From positions 1 through 64,000 of IMG/VR virus record IMGVR_UViG_3300035698_021037: a stretch of 64,000 bases of DNA; one strand, 5' to 3'. This document shows, one piece after another, positions 1 through 64,000 of the stretch. Both the position numbers and the translations under genes were made by a program. Source of the stretch: a virus. The notes beneath the pieces were generated by a model that worked only from the letters and a program-made list of their open reading frames with translations, was not told the origin of the DNA and made no database searches. Position 1 is the stretch's first letter; each line of letters opens with the position of its first letter.

Positions 1-1922
1 AGATCCTCTTCTTTTGACTTTGTGATGTTCTGCAGATTAGGGTTAAACGATCTATACCTTCCGGTTTCTGTCAGCTGACTGAAGTTTGAACGAATCCTTC
101 CATCCGGATCAATTGCTCCAATCAGCCCTCGATCATATTCTCCCGCATCATTGGGCCCCTGTAGAAAGTTCTTCGTCACCTGGTCAACCATACGCAAATC
201 GCGAATAAGCCTAGCTTCCTCAGACTGTGAGGCTAGAATGCTAAGAGATTCACTATCTGTAGATGGCTGTGGTGGAATTAAAATTTCCCCTAAATCAAAC
301 TTTCGTTGGGCAATATCCCACTCGAGACCCTGAGTAGCATCCGTGCTCTTTACAGGAGTTAAGCCTAAACCTGCGGGTCGTGACTTAAAGAGAAAATCCT
401 GAACTTGTTTAGGTGAACGAAAATTGAACTCTGGATTTCCAATAGATATTCTAAGCTCTTGCTGCAGCTCTTCTTTCTTCTTGTTGTATATGTCCCGCAT
501 CTTTAACAGGCGATCACGATCTACAGCGATACCGTTCCTCTCCATATCAAGAATTGGATACGTTGCCTTCATGATCACGTTGTAGTAAAGATTAGATAGC
601 ACAGAATCGGAACTAAGCGCCCTTATGAAGATATCATAAAGCCTTCTCGTGGCGTCAGCATCTGCAGCAGCATACGGGTGCAAAAGAGCGTCAGGTATAT
701 CTCGATAGCCCTCAGCTTTGATATCCTTTTTCGATTTGTTATCCGCCAGCCATAACTTAAGCTCCAGATCATAACGTCCAAGTGTCGTATGACGTACTGC
801 GCACGACTCTAGCTTGTGATCCAGATTCTCCCGCAAAACATGACTAGCCAGGATTGTATCGAAACAGACCTTTGACTCCAGATCTAAACCAAAATCGTAA
901 AGCCACGGAAGGTCCGCTCGGATATAATGCCCAACAATACCAATACCATCCCGGAGAAGCAACCGTCGAAGTCTATCTGATACTTGAAGCGATTGGGAGC
1001 CAAGAACATCACGACCGTACGCATCTTTGAAAATAAACACTGCAGCTTCGTGAGGTCTTGCGGACAACTGGAGAGTTCTCAAATACCCTGTGGGATCCCA
1101 AATACTCTGGCCGGCCCACTCGCAGTCAACGGCAAATATTTTATCTCCGCGCTTCTCACAAATAGAACAATAAGTTTCCACTTTCTCCAATGTATCCAGG
1201 TAGTAATAATCCTTCTTTTCAGCATTGGCTTGAGTTTTAGACCCTTGGCCTAGCATCGTACAGAAATTACGAATATCCGCTATAAAGCCAGGCTCTACGT
1301 CGGGATCACGAAGCATCTGCGCGGGGTTAATAGTAGCTAGTGTCTTAATACCTCTCCACTCGGCCATCGCGCTTCGGTATCTAGTCAACGTCGCCTTTTT
1401 ACCAAAAAACGCGGAGACAGCTTCCCGCCCCAATAAAAGAATATACTGGGGCTTCACAATATCAATCTCCTGCCAAAGGAGCGGAAGATCGAAATTTAGG
1501 AAGTCAGCTGTTACCCTTTTCATACTTTCAGGTAGCTGAAACTTCAAAACGTTTGTGATGTACATATGAGAACAGCCAATACCAAAATCTTCAAAAACCT
1601 TACGAAGCGCCCGACCAGAAGGGCCGACTAAAAATTTCCCTGCTGCAGACTCTTCCCTTCCAGGCATCTTTCCAACAATCATAACAGCTGCGGGATAGGG
1701 GCCTATTATAGGGCTATCAATCAAGTGGCCGGGTATATGCGTTCTCGTAAAAGGATTACCAAATTTATCATTAACAACGATAGACATTGGCTCGGTCAAC
1801 AGACGCCGCATGAAGATTTCTGGGCTGATCCCTACTTTATCCGCCTGCTCAATGAAGCCGGCCGATAACGGATTCTCTCCCATTATTGCCGGATTGAGTT
1901 CTATATCATGCCAGTTCAACAT
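1..1922 (-). CDS. UDG-like domain fused to family A DNA polymerase (partial, C-terminus off the left edge)
   Basis: Translating the minus strand from ATG at 1922 gives 640 residues with no stop before the window edge. Residues about 70-225 resemble a family 4 uracil-DNA glycosylase (G84-K-M-P-G-R-E-E followed by VGPSGRAL; INPAQMLRDP near 198). Residues 262-430 are a DEDD 3'-5' exonuclease: D266/E268, D337 in GHYIRADLPWL, and Y417xxxD421. Near 618-633 lies TETGRYRSFNPNLQNI, the conserved family A polymerase stretch; the catalytic palm is outside the window. It should be the replicative polymerase with proofreading. The glycosylase positions usually E (GEAPG) and H (HPS) are K85 and N199, so uracil excision may be lost. 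The start overlaps the primase stop by 17 bases. A glycosylase-polymerase fusion is known from phage SPO1. Confidence 0.9.
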   Translation of the reverse strand, partial: MLNWHDIELNPAIMGENPLSAGFIEQADKVGISPEIFMRRLLTEPMSIVVNDKFGNPFTRTHIPGHLIDSPIIGPYPAAVMIVGKMPGREESAAGKFLVGPSGRALRKVFEDFGIGCSHMYITNVLKFQLPESMKRVTADFLNFDLPLLWQEIDIVKPQYILLLGREAVSAFFGKKATLTRYRSAMAEWRGIKTLATINPAQMLRDPDVEPGFIADIRNFCTMLGQGSKTQANAEKKDYYYLDTLEKVETYCSICEKRGDKIFAVDCEWAGQSIWDPTGYLRTLQLSARPHEAAVFIFKDAYGRDVLGSQSLQVSDRLRRLLLRDGIGIVGHYIRADLPWLYDFGLDLESKVCFDTILASHVLRENLDHKLESCAVRHTTLGRYDLELKLWLADNKSKKDIKAEGYRDIPDALLHPYAAADADATRRLYDIFIRALSSDSVLSNLYYNVIMKATYPILDMERNGIAVDRDRLLKMRDIYNKKKEELQQELRISIGNPEFNFRSPKQVQDFLFKSRPAGLGLTPVKSTDATQGLEWDIAQRKFDLGEILIPPQPSTDSESLSILASQSEEARLIRDLRMVDQVTKNFLQGPNDAGEYDRGLIGAIDPDGRIRSNFSQLTETGRYRSFNPNLQNITKSKEED

Positions 1923-2991
1923 TCAATCCAGACTCCTTTGCCTGAGATAGGATAATTCGCCAACTCTCTTTACGCGGAAAATCCGCTGGATCTTTTCCTG
2001 TGGGAAAGAGAATACGCGCTTTCCCTTTTCGGAAGTTGCCGAAAGGATCATCCCATGCTTCGGTATTCACGTATTTATCCACGTAAGAGCCATCCTCGTA
2101 AACATCCGGATCGAGCGCAATAATCAGGGAGTCCCAGGCTTCCTGCATCATTATACTCTGGACAGCTGACACGTACTTTCCCAATAGCGCAACGGCTGGA
2201 GGCCCAAGACGAATAACCGCAGGAATTCCTTCAACCAAAACGCCATAAGGATATTGTTTAGCCGCATCATACCCATAAAGCCACCACTGAACCGGATACC
2301 CGGGCATGGTGTAATACTTAGGAATTTTTTTGTTGGGAGGACTTCCAAGCATTCGCGCCTGCCAGCCAATACACACTCCTTCTCTGTAAATAGGAAAAAT
2401 AACCCTATTCTCGACAAGCGACGATCGGTAGTTCGAGCTTTCTGGAGCCTTCCAACAGAAATGAACTGCGTGGTACTTAGAGAGATAATCGATGTTAAAA
2501 CCACGGCCTTCCATATACTGAATCGCCGGATGTGAGGCATCCAGTTTATCAATAGGCACACAAGACCCTGGAAGCGTCACAGGCTTAAACTCCACCTTCT
2601 CTGCAGCCTTCGGAGGGACCCACAACTTCTTAGTTCTTCGGTAGATGTAGGATTTAAGCTGGTCTTTTAGATCCGTATAGACCTGTCGACAACGCTCGTT
2701 GTAACATACCGCTAGCCACCCCCCGAATTCAATCTCTCCGTGTACGCTATCCGTACACGTCGTATTCCATCGATGATTAATGTACAGTCGAAATCGCCTA
2801 TCTTTACAGAAGGGGCAACAGACAGTGTAGTACTCGCCTCCACCATGCGGCGGGATAACTATTCTATCCTTCCAATTTAGCTTTTTATTGGGAAGTATGT
2901 GGTACCTCATTGGTTGCCCCAGACTTATTACATGCACCTCCCCAAAACGTTTCACCAAGGAGGCGTAGAGTCCGGGATTGAGAATTCCCAT
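1906..2991 (-). CDS. DNA primase, zinc-binding and TOPRIM domains
   Basis: 361 residues. An N-terminal zinc-binding module is visible: CCPFC near residue 57 and CYNERC near 94, with a histidine between them. This matches the template-recognition finger of DnaG-type primases. The C-terminal third is TOPRIM-like: VLVEGIPAVI near 248 supplies the acidic Glu, ALLGKYVSAVQ follows, and ALDPDV near 292 supplies the Asp-x-Asp motif. It would make RNA primers for the lagging strand. It starts at ATG 2991 inside the stop of the helicase gene (TGATG) and overlaps the polymerase start, so helicase, primase and polymerase are translationally coupled. It is shorter than bacterial DnaG because it lacks a DnaB-binding C-terminal domain, as in many phage primases. 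Confidence 0.85.
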   Translation of the reverse strand: MGILNPGLYASLVKRFGEVHVISLGQPMRYHILPNKKLNWKDRIVIPPHGGGEYYTVCCPFCKDRRFRLYINHRWNTTCTDSVHGEIEFGGWLAVCYNERCRQVYTDLKDQLKSYIYRRTKKLWVPPKAAEKVEFKPVTLPGSCVPIDKLDASHPAIQYMEGRGFNIDYLSKYHAVHFCWKAPESSNYRSSLVENRVIFPIYREGVCIGWQARMLGSPPNKKIPKYYTMPGYPVQWWLYGYDAAKQYPYGVLVEGIPAVIRLGPPAVALLGKYVSAVQSIMMQEAWDSLIIALDPDVYEDGSYVDKYVNTEAWDDPFGNFRKGKARILFPTGKDPADFPRKESWRIILSQAKESGLNVELA

Positions 2992-4466
2992 CAGACACCT
3001 CCATCAGGATCATCCACTCCAGACGTCGCATAGTCATCGAGATCTGAGGGTACTACTCCTTTATCCTCAACGCGTGTCACGTAACCGCTACGCTCATCAC
3101 GTTCGCATTCCAAATGTCTGTCAACAAACCTGCTAAACTTTCCTTGTAGTTCAATGAATCTATGATCAGCGCGCTGATTCCTAGTCTTAGACGCCGTAAT
3201 GGTCGTCAAAGGAAACTCCGCTGTATTCGAAAGATCGATTGGGGATAGCGCAAAACAGGTGCTCACCAGCCACGCAAAGTTCTTAGCCTCTGCTGCATTG
3301 GTCCAGTGCATCATCTTCCCTGATTTCGACTTTGCTCCAGGAGTATCAACCTGGTGCGTAATCCATATGTTGATACCGTAAGCGCTCGCAATCTGACAGA
3401 AACGATCGACCACTACAGTAACAAGCGCTCTAGCCTCTTCAATCTTTCGATTCTGCGCAATAACCCATCTGAGCATCATCGGCCAAAGCCAGTCAACGAT
3501 CACCAACTCAGGAAGCACGCCTTCTTTACTCATCGTCTCAACGATACCTTCTATCTCATCAGGACCTCCATTTCCCGCATGACTACCGCCTTCCGTTCTG
3601 CCACTCATGTCAATCACGTGGATGTAATCTCCACAGACATTCTGACAAACTTTTAACCGTTTAATGATCGCTGGATCAATCTTATCCCTTGTTTTTTCAA
3701 ACTCTTTGATATCCGCGTGAGTTGTACAGGCATAAATACGATCATTGATATCTCCTTCGGCGGGAGACTCATACGTCAGAAATAACGCGTGCCGTTGCTG
3801 CATACCCATCTTCACTAACATCTGAATACCCAACAACGTTTTACCACCGCTGGAGGGACCAAGTAATCCATATACCGCGCCGGGCTTCATTCCTCCACCA
3901 AGCAAAATATCGATAAAGTCGACACCACAAGGCCTTCTTGGAGATAGCCCAAACTTCTCACTTCCCGGCTTCATAGGAGACAGTATCTCCGCGCGCTGCA
4001 CTCTTGTTGAAGAATAGCTCTTGGTCATAGCTGCAATAAGCGAAGGCACTTCAACGCCCGAAGCTATACCTTGTCGAACTTCATCAAGTACACGACGCTC
4101 GTCGAGAAACGTTTGCAACAGATCTTTTCCGTACGCCGGCGAAAATTTATTAGGCTGGGCGAAACAGTTTTCGACCATAATGTGAAGACTATCCACTAGA
4201 CCCGGCATTTGATACTCCGGCTCTAGCTGCGCCCGTTTATCCACTTCGGCGTGAATATACTGAGGAACAATTAGCTCAGACTGTCCTTTGCTAATAAAAT
4301 CCTGCATAATCGCCCATAGAATACGGTAATGATATTCGTTGGGCCTATTAAAGTCGTCGGGCGAAATACGGCCCACCGCCTCCGTTTGAACCTCCTTGCA
4401 ACGAAGCAAATGCATAACCAGCAAAAGAACGCTACTCGAAGGCATCTCTTGGAGTAAGTCACTCAT
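2991..4466 (-). CDS. DnaB-like replicative helicase
   Basis: 491 residues with DnaB architecture. An N-terminal helical domain (about 1-120) carries the LLLVMHLL and DDFNRPNEYHYRILWAI pattern of the DnaB N domain. A RecA-fold motor follows, with Walker A GPSSGGKT near residue 203 and Walker B LVIVDW near 320. ITHQVDTPG downstream fits the sensor position of the family, and TASKTRNQR near the end fits the arginine-finger region. It would be the hexameric fork helicase. It overlaps the upstream 177-residue gene by one base (TAATG-type join) and the primase downstream. No separate helicase loader is recognisable; the unknown upstream gene is the positional candidate. Confidence 0.85.
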   Translation of the reverse strand: MSDLLQEMPSSSVLLLVMHLLRCKEVQTEAVGRISPDDFNRPNEYHYRILWAIMQDFISKGQSELIVPQYIHAEVDKRAQLEPEYQMPGLVDSLHIMVENCFAQPNKFSPAYGKDLLQTFLDERRVLDEVRQGIASGVEVPSLIAAMTKSYSSTRVQRAEILSPMKPGSEKFGLSPRRPCGVDFIDILLGGGMKPGAVYGLLGPSSGGKTLLGIQMLVKMGMQQRHALFLTYESPAEGDINDRIYACTTHADIKEFEKTRDKIDPAIIKRLKVCQNVCGDYIHVIDMSGRTEGGSHAGNGGPDEIEGIVETMSKEGVLPELVIVDWLWPMMLRWVIAQNRKIEEARALVTVVVDRFCQIASAYGINIWITHQVDTPGAKSKSGKMMHWTNAAEAKNFAWLVSTCFALSPIDLSNTAEFPLTTITASKTRNQRADHRFIELQGKFSRFVDRHLECERDERSGYVTRVEDKGVVPSDLDDYATSGVDDPDGGV

Positions 4467-4999
4467 TAACGCCCTCCCTCGTATTCTCGAAGCGCTATGC
4501 TATAGTCTGGCTCCCGATCTAAAATCCTCTTGGCCTGTTCCTCATATACAGCTAAAACGGCGGGCAAGTTTTCCGAACGTCCCAACCAGTAACGAAGCAC
4601 CACAGGCACACGTAAGGTGTCATCAAGAAGCGTCTCTTCAAGCGACCTACCCATTTTCAACTCAATCGCTATAACTTGAGCTCCAGAACTAAGAAAGATG
4701 CGCCTCTCCATTTTCTCGGAGCCAGCCTTGTTATCAAAAGCTCGCCAAGCTGTACCAGATAAAAACTGATTTGGCCACAACTGACCGCTTCGATTACCGT
4801 ACATACGGTGCATAAACCGAATGTAAGCATATGGGCTTTCGCCTGCATCAAGCAATCGGCCAGCCAACAGAAATAAAGACGAGTCACGCTTGTTGCTCAT
4901 ACGACGAGCCTTTGGATTCCAAAGCTGCATTAACTCAACATACGCATCTTTTATTTCATCAACGATCTGCCAGATTTTTGTTTCTCGATCGTCACTCAT
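4466..4999 (-). CDS. Hypothetical protein in the replication operon
   Basis: 177 residues, acidic start (MSDDRETK) and mixed alpha-helical composition. No motif of a known family is recognised. It has no cysteine cluster, signal peptide or membrane segment. Its stop overlaps the DnaB-like helicase start and its own start overlaps the stop of the SF2 helicase gene (ATGA), so it is made together with the fork proteins. A helicase-loading or replication accessory role is possible from position alone; nothing in the sequence proves it. Confidence 0.75.
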   Translation of the reverse strand: MSDDRETKIWQIVDEIKDAYVELMQLWNPKARRMSNKRDSSLFLLAGRLLDAGESPYAYIRFMHRMYGNRSGQLWPNQFLSGTAWRAFDNKAGSEKMERRIFLSSGAQVIAIELKMGRSLEETLLDDTLRVPVVLRYWLGRSENLPAVLAVYEEQAKRILDREPDYSIALREYEGGR

Positions 5000-6531
5000 G
5001 TCGCCCTCTGTTGCAAGTACGCGTGTTCTTCATTCTTGAGTATCACCCAACCTCGTTTTTTGTAAGAGCGAATCCTAGCCAACGCGCGAGTACGAAAGTA
5101 CCTATCGAATTCGTCTCCAAAATCCTCTAGAATTCCACCATTCTTTCCGTCTGAAATTCTAGACAGCCTACCAGGAATCTGGATATTACCGATCTCTCCC
5201 ATCCCTGCGTCCGCTCGAATCAAAACTTCAAGCCCGGTGAAATCTACACCTTGATTCCAGATTGGAGTAGCGATCGCTTTAAGCAAACTCCTCGCCTCAA
5301 ACATCTCTTGTATTTGACGTAACTCATCTGAGGTCAACATCTGGTAATCTCGCGTCAATAATCCTCTATTCAACAGAGTCTTTTTCGCCTTTTCTCCCAT
5401 GGTAGAATAGCAGGCCTGAAACTCAGGAAGCAGAGCTTTCAACGCAAACGCGTGTTGTACTGTCTGCACCATAATAAGTACCTGCGTATTTCCGTCATAA
5501 CGTCTTGCCGCTTCCGCGATACACCGATTACGCACCTCGTTATACCACGCCCCATTCCTTAATCTTCCAACACGGGTCTTCTTGTCAATAGCATCGCCCG
5601 GCACAGGATTGACGCGTACGTAGATTTGAGAAATGAGACCTAGCTTCAATGCTTCCTGATAAGGAAGATTATATATGACAGGACCAAATAAAGCCTCAAT
5701 CACGGGCTCGGCAAGATCAGAACGACCCGATGGCGAAGCGGTAAAACCAAACATCCTAGCATTACGAAATTTACCCAACATCTTTGCTGTCTGTTCGGCG
5801 GCGGCGCCATGGACTTCATCAAACAAAAGAAGACGGCAGTTCTCTACGTCTGTCTTCAGCAATGAACGTGTCGTCGTCACCGTAACCCTTCGAGGATTAT
5901 TTTTACCTCCACCCACAATTCCTATCTGGGACTCTGGAAGAAATTGATGAAGCTGACGATAATGACTGTTTAGAATCGACACGCTAGGTACACACAATAC
6001 AATCTTCACGTCTTGATAAATCGCGCACACTAAACGCATAAGGTAGGACTTACCGTAAGCTGTAGGAGCTACGATCTGGCCGTGATCGTGTGAAATAATC
6101 GCCGCGATCGCCTTGTCCTGCCCGGGACGCAACGTAGTGAGCCTCGATAGATCATATTTTAACTGCGGGGAACTTCGAAGATCTTCAATACGATAAGAAT
6201 AATTAAATCGACGTAGAAGATCACAAACTCTTTCCGTTAACCCGGCTGGACATACTAAGGATCCAGAAGCGTCAAGAGTATAGAGAGCCCGCTGCTCCAT
6301 CCTTTGCTTCTTAACCTCTTCCTTCTCTTCCTTCTCTTCCTCCAATTCTTCGGATTTAGTAAACCGCTTCTGATAATCAAAGTCCTGTCGCAAATGTGTA
6401 TACTGCAACTCCGGGCCCAAAAGCATCTCAAGATTTGGTGTGACTTGAATCAGGTTCCCCTGCCTGCGTATCAACACTACTACGTTTTCCCCAGTTTCTG
6501 GGCCTGACTTCAACAACACGGAATCTTCCAT
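4996..6531 (-). CDS. SF2 DNA helicase, UvsW-like
   Basis: About 511 residues from ATG 6531. Superfamily 2 motifs appear in order: RPGQDKAI (Q-like/I), APTAYGKS Walker A near residue 156, LLLFDEVHGAA (DEVH box) near 236, FGFTASP (motif III) and IPGRLSRISDGK (motif VI). This order and spacing resemble T4 UvsW, which anneals and migrates branched DNA and controls recombination-dependent replication. The reading frame is open further upstream to 6615, but ATG 6531 has GGAG eight bases upstream and gives a shorter overlap with the preceding gene (about 104 bases). A charged EEEKEEKEE stretch separates the N-terminal domain from the motor. It pairs functionally with the Rad50/Mre11 genes nearby. 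Confidence 0.85.
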   Translation of the reverse strand: MEDSVLLKSGPETGENVVVLIRRQGNLIQVTPNLEMLLGPELQYTHLRQDFDYQKRFTKSEELEEEKEEKEEVKKQRMEQRALYTLDASGSLVCPAGLTERVCDLLRRFNYSYRIEDLRSSPQLKYDLSRLTTLRPGQDKAIAAIISHDHGQIVAPTAYGKSYLMRLVCAIYQDVKIVLCVPSVSILNSHYRQLHQFLPESQIGIVGGGKNNPRRVTVTTTRSLLKTDVENCRLLLFDEVHGAAAEQTAKMLGKFRNARMFGFTASPSGRSDLAEPVIEALFGPVIYNLPYQEALKLGLISQIYVRVNPVPGDAIDKKTRVGRLRNGAWYNEVRNRCIAEAARRYDGNTQVLIMVQTVQHAFALKALLPEFQACYSTMGEKAKKTLLNRGLLTRDYQMLTSDELRQIQEMFEARSLLKAIATPIWNQGVDFTGLEVLIRADAGMGEIGNIQIPGRLSRISDGKNGGILEDFGDEFDRYFRTRALARIRSYKKRGWVILKNEEHAYLQQRAT

Positions 6532-6943
6532 AATCTTCTCTCCATCCGTACGGGGAAATACCCAAGTACTTACCGCCGATGGACAATATCTCTGAGAAAT
6601 CCTCGATACTAACACTTGCAGGTAGCATAAAATTAACGGCTACTACCGCGCCAGTTACAAACGCCTCATGCGCCTGCGTACCGAAATACCCTCGGTTTCT
6701 AAAATGACGTGTAAAAGCGTGCACAGGCCCATCGATAACTGATTCCGCCTGAATATTCTTAACGCCGTCCTGGCACCTAGCTAGCGCTCTTGCCCCGTAA
6801 TCCAGAATACCACGCCACCATGTTTGCATAAAAACGACCTGCCCTTGGGAGTCTCGTGGCATAAGTACTGTATTCTTTTTTGGCTTTCTCACATTACCCA
6901 GACAAGGAGTAATGAATTCCAATTTAGCTACAACCTCGATCAT
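6428..6943 (-). CDS. Hypothetical protein
   Basis: 171 residues, not recognised. The body contains FITPCLG, FMQTWWRGILDYGARAL and a region of beta-strand character (FRVVEVRPRNWG). No catalytic motif is evident. ATG 6943 is preceded by GGAG at good spacing and by a possible promoter at 6988-7016. The last 34 codons overlap the start of the helicase gene in another frame, an unusually long overlap here, so one of the two ends may be mis-set. It would be the first gene of the replication operon that runs leftward to the polymerase. Confidence 0.7.
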   Translation of the reverse strand: MIEVVAKLEFITPCLGNVRKPKKNTVLMPRDSQGQVVFMQTWWRGILDYGARALARCQDGVKNIQAESVIDGPVHAFTRHFRNRGYFGTQAHEAFVTGAVVAVNFMLPASVSIEDFSEILSIGGKYLGISPYGWREDYGRFRVVEVRPRNWGKRSSVDTQAGEPDSSHTKS

Positions 6944-6987
6944 ATCCTAGCTCCAACTCGTTCTGTGTCGCCCTTAGGAATTCCTGT

Positions 6988-7016
6988 AAATTAGCAAGTT
7001 ATTTGTCAGTTGTCAA
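6988..7016 (-). promoter_or_regulatory. Candidate promoter for the replication operon
   Basis: On the minus strand, a perfect TTGACA (7016-7011) is followed after exactly 17 bases by TAATTT (6993-6988), a poor but AT-rich -10. It lies 45-70 bases before ATG 6943 in a non-coding gap, just past the terminator-like hairpin of the previous gene. The -35 and spacing are strong and the -10 weak, which could mean activator dependence. Confidence 0.4.
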
Positions 7017-7062
7017 ACAGAAATACCCGTTGTATTGGTAATTTTTCAAAGAACTACAAGAT

Positions 7063-7096
7063 AAGGGGTAGAGGATAATTTGATCCCCTACCCCTT
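7063..7096 (-). terminator. Terminator-like hairpin after the Rad50-like gene
   Basis: Arms 7063-7076 and 7083-7096 form a 14-pair stem around a six-base loop, starting a few bases past the stop codon at 7102. One pair is G-U if read as minus-strand RNA and a mismatch if read as plus-strand RNA, so the minus reading fits better. The sequence after the stem is only moderately T-rich on the minus strand. It separates the Rad50-like transcript from the replication operon. Confidence 0.5.
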
Positions 7097-7101
7097 GTGT
7101 T

Positions 7102-9213
7102 TTATCCAAGAACGATTGCGTTGTCGCACGTCGAACGAAGCGCGTCCTCATGCGTATTCACCAGCACCTGCCACGCACCGGACGAGGCAAGCTTTCTTGT
7201 GCTATTCAAAACATTAACCACATGCTCGATGTTTCCTTCGTCTAACCAAGTCGTCGGTTCATCAAGCACTAACAGTCCGAGCTTCGAAGCAAACAGATCG
7301 TTCACAGCAAACCGAAACGCAATAGCCAACACCACTCGTTGACCACCAGAGAGTCTCGCCGCACGTGGTCTCCATCCTCCCGGGAAATCACAAACGAAAG
7401 ACAAATCAGACTGAAGCGCACAAGTGAAAGGTGACTCAAAAAGCTGAAGATACTTGAAGAGCCTAATGTTGATAGCGTCCCGAAATGACTGCGCTACTAT
7501 GTTGGGTAAGTTATCTCGATGAAACACAACACGAGATCTCGTAAGCAACTCGTGATACGTGCGTCTGGATTTTGACTCGAGATCCTTTTTACGCATGTCC
7601 TCCAGCTTCTCAGACAGCGAAACTTTCTGTCGGGTAGCTTCGTCTATCTTACCCTGGGACTCACCTATAACGCGACGCAGGCCGTCTGCACGCATAAGCG
7701 ACTCTCGAATACTCTCATACTCCTCGACGGATAAGAGCTGCTGACGAAGATTATTGCTATGCTTTTCCTTTTCCTCCAACAAAACAATTGTTGTCTTCAA
7801 TGAGGCGGCGCGATCACGAGCTCTTTCCATATGGTTACGCTGTTGAGTAAACTGCGCGTCGAGACTCTGATACTCCTGCAAAGACTTTGTAATCACAGCC
7901 AGCTGCTGATCTGACACAGGCTCTACCTCTCCAATTTCAGAGAGACGATTACGCACTTCAGTACATCTGGCCATGTAGTTGCGAGACCATTCAGAGTACT
8001 CCGCCGCTCTTTGGTCGTAACTTTTCCACTCCGTCTCTAAAGCGTTCAATTTTGACGCGTAAAGTTGAGAGGACTTTTCAGCGCGCGCCTTATCAGCTTC
8101 AGCGTCGGTTATACGCTTTGGAGCATTCTTCACTTCCGATTGACAAAAAGCGCAATGGCCGTCACTCCGAATCGCGTCAATAAACCTGCAGCTAATTTCC
8201 CATTCAGTAGTCAGATCCTGAAGCTGCTTCCTAACGTTGTCGATCTCATCGCGAGAGATTGTAGGCGGCACAGGGGACTCCCTACGAGACTGGGATAACA
8301 GCTTAGCCTCCGCAACACACCGCTCTAGCTCCTGCCGCTTCTGACGAAGATCAATAAGCTCTTTATACCTCAGTTGCAATTGAGGTAAATCCTTGGCGAT
8401 AGTATCTCGACGAATCTCAGCAGCGGTTGCAAAACCTATCGCGTCTTTGACAAGCGCCGCTGCACGAACATAGCCATCACGCGTCTCACGCAGATCGGAC
8501 TCTAAAGTTGTGAAAGTCTTCAGCTCCATATCAGCGTTGCTGTGCGACGCCATGTCTTCTCTCATGGCTGTTTCGTCAATACTTAGTATATCAGTCTCGG
8601 CATTCCTCCTCGTTTCGATAGCAGCATCAAGAGCTACAGAGATAACCTCTTTAAGCTCCTTCTCAATTTCATCGATACGATCCTCGTAAGAAACAAGCTG
8701 TATACGAGAAAGTTCTCCATGAAGCGCTTCTCGAATCTCCTCAAGTCGATACGTTCCAAACAACCGTTGAAAGGCAACGTTTCTCTCGGAGGGGCGTTCA
8801 AAGATAACCGAATCAAGCTTCTCCTGATGTACAAAGATGGTGCGACCAAGAAGGTCTGGAGTCACACCAAGAATTGGCCACAGGTTTTCGTTGACATCAC
8901 GAGCGCTTCCAAATCTTTGAGATCCTATCTTAAGCGAGCATGAAGACGTCTTAAGCTGTCGACGAATACACCCGACCTCGCCGTTAACCTCGAACTCAAC
9001 CTCAACAAAACCCCTGTCAGCGCCGTGCCGGATGTCGTCCAGCTTAACTCCGTCATTAGGACTTTCCCCGGTAAAGGCAAAGTAGATACCGCGTAACAGG
9101 TTAGACTTTCCAGACCCGTTTGGCCCAAAGATACCATTTACTCCGGGTGTGAAAGCTACGGTCAAGTCCTCATGCTGACAGAAATTATGCAACGTAGCTG
9201 TCAACAATTTCAT
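7102..9213 (-). CDS. Rad50/SbcC-like recombination nuclease ATPase subunit
   Basis: About 703 residues from ATG 9213, which has GAGGAG seven bases upstream; a TTG two codons earlier is less likely. Walker A FGPNGSGKSN lies near residue 30. A long coiled coil follows, broken by a zinc-hook motif CAFC near residue 353. The ABC signature LSGGQRVVLAI is near 620 and Walker B LGLLVLDEPTTWLD near 655. This is the SMC-like ATPase that, with an Mre11-type nuclease, processes DNA ends; T4 gp46/gp47 is the phage counterpart and is needed for recombination-dependent replication. The partner nuclease lies at 11367-12473, separated from it by three genes. Confidence 0.92.
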   Translation of the reverse strand: MKLLTATLHNFCQHEDLTVAFTPGVNGIFGPNGSGKSNLLRGIYFAFTGESPNDGVKLDDIRHGADRGFVEVEFEVNGEVGCIRRQLKTSSCSLKIGSQRFGSARDVNENLWPILGVTPDLLGRTIFVHQEKLDSVIFERPSERNVAFQRLFGTYRLEEIREALHGELSRIQLVSYEDRIDEIEKELKEVISVALDAAIETRRNAETDILSIDETAMREDMASHSNADMELKTFTTLESDLRETRDGYVRAAALVKDAIGFATAAEIRRDTIAKDLPQLQLRYKELIDLRQKRQELERCVAEAKLLSQSRRESPVPPTISRDEIDNVRKQLQDLTTEWEISCRFIDAIRSDGHCAFCQSEVKNAPKRITDAEADKARAEKSSQLYASKLNALETEWKSYDQRAAEYSEWSRNYMARCTEVRNRLSEIGEVEPVSDQQLAVITKSLQEYQSLDAQFTQQRNHMERARDRAASLKTTIVLLEEKEKHSNNLRQQLLSVEEYESIRESLMRADGLRRVIGESQGKIDEATRQKVSLSEKLEDMRKKDLESKSRRTYHELLTRSRVVFHRDNLPNIVAQSFRDAINIRLFKYLQLFESPFTCALQSDLSFVCDFPGGWRPRAARLSGGQRVVLAIAFRFAVNDLFASKLGLLVLDEPTTWLDEGNIEHVVNVLNSTRKLASSGAWQVLVNTHEDALRSTCDNAIVLG

Positions 9214-9271
9214 AAACAAATCTCCTCATTCTGGATCTTTACAAGCTAAAAGGATAGACTTAGCATCTTCC

Positions 9272-10471
9272 TCACTTTTCCTGCAACATCGCGATCAACT
9301 TAGCGAGAACTTCCGTTATGGTCTCGCGCACACCAACAGAATTACCCTTATAGCCAAAAGACAGGATACACCCATAAACAGAACCTTCTGGGTAGTTTGG
9401 CGCGGCAGGATGCAGCACGTTCACGTTATCCAAATTGACCAGTATCTCGTTATTGTGCGCATCAGTAAGTGTTACTAAATTTGGTACGCCGTGTCCCCTA
9501 TACGCCCGCAGGATCTCGCGCGCCGAAATTGGCCAAGTCTCAGCCTTTGGAGTCTCGGGTGTTACAGGCGCCGGCTTCTCAACCTGGGAGTGTGAATCGT
9601 AGGTCTTCGGAATCACGATAGGCGGCCGTTTGTCGCTCTCTGAAAAGAAATGTACGTGATCTTTCTTAGGCGTCTCTGGCGCCGCAGGGTCCGTATTCTG
9701 GATCACGGTCTTTGTTGGTACAGAAACAGCCGATGAGGTGACGATATTAGGGGGCTCGGGCCGGCGGTGCGACCTAACGTTTTGGGTAAACATGGTTTGT
9801 TCAAGAAGCTTCACTTCCAGAATAACACCATGTTCTCTGAGCTCCTCGAAAGACTTCACAATGCTAAACCTTCCGAGTCCGCCAATAACTCCCATCCCGT
9901 GGTTACGTCCAAGACAAGAACAGTCGGAGTAATCAGTAAGGGAATTCAAACAAGTGGGAGAGCACTTTATCTGCAAACGCTTGGGCTGAATAACGTAGAT
10001 ACGATTGAAACGGCGCAAAGTACGCTGCGTGATAAAATAGAACCAGGCACGAGAAAGTTTCCAATAATTCTCGACTTTCAGCCACTCAGCCGACGGACAG
10101 TTGAAACGCTTGAGCCACTTTCTTTCAGACTCAAGACTAGCCTCAGTCTTTTTACCCGGCAGCCTCAGCAGCAAATCGCTATGCTTCGGCGCATAAACAA
10201 CTGGTAAGGCGCAATCTCCGCTCCAGATGTTGTTCACACAATCCATCGGCAGGCTTACAGCAGGCTTGGTTGCCGAATAACGATCGGACTTCACTACGTC
10301 TGCAGCGGCCCTAAAAGCATAGTTGACCGCGCTGTCGTCTTTCGGTGTGTTCTCGGAACTCATCAAACTTTCTCCTTTGACCAAGTTAACGCTTTTTGGA
10401 ACTGCTCTTCCAAAACGATGTAAGGCAGCTTCAGCTGCTTTTGCTTTCAACGCCGCGTCTTCGTGTGACAT
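9272..10471 (-). CDS. Hypothetical protein with a C-terminal domain shared with the next gene upstream
   Basis: 399 residues. The central part has a cysteine cluster (CSPTCLNSL...CSCLG, near residues 165-190) that could bind a metal. A Pro-rich linker holds two related copies of a PAAPETPK/PVTPETPK segment. The last ~60 residues (VNLDNVNVL...FGYKGNSVGV..TITEVLAKL) resemble the whole 68-residue product of the neighbouring gene at 10471-10677 (INIDNIAYI...LARSGLWMISVLGTVKEIRNKL). That small fold recalls FlbD-like proteins, but the function is unknown. ATG 10471 overlaps the previous stop (TAATG) and has GGAG upstream. Confidence 0.75.
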   Translation of the reverse strand: MSHEDAALKAKAAEAALHRFGRAVPKSVNLVKGESLMSSENTPKDDSAVNYAFRAAADVVKSDRYSATKPAVSLPMDCVNNIWSGDCALPVVYAPKHSDLLLRLPGKKTEASLESERKWLKRFNCPSAEWLKVENYWKLSRAWFYFITQRTLRRFNRIYVIQPKRLQIKCSPTCLNSLTDYSDCSCLGRNHGMGVIGGLGRFSIVKSFEELREHGVILEVKLLEQTMFTQNVRSHRRPEPPNIVTSSAVSVPTKTVIQNTDPAAPETPKKDHVHFFSESDKRPPIVIPKTYDSHSQVEKPAPVTPETPKAETWPISAREILRAYRGHGVPNLVTLTDAHNNEILVNLDNVNVLHPAAPNYPEGSVYGCILSFGYKGNSVGVRETITEVLAKLIAMLQEK

Positions 10472-10677
10472 TAGAAATCTCCCAATTTATTTCGGATCTC
10501 TTTAACTGTTCCCAACACGGAGATCATCCACAATCCACTTCTCGCTAACCCGAGCATAAAAATGGAACACGTGCCCGACTCGCGACCGTCACTAATGTAT
10601 GCAATATTATCGATGTTGATGTAAGTGTGAGTAGTTTTACCCTCGTACAGAAGTTCCGTCACCTCGAGCATCTTCAT
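10471..10677 (-). CDS. Small FlbD-like hypothetical protein
   Basis: 68 residues, all predicted beta-rich, with the pattern THTYINIDNIAYI followed by an extended strand and a final helix (TVKEIRNKL). The pattern resembles FlbD-type small proteins (short strand, N-x-D-x-I, second strand, terminal helix) and matches the C-terminal domain of the protein encoded immediately downstream. It could be a free-standing copy of a protein-interaction module. It is joined to the downstream gene by TAATG. Function unknown. Confidence 0.65.
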   Translation of the reverse strand: MKMLEVTELLYEGKTTHTYINIDNIAYISDGRESGTCSIFMLGLARSGLWMISVLGTVKEIRNKLGDF

Positions 10678-10720
10678 GTTTACACCAATATTTTTTCCTC
10701 TGTAGCGCCGTTACTACGTC

Positions 10721-10780
10721 TCAAAACCCAGAGTCCTGTTTTAATTTACAGGATGGATGAATCTTGATATCGTCAGGCAT
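10721..10780 (-). CDS. Possible 19-residue small protein
   Basis: ATG 10780 overlaps the stop of the 196-residue gene (TAATG) and has GGGAG seven bases upstream, so ribosomes probably start here. The product (MPDDIKIHPSCKLKQDSGF) ends at TGA after 19 codons. The -1 frame stays open to a stop just before the next gene and would extend it to about 35 residues. The gene may therefore be a real micro-protein, a frameshifted remnant, or only a coupling device. A six-pair hairpin lies inside it. Confidence 0.3.
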   Translation of the reverse strand: MPDDIKIHPSCKLKQDSGF

Positions 10781-11370
10781 TATGCCGCTCCCAATCCAAA
10801 ACTACGTCCCTCTACTGAAATCTCACCAGGACAAACGTTTTCAATTATCCAATAGACTGCTTGAGTTGTTCTCCTACTAACGTTATCTGCAAGATTATCG
10901 TATGTAACCGTATCAAGCGCGTCTTTTAGCCTACCTTTAGCGGCCCAAACTCCGGGAAGATACCATATCTCCCATCGACGGCCATCTTCTCCCGTTCGGC
11001 TACGGAGGCATTCAAAGCCACAGCTTTCCATAATCTTGGCCTTATTCTGATAAGCATCACTCTTCTTACCCGTCGAAGACCCGATTAAGTGTTGTACGTA
11101 AATAGGCGAAAAATTTTTACATCTATCTCCACATCGAAGATAAGTATTCCCAGAGAAATATGGAAATAGATCAGGGTCTGGCGTCGAGATAGGAAGAGGT
11201 TCATAGTAAGGTACTTTTCGCATCCCTCCATTTCCGTCGCTACATACCCAGCTCTCGCCAAGCAAACAAGCTTCAATTGCAGTCATATCAAACTTCGTGA
11301 GCTCTGAAATCGTCATGCTACAGTTGTTGCGGCTAGAATCCTTACCATAAGTTCGTGTGACAATTCTCAT
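10780..11370 (-). CDS. Hypothetical protein
   Basis: 196 residues with ten or so scattered cysteines, including LRCGDRCKNF and SCGFECLRSR, which could bind zinc. The second half (RRWEIWYLPGVWAAKGRLKDAL) looks like a small alpha/beta domain. No known family is recognised. Its start overlaps the stop of the Mre11-like gene (ATGA), so it is translated with the recombination nuclease. It lies between the two recombination-nuclease subunits and may be an accessory protein to that complex; this is inference from position. Confidence 0.7.
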   Translation of the reverse strand: MRIVTRTYGKDSSRNNCSMTISELTKFDMTAIEACLLGESWVCSDGNGGMRKVPYYEPLPISTPDPDLFPYFSGNTYLRCGDRCKNFSPIYVQHLIGSSTGKKSDAYQNKAKIMESCGFECLRSRTGEDGRRWEIWYLPGVWAAKGRLKDALDTVTYDNLADNVSRRTTQAVYWIIENVCPGEISVEGRSFGLGAA

Positions 11371-12473
11371 TCCAAAGCTACCCCCATAGCGTCGCGCTGT
11401 ACCGCCAACACGTTACGTACCTCCTCCACGTTGTTTGTCCTCAGCAGACGCACCAGGAACCCGTGAAGCTCATTCTCGCTAGTCTTATCGACAAGTTGAT
11501 CGAGACAGGTTTCAGCAGAGACCTTATTAGGGGCGACGTTGTCAATTATCTTACCGTTCGAAACCAGCTCGGGACGAATAGGTACAAGCCAACGCTCGCA
11601 GCCTCGATCGTTACACGCTGAGTTTAAATCCTCCTGCGCATCTTCTATGTCTGATTGAAAAATAACGACGACATAGGGCTTAGCTACCTCCTCAGGGAAG
11701 CTAGGGTCTGAGTCTCTGGGATCAGGAATTGATGTTCGAATAGTCTCGCACGTTGCTTTGAGTGTTTCCTTGCTAACAACTGTACCTCGATAAAATGGAC
11801 GTGTCGCCAAGGGGATTCTCGTGATCTTGTTGTCCTTCCAAAGAATCACGGACTTATCTGGTGGCTCGTCAATCGCTTGAAGATTCGTCGTTCCCACGTA
11901 GTAAAAAGAATGACCTCCTATATTAAAGGTGTAGTCATGATGAATGTCGCCCATAAGAATGAGCTTAACATGCTCTGGAATCTGCGAAGCTTCAAAGTCC
12001 CAAGCAGTGTTTCCAATGTCATCCTCGAAAGGAAGAGCTTGTTTGAACGCTTGATGAAGACAAAGAGCTCCAGCTTCCTTAGGGATATGCTTCAGATCTT
12101 CCGCGAGTGTCTCTGGATCTCGGTAGTCGAGAAAGTACGTGTTTTCATCAAAGAGACACATCTTTTTATTCACGTGGATAATATTCTGATGAGACTCTAC
12201 CCAGGGAGGATCAGAAAGATCGTGTTGTCCTTGAATCGCATAGACGGGCACTCCACCTTTTTGAAGTCGATCCATCTGTGTATGAAACTCGATGACTGTT
12301 CGACTGTCTAACTTCTTCGCGTCGAAGAGATCACCTAAAATAACCAGAGACTCTTTTTCTCGAAGACAGATATCAACAATCTGTTTCAAAGCAAAATAAC
12401 CATCTCCTCGCAATGATGGATGACGTGACCATGTATAAGGGGCAAGATGATTGTCGCCTGTAACAATAGGCAA
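11367..12473 (-). CDS. Mre11/SbcD-like recombination nuclease
   Basis: 368 residues. The calcineurin-like metallophosphoesterase motifs are all present in order: GDNH near residue 6 (I), GDLFDA near 47 (II), GQHD near 82 (III), LHQ near 139 (IV), GDIHHD near 175 (V) and the final GTTN near 195. This is the Mn-dependent nuclease partner of the Rad50-like ATPase at 7102-9213 (T4 gp47 equivalent). The start is TTG at 12473, with AGGAG seven bases upstream; translation from this codon keeps the motif I histidine region near the N-terminus as usual. The first motif has D-N-H where many members have D-x-H, so the active site looks intact. Confidence 0.9.
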   Translation of the reverse strand: MPIVTGDNHLAPYTWSRHPSLRGDGYFALKQIVDICLREKESLVILGDLFDAKKLDSRTVIEFHTQMDRLQKGGVPVYAIQGQHDLSDPPWVESHQNIIHVNKKMCLFDENTYFLDYRDPETLAEDLKHIPKEAGALCLHQAFKQALPFEDDIGNTAWDFEASQIPEHVKLILMGDIHHDYTFNIGGHSFYYVGTTNLQAIDEPPDKSVILWKDNKITRIPLATRPFYRGTVVSKETLKATCETIRTSIPDPRDSDPSFPEEVAKPYVVVIFQSDIEDAQEDLNSACNDRGCERWLVPIRPELVSNGKIIDNVAPNKVSAETCLDQLVDKTSENELHGFLVRLLRTNNVEEVRNVLAVQRDAMGVALE

Positions 12474-12530
12474 ATCTATTCTCCTTTCCGGTTAAAGCTG
12501 AGAGTCTAAAAGGGGCTTTAGGGTTCAAAA

Positions 12531-12604
12531 TAAACATTCTTGTAAAGAATGTTATGGTAAACAAACTACTTACTTACCATAACATTACTTAAAAGTAATG
12601 TTTA
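12531..12604. repeat. AT-rich double palindrome (inverted repeat of hairpins)
   Basis: Two near-identical 30/31-base arms (12531-12560 and 12574-12604) are inverted around a 13-base spacer. Each arm is itself a hairpin: AACATTCTT/AAGAATGTT in the left and AACATTACTT/AAGTAATGTT in the right; TTATGGTAA/TTACCATAA pairs between arms. The whole can form one long stem or a cloverleaf. It sits in the 132-base gap between the stop of the 284-residue gene and the start of the Mre11-like gene and is far more AT-rich than its surroundings. It could be a regulator site, an mRNA structure or an origin element. Confidence 0.85.
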
Positions 12605-12605
12605 C

Positions 12606-13460
12606 TTAAGAGATTAGAGGTTTATTTTTACATATAAGTGTATACGTCCTAAGTCCTTTCAGTTGGTTGATTAATGTAGTAAAGTCTTTAGCTGTTAACC
12701 TTCTTTCAGTACTCTCGTTACTAAGATCAGGAAAAAGGAGGTTCATATTTGAATTAAGTAGCTTTTCCGGATATCTGGCTTTGATATAACGACGTTTAAG
12801 GGTTAGCCGATGGGATCCCGTTTTTATTTCCATGTCCGTTAAATCGTCTGGACGAACACAACTATCTGAAATTGCTCTTAAATCTGCTCTCCAATTATCT
12901 TTTTCTGGGTAAACTGAGAACTGAATGACTGTGGGCACGTCCGTAATCCTCTTCACAGTACGCGAGAAGGCCTGTCTCAGAGCCCTGAACGTATCCAGAG
13001 GGGGTTTGTGAGGAAAAGACATACCCGCGCGAAAATACACTCGTTTTTCCGCGCTACCTGGAGACAGATAAGTCGAGAATTTTAGGACAGCGCGTAAATT
13101 ACAGAACACACAGGCACGAGATTTGCATGTGTGTATGGGTCCGTCTCGAAGCTTCGGAATGAAGATCGAATCTGGAAGAGTGCAATTCATCATGTTCCAG
13201 GTAAGTGAGGGATCTAACTGTTTCAACTTATGCAAAGGTAAAACAGCGTCTCTCCAAGCATGAAACGTAACAAGCATGGCTTTTGCGTATAAAGTTTCGT
13301 GCTCGCCAAGGCCAGAAAGGTTTGTATGCGCGGTGTAGGGAGATTCTTTAAACGCGCGCATGATCTCCCCAAACCGGGGCTGAAACATGAATTTCCATAC
13401 CCTCCATCGCCATGGATTCATGGAAAAAGGCTCTTCAATTATCCACCTGACGGGTTTCAT
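12606..13460 (-). CDS. Hypothetical protein with a Cys cluster
   Basis: 284 residues, basic, Trp- and Arg-rich near the N-terminus (NPWRWRVWKFMF). A compact cluster CKSRACVFC near residue 110 could hold a zinc ion. The C-terminal part is basic (TLKRRYIKARYPEKLL) and may contact nucleic acid. No family is recognised. The start overlaps the preceding stop (ATGA), and the stop is followed after a few bases by the double palindrome, which may end or protect its mRNA. Confidence 0.7.
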   Translation of the reverse strand: MKPVRWIIEEPFSMNPWRWRVWKFMFQPRFGEIMRAFKESPYTAHTNLSGLGEHETLYAKAMLVTFHAWRDAVLPLHKLKQLDPSLTWNMMNCTLPDSIFIPKLRDGPIHTCKSRACVFCNLRAVLKFSTYLSPGSAEKRVYFRAGMSFPHKPPLDTFRALRQAFSRTVKRITDVPTVIQFSVYPEKDNWRADLRAISDSCVRPDDLTDMEIKTGSHRLTLKRRYIKARYPEKLLNSNMNLLFPDLSNESTERRLTAKDFTTLINQLKGLRTYTLICKNKPLIS

Positions 13461-13873
13461 TGCTCTTCAATATCGGGTAATGACGCTCCAACCTCAATGA
13501 TCCCCATCTGTTCCGCTAAAAAGTTGAGAGTTCCCATAGGTGGTACGCTAGACCAGGCATTCTCGGTTACCAAGTATATCTCGCATACCTGATTACGAAT
13601 CTTGAAGTTGACGAATTCTGCGAGAGCTACCCATTCACCTTCCTTCAAGTGTGTCTGAATCTCTCCAATAACGAGCTGTGCATCTGGTAATTCATCGAAG
13701 AAAAAGATACTACCTTGAAGCAGCGCCGGATCTTCTTGGTAGGTTATTTTAGGGTAGCAGCTGGAGTTGGTAAAATGTAAGAACGATAAGTAGCTACCCA
13801 ATTTCTTCCCGCTTGTTAGGTTACGAGAGTGGCGTAAAATCGATAGCTGTCCCACTGGAAATGATTTCGTCAT
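13457..13873 (-). CDS. Hypothetical protein
   Basis: 138 residues, mixed alpha/beta, with no recognised motif. A hydrophobic strand FFFDELPDAQLVIGEI and an acidic C-terminus (SLPDIEEQ) are the only features. It overlaps the end of the VWA gene by 53 bases and shares an ATGA join with the next gene, so it is part of the MoxR/VWA transcription unit. No good Shine-Dalgarno precedes ATG 13873, which fits translational coupling to the VWA gene. Confidence 0.65.
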   Translation of the reverse strand: MTKSFPVGQLSILRHSRNLTSGKKLGSYLSFLHFTNSSCYPKITYQEDPALLQGSIFFFDELPDAQLVIGEIQTHLKEGEWVALAEFVNFKIRNQVCEIYLVTENAWSSVPPMGTLNFLAEQMGIIEVGASLPDIEEQ

Positions 13874-15179
13874 GATTTACATCCAAGGTTGTAATCTCTC
13901 CCCACGAACAAATTGTATCTCGAAAGAGGTGTGTCGACATTCCCGTTGATGTGAGTACCCATAACGTTGGGATGGGTTGTTCAACGGGAGCTATACCTGC
14001 CCCGTCCGTAAAGTAGACAACAAAATCTGGTGGTGGGTAGAGTTCTGGTATCTTCTTAAATGCGGGACGGAAATCGGTCCCTCCTCGACCAGAGAACTTC
14101 TCGATCTTCATGTACCTTTTGTACTCCACGATTTTTGTGACCCCAGCGTCTACATGCATAACGTGCACAAACGTTCCACGTTCTGCAAGCCCTTTAACCT
14201 CTGGCTCGACATATTGAAGCTCTTGCTTGCTCATTGACATACTTGTATCAATAACAAACAGAGCTACAAGTCCGTGTTTGCGGATGCGTCCAAAATGTTG
14301 TGGACAACGTCTGGAGGGTCTTCGTTTACTAGGTACAATATCCTTACGCGCGTACTTGCCTTCGTACTTACGAAGATGAACGTACCAAGGTATCTTGGAC
14401 GGCTGTTCAAGAGCTTTAACGTACTCCTCAGCGTCCAGCGATTTAAATCCTCGCGCAACACTCTCTTTCAGCTCATCCGTTACCTGTTTAACAACGTTAA
14501 CGATCGCCGCGTCTTTAATAACGTCGGATACTTCATTGCCAGAGTCTGACTCATTCTCAAGGATAACTTCTAGCTTATACTCTCCGTTACCATCGTTGAC
14601 GAGCTTCATCTCAATCTTGTTCTTCACTTCTTCAATCCGACCCAAGATGAGTTTACAATACGCTTCGGTTGTCAAATTAGGGGGAAAGTTGAAGTCCTTA
14701 ATAAGCAAAGGCTTAAACGCCGAGGTAATAATAGCCGGTGCGTCAATAAATTGATTAACCACAAGATCAGCGGCTATTCCCTCTATTTCTATTCCATACT
14801 TATCCGCAAGTTTCCTACCTCGAGAGCCTACATGACCTTGAATAAAGTGAAGAGTTTCATGTTTCAGAACTTCTCGAAATGGGTTGATATCAAGCAATCC
14901 CAACTTCTTTAACGCAGGAAAACAGAGTCGCATAACCATGGTTCCATCTGCGATTACTCCAATAGAAGCAGGGGCGGGTATGCGTGGAGTATCTTCAGCT
15001 CGAATGTCCATGTGATGTAAAAACAGCGCGTAGCCAATGTCACCCTGATCCTGGTAATCTTTACCATGAAGTAGCGTATAGATGACACGACTAACTAACT
15101 TCTGCTCCTCTTCGGTTAGCGGCCGGCTACCCAACGGCTGCTTCTTGCGCTGCTTGTTGCTGTTGGTTGATCCAGTCAT
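13821..15179 (-). CDS. VWA-like / putative metallopeptidase protein (DUF2201 type)
   Basis: 452 residues in two parts. The N-terminal half has HETLHFIQGH near residue 105, an HExxH zinc-peptidase-like motif, in a context typical of the DUF2201 metallopeptidase-like family. The C-terminal half is a von Willebrand A-like domain: DTSMSMS near 308 gives the DxSxS metal site and GRGGTDFRPAF near 360 the threonine of the MIDAS. Such proteins are usually encoded next to a MoxR-type AAA+ ATPase, exactly as here (15127-16371, 53-base overlap). The pair is thought to act as a chaperone or remodelling machine that inserts metals or alters target complexes. The target in a phage is unknown. Confidence 0.8.
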   Translation of the reverse strand: MTGSTNSNKQRKKQPLGSRPLTEEEQKLVSRVIYTLLHGKDYQDQGDIGYALFLHHMDIRAEDTPRIPAPASIGVIADGTMVMRLCFPALKKLGLLDINPFREVLKHETLHFIQGHVGSRGRKLADKYGIEIEGIAADLVVNQFIDAPAIITSAFKPLLIKDFNFPPNLTTEAYCKLILGRIEEVKNKIEMKLVNDGNGEYKLEVILENESDSGNEVSDVIKDAAIVNVVKQVTDELKESVARGFKSLDAEEYVKALEQPSKIPWYVHLRKYEGKYARKDIVPSKRRPSRRCPQHFGRIRKHGLVALFVIDTSMSMSKQELQYVEPEVKGLAERGTFVHVMHVDAGVTKIVEYKRYMKIEKFSGRGGTDFRPAFKKIPELYPPPDFVVYFTDGAGIAPVEQPIPTLWVLTSTGMSTHLFRDTICSWGEITTLDVNHDEIISSGTAIDFTPLS

Positions 15180-16371
15180 CGTATGTCTCCGAAGCCTTAA
15201 TCATCTTTTCGTTAAGGGTCTCTCGCTTGGTAGAGAGAAAGGTGAGCATCTCGTTTTGAAGTGAACCACTAGAAATTGAGTTCAGTAACTCATCAGCCAT
15301 ATCCATTCGCGTATCCGCGATTACTTCCATGAAGTCAAAGAGATAGGTTTTTGCTTTCAAATCAATCTCTTTTTTGAGTACCTCAATATCTTGCTTTCGA
15401 GAGAGAAGCGCTCGCAGCTCGAAGCTAGTTACTCCAATCAGCGCTGTCTTTCCTTCTTTAATCCACTTTAAAATGCGGTTCATGTGAACGTTATGCTCAG
15501 ACTCGTCTGCGTCGAGGAACTGTGCGACTGAGATTGGATATAAGTCGGGGTTGTTTCCTTTTGAAATAAACGTGTTAAAAGCAACAGCAACGGCGTTACT
15601 AACGTTGATCTCAACCATCTTGATGATCAGATCTCTGCTAATATTCGCTTGTGTCCACTTTTGAAAGGAGTGGCCTATGTTGGCCCATGCGCGAGAATCC
15701 ACAGCATCAATAAATGACTGGTTGAGAAACAAGAATTGAAATAGCAGCTCCGGAAGCGTCTTGTTCCTACTCCAATAAAGAAGCTTCTCGCTAGCTTTTG
15801 GTTGTACAGGAAGAACCAGAAACCGCGACATCAGGGCCTCATCAACTGATTTGACAGTAATGTACTCAGCGGTTTCCGGGTTGGTCGCTGCGATCTGAAT
15901 CCAACCCGGGTGCATCTTCAACTCTCCCATCCGACCACTAATGATCATACGCAGCTGGTCTTGATGTTCAACGCTGCCAGAGAAGACCTCGTCATGAAAT
16001 AGACAACCACGTCCTGTAGCTGTGTTTGGTACTCGTCCAAAGCCGGGGATACCATCTGATGCCCTATGGACCGTATGACGATCCGCCTCACCGCCATTTA
16101 CGATTTCTTGAAGTCCAACATTATCTTCAAAAACCGTTGCTCCGACGTGCCAAGGTCCAAATTCCGCGTCCGCCGTATCACAAGCTTCTTCTACTACTCG
16201 ACTTTTACCTATGCCATGGCTACCGAGTAACAGTACTACCTTCCCCAGGTCGGGATGCCTGTCATCAACCCCGGGGATCTCCTTGAGTTCCGCCACTAAG
16301 ATCTTGTGGATTTCCTCCAGGCTGAAGCGTGTTGAGCTCTCCCATGCCTGTGTTAGCTTGCTCTTCGCCAT
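15127..16371 (-). CDS. MoxR-type AAA+ ATPase
   Basis: 414 residues. Walker A GSHGIGKS is near residue 50 and Walker B-like CLFHDEVFSG near 124; IQIAATNPE near 155 is sensor 1 and DEALMSRFLVLPV near 178 carries the arginine-finger region. The order matches MoxR/RavA-like ATPases, whose partners are VWA proteins. It should drive ATP-dependent remodelling together with the VWA gene downstream. The C-terminal ~150 residues are helical with charged pairs and end in a Gln/Ala-rich tail. AAGAAAGG precedes the ATG. The start lies inside the end of the gene upstream (107-base overlap). Confidence 0.85.
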   Translation of the reverse strand: MAKSKLTQAWESSTRFSLEEIHKILVAELKEIPGVDDRHPDLGKVVLLLGSHGIGKSRVVEEACDTADAEFGPWHVGATVFEDNVGLQEIVNGGEADRHTVHRASDGIPGFGRVPNTATGRGCLFHDEVFSGSVEHQDQLRMIISGRMGELKMHPGWIQIAATNPETAEYITVKSVDEALMSRFLVLPVQPKASEKLLYWSRNKTLPELLFQFLFLNQSFIDAVDSRAWANIGHSFQKWTQANISRDLIIKMVEINVSNAVAVAFNTFISKGNNPDLYPISVAQFLDADESEHNVHMNRILKWIKEGKTALIGVTSFELRALLSRKQDIEVLKKEIDLKAKTYLFDFMEVIADTRMDMADELLNSISSGSLQNEMLTFLSTKRETLNEKMIKASETYDDWINQQQQAAQEAAVG

Positions 16372-16708
16372 CGGTTACCTTTCTTACAGGTTGTTGCTGT
16401 TGCTGAAACATCATAACGCCGCGCTGACAAAATCCCGCCTGGAAATCAGAAATTTTACCTGATACAGCAAGAACATCCAAAGGGGACATAGTTTGAGGTT
16501 GTACAATCCAGGCCCCCGCCGGCGGATTTTGCCTATTGGACATCTGAGGAATCGCCCAGTCAATGATAAGCGCGACAGAGCGTATAGCAGGCTGTTGATC
16601 AAGTACTTCTTTAATCTTTACCTGAAGCTGCGTCATAACAACAGTATACGGATTGGTTTTTTCATCTTCTGCGCGTATTTCCTGCTTCGGTGTTTCAGAT
16701 TTTGACAC
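16265..16708 (-). CDS. Hypothetical protein, Gln-rich, upstream of the MoxR ATPase
   Basis: 147 residues starting with GTG (AAGGG upstream). The N-terminal two thirds contain a helix-strand segment (YTVVMTQLQVKIKEVLDQQP then SVALIIDWAIP). A run of five Gln and a Gly/Asn-rich tail follow, and the last 36 codons are read through the start of the ATPase gene in another frame. It is not recognised. As first gene of the MoxR/VWA unit it may be an adaptor, but this is positional inference only. Confidence 0.6.
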   Translation of the reverse strand: MSKSETPKQEIRAEDEKTNPYTVVMTQLQVKIKEVLDQQPAIRSVALIIDWAIPQMSNRQNPPAGAWIVQPQTMSPLDVLAVSGKISDFQAGFCQRGVMMFQQQQQPVRKVTDGEEQANTGMGELNTLQPGGNPQDLSGGTQGDPRG

Positions 16709-16725
16709 AATACGACCCTTCTTAT

Positions 16726-16872
16726 CTATGAACCTAATGACTGGGATTTCGCGAAGATGTAAATACAGCAGATTCCAAGAATAATCGCCAGGATGTTTTT
16801 ATCAATAAATCCCCAAGCGATAATCCCAAAGCCACCGACCGCTATAGCGCCTACGGTAAAATCATCATTCAA
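16726..16872 (-). CDS. Small membrane protein, 48 residues
   Basis: An open frame from TTG 16872 to TAG 16726 encodes an acidic N-terminus (NDDF), then two hydrophobic stretches (VGAIAVGGFGIIAWGF and ILAIILGICCIYIF) split by a short charged turn (IDKN), and a polar end. This looks like a hairpin membrane protein. The TTG overlaps the stop of the gene upstream and AGAGG lies seven bases before it. A holin-like or spanin-like role is possible, but no lysis gene is nearby to support it. Confidence 0.55.
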   Translation of the reverse strand: MNDDFTVGAIAVGGFGIIAWGFIDKNILAIILGICCIYIFAKSQSLGS

Positions 16873-17062
16873 GCTTTACCCTCTCGTCGTTATTTACGGT
16901 AATAACGCGAGACTCCACGGTATCTGGATCTAGCGCAGCGAAGTTTGTTTTCACAGGTCTTCGGTGAGAATGTAGCTGACCCATGTAATAAAGTGGAGAC
17001 TCTTGCCTAGGGTCTACTCTTCCCATACGCTCCATAAATGATCGTGAAGATCTTGTCAGCAT
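16865..17062 (-). CDS. Small hypothetical protein
   Basis: 65 residues, basic in the first half (MLTRSSRSFMERMGR) with a central His/Arg patch (HSHRRPVK) and an acidic end. GGAGG lies upstream of ATG 17062. No family is recognised. It is the first gene of the leftward unit that leads into the small membrane protein, the MoxR ATPase and the VWA protein, and it is divergent from the terminase. Confidence 0.6.
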   Translation of the reverse strand: MLTRSSRSFMERMGRVDPRQESPLYYMGQLHSHRRPVKTNFAALDPDTVESRVITVNNDERVKLE

Positions 17063-17085
17063 AATCGCTCCTCCGAAGTTAAATC

Positions 17086-17115
17086 TTGACTTAGCAATCT
17101 GGTTGCTTGTATATT
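17086..17115 (+). promoter_or_regulatory. Promoter for the terminase gene
   Basis: TTGACT (17086-17091) and TATATT (17110-17115) are each five of six bases from the bacterial consensus, separated by 18 bases. It lies in the 170-base gap between divergent genes and would give a leader of about 110 bases before the terminase start at 17233. The match suggests use of the host housekeeping sigma factor. The rest of the gap shows only a short GCTATAGC palindrome. Confidence 0.55.
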
Positions 17116-17232
17116 GTAAAACAATGCCTTACCGTTTACTGACGGAATAGGCGGGAAACAAGCTCAGCTATAGCTGTTGCGAACTCTTCAAACATACTGA
17201 CTATTAAACCAAACGGATTAGGAGAATTCATT

Positions 17233-19023
17233 ATGTCCTCCTTACTTGACCAGACTCGCGCCGCCGTAGGGGCGTGGGTCAGTGGCGCAAAAGATTTTAA
17301 GCCTTCAGTCGAAGACGTGATGGATGCGTTTGTTGAACAACAAAAGGTTAAACCAACCAGAACTCTTGTTCCTATTTTACCACTTCTAACGTTGAAGGGT
17401 GAGCCCTATAATCTGATTGATCATTTCCCAATGGAACCGTTGTTCAGCCTAGATGTCCCGCAGCAGCTGTTGTTAAAATGCGGCCGGCAGATATCCAAGT
17501 CTACAAGTCTAGCAGCTCAAAACGTACTTCAATCGTTGACCTTACCTTACTTTCAAACATTGTTCATAGCTCCACGCTACGAACAGATTCGTAAGTTCTC
17601 CAGTAACTATATGCGACCCTTCATAGAATATTCTCCAATCTCGCACTTGATCACAGATAGCAAGTGTGAAAACTCCGTGTTACAAAAGACTCTACGAAAT
17701 GGGTCGAGAATGTTCTTTACGTTCGCACTCCTCGACGTCGACCGAGCTCGTGGTATCTCAGGCGATAAGGCTGTGTACGACGAGGTACAAGACCTTGATT
17801 ACGATTTCATTCCTATCCTCCGTTCTTGTTTAGACGCGTCAGAGTGGTCGTTACAACAATACAGTGGGACTCCTAAAACACTCGACAATACGATTCAAGC
17901 GCTATGGGAAGATACTTCCCAAGCGGAATGGGCGATCAAGTGTGAAGCATGTAACTTCATCAACATTCCCGCCGCAGATCATCATATCATTAAGATGATC
18001 GGCAAGAATGGGATAGTTTGTTCAAAATGTGGTAGGCCTATTAACCCCCGGTATGGTAAGTGGTGGCATCGATATCCAGATCGTCGTTGGCAATTTGCTG
18101 GTTATCACATTCCTCAGATTATTATGCCTATGCATTATGCTGTAGAGGGCAAGTGGCAAAAGATCATAGCTGCTATGAATGGATTTCAGACAACTCAATC
18201 TGCGTTTATGAATGAGATCCTGGGGGAAAGTAGTGACGTAGGTGTCAAGCTGATTACTCTCACAGATCTTCAGAGAGCCGCCTGTTTACCCTGGAATAAC
18301 GAGCGCAATGAGGCATTAAAACACGTAGGCGATTATGTTCTACGCGTCATGGGAGTGGACTGGGGAGGTGGAGGCGCCAACGAGATATCTTTCACTACGC
18401 TCTGTATTCTGGGGCTTAGGCCTGACGGAAAGATTGATTGTATCTACTCGGAACGGCTATATGCTACCCTGACTCATGACGAAGAAGCCTACAAGATACT
18501 CATGGACTTTAAGGCTTTTCAGTGCCAGTACATTGCACATGATTACGGTGGGTCTGGATCAGTTAAAGAGGCGTTGCTCATCCATTCTGGAATTCCTATA
18601 GACCGTATTATTCCTCTTCTCTACGTTCGCGCCACAACGAAAAACATACTGACGCATAACCCCCCATCCAACAACTCTTCCCGACACTTTTGGAGTCTAG
18701 ATAAGACACGATCCCTGGTGTTACTAACCTCGATGATCAAAACGGTGGGTATTCGCTTTCCAAAGTACGACTCTGTGAAAGACCTCGTCAGCGATTTTCT
18801 GGCGCTAATTGAGGACAAGCACGAAATGGCTAGCGGTGCGGACGTCTTTCTTATCACGAGGAATCCAAAGATGAAGGATGATCTTTGTCATTCGATTAAC
18901 TTCGCTGCAATTACCATCTGGCATTACACCCAGAAGTGGCCTGACCTGGCTAAGCAATTTGACATGAAGCTTACGAAGGAACAGCGAGAGTTTCTTGCAC
19001 CGAAGAAGCCTTCGTTTACGTGA
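17233..19023 (+). CDS. terL: Terminase large subunit with an inserted zinc ribbon
   Basis: 596 residues. The ATPase domain has a divergent Walker A KCGRQISKST near residue 82 and Walker B KAVYDEVQDL near 179, followed by SGTP (motif III). Between ATPase and nuclease sits CEACNF...CSKCG (residues about 236-267), a four-cysteine zinc ribbon. The nuclease domain shows VDWGGGG near 374, HDYGGSG near 437 and DDLCHSINFA near 550, the three acidic positions of an RNase H-like terminase nuclease. It cuts and pumps DNA into the prohead. GGAG precedes ATG by eight bases. The gene is on the strand opposite to almost all others and far from the structural cassette; no small terminase subunit is recognised. 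Confidence 0.92.
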   Translation: MSSLLDQTRAAVGAWVSGAKDFKPSVEDVMDAFVEQQKVKPTRTLVPILPLLTLKGEPYNLIDHFPMEPLFSLDVPQQLLLKCGRQISKSTSLAAQNVLQSLTLPYFQTLFIAPRYEQIRKFSSNYMRPFIEYSPISHLITDSKCENSVLQKTLRNGSRMFFTFALLDVDRARGISGDKAVYDEVQDLDYDFIPILRSCLDASEWSLQQYSGTPKTLDNTIQALWEDTSQAEWAIKCEACNFINIPAADHHIIKMIGKNGIVCSKCGRPINPRYGKWWHRYPDRRWQFAGYHIPQIIMPMHYAVEGKWQKIIAAMNGFQTTQSAFMNEILGESSDVGVKLITLTDLQRAACLPWNNERNEALKHVGDYVLRVMGVDWGGGGANEISFTTLCILGLRPDGKIDCIYSERLYATLTHDEEAYKILMDFKAFQCQYIAHDYGGSGSVKEALLIHSGIPIDRIIPLLYVRATTKNILTHNPPSNNSSRHFWSLDKTRSLVLLTSMIKTVGIRFPKYDSVKDLVSDFLALIEDKHEMASGADVFLITRNPKMKDDLCHSINFAAITIWHYTQKWPDLAKQFDMKLTKEQREFLAPKKPSFT

Positions 19024-19064
19024 TAGGTGGAAATTCTTTAGGTATTGTACTGGTGGGTTTAGAA

Positions 19065-21809
19065 TTATATCGTTACGTTTTTCCACGCGCTTGAAACCCG
19101 CTCAAAGAACGATCGTTTAATAACCCAGCCGGATCCGTTATCCGCATCTTCGATATCCTCTACCAGCGCCTTTGATTTAATAAGCGATTGCGCGACATCG
19201 GAAAAGCTTGGATGCGGCAGCCCCAGTTTTTGAAGAGTGTGTAACAATTTTTTGCGTGAGATGTAAAGCAACTGATGCTCAGTATCGACCAAGATCGTTG
19301 CATTACGTAATTCGGGCAAACTCCCATGCTTATACGCGTTATAAAATGCTTTATTGATTTTCTTGATCTCATTACGCCGGTACAGCTCGCAAAGAAGCAA
19401 CATCATACGTTCACCAACGGAGTACATTTCTGGTGCGATTGAAAGATACTTCATTATCGTTTCCGCTTCTTCGAAAACCTCACGGAAAGCAACCCCTTTG
19501 AACTCATGCTCCAGCCACTTTCGCATACTGTGTAGCACATCAAAGGGGAAGATACCCCCCATCTCAATCTTGTAATCCCGTTCCTGCAGCCACCCGATAT
19601 ATCGAAGCATCGCCGGCATGTTCAAAATATTACCCGCTTGCTGTGTTATTCCAGGTGAATGGATGAATAGCCAGGTTCCACACGCGGATACCGCGTACTG
19701 TTCCAGTATTCCCAATTTGGCGATGATGGGTCGTGTAACGCTGTTGGCCCACAGGCTAAGTCCCTTACCTCCCAAGACATCTTTATCGAAGTAACAAGGG
19801 ATGTCATGCGCCGACGCCTTTTCAATAAGAGAGTCGTGTATCGCAGCTTTTGATCTACTCGTCAGCACGTTTTGACCGAGCTTTACCAAATTCATGGAAT
19901 CAACAATCTTGTTGCCAATATAGACACCCGTATCGTTTTCTGTGCCCACCAGCCCTATTGGAATAAAAGGCGTATCAAAAACAGGAGCCAGCATGTTTGA
20001 TAAGATAGTGGCCGAGGTGGCTAAGAATGTTGAAGAAGCCTTCGCATTTGAAATCCACGAATTCACAACATTGGAGTTCAGCGTCAACTGTGGCAGATAA
20101 ATGTTTCGAAATGGGAGATCTTTCTCAGGCTGTATGAGAAACACAGATCGGCCTTGAATGATTTTTCCATGCTGATAGGAGAAAGACGGGAATGTAAACG
20201 ATCCGTCCTTTTGCCATCCTATTCGGCCATCGGAGGACTCACTCGTAGGTGTATGAAATCTCTGTGCAATATTCATGAGTTTCTTTTCCCAGCCTCTCAA
20301 GATGAACGGCTTCGGCCGACCTTTATCCATCATGAATCTAGTAAGCCAGCGGCCAGGATCCTTCTCGAAATCATCGTGTTCAGCTGTAAAGGTAAGATCA
20401 GGTTTGCCTTGAGACTGAATTATCCCTACAACATAGTGTTTACCGGTTGGACGATGATGCACGGTTTTTCTGATTTCCATATGAAAATCAGTAACCTGAT
20501 ATGACTTCTTTCCTCGACGTGTAATGTACCATCCTGAGGGCTCGGCGCGTACTTCCATCGTAGACCAGCTTGTTCGTTTCACTTCGTCAACATGCCCAAG
20601 ACGAAGTTTCATTTCTCGCAGGTCGTGTCGCGCACAGTCATAGAGGATTTTTTCTGTCTCTCCCGCTGTAAGATTCATTTGCGTGAGAACAGTAGGGCAG
20701 TCATTTTCAGGGATGCTGAGGAACCACGATTTGAACACGCGTTCCCACGGGGATGAATAACGATTCATCTTGTTCAAGATATCCATGGGCGCCATCTGAC
20801 CGAGCATCTCTTCCATTGTCCTGGTTGTTGGTCTCGGCTTCATAGAGATGCATGAGTTTGCAACCATACGCGCCTGAATGAAAGTATCTACAGTAGGCTT
20901 AGGCTCCCATAAAATAACCTTCTGCGCACGTATGGACGACCAGGATCCTTCTGCCGTCAACCGATTATAAATAACCAAAGGAAGAGGTTTTGCCAGCGCA
21001 TGGAAATGTTTTCTTTGCAGTTTTAGCCCAAGCCAAGGATCGTTGATCGCATAAACTACCCGCTCCTGATCACCAAGATCGTTGATCCAGGCGAGACCAG
21101 AGTCTACAGCTTCGGGATCATATCCATCGATAATGTATCGAATCTCGTGGTGTTTGGAGGCGAAGATGAAGGATCGTATTCTGCCGGGTAGATCATAATA
21201 TGGAATGACCAGCGCATGCCGCATTCCTTTTGGAGATAGGCTTGCATTGGGGATATGATTCAGAATACCTTCTTGAGACAGCATTCCAATATAGTTATCC
21301 ATCCTACCTTTCCAGGCCCTCGTACTGGTTCCGCTCCATAGCCCCTTGTCCATCAATAGTTCTACCCACTCAGGCTGAACTCCTTTATCATATTCATGCC
21401 TGGAGTTTTCCCACAGCGCAATAGGACGTACCCTATTGATCTCATGCATACGCTGGTAGTAAGATATAGTATCGGGATCAAGAACAGAGCCTGGAAGCGA
21501 AACAAGGCCCTCGGATTGCAGAATCCCCATAAGTCTTACAAGGCCTTTTGTTTCGCGAAGACGCTGGAAGAACCCAACGCCGTCAGAAGCGTAGCCACAA
21601 GATCGACAATAGACCCAAGGACCCTGGTCAGACAATGAATCTTCTTGTGGATCTAGGAAAACTCTAAGTGACTTACCACTGTCATTACAAAACGGACAGA
21701 CTGCAGGATGTGGAAAACCCGCTACGGTAGTCTTGACCCGTTCATTAAGCGCCTGTAAGATGGACTTAGCTGGTATAAGAGCATTTAGGTTTTGAATTGA
21801 GGACGGCAT
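19065..21809 (-). CDS. Large zinc-ribbon protein, primase/DUF927 helicase-like (tentative)
   Basis: 914 residues. The N-terminus has CPFC near residue 38 and CRSC near 69, like the zinc finger of a primase. A middle region (IRYIIDGYDPEAV..., VVYAINDPWLG, VILWEPKPTVDTF) has TOPRIM-like strand-acid patterns. The second half contains GRIGWQKDGSFTFPSF, like the start of a DUF927-type helicase domain, but the position expected to hold a P-loop reads VGTENDTGVYIGNKI, without GKS/T, so ATP binding is doubtful. It may be a second primase or an inactive primase-helicase relative. It is convergent with the terminase and its ATG is one base away from the divergent gene's ATG. Confidence 0.7.
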   Translation of the reverse strand: MPSSIQNLNALIPAKSILQALNERVKTTVAGFPHPAVCPFCNDSGKSLRVFLDPQEDSLSDQGPWVYCRSCGYASDGVGFFQRLRETKGLVRLMGILQSEGLVSLPGSVLDPDTISYYQRMHEINRVRPIALWENSRHEYDKGVQPEWVELLMDKGLWSGTSTRAWKGRMDNYIGMLSQEGILNHIPNASLSPKGMRHALVIPYYDLPGRIRSFIFASKHHEIRYIIDGYDPEAVDSGLAWINDLGDQERVVYAINDPWLGLKLQRKHFHALAKPLPLVIYNRLTAEGSWSSIRAQKVILWEPKPTVDTFIQARMVANSCISMKPRPTTRTMEEMLGQMAPMDILNKMNRYSSPWERVFKSWFLSIPENDCPTVLTQMNLTAGETEKILYDCARHDLREMKLRLGHVDEVKRTSWSTMEVRAEPSGWYITRRGKKSYQVTDFHMEIRKTVHHRPTGKHYVVGIIQSQGKPDLTFTAEHDDFEKDPGRWLTRFMMDKGRPKPFILRGWEKKLMNIAQRFHTPTSESSDGRIGWQKDGSFTFPSFSYQHGKIIQGRSVFLIQPEKDLPFRNIYLPQLTLNSNVVNSWISNAKASSTFLATSATILSNMLAPVFDTPFIPIGLVGTENDTGVYIGNKIVDSMNLVKLGQNVLTSRSKAAIHDSLIEKASAHDIPCYFDKDVLGGKGLSLWANSVTRPIIAKLGILEQYAVSACGTWLFIHSPGITQQAGNILNMPAMLRYIGWLQERDYKIEMGGIFPFDVLHSMRKWLEHEFKGVAFREVFEEAETIMKYLSIAPEMYSVGERMMLLLCELYRRNEIKKINKAFYNAYKHGSLPELRNATILVDTEHQLLYISRKKLLHTLQKLGLPHPSFSDVAQSLIKSKALVEDIEDADNGSGWVIKRSFFERVSSAWKNVTI

Positions 21810-21810
21810 T

Positions 21811-22917
21811 ATGACTCCAATTACCGATCAGTATGATGATGTTAACAGGCAACGGCTTCATCTACTTCTCAAGGTACACGAAGTTCCTCCTTTCGTCAAG
21901 CAATCAGCTGATAAAGCGCTTGATACTCTTGAGGATGTCGCCCAGACAGTTTTTGCCTATCCTGTGCGACGCAAGTTTCCTTGTCACACAAAAGTAGCTA
22001 CGTGGCTATCGACCGCATTCTTCCTTGATGAGAAACACAAACTGCCGGAGGACGAGGCCAGGTATGTTCGAGATCAGATTGAGAAAGCGGCCAACTATCA
22101 CGGAATCGCTATGGAATTTCATGAACTTTGCGCTGATTTCGAAAAACGCTCAACCCCCTGGGATATCCCCGACGAACAGTTTGGTCTAGTTTATGAAATC
22201 GACGGTATTGGTAAGCGCCGTTTATTTCCAGCGCACACTAAAGAAGCTTGCCTGAAGTCCATGGAAATGCTTTATACGCAAGCTGATAAGTTTCCTCTTA
22301 TTGCTCGAAGACATGCTGCTCGTAACCTGATCAAATGTTCCACAGCCTTGAACATCACTGCGAACACCTCCGATATCTCTGAATGGATTGAGAAAGCGGC
22401 CGGCTACGGGATGTCATCGCCTAAGGAAGTTGGTGAGGGTTTTGCACAACGCGTTTATATGCTTGGAGAGAGACACAATGATATCAGAGAGAAGCTGGCG
22501 GAGATGGCGGTCGAAATAGGCGCTGCGGACAAGCTCAGTCATGCGCAGCTTGAGAAGGCGGCGTTCATTCTCGACGCGGTTGACCGCGACACGGGCATCT
22601 TCAGTCAATATCCCAATGGGCTGGACATGCCGGAAGAAGTTTGTTTCAACACTACAGAAAAACAGGCTGAAGATTCTCTCTTTGAGAACATTCAGCTGAC
22701 CAACGGCCATTATGTATCTCGTTCCTCGCTTCATGGCCTCCCCCTGGAAAAGATCTCTAAGGCGTTTGGAGACGACTTCCTAAACTCGGTTTTGGCTACC
22801 GATGGAATGACGGTTGACTTTGAAAAGTTTGCTGAAATTCTTCCTACGCTACCAAGAGGTGACGCAGATCTCATTGAAAAACTTATGGATAGCGCAAACG
22901 TTAAAGCTTTAGGATAA
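21811..22917 (+). CDS. Hypothetical protein, possibly virion-associated
   Basis: 368 residues, mainly helical and acidic. Near residues 45-70 it has YPVRRKFPCHTKVATWLSTAFF and then EARYVRDQIEKAANYHGI, a pattern like short YP-x(3)-K-x-P segments seen in phage capsid-related or DUF6582-type proteins; that likeness is weak. No enzyme motif is seen. GAGG lies upstream of ATG but inside the opposite gene. A strong hairpin separates it from the next plus-strand gene. Function unknown; membership of the terminase-side plus-strand group hints at a head or packaging role. Confidence 0.7.
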   Translation: MTPITDQYDDVNRQRLHLLLKVHEVPPFVKQSADKALDTLEDVAQTVFAYPVRRKFPCHTKVATWLSTAFFLDEKHKLPEDEARYVRDQIEKAANYHGIAMEFHELCADFEKRSTPWDIPDEQFGLVYEIDGIGKRRLFPAHTKEACLKSMEMLYTQADKFPLIARRHAARNLIKCSTALNITANTSDISEWIEKAAGYGMSSPKEVGEGFAQRVYMLGERHNDIREKLAEMAVEIGAADKLSHAQLEKAAFILDAVDRDTGIFSQYPNGLDMPEEVCFNTTEKQAEDSLFENIQLTNGHYVSRSSLHGLPLEKISKAFGDDFLNSVLATDGMTVDFEKFAEILPTLPRGDADLIEKLMDSANVKALG

Positions 22918-22928
22918 ATTCAAAGAGA

Positions 22929-22973
22929 ATCCGCGCGACGGTAACTTGGCTCTGTGAAAACCGCCGCGCGGAT
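22929..22973. terminator. GC-rich hairpin between two plus-strand genes
   Basis: Arms 22929-22941 and 22961-22973 pair at 12 of 13 positions around a 19-base loop, with the core CCGCGCG/CGCGCGG. The odd position is A-C in plus RNA and G-U in minus RNA. There is no T run after it on the plus strand but a TTCTCTTTGAATTT stretch follows on the minus strand, so it could stop antisense transcripts or protect the upstream plus mRNA. Confidence 0.45.
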
Positions 22974-22991
22974 ATAAATGACGAGAATTGA

Positions 22992-23699
22992 ATGTCAACA
23001 GCCTTAGCCAAATCCCAATTCAAAGCCGCTCTTGAAAATCCAGATATGACAGCAACTGTTCTTATGGCTATCTTGCTGGATCGTTATGGTACCGAATTTC
23101 TAGAGTGGGAACCTGATACGCTGCGAATCCAGATTGCCGATGATTACGGGGCGAACCCGCCAGAAAACAACTGGGACAAGATTTGGGCCTGCGTGATGCT
23201 GTTGACTACGGATCTCTTTTATAACTCCCTAGAGGCCTTCAACTCGGTTTGCAACGCGCTTTCCGGGGAAGGGGCGCACTTTGACAAGTGGGAGCTCGCG
23301 GAGCCTGAAGAGATCATGTGGGGTGTTGCTGAGACTACATTGCTAGAGCCGCCTGAAAAAGGAAAGAAAAATCACGACTTCTCGCATGAGATCAGACAGT
23401 TTGTTGGTCTTGCGCTAGCTGAGTTTGGTATCTGGAGAACTCCGAAGCTCCTGCTTGGCATCGTCGAAAAACCCAATCTTACAGAAGACGCAACGAGCAT
23501 CAACTTCTCAGACGATCCGGCTATGCACGCGTCGTTCTTCAATAATCAGACGGCTATTCTGGCTGATCTTGAGGCGGGCGTCCATGAGCGTCTTGGAATG
23601 ATGTACGATCAGCTTCAGCTTCTTCCCTTTGAGACTGCTTCCTCTGAAGCTTTGCAATCTTTCCAACTGCCCGGAACACAGCAACTGGCAGCGCAATAG
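22992..23699 (+). CDS. Hypothetical protein
   Basis: 235 residues, acidic, helical, with several Trp-rich motifs (FLEWEPDTLRIQIADDYG, NNWDKIWACVMLLTTDLFYNSL). It has no enzyme signature or membrane segment. It follows the 368-residue gene after a 74-base gap containing a strong hairpin. Its last 146 bases are antisense to the end of the minus-strand gene at 23554-24111, so the two transcripts meet tail to tail. Some structural or packaging role is plausible; the protein itself gives no proof. Confidence 0.7.
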   Translation: MSTALAKSQFKAALENPDMTATVLMAILLDRYGTEFLEWEPDTLRIQIADDYGANPPENNWDKIWACVMLLTTDLFYNSLEAFNSVCNALSGEGAHFDKWELAEPEEIMWGVAETTLLEPPEKGKKNHDFSHEIRQFVGLALAEFGIWRTPKLLLGIVEKPNLTEDATSINFSDDPAMHASFFNNQTAILADLEAGVHERLGMMYDQLQLLPFETASSEALQSFQLPGTQQLAAQ

Positions 23700-24111
23700 C
23701 GACAGAAGTCAGGGGAGTATCTTCCGGATAACCGGACTCACAATCAACGAAATTCCACATGTCCCCGTCTAAAGTCACCCATCTATAATCGATAATCTGC
23801 AATGTCGATACCGATACAGGTATAGGTTTTCCTCTTCCAATTTCTTTACCAATCAGAAACAGCTTATCTCGAAAATGCTTGATGAGCGCGTGTACGTCGG
23901 ACTGTGTAAATCCGACATTGATTAACAGGCGATAGAGAGACGCTATAAGGATTTCTGTCGCATTCAACGAAAGCTCTTCATATCCCGGCTTGAATATGTC
24001 GTGATCATGGTCGTAGACAATGGATAACCCTTGTCGTACATCATGCAGAGAAAAGCCTCCAGCAGTGATGAAGTCTTTAACTTTCTCTGAAATCATTACG
24101 CCGCCTGTCAT
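23554..24111 (-). CDS. Hypothetical protein, 3' end antisense to the plus-strand neighbour
   Basis: 185 residues. The first 130 look like a compact alpha/beta domain (SLHDVRQGLSIVYDHDHD; HFRDKLFLIGKEIGRG). A hydrophobic segment VAIALPVAVFRAVG near 140 leads to a charged, Gln-rich tail encoded in the region that overlaps the plus-strand gene. A second in-frame ATG (MISEKV, five codons in) could also be the start. It is coupled to the 92-residue gene upstream by a four-base overlap. No family is recognised. Confidence 0.6.
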   Translation of the reverse strand: MTGGVMISEKVKDFITAGGFSLHDVRQGLSIVYDHDHDIFKPGYEELSLNATEILIASLYRLLINVGFTQSDVHALIKHFRDKLFLIGKEIGRGKPIPVSVSTLQIIDYRWVTLDGDMWNFVDCESGYPEDTPLTSVAIALPVAVFRAVGKIAKLQRKQSQREEAEADRTSFQDAHGRPPQDQPE

Positions 24112-24386
24112 ATTCGACCTCGATGCAATGTGTATTCTTTCCTGAACATCAGCTCTTCCGCAGGGATCGACGCTCCCGGAGACGCCGCGACGCCCTCTTT
24201 GTTACATGGGTAGTGATCTCCACCCTCAAGCCCAGCCATGTCCATGCCGTGACTTAAGCGTTCTTTCCATACGAGAGCCCGCGCTTGCGCCGAGGTTACT
24301 TCGTCCAAACGTGGACCCTCAACGGTAACGATAAGATCGCTGTGCTCAAATCGCGTAGCTACAATTTTCAAGTCTTCCAGCGCCAT
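24108..24386 (-). CDS. Small hypothetical protein
   Basis: About 92 residues from ATG 24386, which has AGGAG six bases upstream; a TTG two codons earlier is possible but lacks support. It contains a short beta-rich start (LKIVATRFEHSDLIVTVEGP) and a charged helix (SAQARALVWKERL). It is unknown. Its translation follows about 260 bases of strongly structured minus-strand leader, so its expression may be controlled by RNA folding. Confidence 0.65.
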   Translation of the reverse strand: MALEDLKIVATRFEHSDLIVTVEGPRLDEVTSAQARALVWKERLSHGMDMAGLEGGDHYPCNKEGVAASPGASIPAEELMFRKEYTLHRGRI

Positions 24387-24421
24387 CGTCAACTCCTTTA
24401 GTAACTCTGCTTGTAACTATG

Positions 24422-24639
24422 TACACGCGCATACGTGTAGCGAATAGCTAAGAATGAGTCTAAAATCTGGACCCTCTTCACAGAGGGCCCAGTACCGTTC
24501 AGCACTAACCCTCAGACCTACGAACAACCTCGTAGGCCGTCTACCATAAGGTAGATTATAATTATCCAACAAAGGATACTTATAACTTTGAATATCCTAT
24601 ACAAACTCATTTGCATCTCTCAATAAGTGGAGAAATGCA
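24422..24639 (-). ncRNA. Chain of seven stem-loops in minus-strand RNA
   Basis: In minus-strand order the stems are 24612-24639 (10 pairs), 24563-24578 (5), 24540-24555 (6), 24515-24538 (9), 24491-24506 (5), 24469-24490 (9, closed by a GUGA tetraloop of GNRA type) and 24422-24439 (6). Four of the stems contain a pair that is G-U in minus RNA but A-C in plus RNA, so the structure belongs to the minus strand. It fills the 311-base gap between the genes at 24698 and 24386. It could be a structured leader, an attenuator or a free small RNA; no known RNA class is recognised. Confidence 0.6.
24518..24616 (-). CDS. Possible 30-32-residue hydrophobic peptide in the structured leader
   Basis: From ATG 24616 (or the second ATG 24610, with GAGAG about six bases upstream) a frame of 30-32 codons encodes a basic start, a hydrophobic core (VISILCWIIIIYLMV) and a short polar end, stopping at TAG 24518. 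It looks like a single-span membrane peptide. The 3' arm of the first stem-loop contains both the GAGAG and the first start codon, so folding could hide them. It may be a leader peptide that couples to the downstream stem-loops, or chance. Confidence 0.3.
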   Translation of the reverse strand: MQMSLYRIFKVISILCWIIIIYLMVDGLRGCS

Positions 24640-24653
24640 CAGCTGCGGACTCC

Positions 24654-24683
24654 AATATATAGTAACGCGAGAGGAAACGTAAA
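24654..24683 (-). promoter_or_regulatory. Candidate promoter of the structured RNA
   Basis: On the minus strand TTTACG (24683-24678) and TATATT (24659-24654) are separated by 18 bases. The -10 matches five of six positions and the -35 four of six. Transcription would begin near 24647, just before the first stem-loop, which fits a dedicated start for the structured RNA and the small genes after it. Confidence 0.35.
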
Positions 24684-24697
24684 TAAAGAAATGAGAG

Positions 24698-24979
24698 TTA
24701 CAGCGTCTGTTTCTTTACTAGGCCTCGACTAAGCTGAACAACCTCAAATTCCTTTACCCCGAGAATCTCCTTGAGACGATTGCGACGGTCGTTCGGCATT
24801 GATTGTATAGCCTGCTTTGTCTGTTGTAAGATCCTCTCTCGTTGCTTCCCTCGTTTACACTTACAAGGTTTTGGACGTTTCAAATCTCGCCATAGAGATG
24901 TAAAGGTTGGAAATTCCTTACGAACGCGTGGGTTATCCAAGATACCCGCTAGAACCTGCGCCGATAGAAAAAGAGCCAT
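24698..24979 (-). CDS. Small basic hypothetical protein
   Basis: 93 residues, strongly basic, with KPCKCKRGKQRERIL in the middle and a C-terminal helix-rich part (MPNDRRNRLKEILGV). Only two cysteines are present, so a full zinc site would need a dimer. A nucleic-acid-binding role is suggested by charge only. GGAG precedes ATG 24979. It is the second gene after the extended -10 promoter at 25570 and is followed by the structured RNA region. Confidence 0.6.
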   Translation of the reverse strand: MALFLSAQVLAGILDNPRVRKEFPTFTSLWRDLKRPKPCKCKRGKQRERILQQTKQAIQSMPNDRRNRLKEILGVKEFEVVQLSRGLVKKQTL

Positions 24980-24992
24980 TTATCATAATCTC

Positions 24993-25511
24993 CTATGAGG
25001 AGGAGGAGGAGGAAGAAGATTCTACGTATGCGCTACTTGAGGAGGAGGAGGAGGAGTAGGAGGAATAACTTGACGAGGAGCTAGAACTTCCAAAGAAAAC
25101 CTCTTCCTGTAACTCCAGGTCATCCATACGATCGAGACCCGTAACCAACGCGGCTACCTCTTCCTGAATATACTCCCATACTTCGTTAGCGTCTTCCAAA
25201 TTACGAAGAACAAGATCAGCGGAAGATAAGCGGAAAAACGGTCGGCCTGTTTCATTCGGCGCATTTTCCGGATACTCCTCCATATCGGCCGGAGACGCTA
25301 CATTTGTAAATTCATCCCTAGGTTCTGTTTCTCCAGCTCCGGCAGAGAAGCGACGAAAAACAAATATTGAAGAACTCATCCAATAAGCAGATGTAACCGT
25401 CACAACCATGCGATAGCCTTGAAGAGCATTCCTATCGTAGCGTACAGGTACGCTTCTACTCAAACGTATAGATCTGTACGGCCACGCGGAAGATGAAGAA
25501 GACGAAGCCAT
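24993..25511 (-). CDS. Serine-tract protein, probable virion component
   Basis: 172 residues. It begins with MASSSSSS and ends with two serine runs (SSSSSSSYSSYSSSSSSSS and a final eight serines) of mainly TCC/TCT codons, visible as GGA/GAA repeats on the plus strand. The middle (about 10-135) is an ordinary globular region with RLSRSVPVRYDRNALQGYR and a strongly acidic stretch. The same serine style is found in the appendage and sheath proteins of the tail cassette, so this is likely a virion or appendage protein placed apart from them. GGAAAGGAA precedes the ATG. Confidence 0.65.
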   Translation of the reverse strand: MASSSSSSAWPYRSIRLSRSVPVRYDRNALQGYRMVVTVTSAYWMSSSIFVFRRFSAGAGETEPRDEFTNVASPADMEEYPENAPNETGRPFFRLSSADLVLRNLEDANEVWEYIQEEVAALVTGLDRMDDLELQEEVFFGSSSSSSSYSSYSSSSSSSSAYVESSSSSSSS

Positions 25512-25569
25512 TTCATTTCCTTTCCAACGCCGCTACTTATTCTCGCCAGACTTCTCTGTGCTCTGTTTG

Positions 25570-25578
25570 ATTATAGCA
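25570..25578 (-). promoter_or_regulatory. Extended -10 promoter
   Basis: The minus strand carries TGCTATAAT, an exact extended -10 (TGn plus the perfect TATAAT). No good -35 lies 16-18 bases upstream, which extended -10 promoters do not need. It is in the 84-base gap between the glycosyltransferase stop and the serine-tract gene and would give a leader of about 50 bases before ATG 25511. Confidence 0.5.
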
Positions 25579-25595
25579 CGGCTAGGAACGCACAG

Positions 25596-26882
25596 TTAGG
25601 CCTCTGGATACTCTTCGTGAGTGCCACGCCTGTTTTTACGCCCTTCCGCATCAGGGATGATACCGTCGTAGTACCAATCGAGTTTATACCCGTGCTGTCG
25701 AAGAGCTTCGCCCAGCGCCGCATCCCCACCATTATGGTTAAGACGTTTATCCGGCCAATCCAGTTCTTTGACAACCGTAGCGTCCATTGCGAACCATGCC
25801 CCAAGAATAAAGTCCACCTTCTTATAGCCTTTGGCGCGCATTCGCTCATCCGGATGATCAGCAAACGGAATACATTTGAACCAAGAAGCCCGCTGCATCC
25901 ACTTTTGATATCCCTGCGTGACGTGTACGTAGAGAGGTTTTCCATAGCAAGCGTAGCCTTGAGGGCGTCTATTGGAAATACGATGAGACAACTTTTGCAA
26001 CCAATCACCTTCCTTGACATATGAATCGTCATCAAACCAGACGATCCAGGGTGAGACGTTGTCGGCGAACATCTTACGCATGAGAGGATACTTGTTGACG
26101 TTTTTGGGCTCGATATAGATCTTGACATCATCTACTTGTGTCTTTATTGTTTCAAGCCACGTCAATGTCTCCTGACAGACTTCGTTACAGCCGATACGCA
26201 ACGCGTAGGAGCCTGGTGGAGTATTAGCGATGATACTGGAGACGCAACGGAAATGAAGGTTGGTAAAGTTTCCGTAAAGCAGAACGTAGATCTCCACAGG
26301 CGGTAAGATATGTTTAAGCTCAGGATAGGTCTGTAGCAGCGTTACTGTATCCGGACCACCTGTTCGTTGCTGTACTTGATTCTCAGATTGAACTACCGGA
26401 GTAGAAGAAACAACCAACGGAGGAAGTTGATTCAACGCTTCTTCTCCTTGCTTTCTCATAATTTCTTCTTCACCTTTACGCGCAGCGCTAACTTCTTGCC
26501 ATGAAACTCCTTTTTTATCCATAGGCTTCTTGGTGATCACTACTCCAGATTCAAGTCGTACCTGATCTGGATATTCCGAACGCGCGCATTCCGCACAAAG
26601 CACACGCCGCCGGCCGATGTCCCAGAAGCTCTCCTTTGTTTTCAAAGGTTTTCCACACTTACCGCAAGGCTGCTCACCTGTCTCGAGTGGCCTATTGACA
26701 GGTACAAGCTTCCCGGCCTCGGACGGAGAATCCAACTCTCCCAGTCTTTTGGACGCGCAATCGGCGCATACGATCGTCAGATTACCCATGTCACGATACG
26801 CGTTTCCTCGAATATCCTTGGAACATCCCGCGCACACCGCTGTGTCTTCAGAAGCTATCCTAAAAGATTCCAAGCTACCCAT
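25596..26882 (-). CDS. Glycosyltransferase (GT2-like) with two N-terminal zinc ribbons
   Basis: About 428 residues from ATG 26882, with GGAG upstream and an eight-base overlap with the previous stop; the frame extends further upstream only through a Lys-rich stretch. Two related four-cysteine modules (CAGC...CADC and CGKC...CAEC, residues about 17-105) look like zinc ribbons. The C-terminal domain is GT-A-like: YVLLYGNFTNLHFRC near 210 starts it and WFDDDSY near 280 gives the metal-binding DxD. It would transfer a sugar from a nucleotide donor. It is the last gene of the sugar-transfer island. The zinc ribbons may target it to a protein or nucleic-acid acceptor. Confidence 0.8.
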   Translation of the reverse strand: MGSLESFRIASEDTAVCAGCSKDIRGNAYRDMGNLTIVCADCASKRLGELDSPSEAGKLVPVNRPLETGEQPCGKCGKPLKTKESFWDIGRRRVLCAECARSEYPDQVRLESGVVITKKPMDKKGVSWQEVSAARKGEEEIMRKQGEEALNQLPPLVVSSTPVVQSENQVQQRTGGPDTVTLLQTYPELKHILPPVEIYVLLYGNFTNLHFRCVSSIIANTPPGSYALRIGCNEVCQETLTWLETIKTQVDDVKIYIEPKNVNKYPLMRKMFADNVSPWIVWFDDDSYVKEGDWLQKLSHRISNRRPQGYACYGKPLYVHVTQGYQKWMQRASWFKCIPFADHPDERMRAKGYKKVDFILGAWFAMDATVVKELDWPDKRLNHNGGDAALGEALRQHGYKLDWYYDGIIPDAEGRKNRRGTHEEYPEA

Positions 26883-27402
26883 CGGTTTTTTCTCCTTCTT
26901 CTTCTTCTGTTTTCGCCCTATAATAACGAAGACTGTCATAGAGATCCGCCATGCCTAGCTCTCCGGCGGTACGGAGTAACATCGCTTCCATCTTTCCATC
27001 GTAACCCCAACGAGTTCTACCTGCTGAAATGGATTCAATAATCTTGCCTTTACTGATTTTACGTGTAGCCGCTTTCCAATCACAGAGCATCTCAATGAGC
27101 TGCAAGAATGACGCGCGCTCAAAGAATTTAGTTTCGTGCTCTGGGTGGTGATCATTGAATTCATAGTGATGATCAAGCGCAGGTTTCATCTTACGTAGAT
27201 TATCTTTGTACTCCTTGCTGAGATACTCTATATGCTTTAACTTCCGAGTATACTGAGAAAAAATAGGCCACTCTCCCTCACCAAACTTCGAAAGGTCATG
27301 GGTTATTGCTCGCCATATAAGCTTCCAGCAAACATTGACGATGTAATAGAGAACCCAGAACTTATGTGACATGATGGAGAACCTTGCATGGATGCTAAAC
27401 AT
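26875..27402 (-). CDS. DUF5662-family protein
   Basis: About 175 residues from ATG 27402, which has GGAAGAGGAAGAG directly upstream; a TTG eight codons earlier opens the frame but has no site. The pattern HDLSKFGEGEW, then LDHHYEFNDHHPEHE, then MLCDWKAA matches the DUF5662 family found in phages and bacteria. Its conserved His/Asp residues suggest a metal-binding helical fold, perhaps hydrolytic; the family's function is unknown. It lies within the sugar-transfer island. The gap 27403-27578 before it shows no convincing gene. Confidence 0.75.
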   Translation of the reverse strand: MFSIHARFSIMSHKFWVLYYIVNVCWKLIWRAITHDLSKFGEGEWPIFSQYTRKLKHIEYLSKEYKDNLRKMKPALDHHYEFNDHHPEHETKFFERASFLQLIEMLCDWKAATRKISKGKIIESISAGRTRWGYDGKMEAMLLRTAGELGMADLYDSLRYYRAKTEEEEGEKTDG

Positions 27403-27578
27403 TCTCTTCCTCTTCCTTGCTTTCAACGATTTTTATTGGGTGGTCCGTATCAACTAGCTTAAGCGTAGTCTCTTACCTATTTTTACAACCAAACAACAAA
27501 TGCAATCCAGAGGATATGCAAGTCGCCAATCAGATGCGCGTAGATCCAGTGCAGTTGATTCTTACCTCTGTAATGGCG

Positions 27579-28586
27579 TTACTTACCTGGGAAGGTCAAG
27601 ATACCATCCTCGTAGTAGCTCATAACGCATTTGTAAACCAGCTCAGGCTCAATCATTGCGAGACAGCTAGGTATAATCGCTCCGTTATCCAAGAAAGGCG
27701 CCTTACACTTCTCTTTCTCTTTATCAGATACGATCTTGCTCTTCCAACATCCACCTATCTTGCAGCACTCAAGCTGACCACAGGTATGAATAAAACGATG
27801 AGGGATGAAAAGATCCGGCGTTTGAGGTTTCCAGCCTGGAATGCCTCGGCGCATGTTGACTTCACGATTGTTCTCTGTATAAGCCTCCCACCACCACGGC
27901 TCCCTCCCGCCAGCTACAACGACGCAGGGACGGTTAAATGCGGCCGCGATATGCATTAGACAAGTCACTACGCTCATAACACCGTCTGAGTGATAGATAA
28001 GCTTCATCAGATCCCTGAAGCGTGTCTTACCTACCAAATCAATGGCCCCCTTCATGCGTGGATGACAGTGGCCACTATCGCCTACCTGAACGCAGAGAAT
28101 ATTTTGCTCGGCCAGCATATCAACAACGCGTTGCCATCTAGCAGGGTTCCACCACTTAGCGGTGAAATCATATTTACCTCCGGAAGCCATCACCCAGTAG
28201 TTCTCCTGGAACGGCCTCTCAGTCTTCTCCTCATCCGTAAGGTGTAGATCCGGCCGAAACTCTGTCAGCACCACCTTCTCGCTACCCTGTGAGCCGTCTA
28301 GACCAAGCTTGACGTTCATATCGTCGATGAAGCCCCACATGAAATGAACACGTTCTTGATTAGAGTGGTGGATAAGCGGGTAATTCATCTTGATGGCACG
28401 AGGTTTTGGGGTATCAGGTAGAACGTCCACGATATATGGGTTACCTCGCCATATATCCTTCGTGACGGTTTTTATTGCAATTTGATACTTATTTGGGTGT
28501 CGTCTAACCAAATCTCGAATAGCTGCAGACATGACGACAAAGTCTCCAGGACTTTGTTTGTTGAACAAAAGAATAGGTTCTGGCAT
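27579..28586 (-). CDS. Glycosyltransferase family 9-like (heptosyltransferase-type)
   Basis: 335 residues. LLFNKQSPGDFVVMSAAIRDLVRRHP at the start is the family 9 N-terminal pattern (GD-x(2)-x-S-x-ALRDL). A second Rossmann-like half follows, with GGKYDFTAKWWNPARWQRVVD, VQVGDSG and HSDGVMSVVTCLMHIAAAFNRPCVVVAGGREP, the region that binds ADP-sugar in heptosyltransferases. It should be a GT-B sugar transferase. A metal-like Cys/His cluster (HTCGQLECCKIGGCW) lies near the C-terminus. AGGAGG precedes the ATG, and a good promoter lies in the short upstream gap. Confidence 0.8.
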   Translation of the reverse strand: MPEPILLFNKQSPGDFVVMSAAIRDLVRRHPNKYQIAIKTVTKDIWRGNPYIVDVLPDTPKPRAIKMNYPLIHHSNQERVHFMWGFIDDMNVKLGLDGSQGSEKVVLTEFRPDLHLTDEEKTERPFQENYWVMASGGKYDFTAKWWNPARWQRVVDMLAEQNILCVQVGDSGHCHPRMKGAIDLVGKTRFRDLMKLIYHSDGVMSVVTCLMHIAAAFNRPCVVVAGGREPWWWEAYTENNREVNMRRGIPGWKPQTPDLFIPHRFIHTCGQLECCKIGGCWKSKIVSDKEKEKCKAPFLDNGAIIPSCLAMIEPELVYKCVMSYYEDGILTFPGK

Positions 28587-28612
28587 GATTCCTCCTTATT
28601 GTGGTTGTTTCG

Positions 28613-28641
28613 AGTTTAGCGCCCGGGTTGCTAAGTGTCAA
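28613..28641 (-). promoter_or_regulatory. Promoter of the GT9-like gene
   Basis: A perfect TTGACA (28641-28636), a 17-base spacer and TAAACT (28618-28613, four of six) lie on the minus strand in the 59-base gap upstream of ATG 28586. Transcription would start near 28606, shortly before an AGGAGG ribosome site. It allows the lower half of the sugar-transfer island to be made separately. Confidence 0.5.
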
Positions 28642-28645
28642 GAGT

Positions 28646-29365
28646 CTAAGCATCAAACATACGACGGAATTCCACGCGAGGAAAGGCCTTTAACTTTCCA
28701 CCTATTCCGCCGTTTAAGATAACGATGCCATGATCTTCGCTGTACTTACGCACTATCTCATAAGATCGAAGCGCCTGAGACATAAACTTAGACTGTGATC
28801 GAAGACGTTTAGCGGACACTTTTGGTAGATCATAGGCGTGTGCATCTCCCGCAGGGCATGTACAGTCGCACCCAAGCAGGACAATAGGGTTACATCCAAG
28901 ATACATGGCAAGGGGTATGGCGATATCAATAACTACGGTACCGGAGAGCATAACATCTCGAACAACGTCCAAATTATGATTAAATGCTCCGGCAATCCTC
29001 CGGCCAAATCGGACGATTTTAAGAAGATTCTTTGCTGTATAGCCGAACGTCTTATATGCTCCCTCTCCAAGTACAACGTGAGTATCTATAGATGATAATA
29101 TCTTGTATATGTCTTTCGCCGGAGCGGCGGCGTCTAGGGCGCAGTGATAGGGGCAGATAAATCCGTGAGGCGCAGTAATCAAGTAGGCTCGATTGACACC
29201 AATCGTGACCTCTGACTGTAAAGGAGTCAAATCCATAAATCTCAAGGAGGGACCAGAGCCTATAATGAAACAGCGAGATCCCTTATGGGAATCTTTTATC
29301 CATGCATGCTTAGGCGAAGCGCGATCGCCAGCCGCTTCTTGAATTCTTTGTATAAGGTTACTCAA
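28646..29365 (-). CDS. DUF115-like glycosyltransferase
   Basis: 239 residues. CFIIGSGPSLRFMDL near residue 32 is the GxGPSL nucleotide-sugar motif of DUF115 (motility-associated factor glycosyltransferases). GVNRAYL follows, and IDIAIPLAMYLGCNPIVLLGCDC near 145-165 matches the second conserved region of this fold. Family members attach nonulosonic acids or related sugars to proteins such as flagellin. The start appears to be TTG 29365, overlapping the stop of the neighbouring gene; no nearer ATG fits. It is a paralogue of the gene upstream. Confidence 0.75.
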   Translation of the reverse strand: MSNLIQRIQEAAGDRASPKHAWIKDSHKGSRCFIIGSGPSLRFMDLTPLQSEVTIGVNRAYLITAPHGFICPYHCALDAAAPAKDIYKILSSIDTHVVLGEGAYKTFGYTAKNLLKIVRFGRRIAGAFNHNLDVVRDVMLSGTVVIDIAIPLAMYLGCNPIVLLGCDCTCPAGDAHAYDLPKVSAKRLRSQSKFMSQALRSYEIVRKYSEDHGIVILNGGIGGKLKAFPRVEFRRMFDA

Positions 29366-30005
29366 GATTTGGTATCGAATTAAAAAGAACTCGTGGATAA
29401 GCGTTCAATAGACCACCAGGGCCCGCATTGAGTACAATCTTTCCTTTAGCCTGTGAACAGCGACGAACAACTTTATGCGCTCTTATCAACTGCATCTGTA
29501 ATGTTTTAGTCATTACCGCTTTTGGTTGTCCGGCATAACCCGAGCGATCGCAATCGCAACCAAGGAGATAAACGGGGTTACACCCCATGTAAAACGCTGA
29601 AGAAATCGCTAAGTCTATGATTACAGAACCGGATAAAGATTTATAAGGTACTTCATCAATGTTCCAGTGAAACACGTCATTCCACTTAGACCGATTTCTA
29701 AAGTATTGAACAACTTTAACTAGATTCGGATGTGAATATCCGTGTCGAGCATACACTATTCCGGATAAAACAATACCTGTATCTTTCAACTTTGGATACT
29801 CTTCAGCAAGCCGATGTTTGCAAGAAGCGGTAGGATCTCCGGCACAAACTAGCGTAGGCGTTACTCCGAATAGTTCTAAAACATGAAATCCGCTGTCGGC
29901 TGCAATTACAATTTCATTTTTGAGTTTGGACAGATCGACGCGTAATAACGAAGGACCGTTACCACAAACAAAAGCTCTTTGATTTAAATGGCTATCCCTT
30001 TCCAT
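29358..30005 (-). CDS. DUF115-like glycosyltransferase, paralogue
   Basis: About 215 residues from ATG 30005, with GGAG about ten bases upstream. AFVCGNGPSLLRVDL at the start is again the GxGPSL motif; IAADSGFHVLELFGVTP and IDLAISSAFYMGCNPVYLLGCDCDRSG match the paralogue downstream region by region. The two genes probably arose by tandem duplication. A DUF115-type sugar transfer to a protein acceptor is likely. It overlaps the three-domain gene upstream by 14 bases. Confidence 0.75.
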   Translation of the reverse strand: MERDSHLNQRAFVCGNGPSLLRVDLSKLKNEIVIAADSGFHVLELFGVTPTLVCAGDPTASCKHRLAEEYPKLKDTGIVLSGIVYARHGYSHPNLVKVVQYFRNRSKWNDVFHWNIDEVPYKSLSGSVIIDLAISSAFYMGCNPVYLLGCDCDRSGYAGQPKAVMTKTLQMQLIRAHKVVRRCSQAKGKIVLNAGPGGLLNAYPRVLFNSIPNLE

Positions 30006-32166
30006 CTTTAGTAACTCCTTGCTTGATGGGATTCCAACCAAGATTAAGGAATGCGGGTAACGTCTTCGTATACAAAATATTTCTTCTGCCGGGCTTAAGA
30101 GCCAATGAAGAACCAGGAGACGTATCCTTCAAAAATTTCAATCCGGGGCCTTTTCCTCTTACAACGGCTGGACGTCCACAGGCGCATTTCTCCATTGCCA
30201 AACATACTGTCACGTCGTCCATAGTATGATCGCCAAACAAATCGTGAGCTGTGTCCCAGTAGTTAACCTTACCAATAGTTTCTTGTATGGCAGCGCGCGG
30301 GGCCATCATTCCACAAGGAGATACCATGTCTACATACATCGCGCGGTGCTCATTCAGCGTATGACTATGAAACTCCTTTCGCGTACGATAATGGTTGAAA
30401 GGATAATTGAACGCCCATCCCCAAAGTCCTAAGACATTATTTGGGAATACTCTACTGGTTTCCAGTAATGCGCTAATACCATCATCTGTGATAACGCACT
30501 CGTCGTCACAATACATGACATAAGGAGTTCGCACCATTCCAGCTAGGGCAAATCGTTGCCACAGCCCGAAGTTGATAGAGCATTGGAAGGATACCTCTGT
30601 ATGCGCTGGTACCGCCGCGTTTTCATTACACCATACCCAGATATGCTTGAAGCCGCGATTGTAAAAGGAATCGACAACCTGCTGAATCGTTTGGCGTTTC
30701 CATGACAGAATGAAAACCGTAACGTCATCCTTCGGTGTCGACAAAACTTCAGATTTTGCTGAAACAGCCTGGAGTGTAGGTGTAGAAATTTCCAAAACCT
30801 TATTCTCCTCTTCCATCTCTTTTTCTTTTTCAAGCATATCTGGGTGCGTAAGGCTAAACATCCGACGGACACTAGCAGCGTCTGTACACTCTTGGATAGT
30901 TAATTGTCTACTATGCATAAAAGCAAAGAACTTACGCGCGCGGTGTATATCGATATTATTAGGGTTGACTACCGATGCGCGAATTGTACTACATTCATTG
31001 ACCACCTTGTTTCCGGTAAACCAGCCTTTACCAAGAGTGAATATTGGAGTACCTAACATCTGCGCTGTAAAAATCGTCGTGGAATTTATAGCTATCATCC
31101 TGCTACAATTTTCCAACAGGTAAGAGAGAACCGATGTGTTCTGATTACCCATTGAAAGGTTCTTTACCACGCAATGATGCTCTCCGCAATCGGGTACACC
31201 TTCCAGTGCACGATCAAATGGGTGGGGCTTGATAACCACAAACTTACCCGCTAATCTCATCTCATTGATAATATCTCGAGCTACTCGGCTTTGATCTCGG
31301 CGGGCTGCAGGGGCATCTCGAAGCAGAACTTGGTCACCTGTTCTTTGTAGAATCAGAAGATCAAATTGTTTAGGTAGCTTGTTCAGGTTGGCTATATCCA
31401 GATAGGATTTACCTTTTTCCGCATCAGCATGTACGCCATCTTCCATACCTGTGATATATTTCTCAGACTCTTCGGCGGCCGCTTTTTGCAAAGGGTTGTT
31501 CATCAGCACGTCGAAGTTACCAGGCACAGAGGAATCCGCATTGTCCCCTACGGTATCAAAGATTGAGGAAGTGTAATGATCCCACACACCGAAATCCATG
31601 ATCAGCTTTCGAATGCCCTTCTCTTGAATAATCTTATCAACCTCTTTACACCAACCCAGTTTGTATAGGCGCTGCCAGGTGATAATAAGATCGAAGTGTT
31701 CCTTCTGAAGTCTTTGGATTGCCTCATCTTTCCATTGTCCCTCGCCCCGACGAAGTACAGATACGTCAAAATTCATACTATCCAATGTCTTGATAATATT
31801 ACGAACAGCGCCTTTGTCTCCCCAAGGCATGACAAGAATACGACGTCCGCCAGCGTAGGGCTTTCTTGCTGTAGAGGTACAAAATGGACATGCTTCACAG
31901 CGAATACCCCAAGCTTCACCATCTTTCATACCTGGTTGTGCGCATTCGTAGAGTACTTCACGCCGTATTTTACCTCCGCAGCAGGTATGATCTTTATGAC
32001 TTTTTTCAGCCCCACGATAGCTACAAGGAGGAAGGATCCTGATTTTAACCTTATTCCCCAAATCCTTAAACTTCGGCCCTTCTCTTATAGCTTCTCGTTT
32101 TTCAAAGTCTTTTTTGGCGATTCGCATACGATCTAAGAATGTCTTTCCTTCGTTTTCCGGCGCCAT
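29992..32166 (-). CDS. Multidomain glycosyltransferase
   Basis: 724 residues. An N-terminal Cys/His region (CCGG...CAQ...CEACPFC, about 60-115) may bind zinc. Residues about 125-430 resemble capsule-type or glycerophosphotransferase-like GT-B enzymes: VVIKPHPFD near 315 and NSTTIFTAQMLGTPIFTLG near 368. After a charged linker, residues about 490-700 are a GT2-like domain: FILSWKRQTIQQVVDSFY near 490 and MYCDDECV near 565 as the metal-binding motif. One protein may therefore add two sugars in succession. It leads the sugar-transfer island; GGAG lies before the ATG. Confidence 0.75.
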   Translation of the reverse strand: MAPENEGKTFLDRMRIAKKDFEKREAIREGPKFKDLGNKVKIRILPPCSYRGAEKSHKDHTCCGGKIRREVLYECAQPGMKDGEAWGIRCEACPFCTSTARKPYAGGRRILVMPWGDKGAVRNIIKTLDSMNFDVSVLRRGEGQWKDEAIQRLQKEHFDLIITWQRLYKLGWCKEVDKIIQEKGIRKLIMDFGVWDHYTSSIFDTVGDNADSSVPGNFDVLMNNPLQKAAAEESEKYITGMEDGVHADAEKGKSYLDIANLNKLPKQFDLLILQRTGDQVLLRDAPAARRDQSRVARDIINEMRLAGKFVVIKPHPFDRALEGVPDCGEHHCVVKNLSMGNQNTSVLSYLLENCSRMIAINSTTIFTAQMLGTPIFTLGKGWFTGNKVVNECSTIRASVVNPNNIDIHRARKFFAFMHSRQLTIQECTDAASVRRMFSLTHPDMLEKEKEMEEENKVLEISTPTLQAVSAKSEVLSTPKDDVTVFILSWKRQTIQQVVDSFYNRGFKHIWVWCNENAAVPAHTEVSFQCSINFGLWQRFALAGMVRTPYVMYCDDECVITDDGISALLETSRVFPNNVLGLWGWAFNYPFNHYRTRKEFHSHTLNEHRAMYVDMVSPCGMMAPRAAIQETIGKVNYWDTAHDLFGDHTMDDVTVCLAMEKCACGRPAVVRGKGPGLKFLKDTSPGSSLALKPGRRNILYTKTLPAFLNLGWNPIKQGVTKDGKG

Positions 32167-32180
32167 CGATTTCTCCTTGT

Positions 32181-32203
32181 TTTATGCCTCGTCGCAGCAT
32201 AAA
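32181..32203 (-). promoter_or_regulatory. Hairpin in the leader of the multidomain glycosyltransferase
   Basis: TTTATGC/GCATAAA form a perfect seven-pair stem around a nine-base loop in the 57-base gap between the 148-residue gene and ATG 32166. No T run follows on the minus strand. It may mark a partial terminator for the tail operon or a leader structure before the ribosome site. Confidence 0.35.
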
Positions 32204-32223
32204 GCATAACTCTTTTAGTTGTG

Positions 32224-32670
32224 TCAGGTCAGCTCTGGTAGCTCCTCTTTTGCCACAGCTACTCCAAGATCACAATCCATACCGTTTTTAACAGCCGCTA
32301 CTAAGAATTCACCGGCAGTAACAGCGTTGCTATACCTCTTCAGGTTACGAACACGATAAGAAGTCAAAGCTTTTATTCTTTCATTCGAAATGCTTTTCCA
32401 GCCAACAGCGATTAGCGCCGCTAAATTTCGCTGTATCAAAGCCTTTACCACGGGACATTTTTCTGTGAATCTATTTTCGTCTTCCGCACATTTCAAACAG
32501 GTATCGCTTGAAACGAATACTTTTCCAGCACAGGCTATATTCGACAACTTGCAGGTAACTATGTTTTCTGGAGTCATTTCTAGGTTAGGACATCCTAAAG
32601 CTTTTGCCTTCTCTGTAGTTTCCAAGATTTTCCTGCGTGTCTCTTCAAGACTCAGCCGTCGCTTTGTCAT
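32224..32670 (-). CDS. Hypothetical protein with Cys cluster
   Basis: 148 residues. Eight cysteines lie in the first two thirds (ALGCPN, VTCKLSNIACAG, DTCLKCAEDENRFTEKCP), suggesting one metal site. The rest is basic and helical (SISNERIKALTSYRVRNLKRYSNAV). It is not recognised. It lies at the downstream end of the appendage cluster, just before the sugar-transfer island, with AAGG before the ATG. A DNA-binding or metal-dependent accessory role is possible but unproven. Confidence 0.6.
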   Translation of the reverse strand: MTKRRLSLEETRRKILETTEKAKALGCPNLEMTPENIVTCKLSNIACAGKVFVSSDTCLKCAEDENRFTEKCPVVKALIQRNLAALIAVGWKSISNERIKALTSYRVRNLKRYSNAVTAGEFLVAAVKNGMDCDLGVAVAKEELPELT

Positions 32671-32703
32671 CGAATTTTACCTTCATTTTCAAGAATACTT
32701 GGT

Positions 32704-34275
32704 TTACGAGTCCGTACAACCTGCAGTACATAATCCTTCTGACGTAAAGGGACCGCTATGGATGCCATATTTCCAACACATATTAAACTCTTCGTCACAC
32801 GCGCAAGGTTTTACGTAGTCGCTGTAATTTTCAGGGGTAAGTAGTACACATTCGAGACCGATCCACTCACCCTCACCCTCACAGTTTGTAGAATCAAAAA
32901 ACTCTTCAATTCCAACGCAATACCATCCGTATTCAAAGCTTGTGCCTGGACTCGCACTTGGACTCGCACTTGGACTTGCACTTGGACTTGGACTTTTACT
33001 TGGGCTATGGATATGACTTTTACTCGGACTCTCGCTTGGACTAGAGATATGACTTGTACTTGGACTCGTACTTGGACTCTGGACAGTACTTAGGCTAGGA
33101 CTGGGGCTTAAACAATCCTCACTAATCAATGTCCATATCATATAGCATTTACTACCGTAATGCTCAAGATTAAGCTGATAGGAACATCCATCATCTTTAT
33201 CAATATCAGAGCACTCGGGACCTAGACCTTCGTTACAGTTTCTTGTCCACTTACCCGTACCATTATAATATAAAGTCCAAATAAATTCGGCGTTTACCTC
33301 ATTACAATCCTCCTCTGAAAGTGAAGAGATATTTGTAAGCTCCTCCCAACAGCATATTCCAGGCGCTGCGCTAGGCAATGAGAAGCTTGGCGTATCCAAA
33401 CCAGGAGACGAGCCAGCAGGGCTAGAACTTTCAGGACTAACGCTCGCCGAACTTGGTGTAGCCGGGCTTGGAGTGCCGGGGCCGGGCGTAAGACTCACGC
33501 CTGGACTTGATATTATTGGACTAGGAGGTACAGGAGATACCACGGGACTAGGCACCGCAGGGCTAGGCACAGAGATTATAGGACTTGGTACCGAGATTAC
33601 GGGACTCGGTATTGAGATTCCAGGACTTGGTACCGAGATTACAGGACTTGGTACCGAGATTACAGGACTTGGTACCGAGATTACGGGACTCGGTATTGAG
33701 ATTCCAGGACTTGGTACCGAGATTACAGGACTTGGTACCGAGATTACAGGACTCTTAACCGCAGGGCTAGAGATATCCGGGCTATCGATCGCAGGCGTAG
33801 TAGTAATGAAACACGCCTCTTCCCACTCTAAGGTAAACATCACCTGTGAACGACAACTTTGATTATCCGAACCATCTACGACAGAAAGTTTTTTCAGAGT
33901 ATGGCTACAGCTTGGACGCTCCGGGTTGATAATAAGAACTCGAGTTACAGGTATCTTCAGGTCGAACTTTATTGTAGGCTCACACCATCCTGTTTCTGGA
34001 TCCGGAGTGACCGAGACATCAAGCTGCGGATCACACGCTATCATAGATGAAGAGTATTCAAATGGAACCGACCATGTAGCCGTTGTCGATCCAATTCTCA
34101 TTTCGTAGCATCCGAAAAGAAAATCCGGAGGCTCTGGAATAGGAAAATCGAAGAACTCACCTTCCCAAATTGGTTCGGGGGGAGCTTCAACGAAACAGCT
34201 GGATAACAAGTTCCCCTCAATTGCAGGGATGCTTGGCATCGAACAACCGGATCTAGATGAAAAGGCTTCCGTCAT
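32704..34275 (-). CDS. Repeat-rich appendage protein (PSPVIS and SPS repeats)
   Basis: 523 residues. An N-terminal globular part (about 1-165) ends in CRSQVMFTLEW. Then come about a dozen seven-residue PSPVISV/PSPGISI units (residues about 170-245), Pro/Ser-rich linkers, a Cys-containing domain (about 310-385) and a second SPS/SPSAS array (about 390-450). The end (about 455-523) is another Cys-rich domain (CEGEGEWIGLEC...CACDEEFNMCWKYG). The pattern fits a long flexible fibre with small disulfide or metal-stabilised heads. It is the last of the serine-rich appendage genes and directly precedes the sugar-transfer island. Confidence 0.7.
   Translation of the reverse strand: MTEAFSSRSGCSMPSIPAIEGNLLSSCFVEAPPEPIWEGEFFDFPIPEPPDFLFGCYEMRIGSTTATWSVPFEYSSSMIACDPQLDVSVTPDPETGWCEPTIKFDLKIPVTRVLIINPERPSCSHTLKKLSVVDGSDNQSCRSQVMFTLEWEEACFITTTPAIDSPDISSPAVKSPVISVPSPVISVPSPGISIPSPVISVPSPVISVPSPVISVPSPGISIPSPVISVPSPIISVPSPAVPSPVVSPVPPSPIISSPGVSLTPGPGTPSPATPSSASVSPESSSPAGSSPGLDTPSFSLPSAAPGICCWEELTNISSLSEEDCNEVNAEFIWTLYYNGTGKWTRNCNEGLGPECSDIDKDDGCSYQLNLEHYGSKCYMIWTLISEDCLSPSPSLSTVQSPSTSPSTSHISSPSESPSKSHIHSPSKSPSPSASPSASPSASPGTSFEYGWYCVGIEEFFDSTNCEGEGEWIGLECVLLTPENYSDYVKPCACDEEFNMCWKYGIHSGPFTSEGLCTAGCTDS
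33581..33748. repeat. 21-base tandem repeat with exact 84-base duplication
   Basis: Eight units of 21 bases follow one another in the order A-B-A-A, A-B-A-A, where A begins GGACTTGGTACC and B begins GGACTCGGTATT (plus strand). The two 84-base blocks (33581-33664 and 33665-33748) are identical. They encode the seven-residue PSP repeats of the appendage protein; degenerate units flank them. Identity at every base implies a very recent duplication or ongoing repeat slippage. Confidence 0.9.
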
Positions 34276-34292
34276 GATCTATCTCATCTCGA

Positions 34293-35834
34293 TTACGACG
34301 TACACAGGTTCGTTTCTAGCTGAACAGTTAGTAGGTATCCAGAGCTGTCTGGAACGATCCTGACACCTCTACTTCCTGTAAGGCTGAAAGCTGTAGATTC
34401 AATTCCTACGCCGTTGATATCTGTAATGAAACCGTCACAGGCTTCGCACGCCTGTCCGCTAGAAAGCCCATATTCGTCAATAACAATATCCTTACAGGTC
34501 TCTCCACGCCCATAGCCAAGATTCGCATTGATCTCAACCGAGTTATCAGCATCGCTTATGATTAGCTCGCAATTGTAACCCTCGCGAAGAATTACATGAT
34601 CTTTTATGTTACGTGTTTGAAAAAACGTGGTTTCTTCTCCGGCATAAGAACTACTGCTGCCGCATAAAACCGGACATCTTCTTGCGTCATTGGCAAGCGT
34701 AATTCCTGTTACGTAGCTACTTGCCAACGTTTGAATACACGCTGGTTCAACCTCAGAAAACATGTAATAGTATTCGCCATCCGCGAGCGCCGCATACTCT
34801 GAAAGATCGCCTGTCACAAGAAACGCTCGTCCCATAAGGTTGGTAGAGACAGTAACAGACGATACACTGCTTGACGAAGAGCTGCGACTTTCACTACTGG
34901 ACGAAGAACCTAATGGCAAGGAACTCTCTGAAGATGAAGATGAAAAAGAAACAGAACTCATTGAATCGCTACTACTTGATGAGCTCATACTATTGGAGCT
35001 TGAGCTTGAACTAGATAAAGAGGAAGAAGATACTCCAACCCATTCAGCGTCTACGTACTGGGTTTCGCCAAAACAGACGTCTGATAAATCCCGAGTAAAC
35101 GTGAACTCCCACTCTAAAAATCCTGGAGCGTTGGATCTAAAATCAAATTCCAGGCTATTTCCAGCTTTCACAACTCTGTTGAGATACACAGTGTGTAAGG
35201 AGACATCGAATTCAGAATCAATTCCCATGATGAAGCCGGCGTCGACAATACCTCGACCATCAAACGGGAAGGACTGTTCAATGTCAGACGCGTGCTTTGC
35301 TTCAATGTACACCGCGAATATTTTTGTTTTCGCGGCCCCAGTAACAGACATATTGGCGAAATAGTATCGTATTGCGTTGAAATCAGCTACAGATATTTCT
35401 TTGTTGACTGTAAGTCTATGCCACTGCGCAACACCATCTCCGACTATATCCAGGTCATGATTCGTGAAGTCAGATTCCTGCGCACGTATGCGTGTTGTAT
35501 TACCTAGGGGTACCAAGGAGTAAACATAAACAGTGAACCCTATCACAGGCTTTGTGATGTCTTCAGCTGTGAAAGTAACGATTGACGGAACTGAGTTGGA
35601 CCAAACATAATCTGAAATGTTCGGAATTGACGGGTACCTCGTTGTATCGTCGATACAGCCCCAGGGCGATAGCGCCGGCGGATAAGCGTTCCATCCCAGG
35701 CTAAATACTAAAGTGTCTGGCGCTACGTCTGTATGCTCTCCTACCCACGCAGCAGACGACGAGCTTGACGATCCCCGAGTTACAAAGGGATAGTCAATAT
35801 GATCATTCCAGTTGTACCAATCCATACCTGGCAT
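34293..35834 (-). CDS. Fibre-like virion protein with serine tract (paralogue series, member 1)
   Basis: 513 residues. The N-terminus has the W-x(5)-YPF motif (WNDHIDYPF) shared with the next four genes, followed by a short serine run. Residues about 60-260 form a beta-rich domain. A serine tract of about 60 residues (268-328) is encoded by mixed codons. The C-terminal part has GVGIESTAFSLTGSRGV, the shared ING-type strand module (here DINGVGIE). It is probably a tail fibre or baseplate appendage. The ATG overlaps the upstream stop (TAATG). Confidence 0.65.
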   Translation of the reverse strand: MPGMDWYNWNDHIDYPFVTRGSSSSSSAAWVGEHTDVAPDTLVFSLGWNAYPPALSPWGCIDDTTRYPSIPNISDYVWSNSVPSIVTFTAEDITKPVIGFTVYVYSLVPLGNTTRIRAQESDFTNHDLDIVGDGVAQWHRLTVNKEISVADFNAIRYYFANMSVTGAAKTKIFAVYIEAKHASDIEQSFPFDGRGIVDAGFIMGIDSEFDVSLHTVYLNRVVKAGNSLEFDFRSNAPGFLEWEFTFTRDLSDVCFGETQYVDAEWVGVSSSSLSSSSSSSNSMSSSSSSDSMSSVSFSSSSSESSLPLGSSSSSESRSSSSSSVSSVTVSTNLMGRAFLVTGDLSEYAALADGEYYYMFSEVEPACIQTLASSYVTGITLANDARRCPVLCGSSSSYAGEETTFFQTRNIKDHVILREGYNCELIISDADNSVEINANLGYGRGETCKDIVIDEYGLSSGQACEACDGFITDINGVGIESTAFSLTGSRGVRIVPDSSGYLLTVQLETNLCTS

Positions 35835-36583
35835 TAGATATCTTTCTGTCCAACAAAGCTGATCTGCAGACCGTCAGTTGTCGGTATAAGCCTTAAGACC
35901 GTATCGCTGGCTAAGTTATCACCCGCCGTAATTGTGAATCTACCATCAATAGCTTTGATACCGTTAATTGTTCGCAACCCTTGAACACAACCACGTTCTT
36001 TTTCTTCTTCCTCACACAGCTTCCGTAAGTAATAGGGATCACCAACAATATCGAAGCGTATTGTTCCTTCATCCTCTCGTAATACAATACCATCATGGCC
36101 AACAAGAATCACCTCTCCTGTAAATACCGTCCCATCGGCGAGCACAATACTTTTTACACCCGCAGCAGGTTGTGGCGTGACTATAGAAGCGGCAAATTCT
36201 GTTTGAGCCTGTTCAAATTCATGAATACCAGGGATCCAGTTGATTAACGTCTGGAGTTTTTCCCACGTAGAAACAAGCACGCCGGCCGGCCGGGAATAAG
36301 TATCAACGAGCCGTATAAGATCAATCTCATAATTGAATTCAAAAGAGCCTGTCGCAATCTCTCCAGTACCGTCAGAGATAGTGATTTCCACGTTATCGTC
36401 GATCGTTACACGAGATAGAAATTGCCTGTAGCTACCCCCAATAGGGTAGATTCGCGCGTCAATAAATAGGTCTGTAGGAACAGTATCGCCTTCTGTATTA
36501 ATCAACGTAGCCGCATCCGTAAAAGGATACTTGATATACTCCGTCGAGTCTCTCCATTCCTGAAATAGATGTGCGCGAGCCAT
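35834..36583 (-). CDS. Fibre-like virion protein (paralogue series, member 2)
   Basis: 249 residues, the shortest and serine-poor member of the series. EWRDSTEYIKYPFTDAATL at the start and DLFIDARIYPIGG thereafter define the shared N-terminal domain. The C-terminal ~60 residues hold RTINGIKAIDGRFTITAGDN, the shared ING module. It therefore shows the minimal form of the family: N-terminal docking-like domain, beta-rich middle and ING module. GGAGG precedes the ATG. Confidence 0.65.
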   Translation of the reverse strand: MARAHLFQEWRDSTEYIKYPFTDAATLINTEGDTVPTDLFIDARIYPIGGSYRQFLSRVTIDDNVEITISDGTGEIATGSFEFNYEIDLIRLVDTYSRPAGVLVSTWEKLQTLINWIPGIHEFEQAQTEFAASIVTPQPAAGVKSIVLADGTVFTGEVILVGHDGIVLREDEGTIRFDIVGDPYYLRKLCEEEEKERGCVQGLRTINGIKAIDGRFTITAGDNLASDTVLRLIPTTDGLQISFVGQKDI

Positions 36584-36584
36584 C

Positions 36585-38747
36585 TTAGGTGTCCTCCAAA
36601 TACATGCAGTTAAAACTCAACTTACCGCCGCCGCCCGGATCTTCAACAAACTTAATTTTCATACCTCCGTTGTGAATGTAATTTGCTCCGCCACCTAGAG
36701 TAATCACAACAATTTGATCGGAAAAAGCTATTGGTAAATCCGTTGTTTCTGCGGTAACGTCTTCCCACAACAGCGTCGTATAGTTGTACAGTTTAAGCTT
36801 TACGTTATGCCCAATTGGAGCGATGAATAGATATTTAATGCTGATATCTTTACTATCCAAGTCAGGCAGATTATCGAATTCAAATTCCCAATCTATACCT
36901 GGTGACCCGATTACTTCAAATGTAGACGCATACTTCGCGTTATCGCAGTTATACAAATTAGCAATGCGGTTGTCACCGGTTTGAGCTCCCGTATTCACTA
37001 CATAACTCTTAGGCCACATCCATTTGATATCTTCACTAGATTCAGAAGAATCGCTACTGCTGCTATCGCTGCTGTCACTATCGGATGAGCTAAATGAACT
37101 GCTGGAGGAAGAGCTACTGGAGTAAGAACTACTACTTGACGGCATCGGGTCCTGACAGCCCCAGCCAATGTTATCGAATTCTGTATAGCTATCTACAGTA
37201 CCAATACCGAGCAACCCAGGAAGAGCGTCATCTGATAGATTTATTGTGGCGTAAAGAGTATCGAGCGCAGGGTAGTTGTAGACTTGTAATGTAATCTCTG
37301 TCGTTGTTGTTTGTGTAAGAGAAATCTGAATATAATAATCCGTGTCTGGCGCGAAGGATCCTAGAGCAACGTTTGCCGTACGCTCGAATCTAAATCCATA
37401 ACCTAACCCGTTTTCTCCGCCAGAACCTATCTCACTACTTCTATGTCCGATGAATACCTGCTGCATATAGTTTGACCCGTCGTACACTTGTTTCAGCGAT
37501 ATTCCAGCGAACCAGAAATCTGTATCTCCTTTAAAGCTAAAGATGAGAAATCCATTACCATCCGAATCATGGGTATTTATCACACCCTCTAAAATGTGAG
37601 TCCCTGATTTAGGGGCGCTTGCCGAGTGATAAAGACTGAATTGTGGGCCGGCAAAGGATTCACCGGATAGGCGCCGCGAACGCGCTAAGGTCCAATCACC
37701 TGTATTTTGGTCCCAATGCCACGGGATATTTGGAGGATCCCAATCCTCACAAATAAACTGAGCCGACCAGGATGAACTACTAGAGCTGTAGTCAGAGCTA
37801 CTAAATGATGCAGACGACAAAGAAGAACTACTGCTACAGCTTTTAGAAGAATAAGACCCTTCGCATACGTCTGAAGGCGCATAGGGCATCTGAAGAAAAT
37901 CGTCAATAAGATTAGTTTTGTCACAAACGTCAATGAGCCCTAACGGGTAATCCAGAATAATTCCACCACCGCCAACGATAGGAGCTACGCGTAATGGGTC
38001 AGGAAAATCAATCGCTAGTTCTCCATTTTCGTTGGGGATTACACCATTGATGTTCAAAAAAGGTTGCCGCGCACAGCTGTAACTATCCAAGCGACCGCCA
38101 CAATCTCCAGCGTATGTCCGTAGCGTATCCTTAGGATTATCCTCCAGATCAAGACCAACAAGAATGACGTCATGCAAAACACCGTCTATTAATCTTGAGC
38201 CGGATTCTACAAGTACAAGATCCTCTGTGCCTAACAGCGTTATTGAATTCTCGAGTTGATTAGTACCCTGTTCCTTCGTCAACGAGAGAACGGGCGGTAG
38301 AGTGTATGAACGGGCTACGCGAGGCAATAACATCGAAGCGTCCGGCGTATCAAAGCGTAAAGAAAACGCATCATTTTCATCAATACCGGAACCAAACGCT
38401 ACCCAACCGGCGACTCCGTCAGCCAAGGCTTCAATCGCATAGTTACGCCATTTCGTTGGGTTGACGACGGTAATAGCTGCGATAGGGCGAAATATTCCAG
38501 ATGATGCGCCACCGCAGAAAGGATGTTCATTTAGAGCCAAGAAAGTGACGGACACAACTGTAGATGAAACGACAACGGATGAGACGTATAAGTAACGCCC
38601 AAGGCTATCTGGAAAAGAGATATTGCAATCTACGATAATATCATTCGGCAGGAACACGCCGCCATGCCCCGCTAGTGACGCGTTGTCATCAAAGGGATAA
38701 TTCCTATTTTCATTTTTATTGTGCCACTCTTGCCGAATAATCGCCAC
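36585..38747 (-). CDS. Fibre-like virion protein with two serine tracts (member 3)
   Basis: 720 residues from a GTG start (AAAGGAA upstream). EWHNKNENRNYPFDDNASL is the shared N-terminal motif, and LNINGVIPNENGELAI near 235 the shared ING module. A first serine tract (about 296-326) leads to a beta-sandwich-like domain (about 330-535) that resembles a sugar-binding or laminin-like fold (DSDGNGFLIFSFKGD; LQVYNYPALDTL). A second tract (about 536-572) leads to a further beta-rich C-terminal domain. Receptor or surface binding by the two extra domains is likely. Confidence 0.65.
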   Translation of the reverse strand: MAIIRQEWHNKNENRNYPFDDNASLAGHGGVFLPNDIIVDCNISFPDSLGRYLYVSSVVVSSTVVSVTFLALNEHPFCGGASSGIFRPIAAITVVNPTKWRNYAIEALADGVAGWVAFGSGIDENDAFSLRFDTPDASMLLPRVARSYTLPPVLSLTKEQGTNQLENSITLLGTEDLVLVESGSRLIDGVLHDVILVGLDLEDNPKDTLRTYAGDCGGRLDSYSCARQPFLNINGVIPNENGELAIDFPDPLRVAPIVGGGGIILDYPLGLIDVCDKTNLIDDFLQMPYAPSDVCEGSYSSKSCSSSSSLSSASFSSSDYSSSSSSWSAQFICEDWDPPNIPWHWDQNTGDWTLARSRRLSGESFAGPQFSLYHSASAPKSGTHILEGVINTHDSDGNGFLIFSFKGDTDFWFAGISLKQVYDGSNYMQQVFIGHRSSEIGSGGENGLGYGFRFERTANVALGSFAPDTDYYIQISLTQTTTTEITLQVYNYPALDTLYATINLSDDALPGLLGIGTVDSYTEFDNIGWGCQDPMPSSSSSYSSSSSSSSSFSSSDSDSSDSSSSDSSESSEDIKWMWPKSYVVNTGAQTGDNRIANLYNCDNAKYASTFEVIGSPGIDWEFEFDNLPDLDSKDISIKYLFIAPIGHNVKLKLYNYTTLLWEDVTAETTDLPIAFSDQIVVITLGGGANYIHNGGMKIKFVEDPGGGGKLSFNCMYLEDT

Positions 38748-38750
38748 GGT

Positions 38751-40163
38751 CTATTCCTTTTGAAGCGGAGGTAACAATTCAACAGTTTCAGAAATAGCAG
38801 ACGCTGACGTTACTGTGTCGCTTCCACTAATTGTACCTTGTACAGCTAAATTTATAGCTATTGTTGACCCAAGCCTAGATACACCTTCGTCATCATTTCT
38901 AAGCTCTAGCCCAAAAGTATAGCGCATCCAGCGTGTTCCTGCTAGATCTTCTGTAGTTGTAACTATCCACGTATGTCCCCAGATTCCTCCAGGGTCTACC
39001 TGTACAGTTCCAGCGCCATCTGAGGTGAATAACCCGGATTTATCCGAGTAGAGTCCAAGCATGGCGATAGATGGAGACGCGGAGAAGTAAAACCTAATTG
39101 GACCCTTTACATCGCAGGGTTGTGAGTTCGTAGCCATACCCATGACAAGCAACCCGAATCCAGGTTTCGGTATGATTTTTACTACAGCCTTCAAACCTAT
39201 CTCACGCGTAGCTTTCTGAGCCATCCATTCAGCTCGAAGTCTATTATATGTTGTTCGCAGCGCCTGTAACGTATTCGACATGTTTTTAGCACGATTCCAA
39301 AGTCCTTGAAGCGCTAAATACGTTTTGACGTAATCTTCACAGTCACAGCAAGGCCCACAGTCGTTGTGCAGTTTGAGCGCATGATCTACCACTAAAGCAT
39401 TACCACCGGAGTAAAGAGAAGGCCGTTCAATCCAGTAACAATCTTTTGGGATAATCCGCATATCTCCATCTACAGTAGACTGCCCGTTGATGGTGATTAG
39501 GGGCTGCGTGACTCCACTACACGGCTCTTTGTAAACACCAAGCCCTGCTCCGGTTTCGGCCGTGAACTCAACTTTCGTGGGATCACGCACTTCGTCCGTG
39601 TCTTCAAAAGGAATCTCTGGAAGCGCTATTCGTCCACCTTTGGTTTGTCCGGAGAGCGCTACTTCCGCGTTATAGCCACTACTTAACTGAATCTCATCGG
39701 TGAAATCCCATAGCGGTGTGACCAGCTTGTTAACACGCAAAGGCCTACGATAAAAGGTGGAGTCAGTCAGCCGAGCTCCTGCAGGAGATAAAGGGAAAGA
39801 GAAATCCGAGATGCGATCGGTGACGAGCGTAATACGACAAACTTCTGTTCCCTTAATCCATTCAATAACGCTCCACCGGCCATAGGAAGAGTATTTCGAT
39901 ATAACAGATCCCGTCGTACTATCGAAAAGCATGGTATAGTCGGTATCGCGTATCTTGATGTTGTAAGAGCTCCCAGACACGTCAACATGAAGATAATTAA
40001 GTAGCGCTGGATAAACACTGTCGTTTTCGTGCAACAGATAGAAATCAACAACAAGATTTTCCAAGCCAGAGGGGTCGCTAACCTTATTCAGAAAAGGATA
40101 AGGAATGGACATCCTTGAACTAAGAATACCTATAGAAGAGCTTGGAACTGTTGTTATTACCAT
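38751..40163 (-). CDS. Fibre-like virion protein (member 4)
   Basis: 470 residues. The shared N-terminal motif is weaker (SIPYPFLNKVSDPSGLENLVVDFYL). The ING module is at about 225 (ITINGQSTVDGDMRIIPKDC), followed by CGPCCDC, a Cys cluster, and a coiled-coil segment (VKTYLALQGLWNRAKNMSNTLQAL) that could form a trimer. The C-terminal domain is beta-rich. It has no long serine tract. Its ATG overlaps the stop of member 5 (TAATG). Confidence 0.65.
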   Translation of the reverse strand: MVITTVPSSSIGILSSRMSIPYPFLNKVSDPSGLENLVVDFYLLHENDSVYPALLNYLHVDVSGSSYNIKIRDTDYTMLFDSTTGSVISKYSSYGRWSVIEWIKGTEVCRITLVTDRISDFSFPLSPAGARLTDSTFYRRPLRVNKLVTPLWDFTDEIQLSSGYNAEVALSGQTKGGRIALPEIPFEDTDEVRDPTKVEFTAETGAGLGVYKEPCSGVTQPLITINGQSTVDGDMRIIPKDCYWIERPSLYSGGNALVVDHALKLHNDCGPCCDCEDYVKTYLALQGLWNRAKNMSNTLQALRTTYNRLRAEWMAQKATREIGLKAVVKIIPKPGFGLLVMGMATNSQPCDVKGPIRFYFSASPSIAMLGLYSDKSGLFTSDGAGTVQVDPGGIWGHTWIVTTTEDLAGTRWMRYTFGLELRNDDEGVSRLGSTIAINLAVQGTISGSDTVTSASAISETVELLPPLQKE

Positions 40164-41092
40164 TAAGTGCTACAAGGCAGTTCGCCGGTCTTAGACGCAA
40201 TCAAATTCGTTTGCATTTGAGAAATTGCGCCCTGTAACCGCGCCGCCAAGTTCTCCAAAGTTTGTACCTGGTTACCTACATGCTGCATTGCGCGTACAAC
40301 TTCAGCTAACTCATCGCAACCGCAGCAAGGCTTAGAACACTCATCATCAATAGTAATGGCGTTTTCGGCTGCGCTAATGACAACGCATTCCATACCAGCG
40401 AGAATAAAATTACCACTTTCATCAGGAGTTACACCGTTGATGGAAACAATAGGTGTCGCGTCTGAACTGTCAATACATTCACATTCCTGCGAAAGTCCGG
40501 CGCCTTGAATCGCATCAAACTGTATCTGTTGGGTGGCGCCAACCACAGAGTAAGACAATCTGAAGTTCGTTCCCGCTACAAACTGTACATCTCCCTGAAT
40601 AGGATCTGACTGTTCACTACCATTGACGAGGACAATTCCTGTAACCGCGCGAATGTCGGGACGTGTAGCACAAGCTTCAATACGCGCCCCAGTGACGTCG
40701 AATGACCAGCTACCGCTAGGTTGTAGAAGCAAGTTATCTAGAAAACCAAACGTGATCTTACCTATAGAATCACTGAAATCCCCATACCCTCTCAGGGGTA
40801 ACGTCTGGAAATTGACAAAGGTACTAAAGGCTACGCTGACAGATCCAATCGCTGTTCCGTTATATCCTAAAACGACGGTTACGCCTTCGCCAAAGATTGT
40901 AAGAGTTTTTATGTGAAATAGAGTGCTGTCAATCGTATCGTTGGTATGATACGGAAACACTAAGTCCACGAAAAAGTCATCAGGAATCCTAAAGGCTCCC
41001 GTGGTATCATACAAGGTAGCCGCCTCGGACAACGGATAATTACGATTAGCGTTAGTCGTTAACCAACCAGCATTCCAAATATCTGTAGCCAT
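40163..41092 (-). CDS. Fibre-like virion protein (member 5)
   Basis: 309 residues. It shows the clearest shared start, WLTTNANRNYPLSEAATL, followed by IPDDFFVDLVFPY. The ING module (VSINGVTPDESGNFILAG) lies near 215, then CSKPCCGCDE and a coiled coil (VRAMQHVGNQVQTLENLAARL). The Cys cluster plus coiled coil is nearly the same in member 4, so this pair is closest in the family. It ends after the coiled coil, so it may be an adaptor on which longer members are built. Confidence 0.65.
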   Translation of the reverse strand: MATDIWNAGWLTTNANRNYPLSEAATLYDTTGAFRIPDDFFVDLVFPYHTNDTIDSTLFHIKTLTIFGEGVTVVLGYNGTAIGSVSVAFSTFVNFQTLPLRGYGDFSDSIGKITFGFLDNLLLQPSGSWSFDVTGARIEACATRPDIRAVTGIVLVNGSEQSDPIQGDVQFVAGTNFRLSYSVVGATQQIQFDAIQGAGLSQECECIDSSDATPIVSINGVTPDESGNFILAGMECVVISAAENAITIDDECSKPCCGCDELAEVVRAMQHVGNQVQTLENLAARLQGAISQMQTNLIASKTGELPCST

Positions 41093-41110
41093 TGCTAAAG
41101 CTTTCCTTCA

Positions 41111-43012
41111 CTACGATCCCGAATGAGAGGAAGACGAAGAGCTTGAAGATAACGCCGATTCGATGAGATATCCTACGCGCATGATTCCAACTTCGCCCGA
41201 ATATCCATCACTCGCAGCTCTCTTTAATGAGAAGAAAACAACGTCACCCTCTTCAACATCGAACTGTGAGCTTTCGACTTCGATATATTGGTTAGCGGAT
41301 AAGGCGCCACAAAGCTGCGGTTTGATATTTCCAACAAGTTCAGTGTCTGTCAAAGGCAAATTCTTAGCGGTACAGCCCGTAGGCCTGTTAACGGTTCTAT
41401 ATGTGAAATCCATACCAGGTAGCGTGCCGGCCGCTCGCGCCATTACCCAAAACCATACCTTAAGCTTTGGAGAAGTAGGAAGACCACTCCTTGGGATCTC
41501 AACCTTACAACGAAGCTCAGAATCGAAACCAGTAGGCATCCCCAGATAAAATACAGCCTGAATCGTCTGTTCACGAACATTATCCAACCCAACGAGTTCT
41601 ATACCGCCTTCCTTTTGATCCGAACCAGGAATAACGGCGTCAATCGTTACTGTGCCTTGATACCCGGTAGCGACACTTCCGCGAGAGCCACTGATGTTAA
41701 CGTTTGATCCAGGCTTGATCTTTTCAACAACATACCCCTTGTTAGCCGTAAGGCCTGTAAAAGATTTGATGACCAGATCGCCGTCAACGGGTAAAGGAGC
41801 CTCTGAAAGCTCCAGGTCAATATCGAGATAAAGGTCACCGGAAGTAGCTGCGACTCCGCTGCAATTCGTAACCTCTAGCGCAGATCCATCAATGGGTCTC
41901 AAGCTTGTTACTACGGCATCACTTGTTTTGTAAACCATCTTGGTAAACCAGAGTGTCATTGACATCTGACTCAGGTCACCATGACCCGTCATGTAACTCA
42001 ACGGGGGCCCCTCTTCACAGGAACTGCTTGACCAGTAATGGGAGGAGCTGCTACTGGATGAAGATCCGTCTACTCCGCTAGACCAGCTAGAAGATGAGCT
42101 GTCACAAGGCTCAAATTCAGGAGGCCAAGGTCCGTGCCCATAACAGTCTTTCATCCACCAGATACCGTTGATATCAATTATGCAGGTTCCTGCCGCGCCA
42201 AGATCTACGGCATAGCCATTCTGATCAAGATAGACACTTCCGGCGGGTACGGGAGGCCATACGTTTTGTAGTTCGGGATGCATAGCCAGGTTGTACCCAA
42301 ACTTTGCCCCTTCTGGAGCCGTTCCACCAAAAACCGAGTTATCGGCGGGCAACCACCCAGGAACGTTTGGATTGACGTCCAATAAATGATGACGATCGCC
42401 GTATTCAAGACACGCGGCTAGGCCGGCAGGCTGCGCATACAGATCAAATCTATAATGGATATGTCCATCAAGCACATCTTTTGGCATCGGATTGATCAAC
42501 GCCGTGCTGGAATCCATGAGAGTCATCACAAAGACGCCCACAGGAGGGCGTGAGAGCGTCAATGTTCCTGCTGAGGTAGATCCTAGGTAATACTGCCCTG
42601 GAGTAGCTGTAGCCCCGCCCAGGGTCGTGGAGAAGTCAAAATCTTCCAGCAAGCCGGAGAGAATAACATCAGCAGTTGTGGCGCCACTCTTTGAAATGAC
42701 AATTCCAGAGACATACGCGCTATCTGATACGTGAACGATGCCTCCAGTAATCTCCGTAGTTGTGGTGGCCAGCGCTTTTTCATACCTCGCGTCCGTGGAA
42801 TTCCAATAAACTGGATTACCAATCTCCACGTCGGATTTTACAGCGACACTCCTATGATAGAGCGCCTGCCCTTCTGAGATTAACTCCAACATATCTTTCA
42901 GGTAATCCGTACGACCCATCAGCTGAGTCAGCGCACGGTTTGGCGTGGCTTGTCGTACCTGTTCTCCGTCAACTACCAGATCAATTTGATGTTCCCAAGG
43001 CGTTAATGCCAT
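41111..43012 (-). CDS. Virion appendage protein with serine tracts
   Basis: 633 residues. The N-terminus (about 1-200) has PWEHQIDLVVDGEQV and a region rich in short strands (GGIVHVSDSAYVSGIV), as in phage decoration or appendage proteins. An IDINGIWWMKD segment near 280 recalls the ING module of the neighbouring series. A serine/tryptophan tract (about 304-334) and a final serine run flank a C-terminal beta domain (about 340-620). GAGGAT lies before the ATG. Role: probable baseplate or fibre component. Confidence 0.6.
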   Translation of the reverse strand: MALTPWEHQIDLVVDGEQVRQATPNRALTQLMGRTDYLKDMLELISEGQALYHRSVAVKSDVEIGNPVYWNSTDARYEKALATTTTEITGGIVHVSDSAYVSGIVISKSGATTADVILSGLLEDFDFSTTLGGATATPGQYYLGSTSAGTLTLSRPPVGVFVMTLMDSSTALINPMPKDVLDGHIHYRFDLYAQPAGLAACLEYGDRHHLLDVNPNVPGWLPADNSVFGGTAPEGAKFGYNLAMHPELQNVWPPVPAGSVYLDQNGYAVDLGAAGTCIIDINGIWWMKDCYGHGPWPPEFEPCDSSSSSWSSGVDGSSSSSSSSHYWSSSSCEEGPPLSYMTGHGDLSQMSMTLWFTKMVYKTSDAVVTSLRPIDGSALEVTNCSGVAATSGDLYLDIDLELSEAPLPVDGDLVIKSFTGLTANKGYVVEKIKPGSNVNISGSRGSVATGYQGTVTIDAVIPGSDQKEGGIELVGLDNVREQTIQAVFYLGMPTGFDSELRCKVEIPRSGLPTSPKLKVWFWVMARAAGTLPGMDFTYRTVNRPTGCTAKNLPLTDTELVGNIKPQLCGALSANQYIEVESSQFDVEEGDVVFFSLKRAASDGYSGEVGIMRVGYLIESALSSSSSSSSHSGS

Positions 43013-43025
43013 GATTCATCCTCGC

Positions 43026-43712
43026 TTATGTGCAGCGAATTACCCACGCGCAACCAATCTCGTAGTTATCCGCTTTCAGGACCTTATCGACATAGGTGCG
43101 CGCGAAAACCACATCGCTCGCTTGCGTGTTCCACTCCGGTGAAGCGATAAGACCCACACCGAAAACAGCGCTATTATTCGACGCTGAGAAAGGTAGATTG
43201 GATATTGCCCCAAGCGCCCCCTGAGTCGCAGCGTAGAAGGTAACCTGGTTAGAGGAGTATTTTGATCCATCTGAAGCTGCGAGCGCCGGAGAAACGGTCA
43301 AAGGTACTCGAATGACGTCATAAGGATCTGATAACCCGTTGTAGTAGTCGATTCCTCCGCTTCGATCAAACGTTGGAGTCGTAATAGGGTCTGTGGGCAG
43401 CGTGAGATTCTTGAATTCAAAGTACATACTAGCCACCCGGTAATCCTGATCACCGGTTAAACAGGACGCTATAATGTCGGCGCCACTATAGGTGATAAGA
43501 TTAGGCCCGTCCACCATACGGGCAATACGCATTGTCTTAGGATCATAGAGGAAGACACGAACGAAGCCTCGAGACTGTTGCGTCGCTGGAAAGTCATCAA
43601 TAGCGCAGGGTCTAGAGAGAACCCTATTTACGGACCTTCTGTGTTTACGCAGCTCTCTGACGTCTCTGGCAAAGCTTGGAGTCAGGATTTTATCTCGCAG
43701 ATTACTGTTCAT
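43026..43712 (-). CDS. Tail or baseplate structural protein (hypothetical)
   Basis: 228 residues. A basic N-terminal segment (RELRKHRRSVNRVLSRP) precedes a beta-rich body (RGFVRVFLYDPKTMRIARMVDGPN...). The segment GPNLITYSGADIIASCLTG is like those found in tail-appendage proteins, but no family can be named. GAGGG lies upstream of ATG 43712. Its place between baseplate and fibre genes makes a structural role likely. Confidence 0.55.
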   Translation of the reverse strand: MNSNLRDKILTPSFARDVRELRKHRRSVNRVLSRPCAIDDFPATQQSRGFVRVFLYDPKTMRIARMVDGPNLITYSGADIIASCLTGDQDYRVASMYFEFKNLTLPTDPITTPTFDRSGGIDYYNGLSDPYDVIRVPLTVSPALAASDGSKYSSNQVTFYAATQGALGAISNLPFSASNNSAVFGVGLIASPEWNTQASDVVFARTYVDKVLKADNYEIGCAWVIRCT

Positions 43713-43722
43713 TGATAAGCCC

Positions 43723-45336
43723 TCAGCTACAGGTCAAAGATACAGGCCAGACGCGCACATGAACTTCGCCGCACGCCGCACCGGAATGAGATAGAAAGTT
43801 ACCGTAAACTGTTTCTTCAGAAGGCGCTACTGAAAGTAACATCGTAGGAGTGTCTTGACATCCGGCTTTCAGCGCCGTGCCGGCTTCCGATACTTCAACA
43901 TATTCTATTTCCGGACTCAACTCAATATAGATCAAGTAGGTGGTATGTGGAGCTATCACATTTCTGAGATAACGAAGACATAAAACGCCGGGAGCGTCTG
44001 CAGAAAACGCCGACGCGTTGAGACGAATAAGAAACATGTTGTTGGCAAAGAAGTTCTCTACCAAGAATTGTACAGGATTAATCGTTGCTGGAAGATACTC
44101 CGCCGTAGTTTCGAGCGTAGGGTTGTCTCGTGTATCTAATAGTGCTGCAAGAGTTTGAGCGCCTTCTGTCTTACCGAGCGTCTGTGCGTCTGTCCAAAAC
44201 TTCTCCATGTCAGCCGGGAATCCAGATACTTCAAAAGTCACGATAGCTCGATTATCGGCGTCTAGTCCGCCATAATCAACCGTCACAGTTTTATTCTCAA
44301 AAACCAGCTCACCGTAATAGCCACCAGAAAGGAATTGCGGCCCAAGCGAGATTGAGGGGATGCTTGAGTAATCTGGATCGTTACCCGCGAGCTCAATGAC
44401 TTCAATATCACTCACCAAAGTATCACCGGCGTGAACAGTATCTTCCACGCTTACATCTACTGTAGCGGCAAGCGGGAATCGGTAGACGTTACAATTTGTG
44501 ATAACAAGTTTCGATTCAGTTTCGGTTCGAATAACTTTGACAACTTCTACAGCTTCTTCAACCATCGGAAGTCCGCTAAGGGCGGAAAGGAAACCTTGAA
44601 TGTACTCCATAGCCGGCCCAGCAACGAAAGATGACCAGAAAGAGTTGAGCAAATCACGATAAAAGTCGCTGGAGTTTAATCTCATTCCAATCGCGTAGCC
44701 AAACTGCGCGTATATTTGATCGAGATCCCACGCGCTGTTGTACAGCCATAAAGATACTTCCGTTTCCGTCTTATCACCAGTGACGTCGTCATAGGTTTCA
44801 ATTTGAGCGATGAGCGCGTCATTAAACGGATTTTCTCGGAACCTGATGATGTTCTTATCAAGATCTATTTCAAAATCCAGACCACCCGTCCACGTAACGC
44901 TTGGATAAATCACTCGATTAAGTATTTGATACCTACCCTGTTTAAGTCCGGCCGGCAGCGGAAACTCGTAAAGATTAGACGCCCCGGGTCCTCCATATTC
45001 GTAAACCTTTCCAACGGGACGAATAGGGTCGCTTCCATCCTGCGCCCCGTAGATAGCTCCCTCACCATAATAGAGAGGACGCGTGTTCATTTCACTCAGT
45101 TTGAGCGCTAGATGCGCCCAATTTTTCTTATGGAAAACAGGCACAGTAAATCGAGACAAGCAGGCTACTGTCTCCAGGAAATCAAGATAAGTTTGACCAT
45201 GAGACCATCCCTGGTGACGTAAATGAGACTGCAACTTATGCGCATCCTCGAAAAAATACGTCCAAAATGTACCGAGGGCGTGGAGTAGGTCGCTGCCTCT
45301 TCGAAAGTCGTCTGCTGGGTAGATGGGTTCTGTCAT
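43723..45336 (-). CDS. Baseplate-associated protein (hypothetical)
   Basis: 537 residues. The first 130 are helical and aromatic (LLHALGTFWTYFFEDAHKLQSHL; VPVFHKKNWAHLAL). The middle and end are beta-rich with immunoglobulin-like strand patterns (VYRFPLAATVDVSVEDTVHAGDTLVSDIEVIEL). It follows the baseplate J-like gene in the operon and precedes the fibre genes, which is where proteins joining wedge and fibres are often encoded. No family is recognised. No Shine-Dalgarno of usual spacing is seen. Confidence 0.6.
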   Translation of the reverse strand: MTEPIYPADDFRRGSDLLHALGTFWTYFFEDAHKLQSHLRHQGWSHGQTYLDFLETVACLSRFTVPVFHKKNWAHLALKLSEMNTRPLYYGEGAIYGAQDGSDPIRPVGKVYEYGGPGASNLYEFPLPAGLKQGRYQILNRVIYPSVTWTGGLDFEIDLDKNIIRFRENPFNDALIAQIETYDDVTGDKTETEVSLWLYNSAWDLDQIYAQFGYAIGMRLNSSDFYRDLLNSFWSSFVAGPAMEYIQGFLSALSGLPMVEEAVEVVKVIRTETESKLVITNCNVYRFPLAATVDVSVEDTVHAGDTLVSDIEVIELAGNDPDYSSIPSISLGPQFLSGGYYGELVFENKTVTVDYGGLDADNRAIVTFEVSGFPADMEKFWTDAQTLGKTEGAQTLAALLDTRDNPTLETTAEYLPATINPVQFLVENFFANNMFLIRLNASAFSADAPGVLCLRYLRNVIAPHTTYLIYIELSPEIEYVEVSEAGTALKAGCQDTPTMLLSVAPSEETVYGNFLSHSGAACGEVHVRVWPVSLTCS

Positions 45337-45362
45337 TTTAGTAACAGCGTTACTCCATTGTC

Positions 45363-47003
45363 TTAAATTTCAACGACGTCCACCGTCTCGAAATCTACTG
45401 AAATATTCGAGGGTACGGTTATAAACACCACGGTGCGGGATGAGACGCTATTTGTGTAGTCTATCGGAATTTCTAGAGCTGTATGCGCTCGATAGAGTAT
45501 TGACGATCCGTTTGGTTTATACAGCCTAGCTGATATCTCGATCGGGGATGCAATATACGCGTCGATTCCCAACACGTCCTTGACCGCAGCAATAATATCG
45601 GATGTTTCCAACACCCCGGAGCCAAACCCTATAGAGTTGATGGTATCCGCGATAATCTGTTGAATGGCCGATTCGCTAGGTTTTGCCGTACCTGTTCTAT
45701 ACTTAATGAGTAGAGACGCAGCCGTCCACGCTGGAATGGGCGCTCGTACTAAGTAATCCGCCTGAGGGTTACGTACCCCACGTTGATTGACGTAATCCTG
45801 CAACGTATCGATACCTGGTAGATACCACACGTCACAATAATATGTGGCCGTGGCGCCGACAACACCAGATGAATCTGGATCCTTGAAACGTACAACCGCT
45901 GTTTGATACCTGGAATAGGCGCTCTCCACAGAACTCTCTACATTGATATAAGGCGCAAACTCAGAGCTTTCCTGCGATACATCAGTTCCACGAGCTTGAT
46001 AAGTAACCTCTAAAGAGCCGGCAGAACTAGAGTCCTCGTAGACAGAAGAAAGAATGAGAAACCCAGGAGCGTCATCGCGCTCAATTCCAAATTGCCATTC
46101 CTTTGTAGTAACGTCAATCATTGTCGCTGTAACAGTTAGTGTCTTACGAATTGGGGCCTTTTGTGTCTGAACGTAAATATCTGCTTTGCCTCCATATCCG
46201 ATTCGAAAGATGTTATGCTTGTCTCGTAACATCTCCGCGTCTCCATAACCAACAATGGAGATTGATTCAATACCATCCAACTGATCTCGAAGTAACGCGG
46301 CTATGTGTTGCCGACCAGACAATACGCTGGCGGTAACTCCATTCTTTAGTTTAGAAACAAGCTCAGAGTTCGTTTCTTGCGCCAGGCCACTGGAGAAGTC
46401 CACAGCAGCTTCACTTAGAACCAGCGTTGCAGGGGCAGGGCTCATTGTTAAATCAACACCCTTCTCGATGTTGTAACCATCCCCTTCAGCAACAGCGATC
46501 ACAGGAATTGTAAACTCATAGGCGCCGTCATTACGTTGTATGATCAAACGCTCCGTAGCGCGAGTAACAGCTCCGGCGAGTGTGACTCCAATATACGTAG
46601 CCGCTGTCGTGAAAACGTAGCTTCCCGAGGTAAAAGTTGTACCATCGTTGATAATCGTTGTCTGCAGTGAGTTGATGATAATACGAACGTATCCCGTAGC
46701 CTTTGCCCCGGCGCTTCGATCAATAAGAAAGTTGGACATAATACCGTCCACGTAGCTCGAATCAGCAAGGGAAGGGTCGGCATTGATCGCAGCTAAAGAC
46801 ATGCTGCGTTGTAACGCCGCGATGTCCTGTTGTTCCAGCGCATGGAAAATAGCTGCGACTCGAATAAGAAGATCGTTCCAGACGCTACCCGTCTTGAGAT
46901 CAAGACTAGGATATTCATCTCCAAGAGTCTCACGGAGAAAGATCCTTGCCTGTTCAATCTCGTTGTCCGTTAACTTGCTGATATCAAATAGGGTTGTACT
47001 CAT
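45363..47003 (-). CDS. Baseplate J-like protein
   Basis: 546 residues with the layout of the baseplate J/gp47 family (T4 gp6 fold): helical start (IEQARIFLRETLGDEYPSLDLKTGSVWNDLLIRVAA), then IDRSAGAKATGYVRI and TTIINDGTTFTSGSYVFTT, the typical strand repeats, and a C-terminal YLVRAPIPAWTAASLLIKY region. It forms the inner ring of the baseplate wedge. It overlaps the gp25-like gene upstream (ATGA), as commonly seen in contractile-tail operons. Confidence 0.8.
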   Translation of the reverse strand: MSTTLFDISKLTDNEIEQARIFLRETLGDEYPSLDLKTGSVWNDLLIRVAAIFHALEQQDIAALQRSMSLAAINADPSLADSSYVDGIMSNFLIDRSAGAKATGYVRIIINSLQTTIINDGTTFTSGSYVFTTAATYIGVTLAGAVTRATERLIIQRNDGAYEFTIPVIAVAEGDGYNIEKGVDLTMSPAPATLVLSEAAVDFSSGLAQETNSELVSKLKNGVTASVLSGRQHIAALLRDQLDGIESISIVGYGDAEMLRDKHNIFRIGYGGKADIYVQTQKAPIRKTLTVTATMIDVTTKEWQFGIERDDAPGFLILSSVYEDSSSAGSLEVTYQARGTDVSQESSEFAPYINVESSVESAYSRYQTAVVRFKDPDSSGVVGATATYYCDVWYLPGIDTLQDYVNQRGVRNPQADYLVRAPIPAWTAASLLIKYRTGTAKPSESAIQQIIADTINSIGFGSGVLETSDIIAAVKDVLGIDAYIASPIEISARLYKPNGSSILYRAHTALEIPIDYTNSVSSRTVVFITVPSNISVDFETVDVVEI

Positions 47004-47485
47004 GTGATCGCTACCGTTACCGGATAGAAATATTCTCGGCTGTCGCCTGCTTCCGTAGTCAGGCGAACCCGCAGCATCAGCTTGTCGACTTCTATCGAAA
47101 AGTCGAGTAGCTCGATATCAATGAGTCGTTCATCATCCAGAATAGTTGGTACGTATCCGTTGGATTCCTCTGTTTCCCAGCGTGTGGAGAGCTTATCCAG
47201 GATCTGCGTAGCCGCCATACTGAACTTAGCCTGTACATCGGCCTCCGTACGCAAACCCCCTCTTTGTAACTCATAGAGAAAGGAACAGCCCATTGTAGGA
47301 TCGCCAGTGATGGAATCCTCGTCAGTTAGCAGCATCATGTAAAACAATTGAGCGACTTTCTGTGCGCCAGTTGTAATCTTTGCCGTATCTCCAAATTCTA
47401 TAGTGATACGGCTTTCTCCCTCAGGAAGTCCTCCCTGAAAGATCAAAAGGTCATTCAATCGTCCTGTGTAGTCTGATGTAACCAC
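47000..47485 (-). CDS. gp25/W-like baseplate wedge protein
   Basis: 161 residues from GTG 47485 (GGAG upstream). TGAQKVAQLFYMMLLTDEDSITGDPTMGCSFLYEL is close to the pattern around the conserved helix of T4 gp25 or P2 gpW proteins, and the end (LMLRVRLTTEAGDSREYFYPVTV) is a two-strand edge like the sheath-initiating handshake. It sits directly before the J-like gene, the standard order. It should help start sheath assembly. Confidence 0.65.
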   Translation of the reverse strand: MVTSDYTGRLNDLLIFQGGLPEGESRITIEFGDTAKITTGAQKVAQLFYMMLLTDEDSITGDPTMGCSFLYELQRGGLRTEADVQAKFSMAATQILDKLSTRWETEESNGYVPTILDDERLIDIELLDFSIEVDKLMLRVRLTTEAGDSREYFYPVTVAIT

Positions 47486-47493
47486 AAAATCTC

Positions 47494-47928
47494 CTAGTCA
47501 GATCCTCCAGCGCCCATTATACGTTTTAAGTAACCCATATAGCTAAGATACATCGGACCCTGCGCCAGAGACTCAGAGCCTCCAGTAGCAGCCCTATGCG
47601 CAATATCACGTATTCTCGTCCTATGTCGCGCGCGGTAGTGTCTTTCCATTGCGCCCAGCATATCAATAGCTAGGCAATCAAGGACCTCGTCACGTTTTTG
47701 CGCTGTTGGGTCCGATCTTGTAGCTTGAACGCGTATGCCGGCTTCATCACGATTGAAACAGTTATGGATAGCTACCGTATCCGCCGGCGCGGGATTACCT
47801 AATCCGCCGCTATCAAAGAAATCAGGCCATTCGCGACGAGACTTTGCCACGACCGCTCTGTCTATCTTGCCCATGTTTTCCATGATCCACTTGATCTTGG
47901 ATTCCATGTTTTTATCTATTACGCCCAT
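47494..47928 (-). CDS. Hypothetical protein next to the sigma factor
   Basis: 144 residues, basic, helical. VAKSRREWPDFFDSGGLGN near 25 and EVLDCLAIDMLGAMERHYRARHRTRIRDIAHRAATGG near 80-115 form a helix series reminiscent of small phage transcription regulators of the ArpU type, but the likeness is weak. It overlaps the end of the sigma-like gene by ten bases and so is made together with it. A regulatory partner of the sigma factor or a tail protein are both possible. Confidence 0.6.
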   Translation of the reverse strand: MGVIDKNMESKIKWIMENMGKIDRAVVAKSRREWPDFFDSGGLGNPAPADTVAIHNCFNRDEAGIRVQATRSDPTAQKRDEVLDCLAIDMLGAMERHYRARHRTRIRDIAHRAATGGSESLAQGPMYLSYMGYLKRIMGAGGSD

Positions 47929-48677
47929 AGACTCGTATCCTCAGGTATCTTGGACTGGATCTTTGCCGCACGCTGCGATGCAGCGGAGGATGTCATGTTT
48001 AATCGCTTTGCTATTTCTTGTGTGGATAAAATAGGCTTATCGTACATCCCCGTTTTCCACTCAAGTATTTGTTGATCGATCGGACCAAGGTCGAAGTGAA
48101 CGAGTTCTAAAGTGATTTGATTCGGATCCTCTTTTTGCGTCCCAGAGAATATGGGGATACCTTGTTCATCAAAAGCGGAGCCTTCGTAAGCCTCTGGACT
48201 ATCATATTTGGATAGGAGTCTTACACGGCGGGTAGAGAGCCCAGTGTTGTCAGCCATCTCTGCGTCTGAAGGCTCTCGTCCAAGTTCGTTTGTCAGGTTT
48301 CTACGTATAGATCCCATTCCGTATATCTCCCGGGACGCTTGTTCCGGGATACGAACACTTGTTCTCCTGCGGTGCGCGACACGATTAAGAGGTTGTAACT
48401 GAATCATTAGATACGTACGAAGTCGCGTACCGCTTGATGGGTTGTATTTTCCGAACGCTTTAATAGCCAACATTTTCGCTTGTGCTATAACCTGATCCTG
48501 CTGTCCTCTTGCATAAGACGTTGCTGCGCTGTTAAGTGTAGGCATCGACGCATTCACCAACGTATTCAGGGTGTCCTGATTAGGATTGGCTTTCCATCTA
48601 TCGAACTGCATATCCATATCGGATTTTACAGCTGGATTTTTGGACTGCATTTTATTTGCCTTGAGCGTAGGTTTCAT
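47919..48677 (-). CDS. Sigma-70-family RNA polymerase factor
   Basis: 252 residues. Region 2-like helices are at about 40-110 (FGKYNPSSGTRLRTYLMIQLQPLNRVAHRRRTSVRIPE). Region 3-like LTNELGREPSDAEMADNTGLS is near 125 and a C-terminal helix-turn-helix, LSTQEIAKRLNMTSSAASQRAAKIQ, near 215-240 corresponds to region 4.2. It would bind host RNA polymerase core and direct it to phage promoters. It is placed between the hub and wedge genes of the tail operon, so it is made with late proteins and could amplify late expression. Target promoters cannot be read from this window. Confidence 0.75.
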   Translation of the reverse strand: MKPTLKANKMQSKNPAVKSDMDMQFDRWKANPNQDTLNTLVNASMPTLNSAATSYARGQQDQVIAQAKMLAIKAFGKYNPSSGTRLRTYLMIQLQPLNRVAHRRRTSVRIPEQASREIYGMGSIRRNLTNELGREPSDAEMADNTGLSTRRVRLLSKYDSPEAYEGSAFDEQGIPIFSGTQKEDPNQITLELVHFDLGPIDQQILEWKTGMYDKPILSTQEIAKRLNMTSSAASQRAAKIQSKIPEDTSLWA

Positions 48678-48680
48678 ATC

Positions 48681-50582
48681 TTATCCTCCGGACTTTCCAG
48701 GCCTAAGCAACGGGCAACCATACCAGATGTTTTTAGCTTCGGTGAAAATAGGATGCGCTTCATGCATCATCGTGCCGCTTCCTTGCTCTTGCGCTGTACG
48801 AAGATGCGTGATAACAAATGAAGTTGTAGCTGAACCTGTTTGATCGCCAACGTTAATCGCGATGGCGACTTCATTTACTATTCCAAACAGATCTTGCTCA
48901 CTATACGAGGACAGCCTGTCTCCGATTCCGTGTAACTTTATTGTTGAACCAGGAGCTATATCGAATCGAAGTCGGCCGCTGATTGTTACACGACGAGCCG
49001 CGAATAACAGGTTTATCAATATCGTTTTCGCATAACGGGTGCCTATGTTGTAATTGTCCATGTCTTGAACTGGAGATGTTGTATCTCCTACTACTCTTCC
49101 ATTATAAACCTCAGTCGTCTCATCGGTATCTATCTCTATGTTTTTTTTCTTCAAATAAGTTGATGGAGAACCTGAGCCTTTTGATACAGCTTGGATGTGC
49201 AAGTCCTGCTCTGTCTCCGTAATTATAGTCAACTCTTCTTCACTAGCTCCCGCTATCCCTGTACCTATTTCATCTAAAGTGTCTATTTCAGGCACATAGC
49301 GTGGGGCGCCGTCTGGTGAGTTTGGAAGATTAACAGGTTTTTTGCCCTTAGCAGCTTGTTTACCTACACTCCTTCCAGCCTGGGTACCTGTTCCGTTACC
49401 AAGAAGCCAAGCTGGAGAATTGAAGAAACGAATAGCTCCAGCTCTAGCGGCTCCTGTTACTAATTTGCCTTCTTCATTAAGCGGCTCAATATCGTAGTAC
49501 CCAAAATACTGAAGCGCCGGTATGTAAGAGTTACCTACGCCTGTCACAGAGGGCACACTCGACGAGGGCATAAGCTTCACTCCCGTTGTAGGTTCTTTGG
49601 GTGAAGATAGCGACATATTGACTACAGAGTATTCATCATCGTGAATAATGCGCCAGACACGATTTCCCGCGAGCTGTGGGACAAGAGGTACTAGAAAAGC
49701 GTTACTAACGGTGGGTACAACGTGTACTAGAAACTGCTTACAAAATGCGAGCATCGCTTGCCAGATCGTTCCTCCGTACCACGTATTAATAAGAATTCCA
49801 GCTACATAGGTCGCAAGACCATTGTTAATCTTGGTTCCTACGATGTCCAGAGGAAGCTGTAACGGAGGAATTGGTACACCGAAATCTTCTGTATTGAAAT
49901 ACTGAAGCGCGTTCAATCCTCGTTCATTGGACGCGTCGCTTTCAGCGCCTCGTGTTTCTGGTCGCCAAATTGATTCGCTCATAAGCGTCGTTAACGCTTT
50001 TTTAAGCATGACCCACATATCACTATTTTGAATATTCAGGAACTGACGGGCTAGGGCAAGTCTGGCGTCAATATTTGTTCTCTCTTTATTGTTAGCGACA
50101 CCAGACGTTTGATTTACATTTCCAGGGTAACGCGGCGGGCCCATGAATCCGTTCATATCCGGATTAGAATATGAACGTGATGCGGTTACAGAGCCGTCCA
50201 TATCTACAAGCCAGCCTCTTGCCGCAAGTGTGAATCCGACAGTCTTACCGTCAGACGCGTAACCGGGATCCACGAGATATCCTTCGAAAATCTTAGTACC
50301 TTCGTCAGGCCATGTCGCTCCGCGAGGGGCTGCGCGGTCCTCAGGTTTCGCTGTTCCTGTAAAGTAAACGGAGATATCTTTGAACATATGCATTGCTTTG
50401 ATCGTATTATGAGCCTGGGCGTACTTCCCATCTGTTGTACGCCCTACAGCGAGACGCATCATCGCGGTAGGAATGCCGTCCAAAGCGTAACGGATCTCAA
50501 CGGCGACAAGATCAACAGGATGTTCAAATCCGTCAATCTCAGCCCATAATTTCAATTTTGACCAGTAGTATTTATGAGCCAC
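48681..50582 (-). CDS. Baseplate hub-like tail protein
   Basis: 633 residues. The beginning (KLKLWAEIDGFEHPVDLVAVEIRYALDGIPTAMMRLAVGR) and KIFEGYLVDPGYASDGKTVGFTLAARGWL near 95-130 are the strand pattern of gp27/gpD-type hub domains. Near the end RVTISGRLRFDIAPGSTIKLHG is an OB-like barrel entry found in such proteins. It probably forms the central ring below the tube. It overlaps the next upstream gene by 11 bases. Confidence 0.6.
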   Translation of the reverse strand: MAHKYYWSKLKLWAEIDGFEHPVDLVAVEIRYALDGIPTAMMRLAVGRTTDGKYAQAHNTIKAMHMFKDISVYFTGTAKPEDRAAPRGATWPDEGTKIFEGYLVDPGYASDGKTVGFTLAARGWLVDMDGSVTASRSYSNPDMNGFMGPPRYPGNVNQTSGVANNKERTNIDARLALARQFLNIQNSDMWVMLKKALTTLMSESIWRPETRGAESDASNERGLNALQYFNTEDFGVPIPPLQLPLDIVGTKINNGLATYVAGILINTWYGGTIWQAMLAFCKQFLVHVVPTVSNAFLVPLVPQLAGNRVWRIIHDDEYSVVNMSLSSPKEPTTGVKLMPSSSVPSVTGVGNSYIPALQYFGYYDIEPLNEEGKLVTGAARAGAIRFFNSPAWLLGNGTGTQAGRSVGKQAAKGKKPVNLPNSPDGAPRYVPEIDTLDEIGTGIAGASEEELTIITETEQDLHIQAVSKGSGSPSTYLKKKNIEIDTDETTEVYNGRVVGDTTSPVQDMDNYNIGTRYAKTILINLLFAARRVTISGRLRFDIAPGSTIKLHGIGDRLSSYSEQDLFGIVNEVAIAINVGDQTGSATTSFVITHLRTAQEQGSGTMMHEAHPIFTEAKNIWYGCPLLRPGKSGG

Positions 50583-51372
50583 TACGAACCTCTTCTATTC
50601 TATACGCTAACGCAAGAAGCGCTCCAGACAGCCGGTAAGGAATCAGAACGTGATAATTCCATAGTTCTCCGAAAGTCTTGTAAGGCTCGTCGTCACTAAA
50701 AAGTGAATCAATCTCTGATTGCATAGATTCACCGATCGAGGCAACTACATTCGGTAAGGTTATATTTGGAGAGAGCACGGATTCCAGAAGCCAACGACGG
50801 TCCGCTTTCCAAAGCTCGGCCGGCCCGCCAAGAATCCTTCCGAAGAAGTTATCTCCATTCCCATGTAGTGGGAAAAGGCTACTCTGTCCGCCAGACCACG
50901 TTACACCCGTTTCACGAGTTACTTTGCTATTGGAGTTGGTAACCATTACACGTTGCGTAGATTGTGTTACTACAGTCCAACGAAGACGCATCTTTCCATC
51001 CGCGTAGATGCGCTCAGGTTCGCCGGCGTAGTAAAGCTGTGTTGAATCCCCTGAGGAGATGCGTTGCGTGGTTATTCCATAGTTATAGTTGACCATGGAT
51101 CGGTTTAAGTCGTATGTAACTCTTGGATCTAACGCGGTCAGATAACTGGAAAACTCTGTTGAATGAATCATACGCATGTATTGCCAAAGTCGAAAATTCA
51201 AGAAATGATTATCTGGATTTGGACCAAATAGAGCAGACCATACGCCTCGCATTTGCAAGGGTAGCTCTATAGTATGGAAATCTTCGGGCACGTACTCTTC
51301 TCCGTAGAAATCCACACCAGGCCTCTCCGAGCCTTCTTGATTCAGTAGTAACGTTCTCACGTGATTGATCAT
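50572..51372 (-). CDS. Tail structural protein (hypothetical)
   Basis: 266 residues. A region NDPVSFSS is absent; visible features are YGEEYVPEDFHTIELPLQMRGVWSALFGPNPDN near the start, a beta-rich middle (KMRLRWTVVTQSTQRVMVTNSN) and a helical end. It is not recognised. It overlaps both neighbours by a few bases, lying between the tape measure side and the hub-like protein, a place where tail-tip and hub-adaptor proteins usually occur. Confidence 0.6.
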   Translation of the reverse strand: MINHVRTLLLNQEGSERPGVDFYGEEYVPEDFHTIELPLQMRGVWSALFGPNPDNHFLNFRLWQYMRMIHSTEFSSYLTALDPRVTYDLNRSMVNYNYGITTQRISSGDSTQLYYAGEPERIYADGKMRLRWTVVTQSTQRVMVTNSNSKVTRETGVTWSGGQSSLFPLHGNGDNFFGRILGGPAELWKADRRWLLESVLSPNITLPNVVASIGESMQSEIDSLFSDDEPYKTFGELWNYHVLIPYRLSGALLALAYRIEEVRSGS

Positions 51373-51845
51373 CGTTGAGATCCTGGAAGCGTGTTAATAG
51401 TAAATCGAAACCGATTAATGAGAAATTGCACGTCACTAGCCAATGCTTGAACACTCAACTCCGTCATGAATCCTGCGATGGTATAATTTCCAATTGTTAC
51501 GCTGACCGTATCATTCGTTCTAGCCAGTCGATAATTTCTGTAGTAGTCCATAACTTGTCTGAGTCCCGTACCCCCGGATTGTGATGTTTCACATTTCTGG
51601 GAGAAAGCGACACCGCTAAGTACGATAGAACCCATCTGATCACCGAAGACGTATACGTAAATGACGTCACGCAACGAGGCCATGAATTGTTGTTTTGTCG
51701 CCTGTCGGTATTCGATGTTGGTAATGATGACGTTACCATCAAATTCATCATTTTTTCCGGCGGACATAGATACTCTAGCAGGCGCTCCTCCAATTCCGGA
51801 GAGCACTGCAACTTTTCCAGGCGTCGATAGAAGAAGATCAGCCAT
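51369..51845 (-). CDS. Tail protein, probable tube- or hub-adaptor fold
   Basis: 158 residues, almost all beta: TPGKVAVLSGIGGAPARVSMSAG, FDGNVIITNIEYRQATKQQF, VIYVYVFGDQMGSIVLSGVAF and DTVSVTIGNYTIAGFMTELSVQA. The GSIVLSGVAF and NYTIAGFMTELSV strands resemble those of tube-like and hub-adaptor proteins of contractile tails. It directly follows the tape measure gene, where such adaptors are usual. Confidence 0.55.
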   Translation of the reverse strand: MADLLLSTPGKVAVLSGIGGAPARVSMSAGKNDEFDGNVIITNIEYRQATKQQFMASLRDVIYVYVFGDQMGSIVLSGVAFSQKCETSQSGGTGLRQVMDYYRNYRLARTNDTVSVTIGNYTIAGFMTELSVQALASDVQFLINRFRFTINTLPGSQR

Positions 51846-51850
51846 TTTGG

Positions 51851-54800
51851 TTATCCAAAGGTATACTTGGTATCGCCTTGTTTGAAGCCTTGAGACATCA
51901 GAGCTACCTTATCGGCGGTATCGGCAGTGTTTTTGACGATTAGAGCCAGCTTATCATCTACGGACGATCCACCTCCCATTGAGGCTCCAGTAGTTGAAGG
52001 GGTAGCTTCGGGAGCGTCCTTAGTAGCTGCAAAACCTCTATACTCCGTCTCTTTTTCTTTCTCTTTTTGTTCTTTAGCTTCTTTTTCTATTCTTGCAGCA
52101 TTCGTTTGCTTCATCGTCAGTTCTTCTGGGCCACTTACCTTCTTCGTGTCTCGCTTCTTATCTGCTTCCGTCGCTTTACGTGTTTCGACAGCGCGATTAG
52201 TTTCTTCTTTTACTTCTTCAACATCTCCAGGAGCAGTACCCTTTTTCCAGGAAGCTTGACCAAAATATCCCGCAGCCGCATTAGTAGCTATTTCAAGTTG
52301 ACGCGCTGCTTCGTTACGTTTAGTAACCAAGTCTTCTGGTACTTTTTCGCCAGTTTCCCGCATCTTTAATACACGTTGCGAAACTTTTGAGTAGGTGTCG
52401 CGTGTGCTAAAGTAATCCTGAATAGCATCTCTAGCGCGACCGGCCGATTCCGCGTTACCTCCACCCTTATAAATGCGGTTCATGATTTCTTGTGTACCCG
52501 CATTTCGAAGATCTAAAGGCTCTGAGTCACCACCAATTGAAGCAGCGCCTAGCTTTCTAATCTGTTCCGACACCGCGTCGGAAGAGGCCATAATGTGTTG
52601 TTGCGCTGTTTTTTTACCCGCAGCGTGTTCGGCTTCTACAATCTGTGCTTTAATATCAGCTCTTTTTCCAGGATCTTTTTCTTTGGCCAGCTCACGATTT
52701 AATCTTATGACTCCGGGATCTGTTTCTTTCAGTTGTGATACGAGGTCCTCTTGTCTATCCAAATCTTCTTTGGACAACTCCCTACCCTGGCGCTGAAGAC
52801 GACGTTCACGATCTTCAATCTCCTGCAAATCTCTTGCGTTTCTCTGTACCACAGAAGATCGTCCTTGAGCGTCCCTCAATCCAGATAGCTCTGCAGCTTC
52901 CTGCGCCGTATTCCACGACGTAGCTCTTTTTTGATCACGATCCCTGACTGTCTTTAACAAAGTAGCGCGTTCCGCTGCAGCTTCTGGACTATCTGCAAAA
53001 AGCCTTCTTTTGTTCTCTTGGAAAGTTGCCTTCGCTTCGTCGTCGAATGAAGCCAGCTTCTCAAGCTCATTTAGATAGGTTTTCTGTTGACGAGGATCAG
53101 ACATTGAATAAGCTGTTGCAAGCTGTTCCTTTAGTATATCGTCGATCTTAACGCCGCCATTACCCCTAAGCAGCGCATCTTTCGCTGCTTTTTTGAGGGG
53201 TGTTCCTGTTGGGCTCGCCATGAAATCAAAGACACGTTCAAGAACTCCGCGTTGGTCTGTCGAAGCTGGAATAGCCGCTTCAAGCGCCCGCTGAATATCT
53301 CCACGAGCTTCGGCGGTCCTTCGTAAATCCATTGTTCCGCCAAGAAATGACTTTCCGTCTTTCTGTAGCTGACTCCAATAAAAGCCGGCCTGTTGCGTGT
53401 TTCCTGTAGCGGTAATCCATTGACGAGCGAATCCGTTAGCTAGTTGACGTGTTCTGTAGTCAAACTGTTCCTTGCCCATCTGTGAGATTGTAGCTGCTTT
53501 AGCATCCTCGGCATTCATGGTTCTACCATACCGTGCTTCAAGTCTAGTTCGAGTTTGTATGAGCGCGCGGTCTTCGCTGTTATAAGCTTCTGAACCCATT
53601 TGCTCTATAGTAGCGGCGTTACTAGGGTCAGCGGAATCAAGCCTGGGATCCGCTGCACGAAGCGCAGCCATTCGCGCGTTTACATCATTGGGATTTATGA
53701 TATTTGGATTATCCTTTGTGAGCTGATCAAAATATCTGTCCTGGCGGTTTTGCGCTTCATCCGCACTCATCCCATGAGTTACCCCGGCCATCTCATTGAA
53801 AAATTTGTCGTTTCGAATAAGGCCACGAACTCCTACCTGTTTACTATTCATTAAGTTCGCTACTTGAATATCTCGTACTACTCCCGCGCCTCCCAGGTCC
53901 TTCGCATACTTATTCAAAGCAAGAGGATCGCGTTTCAACGCTTCGATAGCGTCCGACCCTACAGCTCTGCGCATCGTTTTCCATGCTTCCTGACTCTCCA
54001 TCTTTCCAAGAGCCGAGTTTACACGCTCAGAATCTCCGGATTTGAGATCTTCAATAATACTCATTGCATCCATCTGCGATTCATTCATCGGCCCACCGCC
54101 GCCAAGAATCTCCTTTTGTACGTAACCCGCGACTCCCATGAACTTCATTGTCTGAGAATTGGCTGCGGCGAATCCTGAATGCATCGCGGTTTGAGCGTAC
54201 TGAGCGTCATCCATTCCTCTCCAACCAGCCGCAGAGCGTCCGCCTCTCTTATAGTTGTTCAGCATCATGGCCGAATCAATACCTATCTCTGCGCCGAGAG
54301 GCCTATAGGCAACACCAGCCATTGCTCCTTGTTGCTGTCCAATAAGAGCCGCCTGCTGCAATCCGGCTCCGCTAATACCACTCATTGTCGACATTTGTTT
54401 GATGCGTGAAGTAAAGGATCGAAGCTGAGACGGATCCATTCCAGAGGCTGCGCCACCCGTAACATCATCCATCGTTTTGATAACGTCCGCCATGGGACCA
54501 AAAACGTCTTTCAAGCTGCTGGCGACTTCCGCCCATTCCGCTGTTTTGCGCATGATACTTTCTGTACGAGCGCGAGTCTTCGCAGCAGATTTTCCTCCAG
54601 CGTCTAACTCACCAAAGATATCTTTACCTTCAGATATAGCCGCGAGGTTACGAGCTTCATTTGAACTTCTACCTAGGCTAAAAGGATTGATTCTGTCTTC
54701 TTGCTCCGCCCGACTCATACCCTGAAGACTTCTTTCACCGAGCTGTCTCTGAGCTTCAGTTGTAGCCGCCATGTCTGACATTCTTGCCGGAAGCATTCCT

Positions 54801-55414
54801 TTTCTGCCCATGCTCGACATAAGACTTGTGACGTCTGGGGCGGTTAGATTTGAAAATGGTGAACGATTTTGGCCATCTGGAAACCAATTGTCTAGAACGC
54901 CACCCATGATATTTGTGACGTCCCTAGCGGCTGGAACGGATCCCATAGGCATTCTCATTTGTTGCGCCTGATACACCTGCATAGCCATCTTTTGCGCAGA
55001 GGGTCTTCCACCAAGGAAAACAGAGTTATAGGCTTCAGGAAAAGATAATCGCATCGTGTTAAGCCCGTAGGCTTGCGTATCCGTTAAACCTTCCCGCGCA
55101 TAGACACTCGCCATGACCCGGCCACCTTCACGGCTCTGAAACGTGCCTCCCCACTTTTGAGCTACCGTGGGCATGTCATACATGCGCATCATCTGCTGAT
55201 TAATGTCATTTTTAACACGAGTTGCCTGTTGCAGCTCAAGCTCTGCGGCCGGATTGAATGGGGCTCCGATCGGGAAAGCCATATTGTTCCCGGTCATCTG
55301 ATTTACTTGGTTCATAAGCATTGGAAGCGCTTGTTTGACAAACGGGTTGTTCATCAAAGCAGCTAGATCCGGAGGTATATTTCCATAGGCGCTTCCATAG
55401 CCTGTATTTGCCAT
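51851..55414 (-). CDS. Probable tape measure protein
   Basis: 1187 residues, the longest protein in the window after none other in the tail cassette, and mostly helical. It is Met/Gln/Ala-rich at the start (QALPMLMNQVNQMTGNNMAFP), has long charged helical segments in the middle and a Lys/Glu-rich disordered part near the end (EKEAKEQKEKEKETEYRG), finishing with DDKLALIVKNTADTADKVALM. Position after two chaperone-like genes and before hub genes is the tape measure slot. No lysozyme or peptidase domain and no long membrane segment are seen. GAGG precedes the ATG. Confidence 0.65.
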   Translation of the reverse strand: MANTGYGSAYGNIPPDLAALMNNPFVKQALPMLMNQVNQMTGNNMAFPIGAPFNPAAELELQQATRVKNDINQQMMRMYDMPTVAQKWGGTFQSREGGRVMASVYAREGLTDTQAYGLNTMRLSFPEAYNSVFLGGRPSAQKMAMQVYQAQQMRMPMGSVPAARDVTNIMGGVLDNWFPDGQNRSPFSNLTAPDVTSLMSSMGRKGMLPARMSDMAATTEAQRQLGERSLQGMSRAEQEDRINPFSLGRSSNEARNLAAISEGKDIFGELDAGGKSAAKTRARTESIMRKTAEWAEVASSLKDVFGPMADVIKTMDDVTGGAASGMDPSQLRSFTSRIKQMSTMSGISGAGLQQAALIGQQQGAMAGVAYRPLGAEIGIDSAMMLNNYKRGGRSAAGWRGMDDAQYAQTAMHSGFAAANSQTMKFMGVAGYVQKEILGGGGPMNESQMDAMSIIEDLKSGDSERVNSALGKMESQEAWKTMRRAVGSDAIEALKRDPLALNKYAKDLGGAGVVRDIQVANLMNSKQVGVRGLIRNDKFFNEMAGVTHGMSADEAQNRQDRYFDQLTKDNPNIINPNDVNARMAALRAADPRLDSADPSNAATIEQMGSEAYNSEDRALIQTRTRLEARYGRTMNAEDAKAATISQMGKEQFDYRTRQLANGFARQWITATGNTQQAGFYWSQLQKDGKSFLGGTMDLRRTAEARGDIQRALEAAIPASTDQRGVLERVFDFMASPTGTPLKKAAKDALLRGNGGVKIDDILKEQLATAYSMSDPRQQKTYLNELEKLASFDDEAKATFQENKRRLFADSPEAAAERATLLKTVRDRDQKRATSWNTAQEAAELSGLRDAQGRSSVVQRNARDLQEIEDRERRLQRQGRELSKEDLDRQEDLVSQLKETDPGVIRLNRELAKEKDPGKRADIKAQIVEAEHAAGKKTAQQHIMASSDAVSEQIRKLGAASIGGDSEPLDLRNAGTQEIMNRIYKGGGNAESAGRARDAIQDYFSTRDTYSKVSQRVLKMRETGEKVPEDLVTKRNEAARQLEIATNAAAGYFGQASWKKGTAPGDVEEVKEETNRAVETRKATEADKKRDTKKVSGPEELTMKQTNAARIEKEAKEQKEKEKETEYRGFAATKDAPEATPSTTGASMGGGSSVDDKLALIVKNTADTADKVALMSQGFKQGDTKYTFG

Positions 55415-55418
55415 TCCG

Positions 55419-55925
55419 TTATCCTCGCTTCAACTTGCCACGACGCCTAGCGCCCATAATCTTCTTACGTTTTTGATCTCGTGTTTGAATTGCCTCTCTA
55501 AGCCCTTGTGCTACAGTTTTTTGCGATCTATTACGATTTTGAGTATCCTCCAAAATCTTTCGCAGCTTTTTACGATGTTCCTGCGCACGCGGGTTTTTGC
55601 TGACAACTTCCTTTTCTTCCTTCCATGCGTCTGCAAGAGAGTGCATGTTTTCAGGAAGCTGTTTTTCCCACGCGAACCAAGGAACAATATTTTTTGCAAT
55701 CGTATGCGCCATCGTCGCGGATTCCTTTAAGTAGAAATCCGATAACTCCGTTGAATTTGTGACGCTGATGCCAGCCAGGTACTTTTGGTAGCGAAGATCG
55801 TAAACTCGAAGCCATGCCTGATTCTCCAACTCAGCCAGTATAATGCTCTCTTTAGGGTACCACGCGGCGTCATAACGCTGAAACTTTGAGAAGTCTAAGG
55901 CGCCAAGGATATGCGCCCTAGTCAT
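55419..55925 (-). CDS. Tail assembly chaperone-like protein (second of pair)
   Basis: About 168 residues from ATG 55925, which overlaps the stop of the gene upstream (TAATG). The protein is helical, begins TRAHILGALDFSKFQRYDAAWYP and ends in a very basic tail (RDQKRKKIMGARRRGKLKRG). Its frame lies at -1 to the upstream gene and stays open back across a TTTTT run near the end of that gene, so a fused product by -1 frameshift is possible, as in many phage tail chaperone pairs. Position before the tape measure supports that role. Confidence 0.5.
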   Translation of the reverse strand: MTRAHILGALDFSKFQRYDAAWYPKESIILAELENQAWLRVYDLRYQKYLAGISVTNSTELSDFYLKESATMAHTIAKNIVPWFAWEKQLPENMHSLADAWKEEKEVVSKNPRAQEHRKKLRKILEDTQNRNRSQKTVAQGLREAIQTRDQKRKKIMGARRRGKLKRG

Positions 55926-56752
55926 TAAGCAGTTCCACCGCTCTCCCAAAAATCCGAGTCTTGGGCCCTCGATGAGAGAACGTCTACTTCTCCTTCAAAC
56001 TGTTGGTGAACCTGTAACACGGCCTGCAGTAGAGGCTGTGGCCAGTCTTTGGTTTTATTATCAAAAACCCTCGTCAGTAAGGAGCGCGAATCGTCTTCGT
56101 TATATGGCATATAGTCTTTTGTCGCTTGGAGAGTCACGTTTGGGTATACGCTGTCTTTTCCTTCTTTTCTACGAATACCCGCCAGGCTAACTGCTAACTG
56201 ATAGCGCTGGAAAAACCACAGCCACCGCTGCAAGTTGTTAGGATCTGCTCGCTTTTGCTGCGTATCCTCATTCATCTGATCGGAAATCATATCCATCTGT
56301 TCGGTTGTACGTACACGGAAAACGAGGCGTACAGAACCGTCGAAGATCGGAAACTCTTTCTCATAGAGCGTTCCACCAAGCATAGAACGCATGAAAGCCT
56401 TTTTGTCGTGCTCATCAGGATCATAAACAGTAAGCGTTGTATCAAACCCACAACGAGCGCAGATACGACTACCGCCTACGTTAGCGTCCACCGGCTCGGC
56501 AGCGTCCACCGGCTCGGCTACTTCAAGCTTTCCAACGCTTTGAGTTTCTGAAACTTTTTTGGGCTCGTCCCCCTTCTTTTCTTCCAGATTGGCAATACTC
56601 TCTTGAGACACTGTTTCTGCGTCAACAACGCCCACCTCTTTAAAGAACTCGTCATATCGTTGACGATCTTCCGGAGGAAGCTCTGTAATGTCCTGTACGG
56701 GAGCTGTATCTTTCTCAGGTCCAGCCGCCGGCTGAGGAAAATCTTTTGCCAT
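55925..56752 (-). CDS. Tail assembly chaperone-like protein (first of pair)
   Basis: About 275 residues from ATG 56752, with GGAG seven bases upstream; the longer frame to 56794 overlaps the spike gene and lacks a site. The N-terminal ~95 residues are acidic and low-complexity, with an AEPVDA unit duplicated. CARCGF near 100 is half a zinc motif. The rest (FPIFDGSVRLVFRVRTTEQMDMISDQM; LQRWLWFFQRYQLAVSLAGI) has a fold pattern like T4-like or lambda-like tail chaperones. It could bind the tape measure during tail assembly. Confidence 0.55.
   Translation of the reverse strand: MAKDFPQPAAGPEKDTAPVQDITELPPEDRQRYDEFFKEVGVVDAETVSQESIANLEEKKGDEPKKVSETQSVGKLEVAEPVDAAEPVDANVGGSRICARCGFDTTLTVYDPDEHDKKAFMRSMLGGTLYEKEFPIFDGSVRLVFRVRTTEQMDMISDQMNEDTQQKRADPNNLQRWLWFFQRYQLAVSLAGIRRKEGKDSVYPNVTLQATKDYMPYNEDDSRSLLTRVFDNKTKDWPQPLLQAVLQVHQQFEGEVDVLSSRAQDSDFWESGGTA
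56483..56518. repeat. Exact 18-base tandem duplication
   Basis: Two identical 18-base units (56483-56500 and 56501-56518, beginning AGCGTCCACC) lie in frame within the chaperone-like gene and encode two AEPVDA segments. This is a recent in-frame slippage event in a disordered part of the protein. Confidence 0.9.
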
Positions 56753-56765
56753 CGTTTTTCTCCTG

Positions 56766-59429
56766 CTACTGTTTAGTGACGAGATAGTTACCATCGAATT
56801 TCATACTAACCATTTCAGACATCTCATTGTCAAGCGGTTTATTCATAGCTGTTCCTGCGCCGATATCAAAAAGTGACGACGTAAGAAGATCAGAGCCTTT
56901 ATAAGCGTCACCGCGATATACCCATGTTTCATGCCCAGGGTAGGGAAGCGTGTTCAGAAGATTTGGAGACAGCACAGGTTTCTCTTCCCATGTTTGGCTA
57001 GCGGCTCCCGCCCTCTGCAGCTGTTGCCAACGTGGCTCATAGATCACGAAGTCTTCAGCAATCGCATATTGCTCCTCATTACGAAGTGAAAAGCCCAGAG
57101 TCTGAAAGACTGCGATGTTACCGAGCGCTTCATTTCCTTCAGCGAAAGCCGCGTTCTCCTGACTTTTCAGATAGCTTCTGTAGCTGGTCAGATTTTCAGT
57201 TGCCCAGCCTGTCCACTCGGTTAGGTCATACCTATCTGGAAGCGACCCGCCGAAGACGCGACCATGAGTTTTAGCCGATTGAATCAAGTAATGAGCAGAC
57301 ACAGATCCGTGGGTGTAATATCCACGATTAGAGATGGACCATCCGTTATTCAGAATATGCGCGCTACAGATAATAGAGCTTTGCACGATAAGGAACTTAT
57401 TCATATACGTTACGCTGGGATAAAGACAGATAGCATTCGACGATTTAGTGGGTGTATCCGCGCCACGAGACCCACAGAATATCTGTATGGAACTTTTTCC
57501 TACGACTTGAACGCTTCGACCAAATATGATCGTTGAGTTATCGTAACTTCCCAGTGAAAGGTTACCACTAGCTCCCGGAGCCAACGCCAGCTGCATTTCG
57601 TTGCCAAGAACCGCAATCTTACTTTTCGCCGCTTTAATGAGGATACCGGGCGCGTCGACCTCTTCTCCAAGCTTGTTGTCGAAGTTCTCTTTACTCTGAC
57701 GGCCTCGGCTACGACACTCAATAACAATACCACCTGAGCCATTGCAGGTATGTGGATTACCGTTACCGCCCAGCATATGAAGATTACGTTCAGCCTTAAG
57801 CCGCACATCATGTTTTGCCGCTGTGATATCCACGCTGTTTCCCGCGCGTTGAACGATGTCGTGAGGAGCCCAAGTCACAGAGCTACGTCCAGGCATGTAA
57901 AAGAAGTCCAGAGGGGCGGACATGAAAATTGATCCGCCGGTCATCATGATCTGACTACCGTAACCGTCCTCGATCAGAATAGAGCCATCATCCATCTGTT
58001 TAATACAACTTCGAGACATAAAGTACTTGACGGTACCACCCCGCTCGTCGATGTTCAGCTCAACCGACTGTGGCATGGACATAAGAAAACCATTTGGGGC
58101 CCTATTTGCTTCGCTGTGAACAGCGCTGACAGCCGAAACGTTAGCGCTAGCAAAGACTTCGTCCTCACTACAGAAATAGAAGTCCTTTTTATGGCTATTC
58201 AGCCCCTCAACAAAGTACCTATTGAATAGATACGCGTGGTAATCAAATAGCTGCGCCGCGCGCGAAGAGGGCACATCCGCGTCCACGAACTCGAACTCAC
58301 TCTTGGAATACTTATCTCCACCCTGCCAAACGTTGGACGCGCTGTAGGTTCTTCGAGAATCTCCGTCAGGATCATCCGGTTCCGCCAGTTGTTTTGGCAC
58401 AGGGATCAGTGCATATTTCTCAAATGTGATCTCTTTGGCCGATCGAACAGCGAAACGCCCATCGACATGTTTGATGACTTCAAGAAGCCCGGGATAGCTA
58501 ATTGCGTCATTCGAAGACTCAATATCTGGCTTATCTCCGCCCAGTTTAGCGGGTGGCCATGCTATCCATTCGTGTTCCAACTCCCCTAAATATCCGCGAA
58601 GTCGGTGATGTCGCCATATTCCCATCTGATTCGCGTCATCAACGGGCTCTCGGCCCGCATCATCCTTTGAGGGCTCTCGGGACTCAATAGGCGCCGTGGA
58701 GCGCAGACGGGCGCCCAGGGCCTCCCACGGAAGGTGTGTGGACCTCCAAAGGTCAAAAGCCTCCCCCTCATCATCCAGAATGGAATGTTCAAGGAACGCG
58801 TGACGCAAAACGTAATTATAGGCGGTAATCCGCACAAGGTCATCGAGGTGAAACATTTCCAATTTAGCTACATCGCTGGCCTGTAGCTTGAGAAAGAACC
58901 TGCCAAGGAAATACATGAGCCCTAGCTCATTAACATGGCCCCAGTCGCCCGGGAGCAGGTCGTAGGGAGCATGACAACCGTAATTGGCAAGAACGGTATC
59001 CGGATCTTCCAAATCGGAGTTGTAAATAGGTTCTTCGTAGAATCCGCAACGAGAACGAGGAACAACAGCGCTCATGAACGTATTTTCATACGCTCCGGCC
59101 GCATCGGCAAAAGATCCGATGATAAACGCTTCCGCATTGGGCTCGTCGGGAATGAGAAGATAAACACGTGTACCCGGCATATAGGCGCAAAAGTCTGTGG
59201 TACCTATCGAGTGACGTGTTCCTCTACCGAGGGGTCTGGCTATGTATACCTGATTAGTGCCGACGCCTACAGTATAACACTGCAGAATGGGATAAACGTC
59301 GAGGATCTGCCCAAACGTAATCTGGGCCGAGCCTGCGGGGCCGGAACCCGGCTGCGGTACGACGGGGCTTATAGAGTCCGCCGGACTGCCGCCCAGGTCC
59401 CCGAATTTAATAGGTATTTCGGGAGACAT
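56766..59429 (-). CDS. Baseplate spike protein (gp5/VgrG-like)
   Basis: 887 residues. The N-terminal part is an OB-like barrel: FGQILDVYPILQCYTVGV and GTRVYLLIPDEPNAEAFIIGSF (residues about 38-110). A long middle domain follows. Residues about 460-680 contain short repeated strand-turn units (GSILIEDGYGSQIMMTGGSIF; AGNSVDITAAKHDVRLKAERNLHMLGG) as in the beta-helical needle of gp5 or VgrG proteins. The C-terminal 180 residues form a separate domain. It should be the membrane-puncturing centre of the baseplate. Three copies of a six-base unit lie in its ribosome-site region. Confidence 0.7.
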   Translation of the reverse strand: MSPEIPIKFGDLGGSPADSISPVVPQPGSGPAGSAQITFGQILDVYPILQCYTVGVGTNQVYIARPLGRGTRHSIGTTDFCAYMPGTRVYLLIPDEPNAEAFIIGSFADAAGAYENTFMSAVVPRSRCGFYEEPIYNSDLEDPDTVLANYGCHAPYDLLPGDWGHVNELGLMYFLGRFFLKLQASDVAKLEMFHLDDLVRITAYNYVLRHAFLEHSILDDEGEAFDLWRSTHLPWEALGARLRSTAPIESREPSKDDAGREPVDDANQMGIWRHHRLRGYLGELEHEWIAWPPAKLGGDKPDIESSNDAISYPGLLEVIKHVDGRFAVRSAKEITFEKYALIPVPKQLAEPDDPDGDSRRTYSASNVWQGGDKYSKSEFEFVDADVPSSRAAQLFDYHAYLFNRYFVEGLNSHKKDFYFCSEDEVFASANVSAVSAVHSEANRAPNGFLMSMPQSVELNIDERGGTVKYFMSRSCIKQMDDGSILIEDGYGSQIMMTGGSIFMSAPLDFFYMPGRSSVTWAPHDIVQRAGNSVDITAAKHDVRLKAERNLHMLGGNGNPHTCNGSGGIVIECRSRGRQSKENFDNKLGEEVDAPGILIKAAKSKIAVLGNEMQLALAPGASGNLSLGSYDNSTIIFGRSVQVVGKSSIQIFCGSRGADTPTKSSNAICLYPSVTYMNKFLIVQSSIICSAHILNNGWSISNRGYYTHGSVSAHYLIQSAKTHGRVFGGSLPDRYDLTEWTGWATENLTSYRSYLKSQENAAFAEGNEALGNIAVFQTLGFSLRNEEQYAIAEDFVIYEPRWQQLQRAGAASQTWEEKPVLSPNLLNTLPYPGHETWVYRGDAYKGSDLLTSSLFDIGAGTAMNKPLDNEMSEMVSMKFDGNYLVTKQ

Positions 59430-59447
59430 AATTCCAATTCCAATTCC
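59430..59447 (-). repeat. Triple six-base repeat in the ribosome site of the spike gene
   Basis: The minus strand directly upstream of ATG 59429 reads three GGAATT units. The GGA of the last unit is too close to serve as a good Shine-Dalgarno, whereas an earlier one is at a workable distance. Changing the number of units would alter translation without touching the protein. Confidence 0.8.
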
Positions 59448-59458
59448 AAGTCAAAAGT

Positions 59459-59491
59459 GGGAAGGCGGCTGGCGGCGACAGCCGCCCTCCC
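59459..59491 (-). terminator. Terminator-like hairpin before the spike gene
   Basis: Arms 59459-59471 and 59479-59491 give a 13-pair, GC-rich stem around a seven-base loop, followed on the minus strand by ACTTTTG. One pair is G-U only in minus-strand RNA. A second hairpin stands just upstream. It would reduce read-through from the strongly expressed sheath and tube genes. Confidence 0.55.
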
Positions 59492-59492
59492 T

Positions 59493-59536
59493 GGGAGAGA
59501 TCGGAGACCGATGGCTTTCTACCGATAAACTCTCCC
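59493..59536 (-). terminator. Second hairpin downstream of the tail tube gene
   Basis: GGGAGAG (59493-59499) pairs with CTCTCCC (59530-59536), and ATCGG with CCGAT inside it. It begins within ten bases of the tail tube stop at 59543. Tandem with the hairpin at 59459-59491, it probably protects the 3' end of the tube mRNA or acts with it as a terminator. Confidence 0.5.
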
Positions 59537-59542
59537 GTTGGT

Positions 59543-60016
59543 TTAATTGGCCCCCGTCTGATGCAGCTCCAAAAAGGCGAACATGAGCGCCATGTCCTGG
59601 CTAACCACCATATCCGCCGAAGCAACCCGAAAACCGATGCTTGTCAGGACGCATCCGACGCATGCGAGATTGGCGACGTCCGTATTTGAGCAGGGATTAT
59701 CCATCTGGAACCCTACCGTGTTGGACTCGCCAAAGTTCGTCATCGTACAGACATCGCCCAAACGCTCAATAAGAGCGCTGTTGATGGCTTTGGGGCCGAC
59801 AACGGAACCCATCTGCAGGTTGCCCTGTGTACGACCGCCAATGAAATATGAGTTGTTGCTGCCAATTTCCCAGATACGAGAGACTTGCTGAAGATACTGA
59901 ACATTGAGATTCTGCACCACCAGCACGTCGTCGGCGCCGGGAAGGATCAACGCGGAGTTCTCGGCCTTATAGGGTTGACCGATACCCGCTTCCCTACTAA
60001 AAATATCCTTAGCCAT
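59543..60016 (-). CDS. Probable tail tube protein
   Basis: 157 residues, beta-rich, with NLNVQYLQQVSRIWEIGSNNSYFIGGRTQGNLQMGSVVGP as the core strand pair seen in gp19-like tube proteins, and the final SIGFRVASADMVVSQDMALMFAFLE. Size and position directly after the sheath gene are typical. A cysteine cluster (NPCSNTDVANLACVGC) is unusual for a tube. GGAG precedes the ATG and a strong hairpin sits just before that site. Two hairpins follow the stop, as expected for an abundant protein. Confidence 0.75.
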   Translation of the reverse strand: MAKDIFSREAGIGQPYKAENSALILPGADDVLVVQNLNVQYLQQVSRIWEIGSNNSYFIGGRTQGNLQMGSVVGPKAINSALIERLGDVCTMTNFGESNTVGFQMDNPCSNTDVANLACVGCVLTSIGFRVASADMVVSQDMALMFAFLELHQTGAN

Positions 60017-60036
60017 AATTCCTTCTCCTTTTCCAT

Positions 60037-60079
60037 AGGTAGGTCACGTCCCTTACCTGTTGCAAGGGACGCGCTACCT
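60037..60079 (-). promoter_or_regulatory. Leader hairpin before the tail tube gene
   Basis: A two-part stem (AGGTAG/CTACCT outside, nine pairs inside, arms 60046-60054 and 60064-60072) lies between sheath stop and tube start. One pair is G-U in minus RNA and a mismatch in plus RNA. The ribosome site of the tube gene begins just after it and no T run follows, so it looks like a processing or stability element, not a terminator. Confidence 0.5.
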
Positions 60080-60086
60080 TTAGAGG

Positions 60087-62936
60087 CTAGACGACCAGGT
60101 GGACCTCAATATTATTGAGCGGGTAAGGAAGCTCAAGGTCAACCACAACGACTACTCTGTCGAGCAGCGTTGCGTGCTGTTCGAGAGTACGAATAGTTCC
60201 GCCGATAAGCTGCGGACCAATACGCTCGATAGTAACGTTGTTCTTAAAGTACCCAAGCGTGTTGATGATTTCTTGACGAATAAGAGTCATCATCGTTCTG
60301 GTCACGTTACCACGACCAATATAAGGCTCCAACGCACTCTTGAGAGCGTAGCTGATACTGTCTACGTTCGTCGTAACGCTGTATTCCTTCGTATTGGTGC
60401 TCGTCATATCCGTAGTAAGCTGATGGCGCGTATAGATGGTACCAAGATCCGGATCCTGCGTTACAATCCAGGTGCCAGATGCGGCCAAGGTATTGAGCTG
60501 ATCATGAGTAAAGTACTCGGTCGTACGCGTCATGCTGTCGAAACCAGAAATCGCGACATTCGTCAGCCCCTGCTGAGGAGCCACACCCGATTTCAAGCCG
60601 GCCAGCGCGGCGCAGAGGTAGTAACCACATACCGACACACCACTAACGATCGGGTAATCCGGCCAGATGTTGACGACACGGCTACTTGCGTACGTGGCGC
60701 TCTTCGTAGCGATATAGGTAGCCTGCTCATTCTTCGTACGAGTTCTCCAAATTTCGATCTTCGAAGGCGTCGCCGTTGGAACCGAGGGCCCGGAGTAAAG
60801 ACGGATAGTATCCTCGTTAACAACGGTGTCAACCAGATACTCTTCGTAAGAAATTCCGTCCCATCCGTTACCGGTATATTTACAGCGTACGGTATCTCCG
60901 GCGCGAACTCCATTTGTACTGAAATTACCGTTGATGCCAGTCAGAAGCGTATACTGCGTCCCGACCGCATCCGGATCGTCGGTAATAGTAGCCAACAGAG
61001 TTCCGTCAGAGGTATTCTTGGTGACAAGTCCATAAGTGGCGACAGTAGGCGTACTGAGGAAAGCCGTACGCCATTTCGCTTCCGATGCGCTGGAGACGGA
61101 CTGAACGTGCGACGCAACAAGATCTTGAATATCCTCGTCCCAAGTCATGGGCACAAGCCCATACACGGCGTCAGTGCCCTTGAGAACGCTCAGCGTATCC
61201 GTCCAACCGGTTACGGTATCAGCTGCAATACCGACGTACTTGACCGCAGTTCCGTTGGAATTGCTCACAGCCTTATACACGCCGTAGGCAATCGGGTTAT
61301 CCGTATCGATCTCGCCAAGCAAGGCAGGAATATCGCTGACGTCGGAAATACTACCGACTGATGTAGCGTAAGAAGGATCAAGTGCGCGGTATTCCACGTA
61401 AATCGTACCACCCTTGACAGTCAGAGGCAGCAGAGTCGAACCATCAATCCACGTGGAATCATAAGCGGTGACACCAGCTTCGAGACAAATCTGTGTAAGA
61501 TTTTGAGTCCAGTTATAGACGCCAAGAACTCCTGTACGCTGTTCGGTAACTTCGATGTCTTTCTTGATGTAGAGCTTAACATCCAAATCACCAGCAGTAG
61601 ACTGCACACTGGAAGAACTTGAGCTGGAGTCATACCATCCGCTGCACAGGCCAAGCAACTCGTCCGGAAGGTTATTGGCCAAAACGAGCGTTCGGTAGGC
61701 TCCGGACGACGCGGCTTCAACAGAAATCGTCCACATATCTCCATCACACATGTACAAGCCGGTCAATACTGCTGTGACTCCCTTGGTACCTACTGCGAAA
61801 GCTACACCATTTGTTACTGTAGTTGGCCCGCTAACATCGGTACCACTGGCGTTGTAACAAGTTACCTGGGGCTTCACGCCGCCGTTGTATCCACCCAACG
61901 TACATTCGATGATATACACGTCGTCTGAAGCTCCAGTGTAAGATCCGCTGGAAACAACTGTAGGCACTGCGTAAGTCTCTTGAACTGTGATGGTCCAAAC
62001 CTGCCCAGTAACAAAATCGTCATCCACAAAAGCGCTCGTAGAACTAGAGAGCTCTCCGGATTCACTCGAATCAGAACTGGAAGAACTCGAGCTATTGGTA
62101 GACGAAGCGTTATTCTGGAAAGTTACGGTAAGACCTCTCGCACCAATCGCTGTAGCAACACCGAAGGCGGAAGGTACAACAGAATCAACATCATCGTTCC
62201 CGCTGGCGCTAACCACAGAGAGTTCGGCCGTTGTCGCATCTCCGCCTGTAGAACCTTCGACAACAGTCACTACGTAGGTCTCGGAGGGGTCACCTTCGGG
62301 AAGTCCGAGGTAGGACGAAGAATTTACTGCGCCCCACAGACCTGTAGATGCGCCAGCTGTCTGCGTAATACTATCAGCAGCGCTAGTAGCCGTCTGGTTG
62401 CCAGAAGCGACAATAGCGGTTCCAACAACAGCGGCAACCGTATCGGCGACCATACCAATAATTGTGGTAAGCAGCTCCGTAGTCCGGCTACAGCTTAGGC
62501 TGGTCAAACGAACAACGTCGCCAATAGCTACGTCTCGATCATAAAAGGCTGCGCTACGAGAATACCCGTTGGCCGTCTTAAAGACCAACGTATCAGAACT
62601 GACACGATTTCTCCCGGTGAAGCCTGCAGGGGCGCTAATTGAAGAAAGACTTCCAATCGGGTCGTGATAATACATCAACAACGCATCGTCGATGTAGATC
62701 TTGGTGTAGTCTTGATCCACTACGGTACCCACAGCGCGGCTAGGCCAACTGTAACAGGTATCGAGAAGTGGGTCGTACTCTCCAAGGTTTGTTTGCGCTT
62801 TTTCGGCTGCTGTATCATACCTGAACAGGTCGTACTTGGGGCCGATAACGCAAGCTCGCAGAGGCTCAGTGATAGCATCCGGAACAGTATTGAATTCCTG
62901 ATACACCAGAGTCTGCGGAAGAATGTAGCTCGACAT
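60087..62936 (-). CDS. Tail sheath protein with serine-rich insertion
   Basis: 949 residues, larger than T4 gp18 (659). The start (LPQTLVYQEFNTVPDAITEPLRACVIGP) is the typical sheath N-terminus, which threads into neighbouring subunits, and the end (QEIINTLGYFKNNVTIERIGPQLIGGTIRTLEQHATLLD then VVVVDLELPYPLNNIEVHLVV) is the typical C-terminal domain. Between them are extra beta-rich domains (about 150-450), including a serine tract near 275-299 and a short one near 437. These insertions probably point outward from the contractile sheath. It proves a myovirus-type tail. Confidence 0.85.
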   Translation of the reverse strand: MSSYILPQTLVYQEFNTVPDAITEPLRACVIGPKYDLFRYDTAAEKAQTNLGEYDPLLDTCYSWPSRAVGTVVDQDYTKIYIDDALLMYYHDPIGSLSSISAPAGFTGRNRVSSDTLVFKTANGYSRSAAFYDRDVAIGDVVRLTSLSCSRTTELLTTIIGMVADTVAAVVGTAIVASGNQTATSAADSITQTAGASTGLWGAVNSSSYLGLPEGDPSETYVVTVVEGSTGGDATTAELSVVSASGNDDVDSVVPSAFGVATAIGARGLTVTFQNNASSTNSSSSSSSDSSESGELSSSTSAFVDDDFVTGQVWTITVQETYAVPTVVSSGSYTGASDDVYIIECTLGGYNGGVKPQVTCYNASGTDVSGPTTVTNGVAFAVGTKGVTAVLTGLYMCDGDMWTISVEAASSGAYRTLVLANNLPDELLGLCSGWYDSSSSSSSVQSTAGDLDVKLYIKKDIEVTEQRTGVLGVYNWTQNLTQICLEAGVTAYDSTWIDGSTLLPLTVKGGTIYVEYRALDPSYATSVGSISDVSDIPALLGEIDTDNPIAYGVYKAVSNSNGTAVKYVGIAADTVTGWTDTLSVLKGTDAVYGLVPMTWDEDIQDLVASHVQSVSSASEAKWRTAFLSTPTVATYGLVTKNTSDGTLLATITDDPDAVGTQYTLLTGINGNFSTNGVRAGDTVRCKYTGNGWDGISYEEYLVDTVVNEDTIRLYSGPSVPTATPSKIEIWRTRTKNEQATYIATKSATYASSRVVNIWPDYPIVSGVSVCGYYLCAALAGLKSGVAPQQGLTNVAISGFDSMTRTTEYFTHDQLNTLAASGTWIVTQDPDLGTIYTRHQLTTDMTSTNTKEYSVTTNVDSISYALKSALEPYIGRGNVTRTMMTLIRQEIINTLGYFKNNVTIERIGPQLIGGTIRTLEQHATLLDRVVVVVDLELPYPLNNIEVHLVV

Positions 62937-62954
62937 AAGCTTTTCCTCCTAGGG

Positions 62955-63596
62955 TTAAGTGATCGTGTTACTAACGGTAATCTTCTGGAGGTAAGGAGCG
63001 ATAGGACGTAGACGCCAAGTAATAAAGTAGGCCCACGCTACGGTCACAGGGACCACAAAGCTTTCGCGGGACTCTTCCAACTTGCCGACGCCGCCCATTC
63101 CGGCTATCTCCCATTTCGCCAGGGCAAAATCGCGGTGAATAACGGGGCCAAATTCGAGCAGTTCTTGAAGAACTTCCTGTCCAAGAGCCTCCGCCTCAGA
63201 TCCTGCTTGACCTACACAAAAAATCGTATGACTTCCAGTCATTGCGCAGGTCTTTAAGTCTCCCTGATACTGATCAGCTCCTGTTTTGTCAATCCCGATC
63301 GTAATTCCATGATCGATTCCCAGCTTTCGTGGTCGAATTTCATTACGCTTAATCATAAGCGCAGGTCGTTGTTGCGTCGCCACGATGTTCCACCGATACG
63401 TCGATTCAATGAGAAGCTTCGACTGTGTCTCATCAGGGAGCCAAGTATAGCCTCTCAACTGATCCTGTTCAATGAAATCCGAGTTCGAGAAGTGCGAGAT
63501 CAACATCCAGCGTATCGCTCCGGTAATATACCGGGGACGAACCCCCTGTTGACAGAAGGCGCTGAGTTGCTCGAACGTGTACGTTGGCTCGGTCAT
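62955..63596 (-). CDS. Tail completion or neck protein (probable)
   Basis: 213 residues. A helical start (FEQLSAFCQQGVRPRYITGAIRWMLISHF) is followed by beta strands (YRWNIVATQQRPALMIKRNEIRP; HTIFCVGQAGSEAEALGQEVLQELLEFGPVI) and a final strand region. The central helix-strand pattern is like tail terminator proteins that cap the tube. It lies just upstream of the sheath gene, the usual place. It overlaps the gene before it by four bases. Confidence 0.55.
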   Translation of the reverse strand: MTEPTYTFEQLSAFCQQGVRPRYITGAIRWMLISHFSNSDFIEQDQLRGYTWLPDETQSKLLIESTYRWNIVATQQRPALMIKRNEIRPRKLGIDHGITIGIDKTGADQYQGDLKTCAMTGSHTIFCVGQAGSEAEALGQEVLQELLEFGPVIHRDFALAKWEIAGMGGVGKLEESRESFVVPVTVAWAYFITWRLRPIAPYLQKITVSNTIT

Positions 63597-63775
63597 TGAA
63601 CCTGTTCCGTTTCCATTTCACTGTGAACGCTTTGTCGTACGGCCCTTAGAGCGTTCGCATCTAGCTGCGGAGGAGGACCAAACAATGCTTCGTCAATCTC
63701 TTCCTCCGTCGGCTCAAATCCGAAGAGCGAATATTTTTGAAGCATCGTCTTAGTTTCTTCGCCTTCATTCTTCAT
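63593..63775 (-). CDS. Small acidic hypothetical protein
   Basis: 60 residues from ATG 63775, which has GAGG six bases upstream; a TTG nine codons earlier opens the frame but lacks a site. It is acidic and helical (FEPTEEEIDEALFG; NALRAVRQSVHSEMETEQ). It is not recognised. It belongs to the tail operon and may be a small head-tail joining accessory protein. Confidence 0.55.
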   Translation of the reverse strand: MKNEGEETKTMLQKYSLFGFEPTEEEIDEALFGPPPQLDANALRAVRQSVHSEMETEQVQ

Positions 63776-63812
63776 TGTATCCTCGTTTTGTGCGTGGGGC
63801 AATGGCTTTTAC

Positions 63813-64000
63813 TTACCATCTGTCCTCACTTAATCCTTGTCTCCATTCTACGATAGGCGTCGCCGCTGAACTCGAGGATAGGGAGCTACTGAATGCTTCT
63901 GGACCTACAAGGGGCGTTTCATATACCTTGTGTGTGAAAGGCGCAAGCCGAAGCTCGGCGTTGTAGATGAGAGGCACTCCGCGTATGGATGTCTGAATGC
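63813..64000 (-). CDS. Partial virion protein, serine-rich C-terminus (N-terminus off the right edge)
   Basis: An open minus-strand frame enters from the right edge and stops at TAA 63813, giving 61 residues. It contains VPLIYNAELRLAPFTHKVYETPLVG, then FSSSLSSSSAATP and a short Trp-containing end. The serine run is of the type found in the sheath and fibre-like proteins. Function unknown; neck or head protein by position. Confidence 0.6.
   Translation of the reverse strand, partial: IQTSIRGVPLIYNAELRLAPFTHKVYETPLVGPEAFSSSLSSSSAATPIVEWRQGLSEDRW

Follow-up and report, generated by a model that had tools for sequence, protein, structure and literature searches.

A conserved glycosyltransferase island beside polyserine virion genes in a phage probably infecting Planctomycetota, and its candidate role in virion O-glycosylation

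To our knowledge, few phages have been shown to glycosylate their virions, and the phages of Planctomycetota are poorly known. Virion glycosylation has already been described in mycobacteriophages (PMC11256854, PMC12619734); as these two papers relate the work of Freeman et al. 2023, glycosyltransferases (GTs) of the cluster F phages Che8 and Rita are tied to glycans located at the C-termini of the capsid and tail tube proteins. Among bacterial enzymes, TibC and AAH (the BAHT family, TIGR04414) have a GT9 fold and modify serines of adhesins, TibC glycosylating Ser and not Thr (PMC4358343). The Maf flagellin glycosyltransferases are built on a DUF115 core. In Gram-positive bacteria, the serine-rich repeat adhesins are encoded beside several Gtf enzymes, of which the extending ones vary.

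The virus analysed here resembles each of these systems in part. Like Che8 and Rita, it encodes its own glycosyltransferases; unlike theirs, its system would act on the polyserine tracts of the sheath, the fibres and small proteins, and employs a GT9 together with a variable slot holding DUF115 enzymes. The GT9 fold is shared with TibC and AAH, the substrates of which are autotransporters and not polyserine tracts. The DUF115 core is shared with Maf, and nonulosonate genes occur in a related phage, but the phage DUF115 proteins are single domains of 227-239 aa and, unlike full-length Maf, reach only 15.8 bits on the NCBIfam PseD profile (cut-off 670). The arrangement of a serine-rich acceptor beside several transferases is that of the serine-rich repeat adhesins, although no GtfA/B or SecA2 homologue was seen and the phage acceptor would be a virion protein rather than a secreted adhesin. 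A limited literature check retrieved no paper that pairs polyserine tracts with a GT9/DUF115 cassette, and none describing such a system in Planctomycetota phages.

Gene order and serine tracts

The window, a stretch of 64,000 bases, covers bases 1-64000 of a 65,902-base IMG/VR record (IMGVR_UViG_3300035698_021037). Terminase, primase, helicases, baseplate wedge and sheath were all identified in this 65.9-kb contig, which belongs to a tailed myophage; a search for tRNA genes found none. Viral scans for distant relatives of the terminase or of the glycosyltransferases returned the same two contigs only, IMGVR_UViG_3300035698_013504 (G001, 200,903 bases) and IMGVR_UViG_3300035698_016763 (G002, 35,505 bases), and that for DUF115 returned no relatives. 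G001 is syntenic along the window contig, with most genes at ~50-80% protein identity. Among isolated phages, the multidomain GT, the GT9, one DUF115 protein, the GT2 and a tract-bearing fibre had no relatives, and the four island enzymes tested had none among 50,697 phage records; the baseplate shows only 26% identity to its match in Salmonella phage Arash. The host is probably a member of the Planctomycetota.

The five glycosyltransferase-like genes named in the first-pass annotation are all open frames, and all score as GT-type in Pfam. They lie between the tail-fibre genes and the terminase, and in the direction of transcription the order is Ser-rich presumed fibres, small Cys protein, multidomain GT, variable slot, GT9, DUF5662 protein, zinc-ribbon GT2 and a polyserine protein of 172 aa (Table 1). 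The order multidomain GT, GT9, zinc-ribbon GT2 is kept in all three phages, these enzymes being 57-79% identical. The island is not made of transferases only, and its adjacency to tract genes, which had been noted on one side, is real but extends to both.

Table 1. Features of the island and of the tail module (window coordinates).
Feature	Position	Strand	Remarks
172-aa polyserine protein ending the island	24993..25511	-	In both relatives; N-terminal S7; C-terminal tract dna 24996-25097
Double zinc-ribbon + GT2 glycosyltransferase	25596..26939	-	Likely start ~26882; 62-64% identity in relatives
DUF5662 protein within island	26875..27426	-	G002 has a similar gene; no such gene called in G001
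GT9 glycosyltransferase	27579..28586	-	Most conserved island enzyme, 76-79%; Cys finger C274 C275 C280W C294 C308
DUF115 (MptE-like), putative nonulosonate-type transferase	28646..29365	-	Variable slot; shared N-terminal motif
Second DUF115 (MptE-like) gene	29358..30041	-	Variable slot
Multidomain enzyme	29992..32166	-	Cys-rich N-terminus, Capsule_synth-like domain, C-terminal GT-A-like segment; 57-58% in relatives
Small Cys protein heading the island	32224..32670	-	C27, C40, C58, C61 invariant
Ser/Thr/Pro repeat-rich presumed appendage protein	32704..34275	-	Repeats vary between phages
Presumed fibre protein	34293..35834	-	PolySer tract dna 34845-35039
Fibre paralogue, no tract	35834..36583	-	Shared N-terminal YPF motif
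Fibre paralogue	36585..38747	-	Two polySer tracts, dna 37761-37859, 37029-37148
Fibre paralogue, no tract	38751..40163	-	
Fibre paralogue, no tract	40163..41092	-	
Appendage protein	41111..43012	-	PolySer tracts dna 42017-42082, 41114-41164; positions conserved in G001
Baseplate wedge protein	45363..47003	-	phrog_6; marks module as tail
Tail sheath	60087..62936	-	phrog_279; polySer tracts dna 62052-62111, 61593-61643
Virion-module gene, window part	63813..64000 (63813-64859 in contig)	-	Main polySer tract beyond window edge

The polyserine tracts were recomputed and are far above chance in the 172-aa protein, the two fibre genes listed with tracts, the appendage protein, the sheath (two tracts) and the right-edge gene, which is complete in the full contig. 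The series of serine-tract appendage genes described earlier is confirmed, with the correction that three paralogues are tract-free and that the gene nearest the island encodes Ser/Pro repeats rather than polyserine. In G001, all 8 ORFs with S6 or longer fall in the virion module (38 of 240 ORFs; p=2e-7), a localisation based on synteny and two PHROG matches. Tract positions are retained in several orthologues, though lengths vary. The tracts employ all six Ser codons at approximately genome frequencies, and so are selected at the protein level. Microsatellite slippage as their origin was rejected, given the mixed codons and no clear excess of adjacent identical ones (G001: 0.145, with 0.179 expected; window contig: 0.219, with 0.176 expected).

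Enzymes of the island

The GT9 matches Glyco_transf_9 (PF01075) with E 4.1e-13 and 49.7 bits against a cut-off of 22. By sequence profile its best PDB match is TibC (E 0.005), with WaaF at 0.011; a larger profile of 23 sequences gave no PDB match at E 0.01. The structure search suggested in the first-pass annotation was productive for this enzyme, as the model (pLDDT 85, with the finger region poorly modelled) matches the folds of WaaF and TibC at E ~1e-10, whereas the multidomain GT gave a poor model (pLDDT 34), which was discarded. Judged by profile and fold comparison, the GT9 falls between the LPS heptosyltransferases and TibC. On the TIGR04414 profile it scores 29.8 bits, below the cut-off of 200, which was exceeded in 0/4 of the genomes and records scanned. 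The three phage GT9s come together as a single long-branched group in a tree that does not resolve their position relative to bacterial GT9s.

The spacing of a C-terminal Cys4 finger is similar in TibC (C339, C342, C358, C370) and in the phage GT9 (C275, C280, C294, C308), where its residues are conserved in 42-43 of 43 GT9s. This finger was first assumed to be a TibC hallmark, an idea that was dropped: it also occurs in control GT9s without polyserine neighbours, one of them WaaF-like, and therefore is not counted as proof. With the GT9 lying between two families and its finger non-specific, the acceptor and donor discussed below are those that we infer.

The zinc-ribbon GT2 (Pfam Glyco_tranf_2_3, E 6.8e-9) carries a DDD motif, and its true start is probably internal because orthologues align from MGSLESF; its profile found no match in 20 Planctomycetota genomes, in a search run without a positive control. 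The multidomain enzyme matches Capsule_synth (E 5.2e-6), and its C-terminal segment, which carries a CDDE/CDDD motif, resembles GT-A on visual inspection. The DUF115 pair passes the cut-off of PF01973 (DUF115/MptE-like, 34.6 bits) with 49.5 and 62.6 bits (E 5.3e-13 and 5e-17, respectively). These two genes occupy the variable slot, which in G002 contains one DUF115 and one tandem DUF115 gene, and in G001 an unrelated GT2 and Methyltransf_24-containing proteins, the DUF115 protein of G001 being placed elsewhere (G001 16241-17674). The exchange of a single slot inside a fixed frame is the pattern that would be expected of a variable glycan cap.

The slot enzymes and the multidomain GT share a short N-terminal stretch (MSNLIQRIQEAAG, MGSLLDRIKDAAP, MSNIVERITAASS, MSKFTRRIQEAGD). 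A model of this motif built from the window contig (G000) and G002 only gave the top three ranks among the 240 ORFs of G001 to three island enzymes encoded side by side; the third is an orthologue of a training sequence, and the first and second have no blastp similarity to the training set. On the simplest reading, the stretch may be a common docking site.

Bacterial GT9 loci with polyserine neighbours

Chromosomal relatives of the phage GT9 are 35-41% identical to it and come nearly all from Planctomycetota. Scanning genomes with the GT9 alignment returned 32 loci, which together with further copies from the same genomes make 40 loci by contig. A polyserine ORF lies within ~10 kb of the GT9 at 22 of these 40, not all of which are phylogenetically independent (G016 contributes several), compared with 0/40 random stretches drawn from such genomes (713 kb; Fisher 8e-9) and 0/5 loci of more distant GT9s. 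The polyserine ORF is on the GT9 strand in 19/21 cases (p=2e-4). Several, but not all, of the 18 loci devoid of such an ORF are on short contigs. HldE-like genes (heptose kinase; PfkB plus CTP_transf_like) accompany 15/40 GT9 loci and 0/40 random stretches.

Many of the neighbouring polyserine proteins are 1,300-2,250 aa long and contain YD/RHS-like repeats, assigned by Pfam in one protein (DUF6531, RHS_repeat) and by pattern in the others. The remaining neighbours include FkbM or Methyltransf_24 methyltransferases, a mannosyltransferase-like protein and, at one locus only, a TPR-GT41 (OGT-like) protein. From these gene associations, a related GT9-polyserine system seems to act in Planctomycetota on the YD/RHS-like proteins of these bacteria themselves, and the clusters with HldE suggest a protein O-glycosylation system that is apparently undescribed in this phylum.

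Proposed acceptor and competing explanations

A conserved set of transferases stands beside virion proteins with serine runs, and a similar pairing recurs in bacteria; therefore the virus probably adds sugars to its own tail. The virion O-glycosylation put forward in the first-pass annotation is the reading best supported by the gene order in three phages, the confinement of tracts to the virion module and the bacterial GT9-polyserine-HldE clusters. We thus consider it probable that the island O-glycosylates the serine tracts of the phage's own virion proteins, possibly with heptose first. A Ser-tract acceptor and heptose are favoured chiefly because of the bacterial clustering, which is independent of phage synteny.

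The enzymes might instead act during infection on glycans of the host surface, altering LPS or some other envelope polysaccharide for superinfection exclusion, the tracts being unmodified flexible linkers and the adjacency that of a late operon. We regard this as unlikely, though not negligible, as the GT9 fold and finger do not reveal acceptor specificity; the GT9 matches LPS heptosyltransferases just as well as it does TibC, the multidomain enzyme has a Capsule_synth-like domain, and polyserine can serve simply as a spacer elsewhere in bacteria, e.g. in Saccharophagus/Microbulbifer enzymes. However, the island is flanked by polyserine genes, the bacterial GT9 relatives cluster with polyserine proteins on chromosomes, and no acyltransferase, flippase or membrane polymerase families were seen among the scanned proteins. 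The GT9-polyserine-RHS clusters of Planctomycetota also raise the prospect that the transferases act on host polyserine/RHS proteins, i.e. on a subverted host system, and not on virions; we regard this as improbable, since polyserine proteins of the phage itself flank the island and the window contig yielded no recognisable RHS gene.

Hypermodification of phage DNA, the other target considered in the first-pass annotation, is weakened to the point of being very improbable. DNA-modifying viral GTs are known (Pyle et al. 2024, as cited in PMC12619734), but hydroxymethyl-pyrimidine synthesis (thymidylate-synthase/hydroxymethylase family, PF00303) was found in 0/3 records, which are possibly fragments, with controls positive in 9/14. 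Moreover, the 83 scanned G001 proteins included no known DNA-modification GT or other DNA-sugar family, and the island neighbours are fibre genes, not replication genes; a TET/JBP search carries no information because its controls did not ring. Equally slight is the chance that tracts and island are functionally unrelated, adjacent by shared descent in the one phage lineage available and with the glycan destined for another soluble or virion component, as GT9 clusters with polyserine proteins independently in bacteria and the middle slot is swapped while flanks and tracts stay.

In the scheme of virion O-glycosylation that we infer, as to acceptor, sugar, order of steps, purpose and host, the GT9 probably starts the glycan by placing a sugar, plausibly heptose drawn from the ADP-heptose of the host, on serines in the polyserine tracts of the 172-aa protein, the fibres and the sheath. 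Chain extension would then fall to the multidomain GT and the zinc-ribbon GT2, and the slot enzymes (DUF115 here, GT2 plus methyltransferase in G001) would put on strain-specific caps, possibly nonulosonic acids. The predicted cassette would thus combine several enzymes with defined acceptors, the polyserine tracts, and a capping slot that can be exchanged, in a virus probably infecting Planctomycetota. It is also conceivable, though we hold this only tentatively, that polyserine is a dedicated, heptose-initiated O-glycan acceptor code common to planctomycetal YD/RHS-like proteins and phages, that one clade of GT9 enzymes puts heptose on such serine runs, and that the phage GT9, the exchangeable caps and the G001 nonulosonate pathway give the tail host-like glycans.

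The nonulosonic acid suggested in the first-pass annotation gains weight from a second sugar locus of G001 at 166-177 kb; the window contig stops before the matching region and so could not reveal such genes. The locus encodes NeuB (E 5e-59) and a protein that joins a CMP-sialate synthetase to a GT29 sialyltransferase-type domain (PDB 1eyr, E 2.5e-19; 2wnb, E 3.4e-7), a fusion seen in G001 only. Together with the DUF115 and GT29-type enzymes of G001, this makes a nonulosonate cap plausible for that phage. The same locus contains a formyltransferase-like protein, a polysaccharide deacetylase, radical SAM proteins and further GTs.

Bacterial relatives of the phage GT9

Among the bacterial GT9 proteins, that of a Schlesneria bin scored highest against the profile built from the phage enzymes (253 bits) and, since integrase-like and primase-like genes lie alongside, its gene is probably carried by a mobile element. 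In the Planctomycetota stretches L028-L057 and L088-L099, genes for GT9, HldE, a methyltransferase and polySer YD/RHS-like proteins were clustered on the chromosome, and these clusters may represent an undescribed protein O-glycosylation system. A small Cys-rich protein (CVHRG...CETC...C...CVLC) adjoining the GT9 of L035 was similar to the N-terminus, likewise Cys-rich, of the multidomain glycosyltransferase that the phage encodes (1 match among 468 ORFs).

Island enzymes and a sialate-type fusion

Non-homologous enzymes of the island have in common the N-terminal motif M-x-x-hydrophobic pair-x-R-I-x-x-A, possibly a docking signal used by all of them. In the syntenic phage G001, a CMP-sialate synthetase is fused to an animal-type GT29 sialyltransferase domain, and a NeuB gene adjoins the fusion. 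The IMG/VR scan revealed no other copy of this fusion, nor did isolated phages provide a full-length match.

Features and their coordinates
Feature	Location
N-terminal motif of island enzymes	window 28646-32166; L002; G001 104714-109342
Cys-rich protein	L035 14357-14761
Schlesneria bin GT9	L107 9404-10441
CMP-sialate synthetase-GT29 fusion	G001 171756-173198 (L018:756-2198)
Tandem fibre paralogues	window 34293-41092
PolySer-headed protein, 833 aa	G001 66481-68982 (L012)

Serine-tract proteins, and a set of G001 proteins

The tandem fibre paralogues of the window share an N-terminal YPF/NRNYP motif; some carry serine tracts and others have none. In the polySer-headed protein of G001, the head, with W/D/Y at a spacing of about 9 residues, is followed by a LamG-like domain and a long CDEG-type Cys repeat array. 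Taken as a set rather than gene by gene, the proteins of G001 1-70 kb include RNA polymerase subunit-like, tubulin/FtsZ-like and NADAR proteins.
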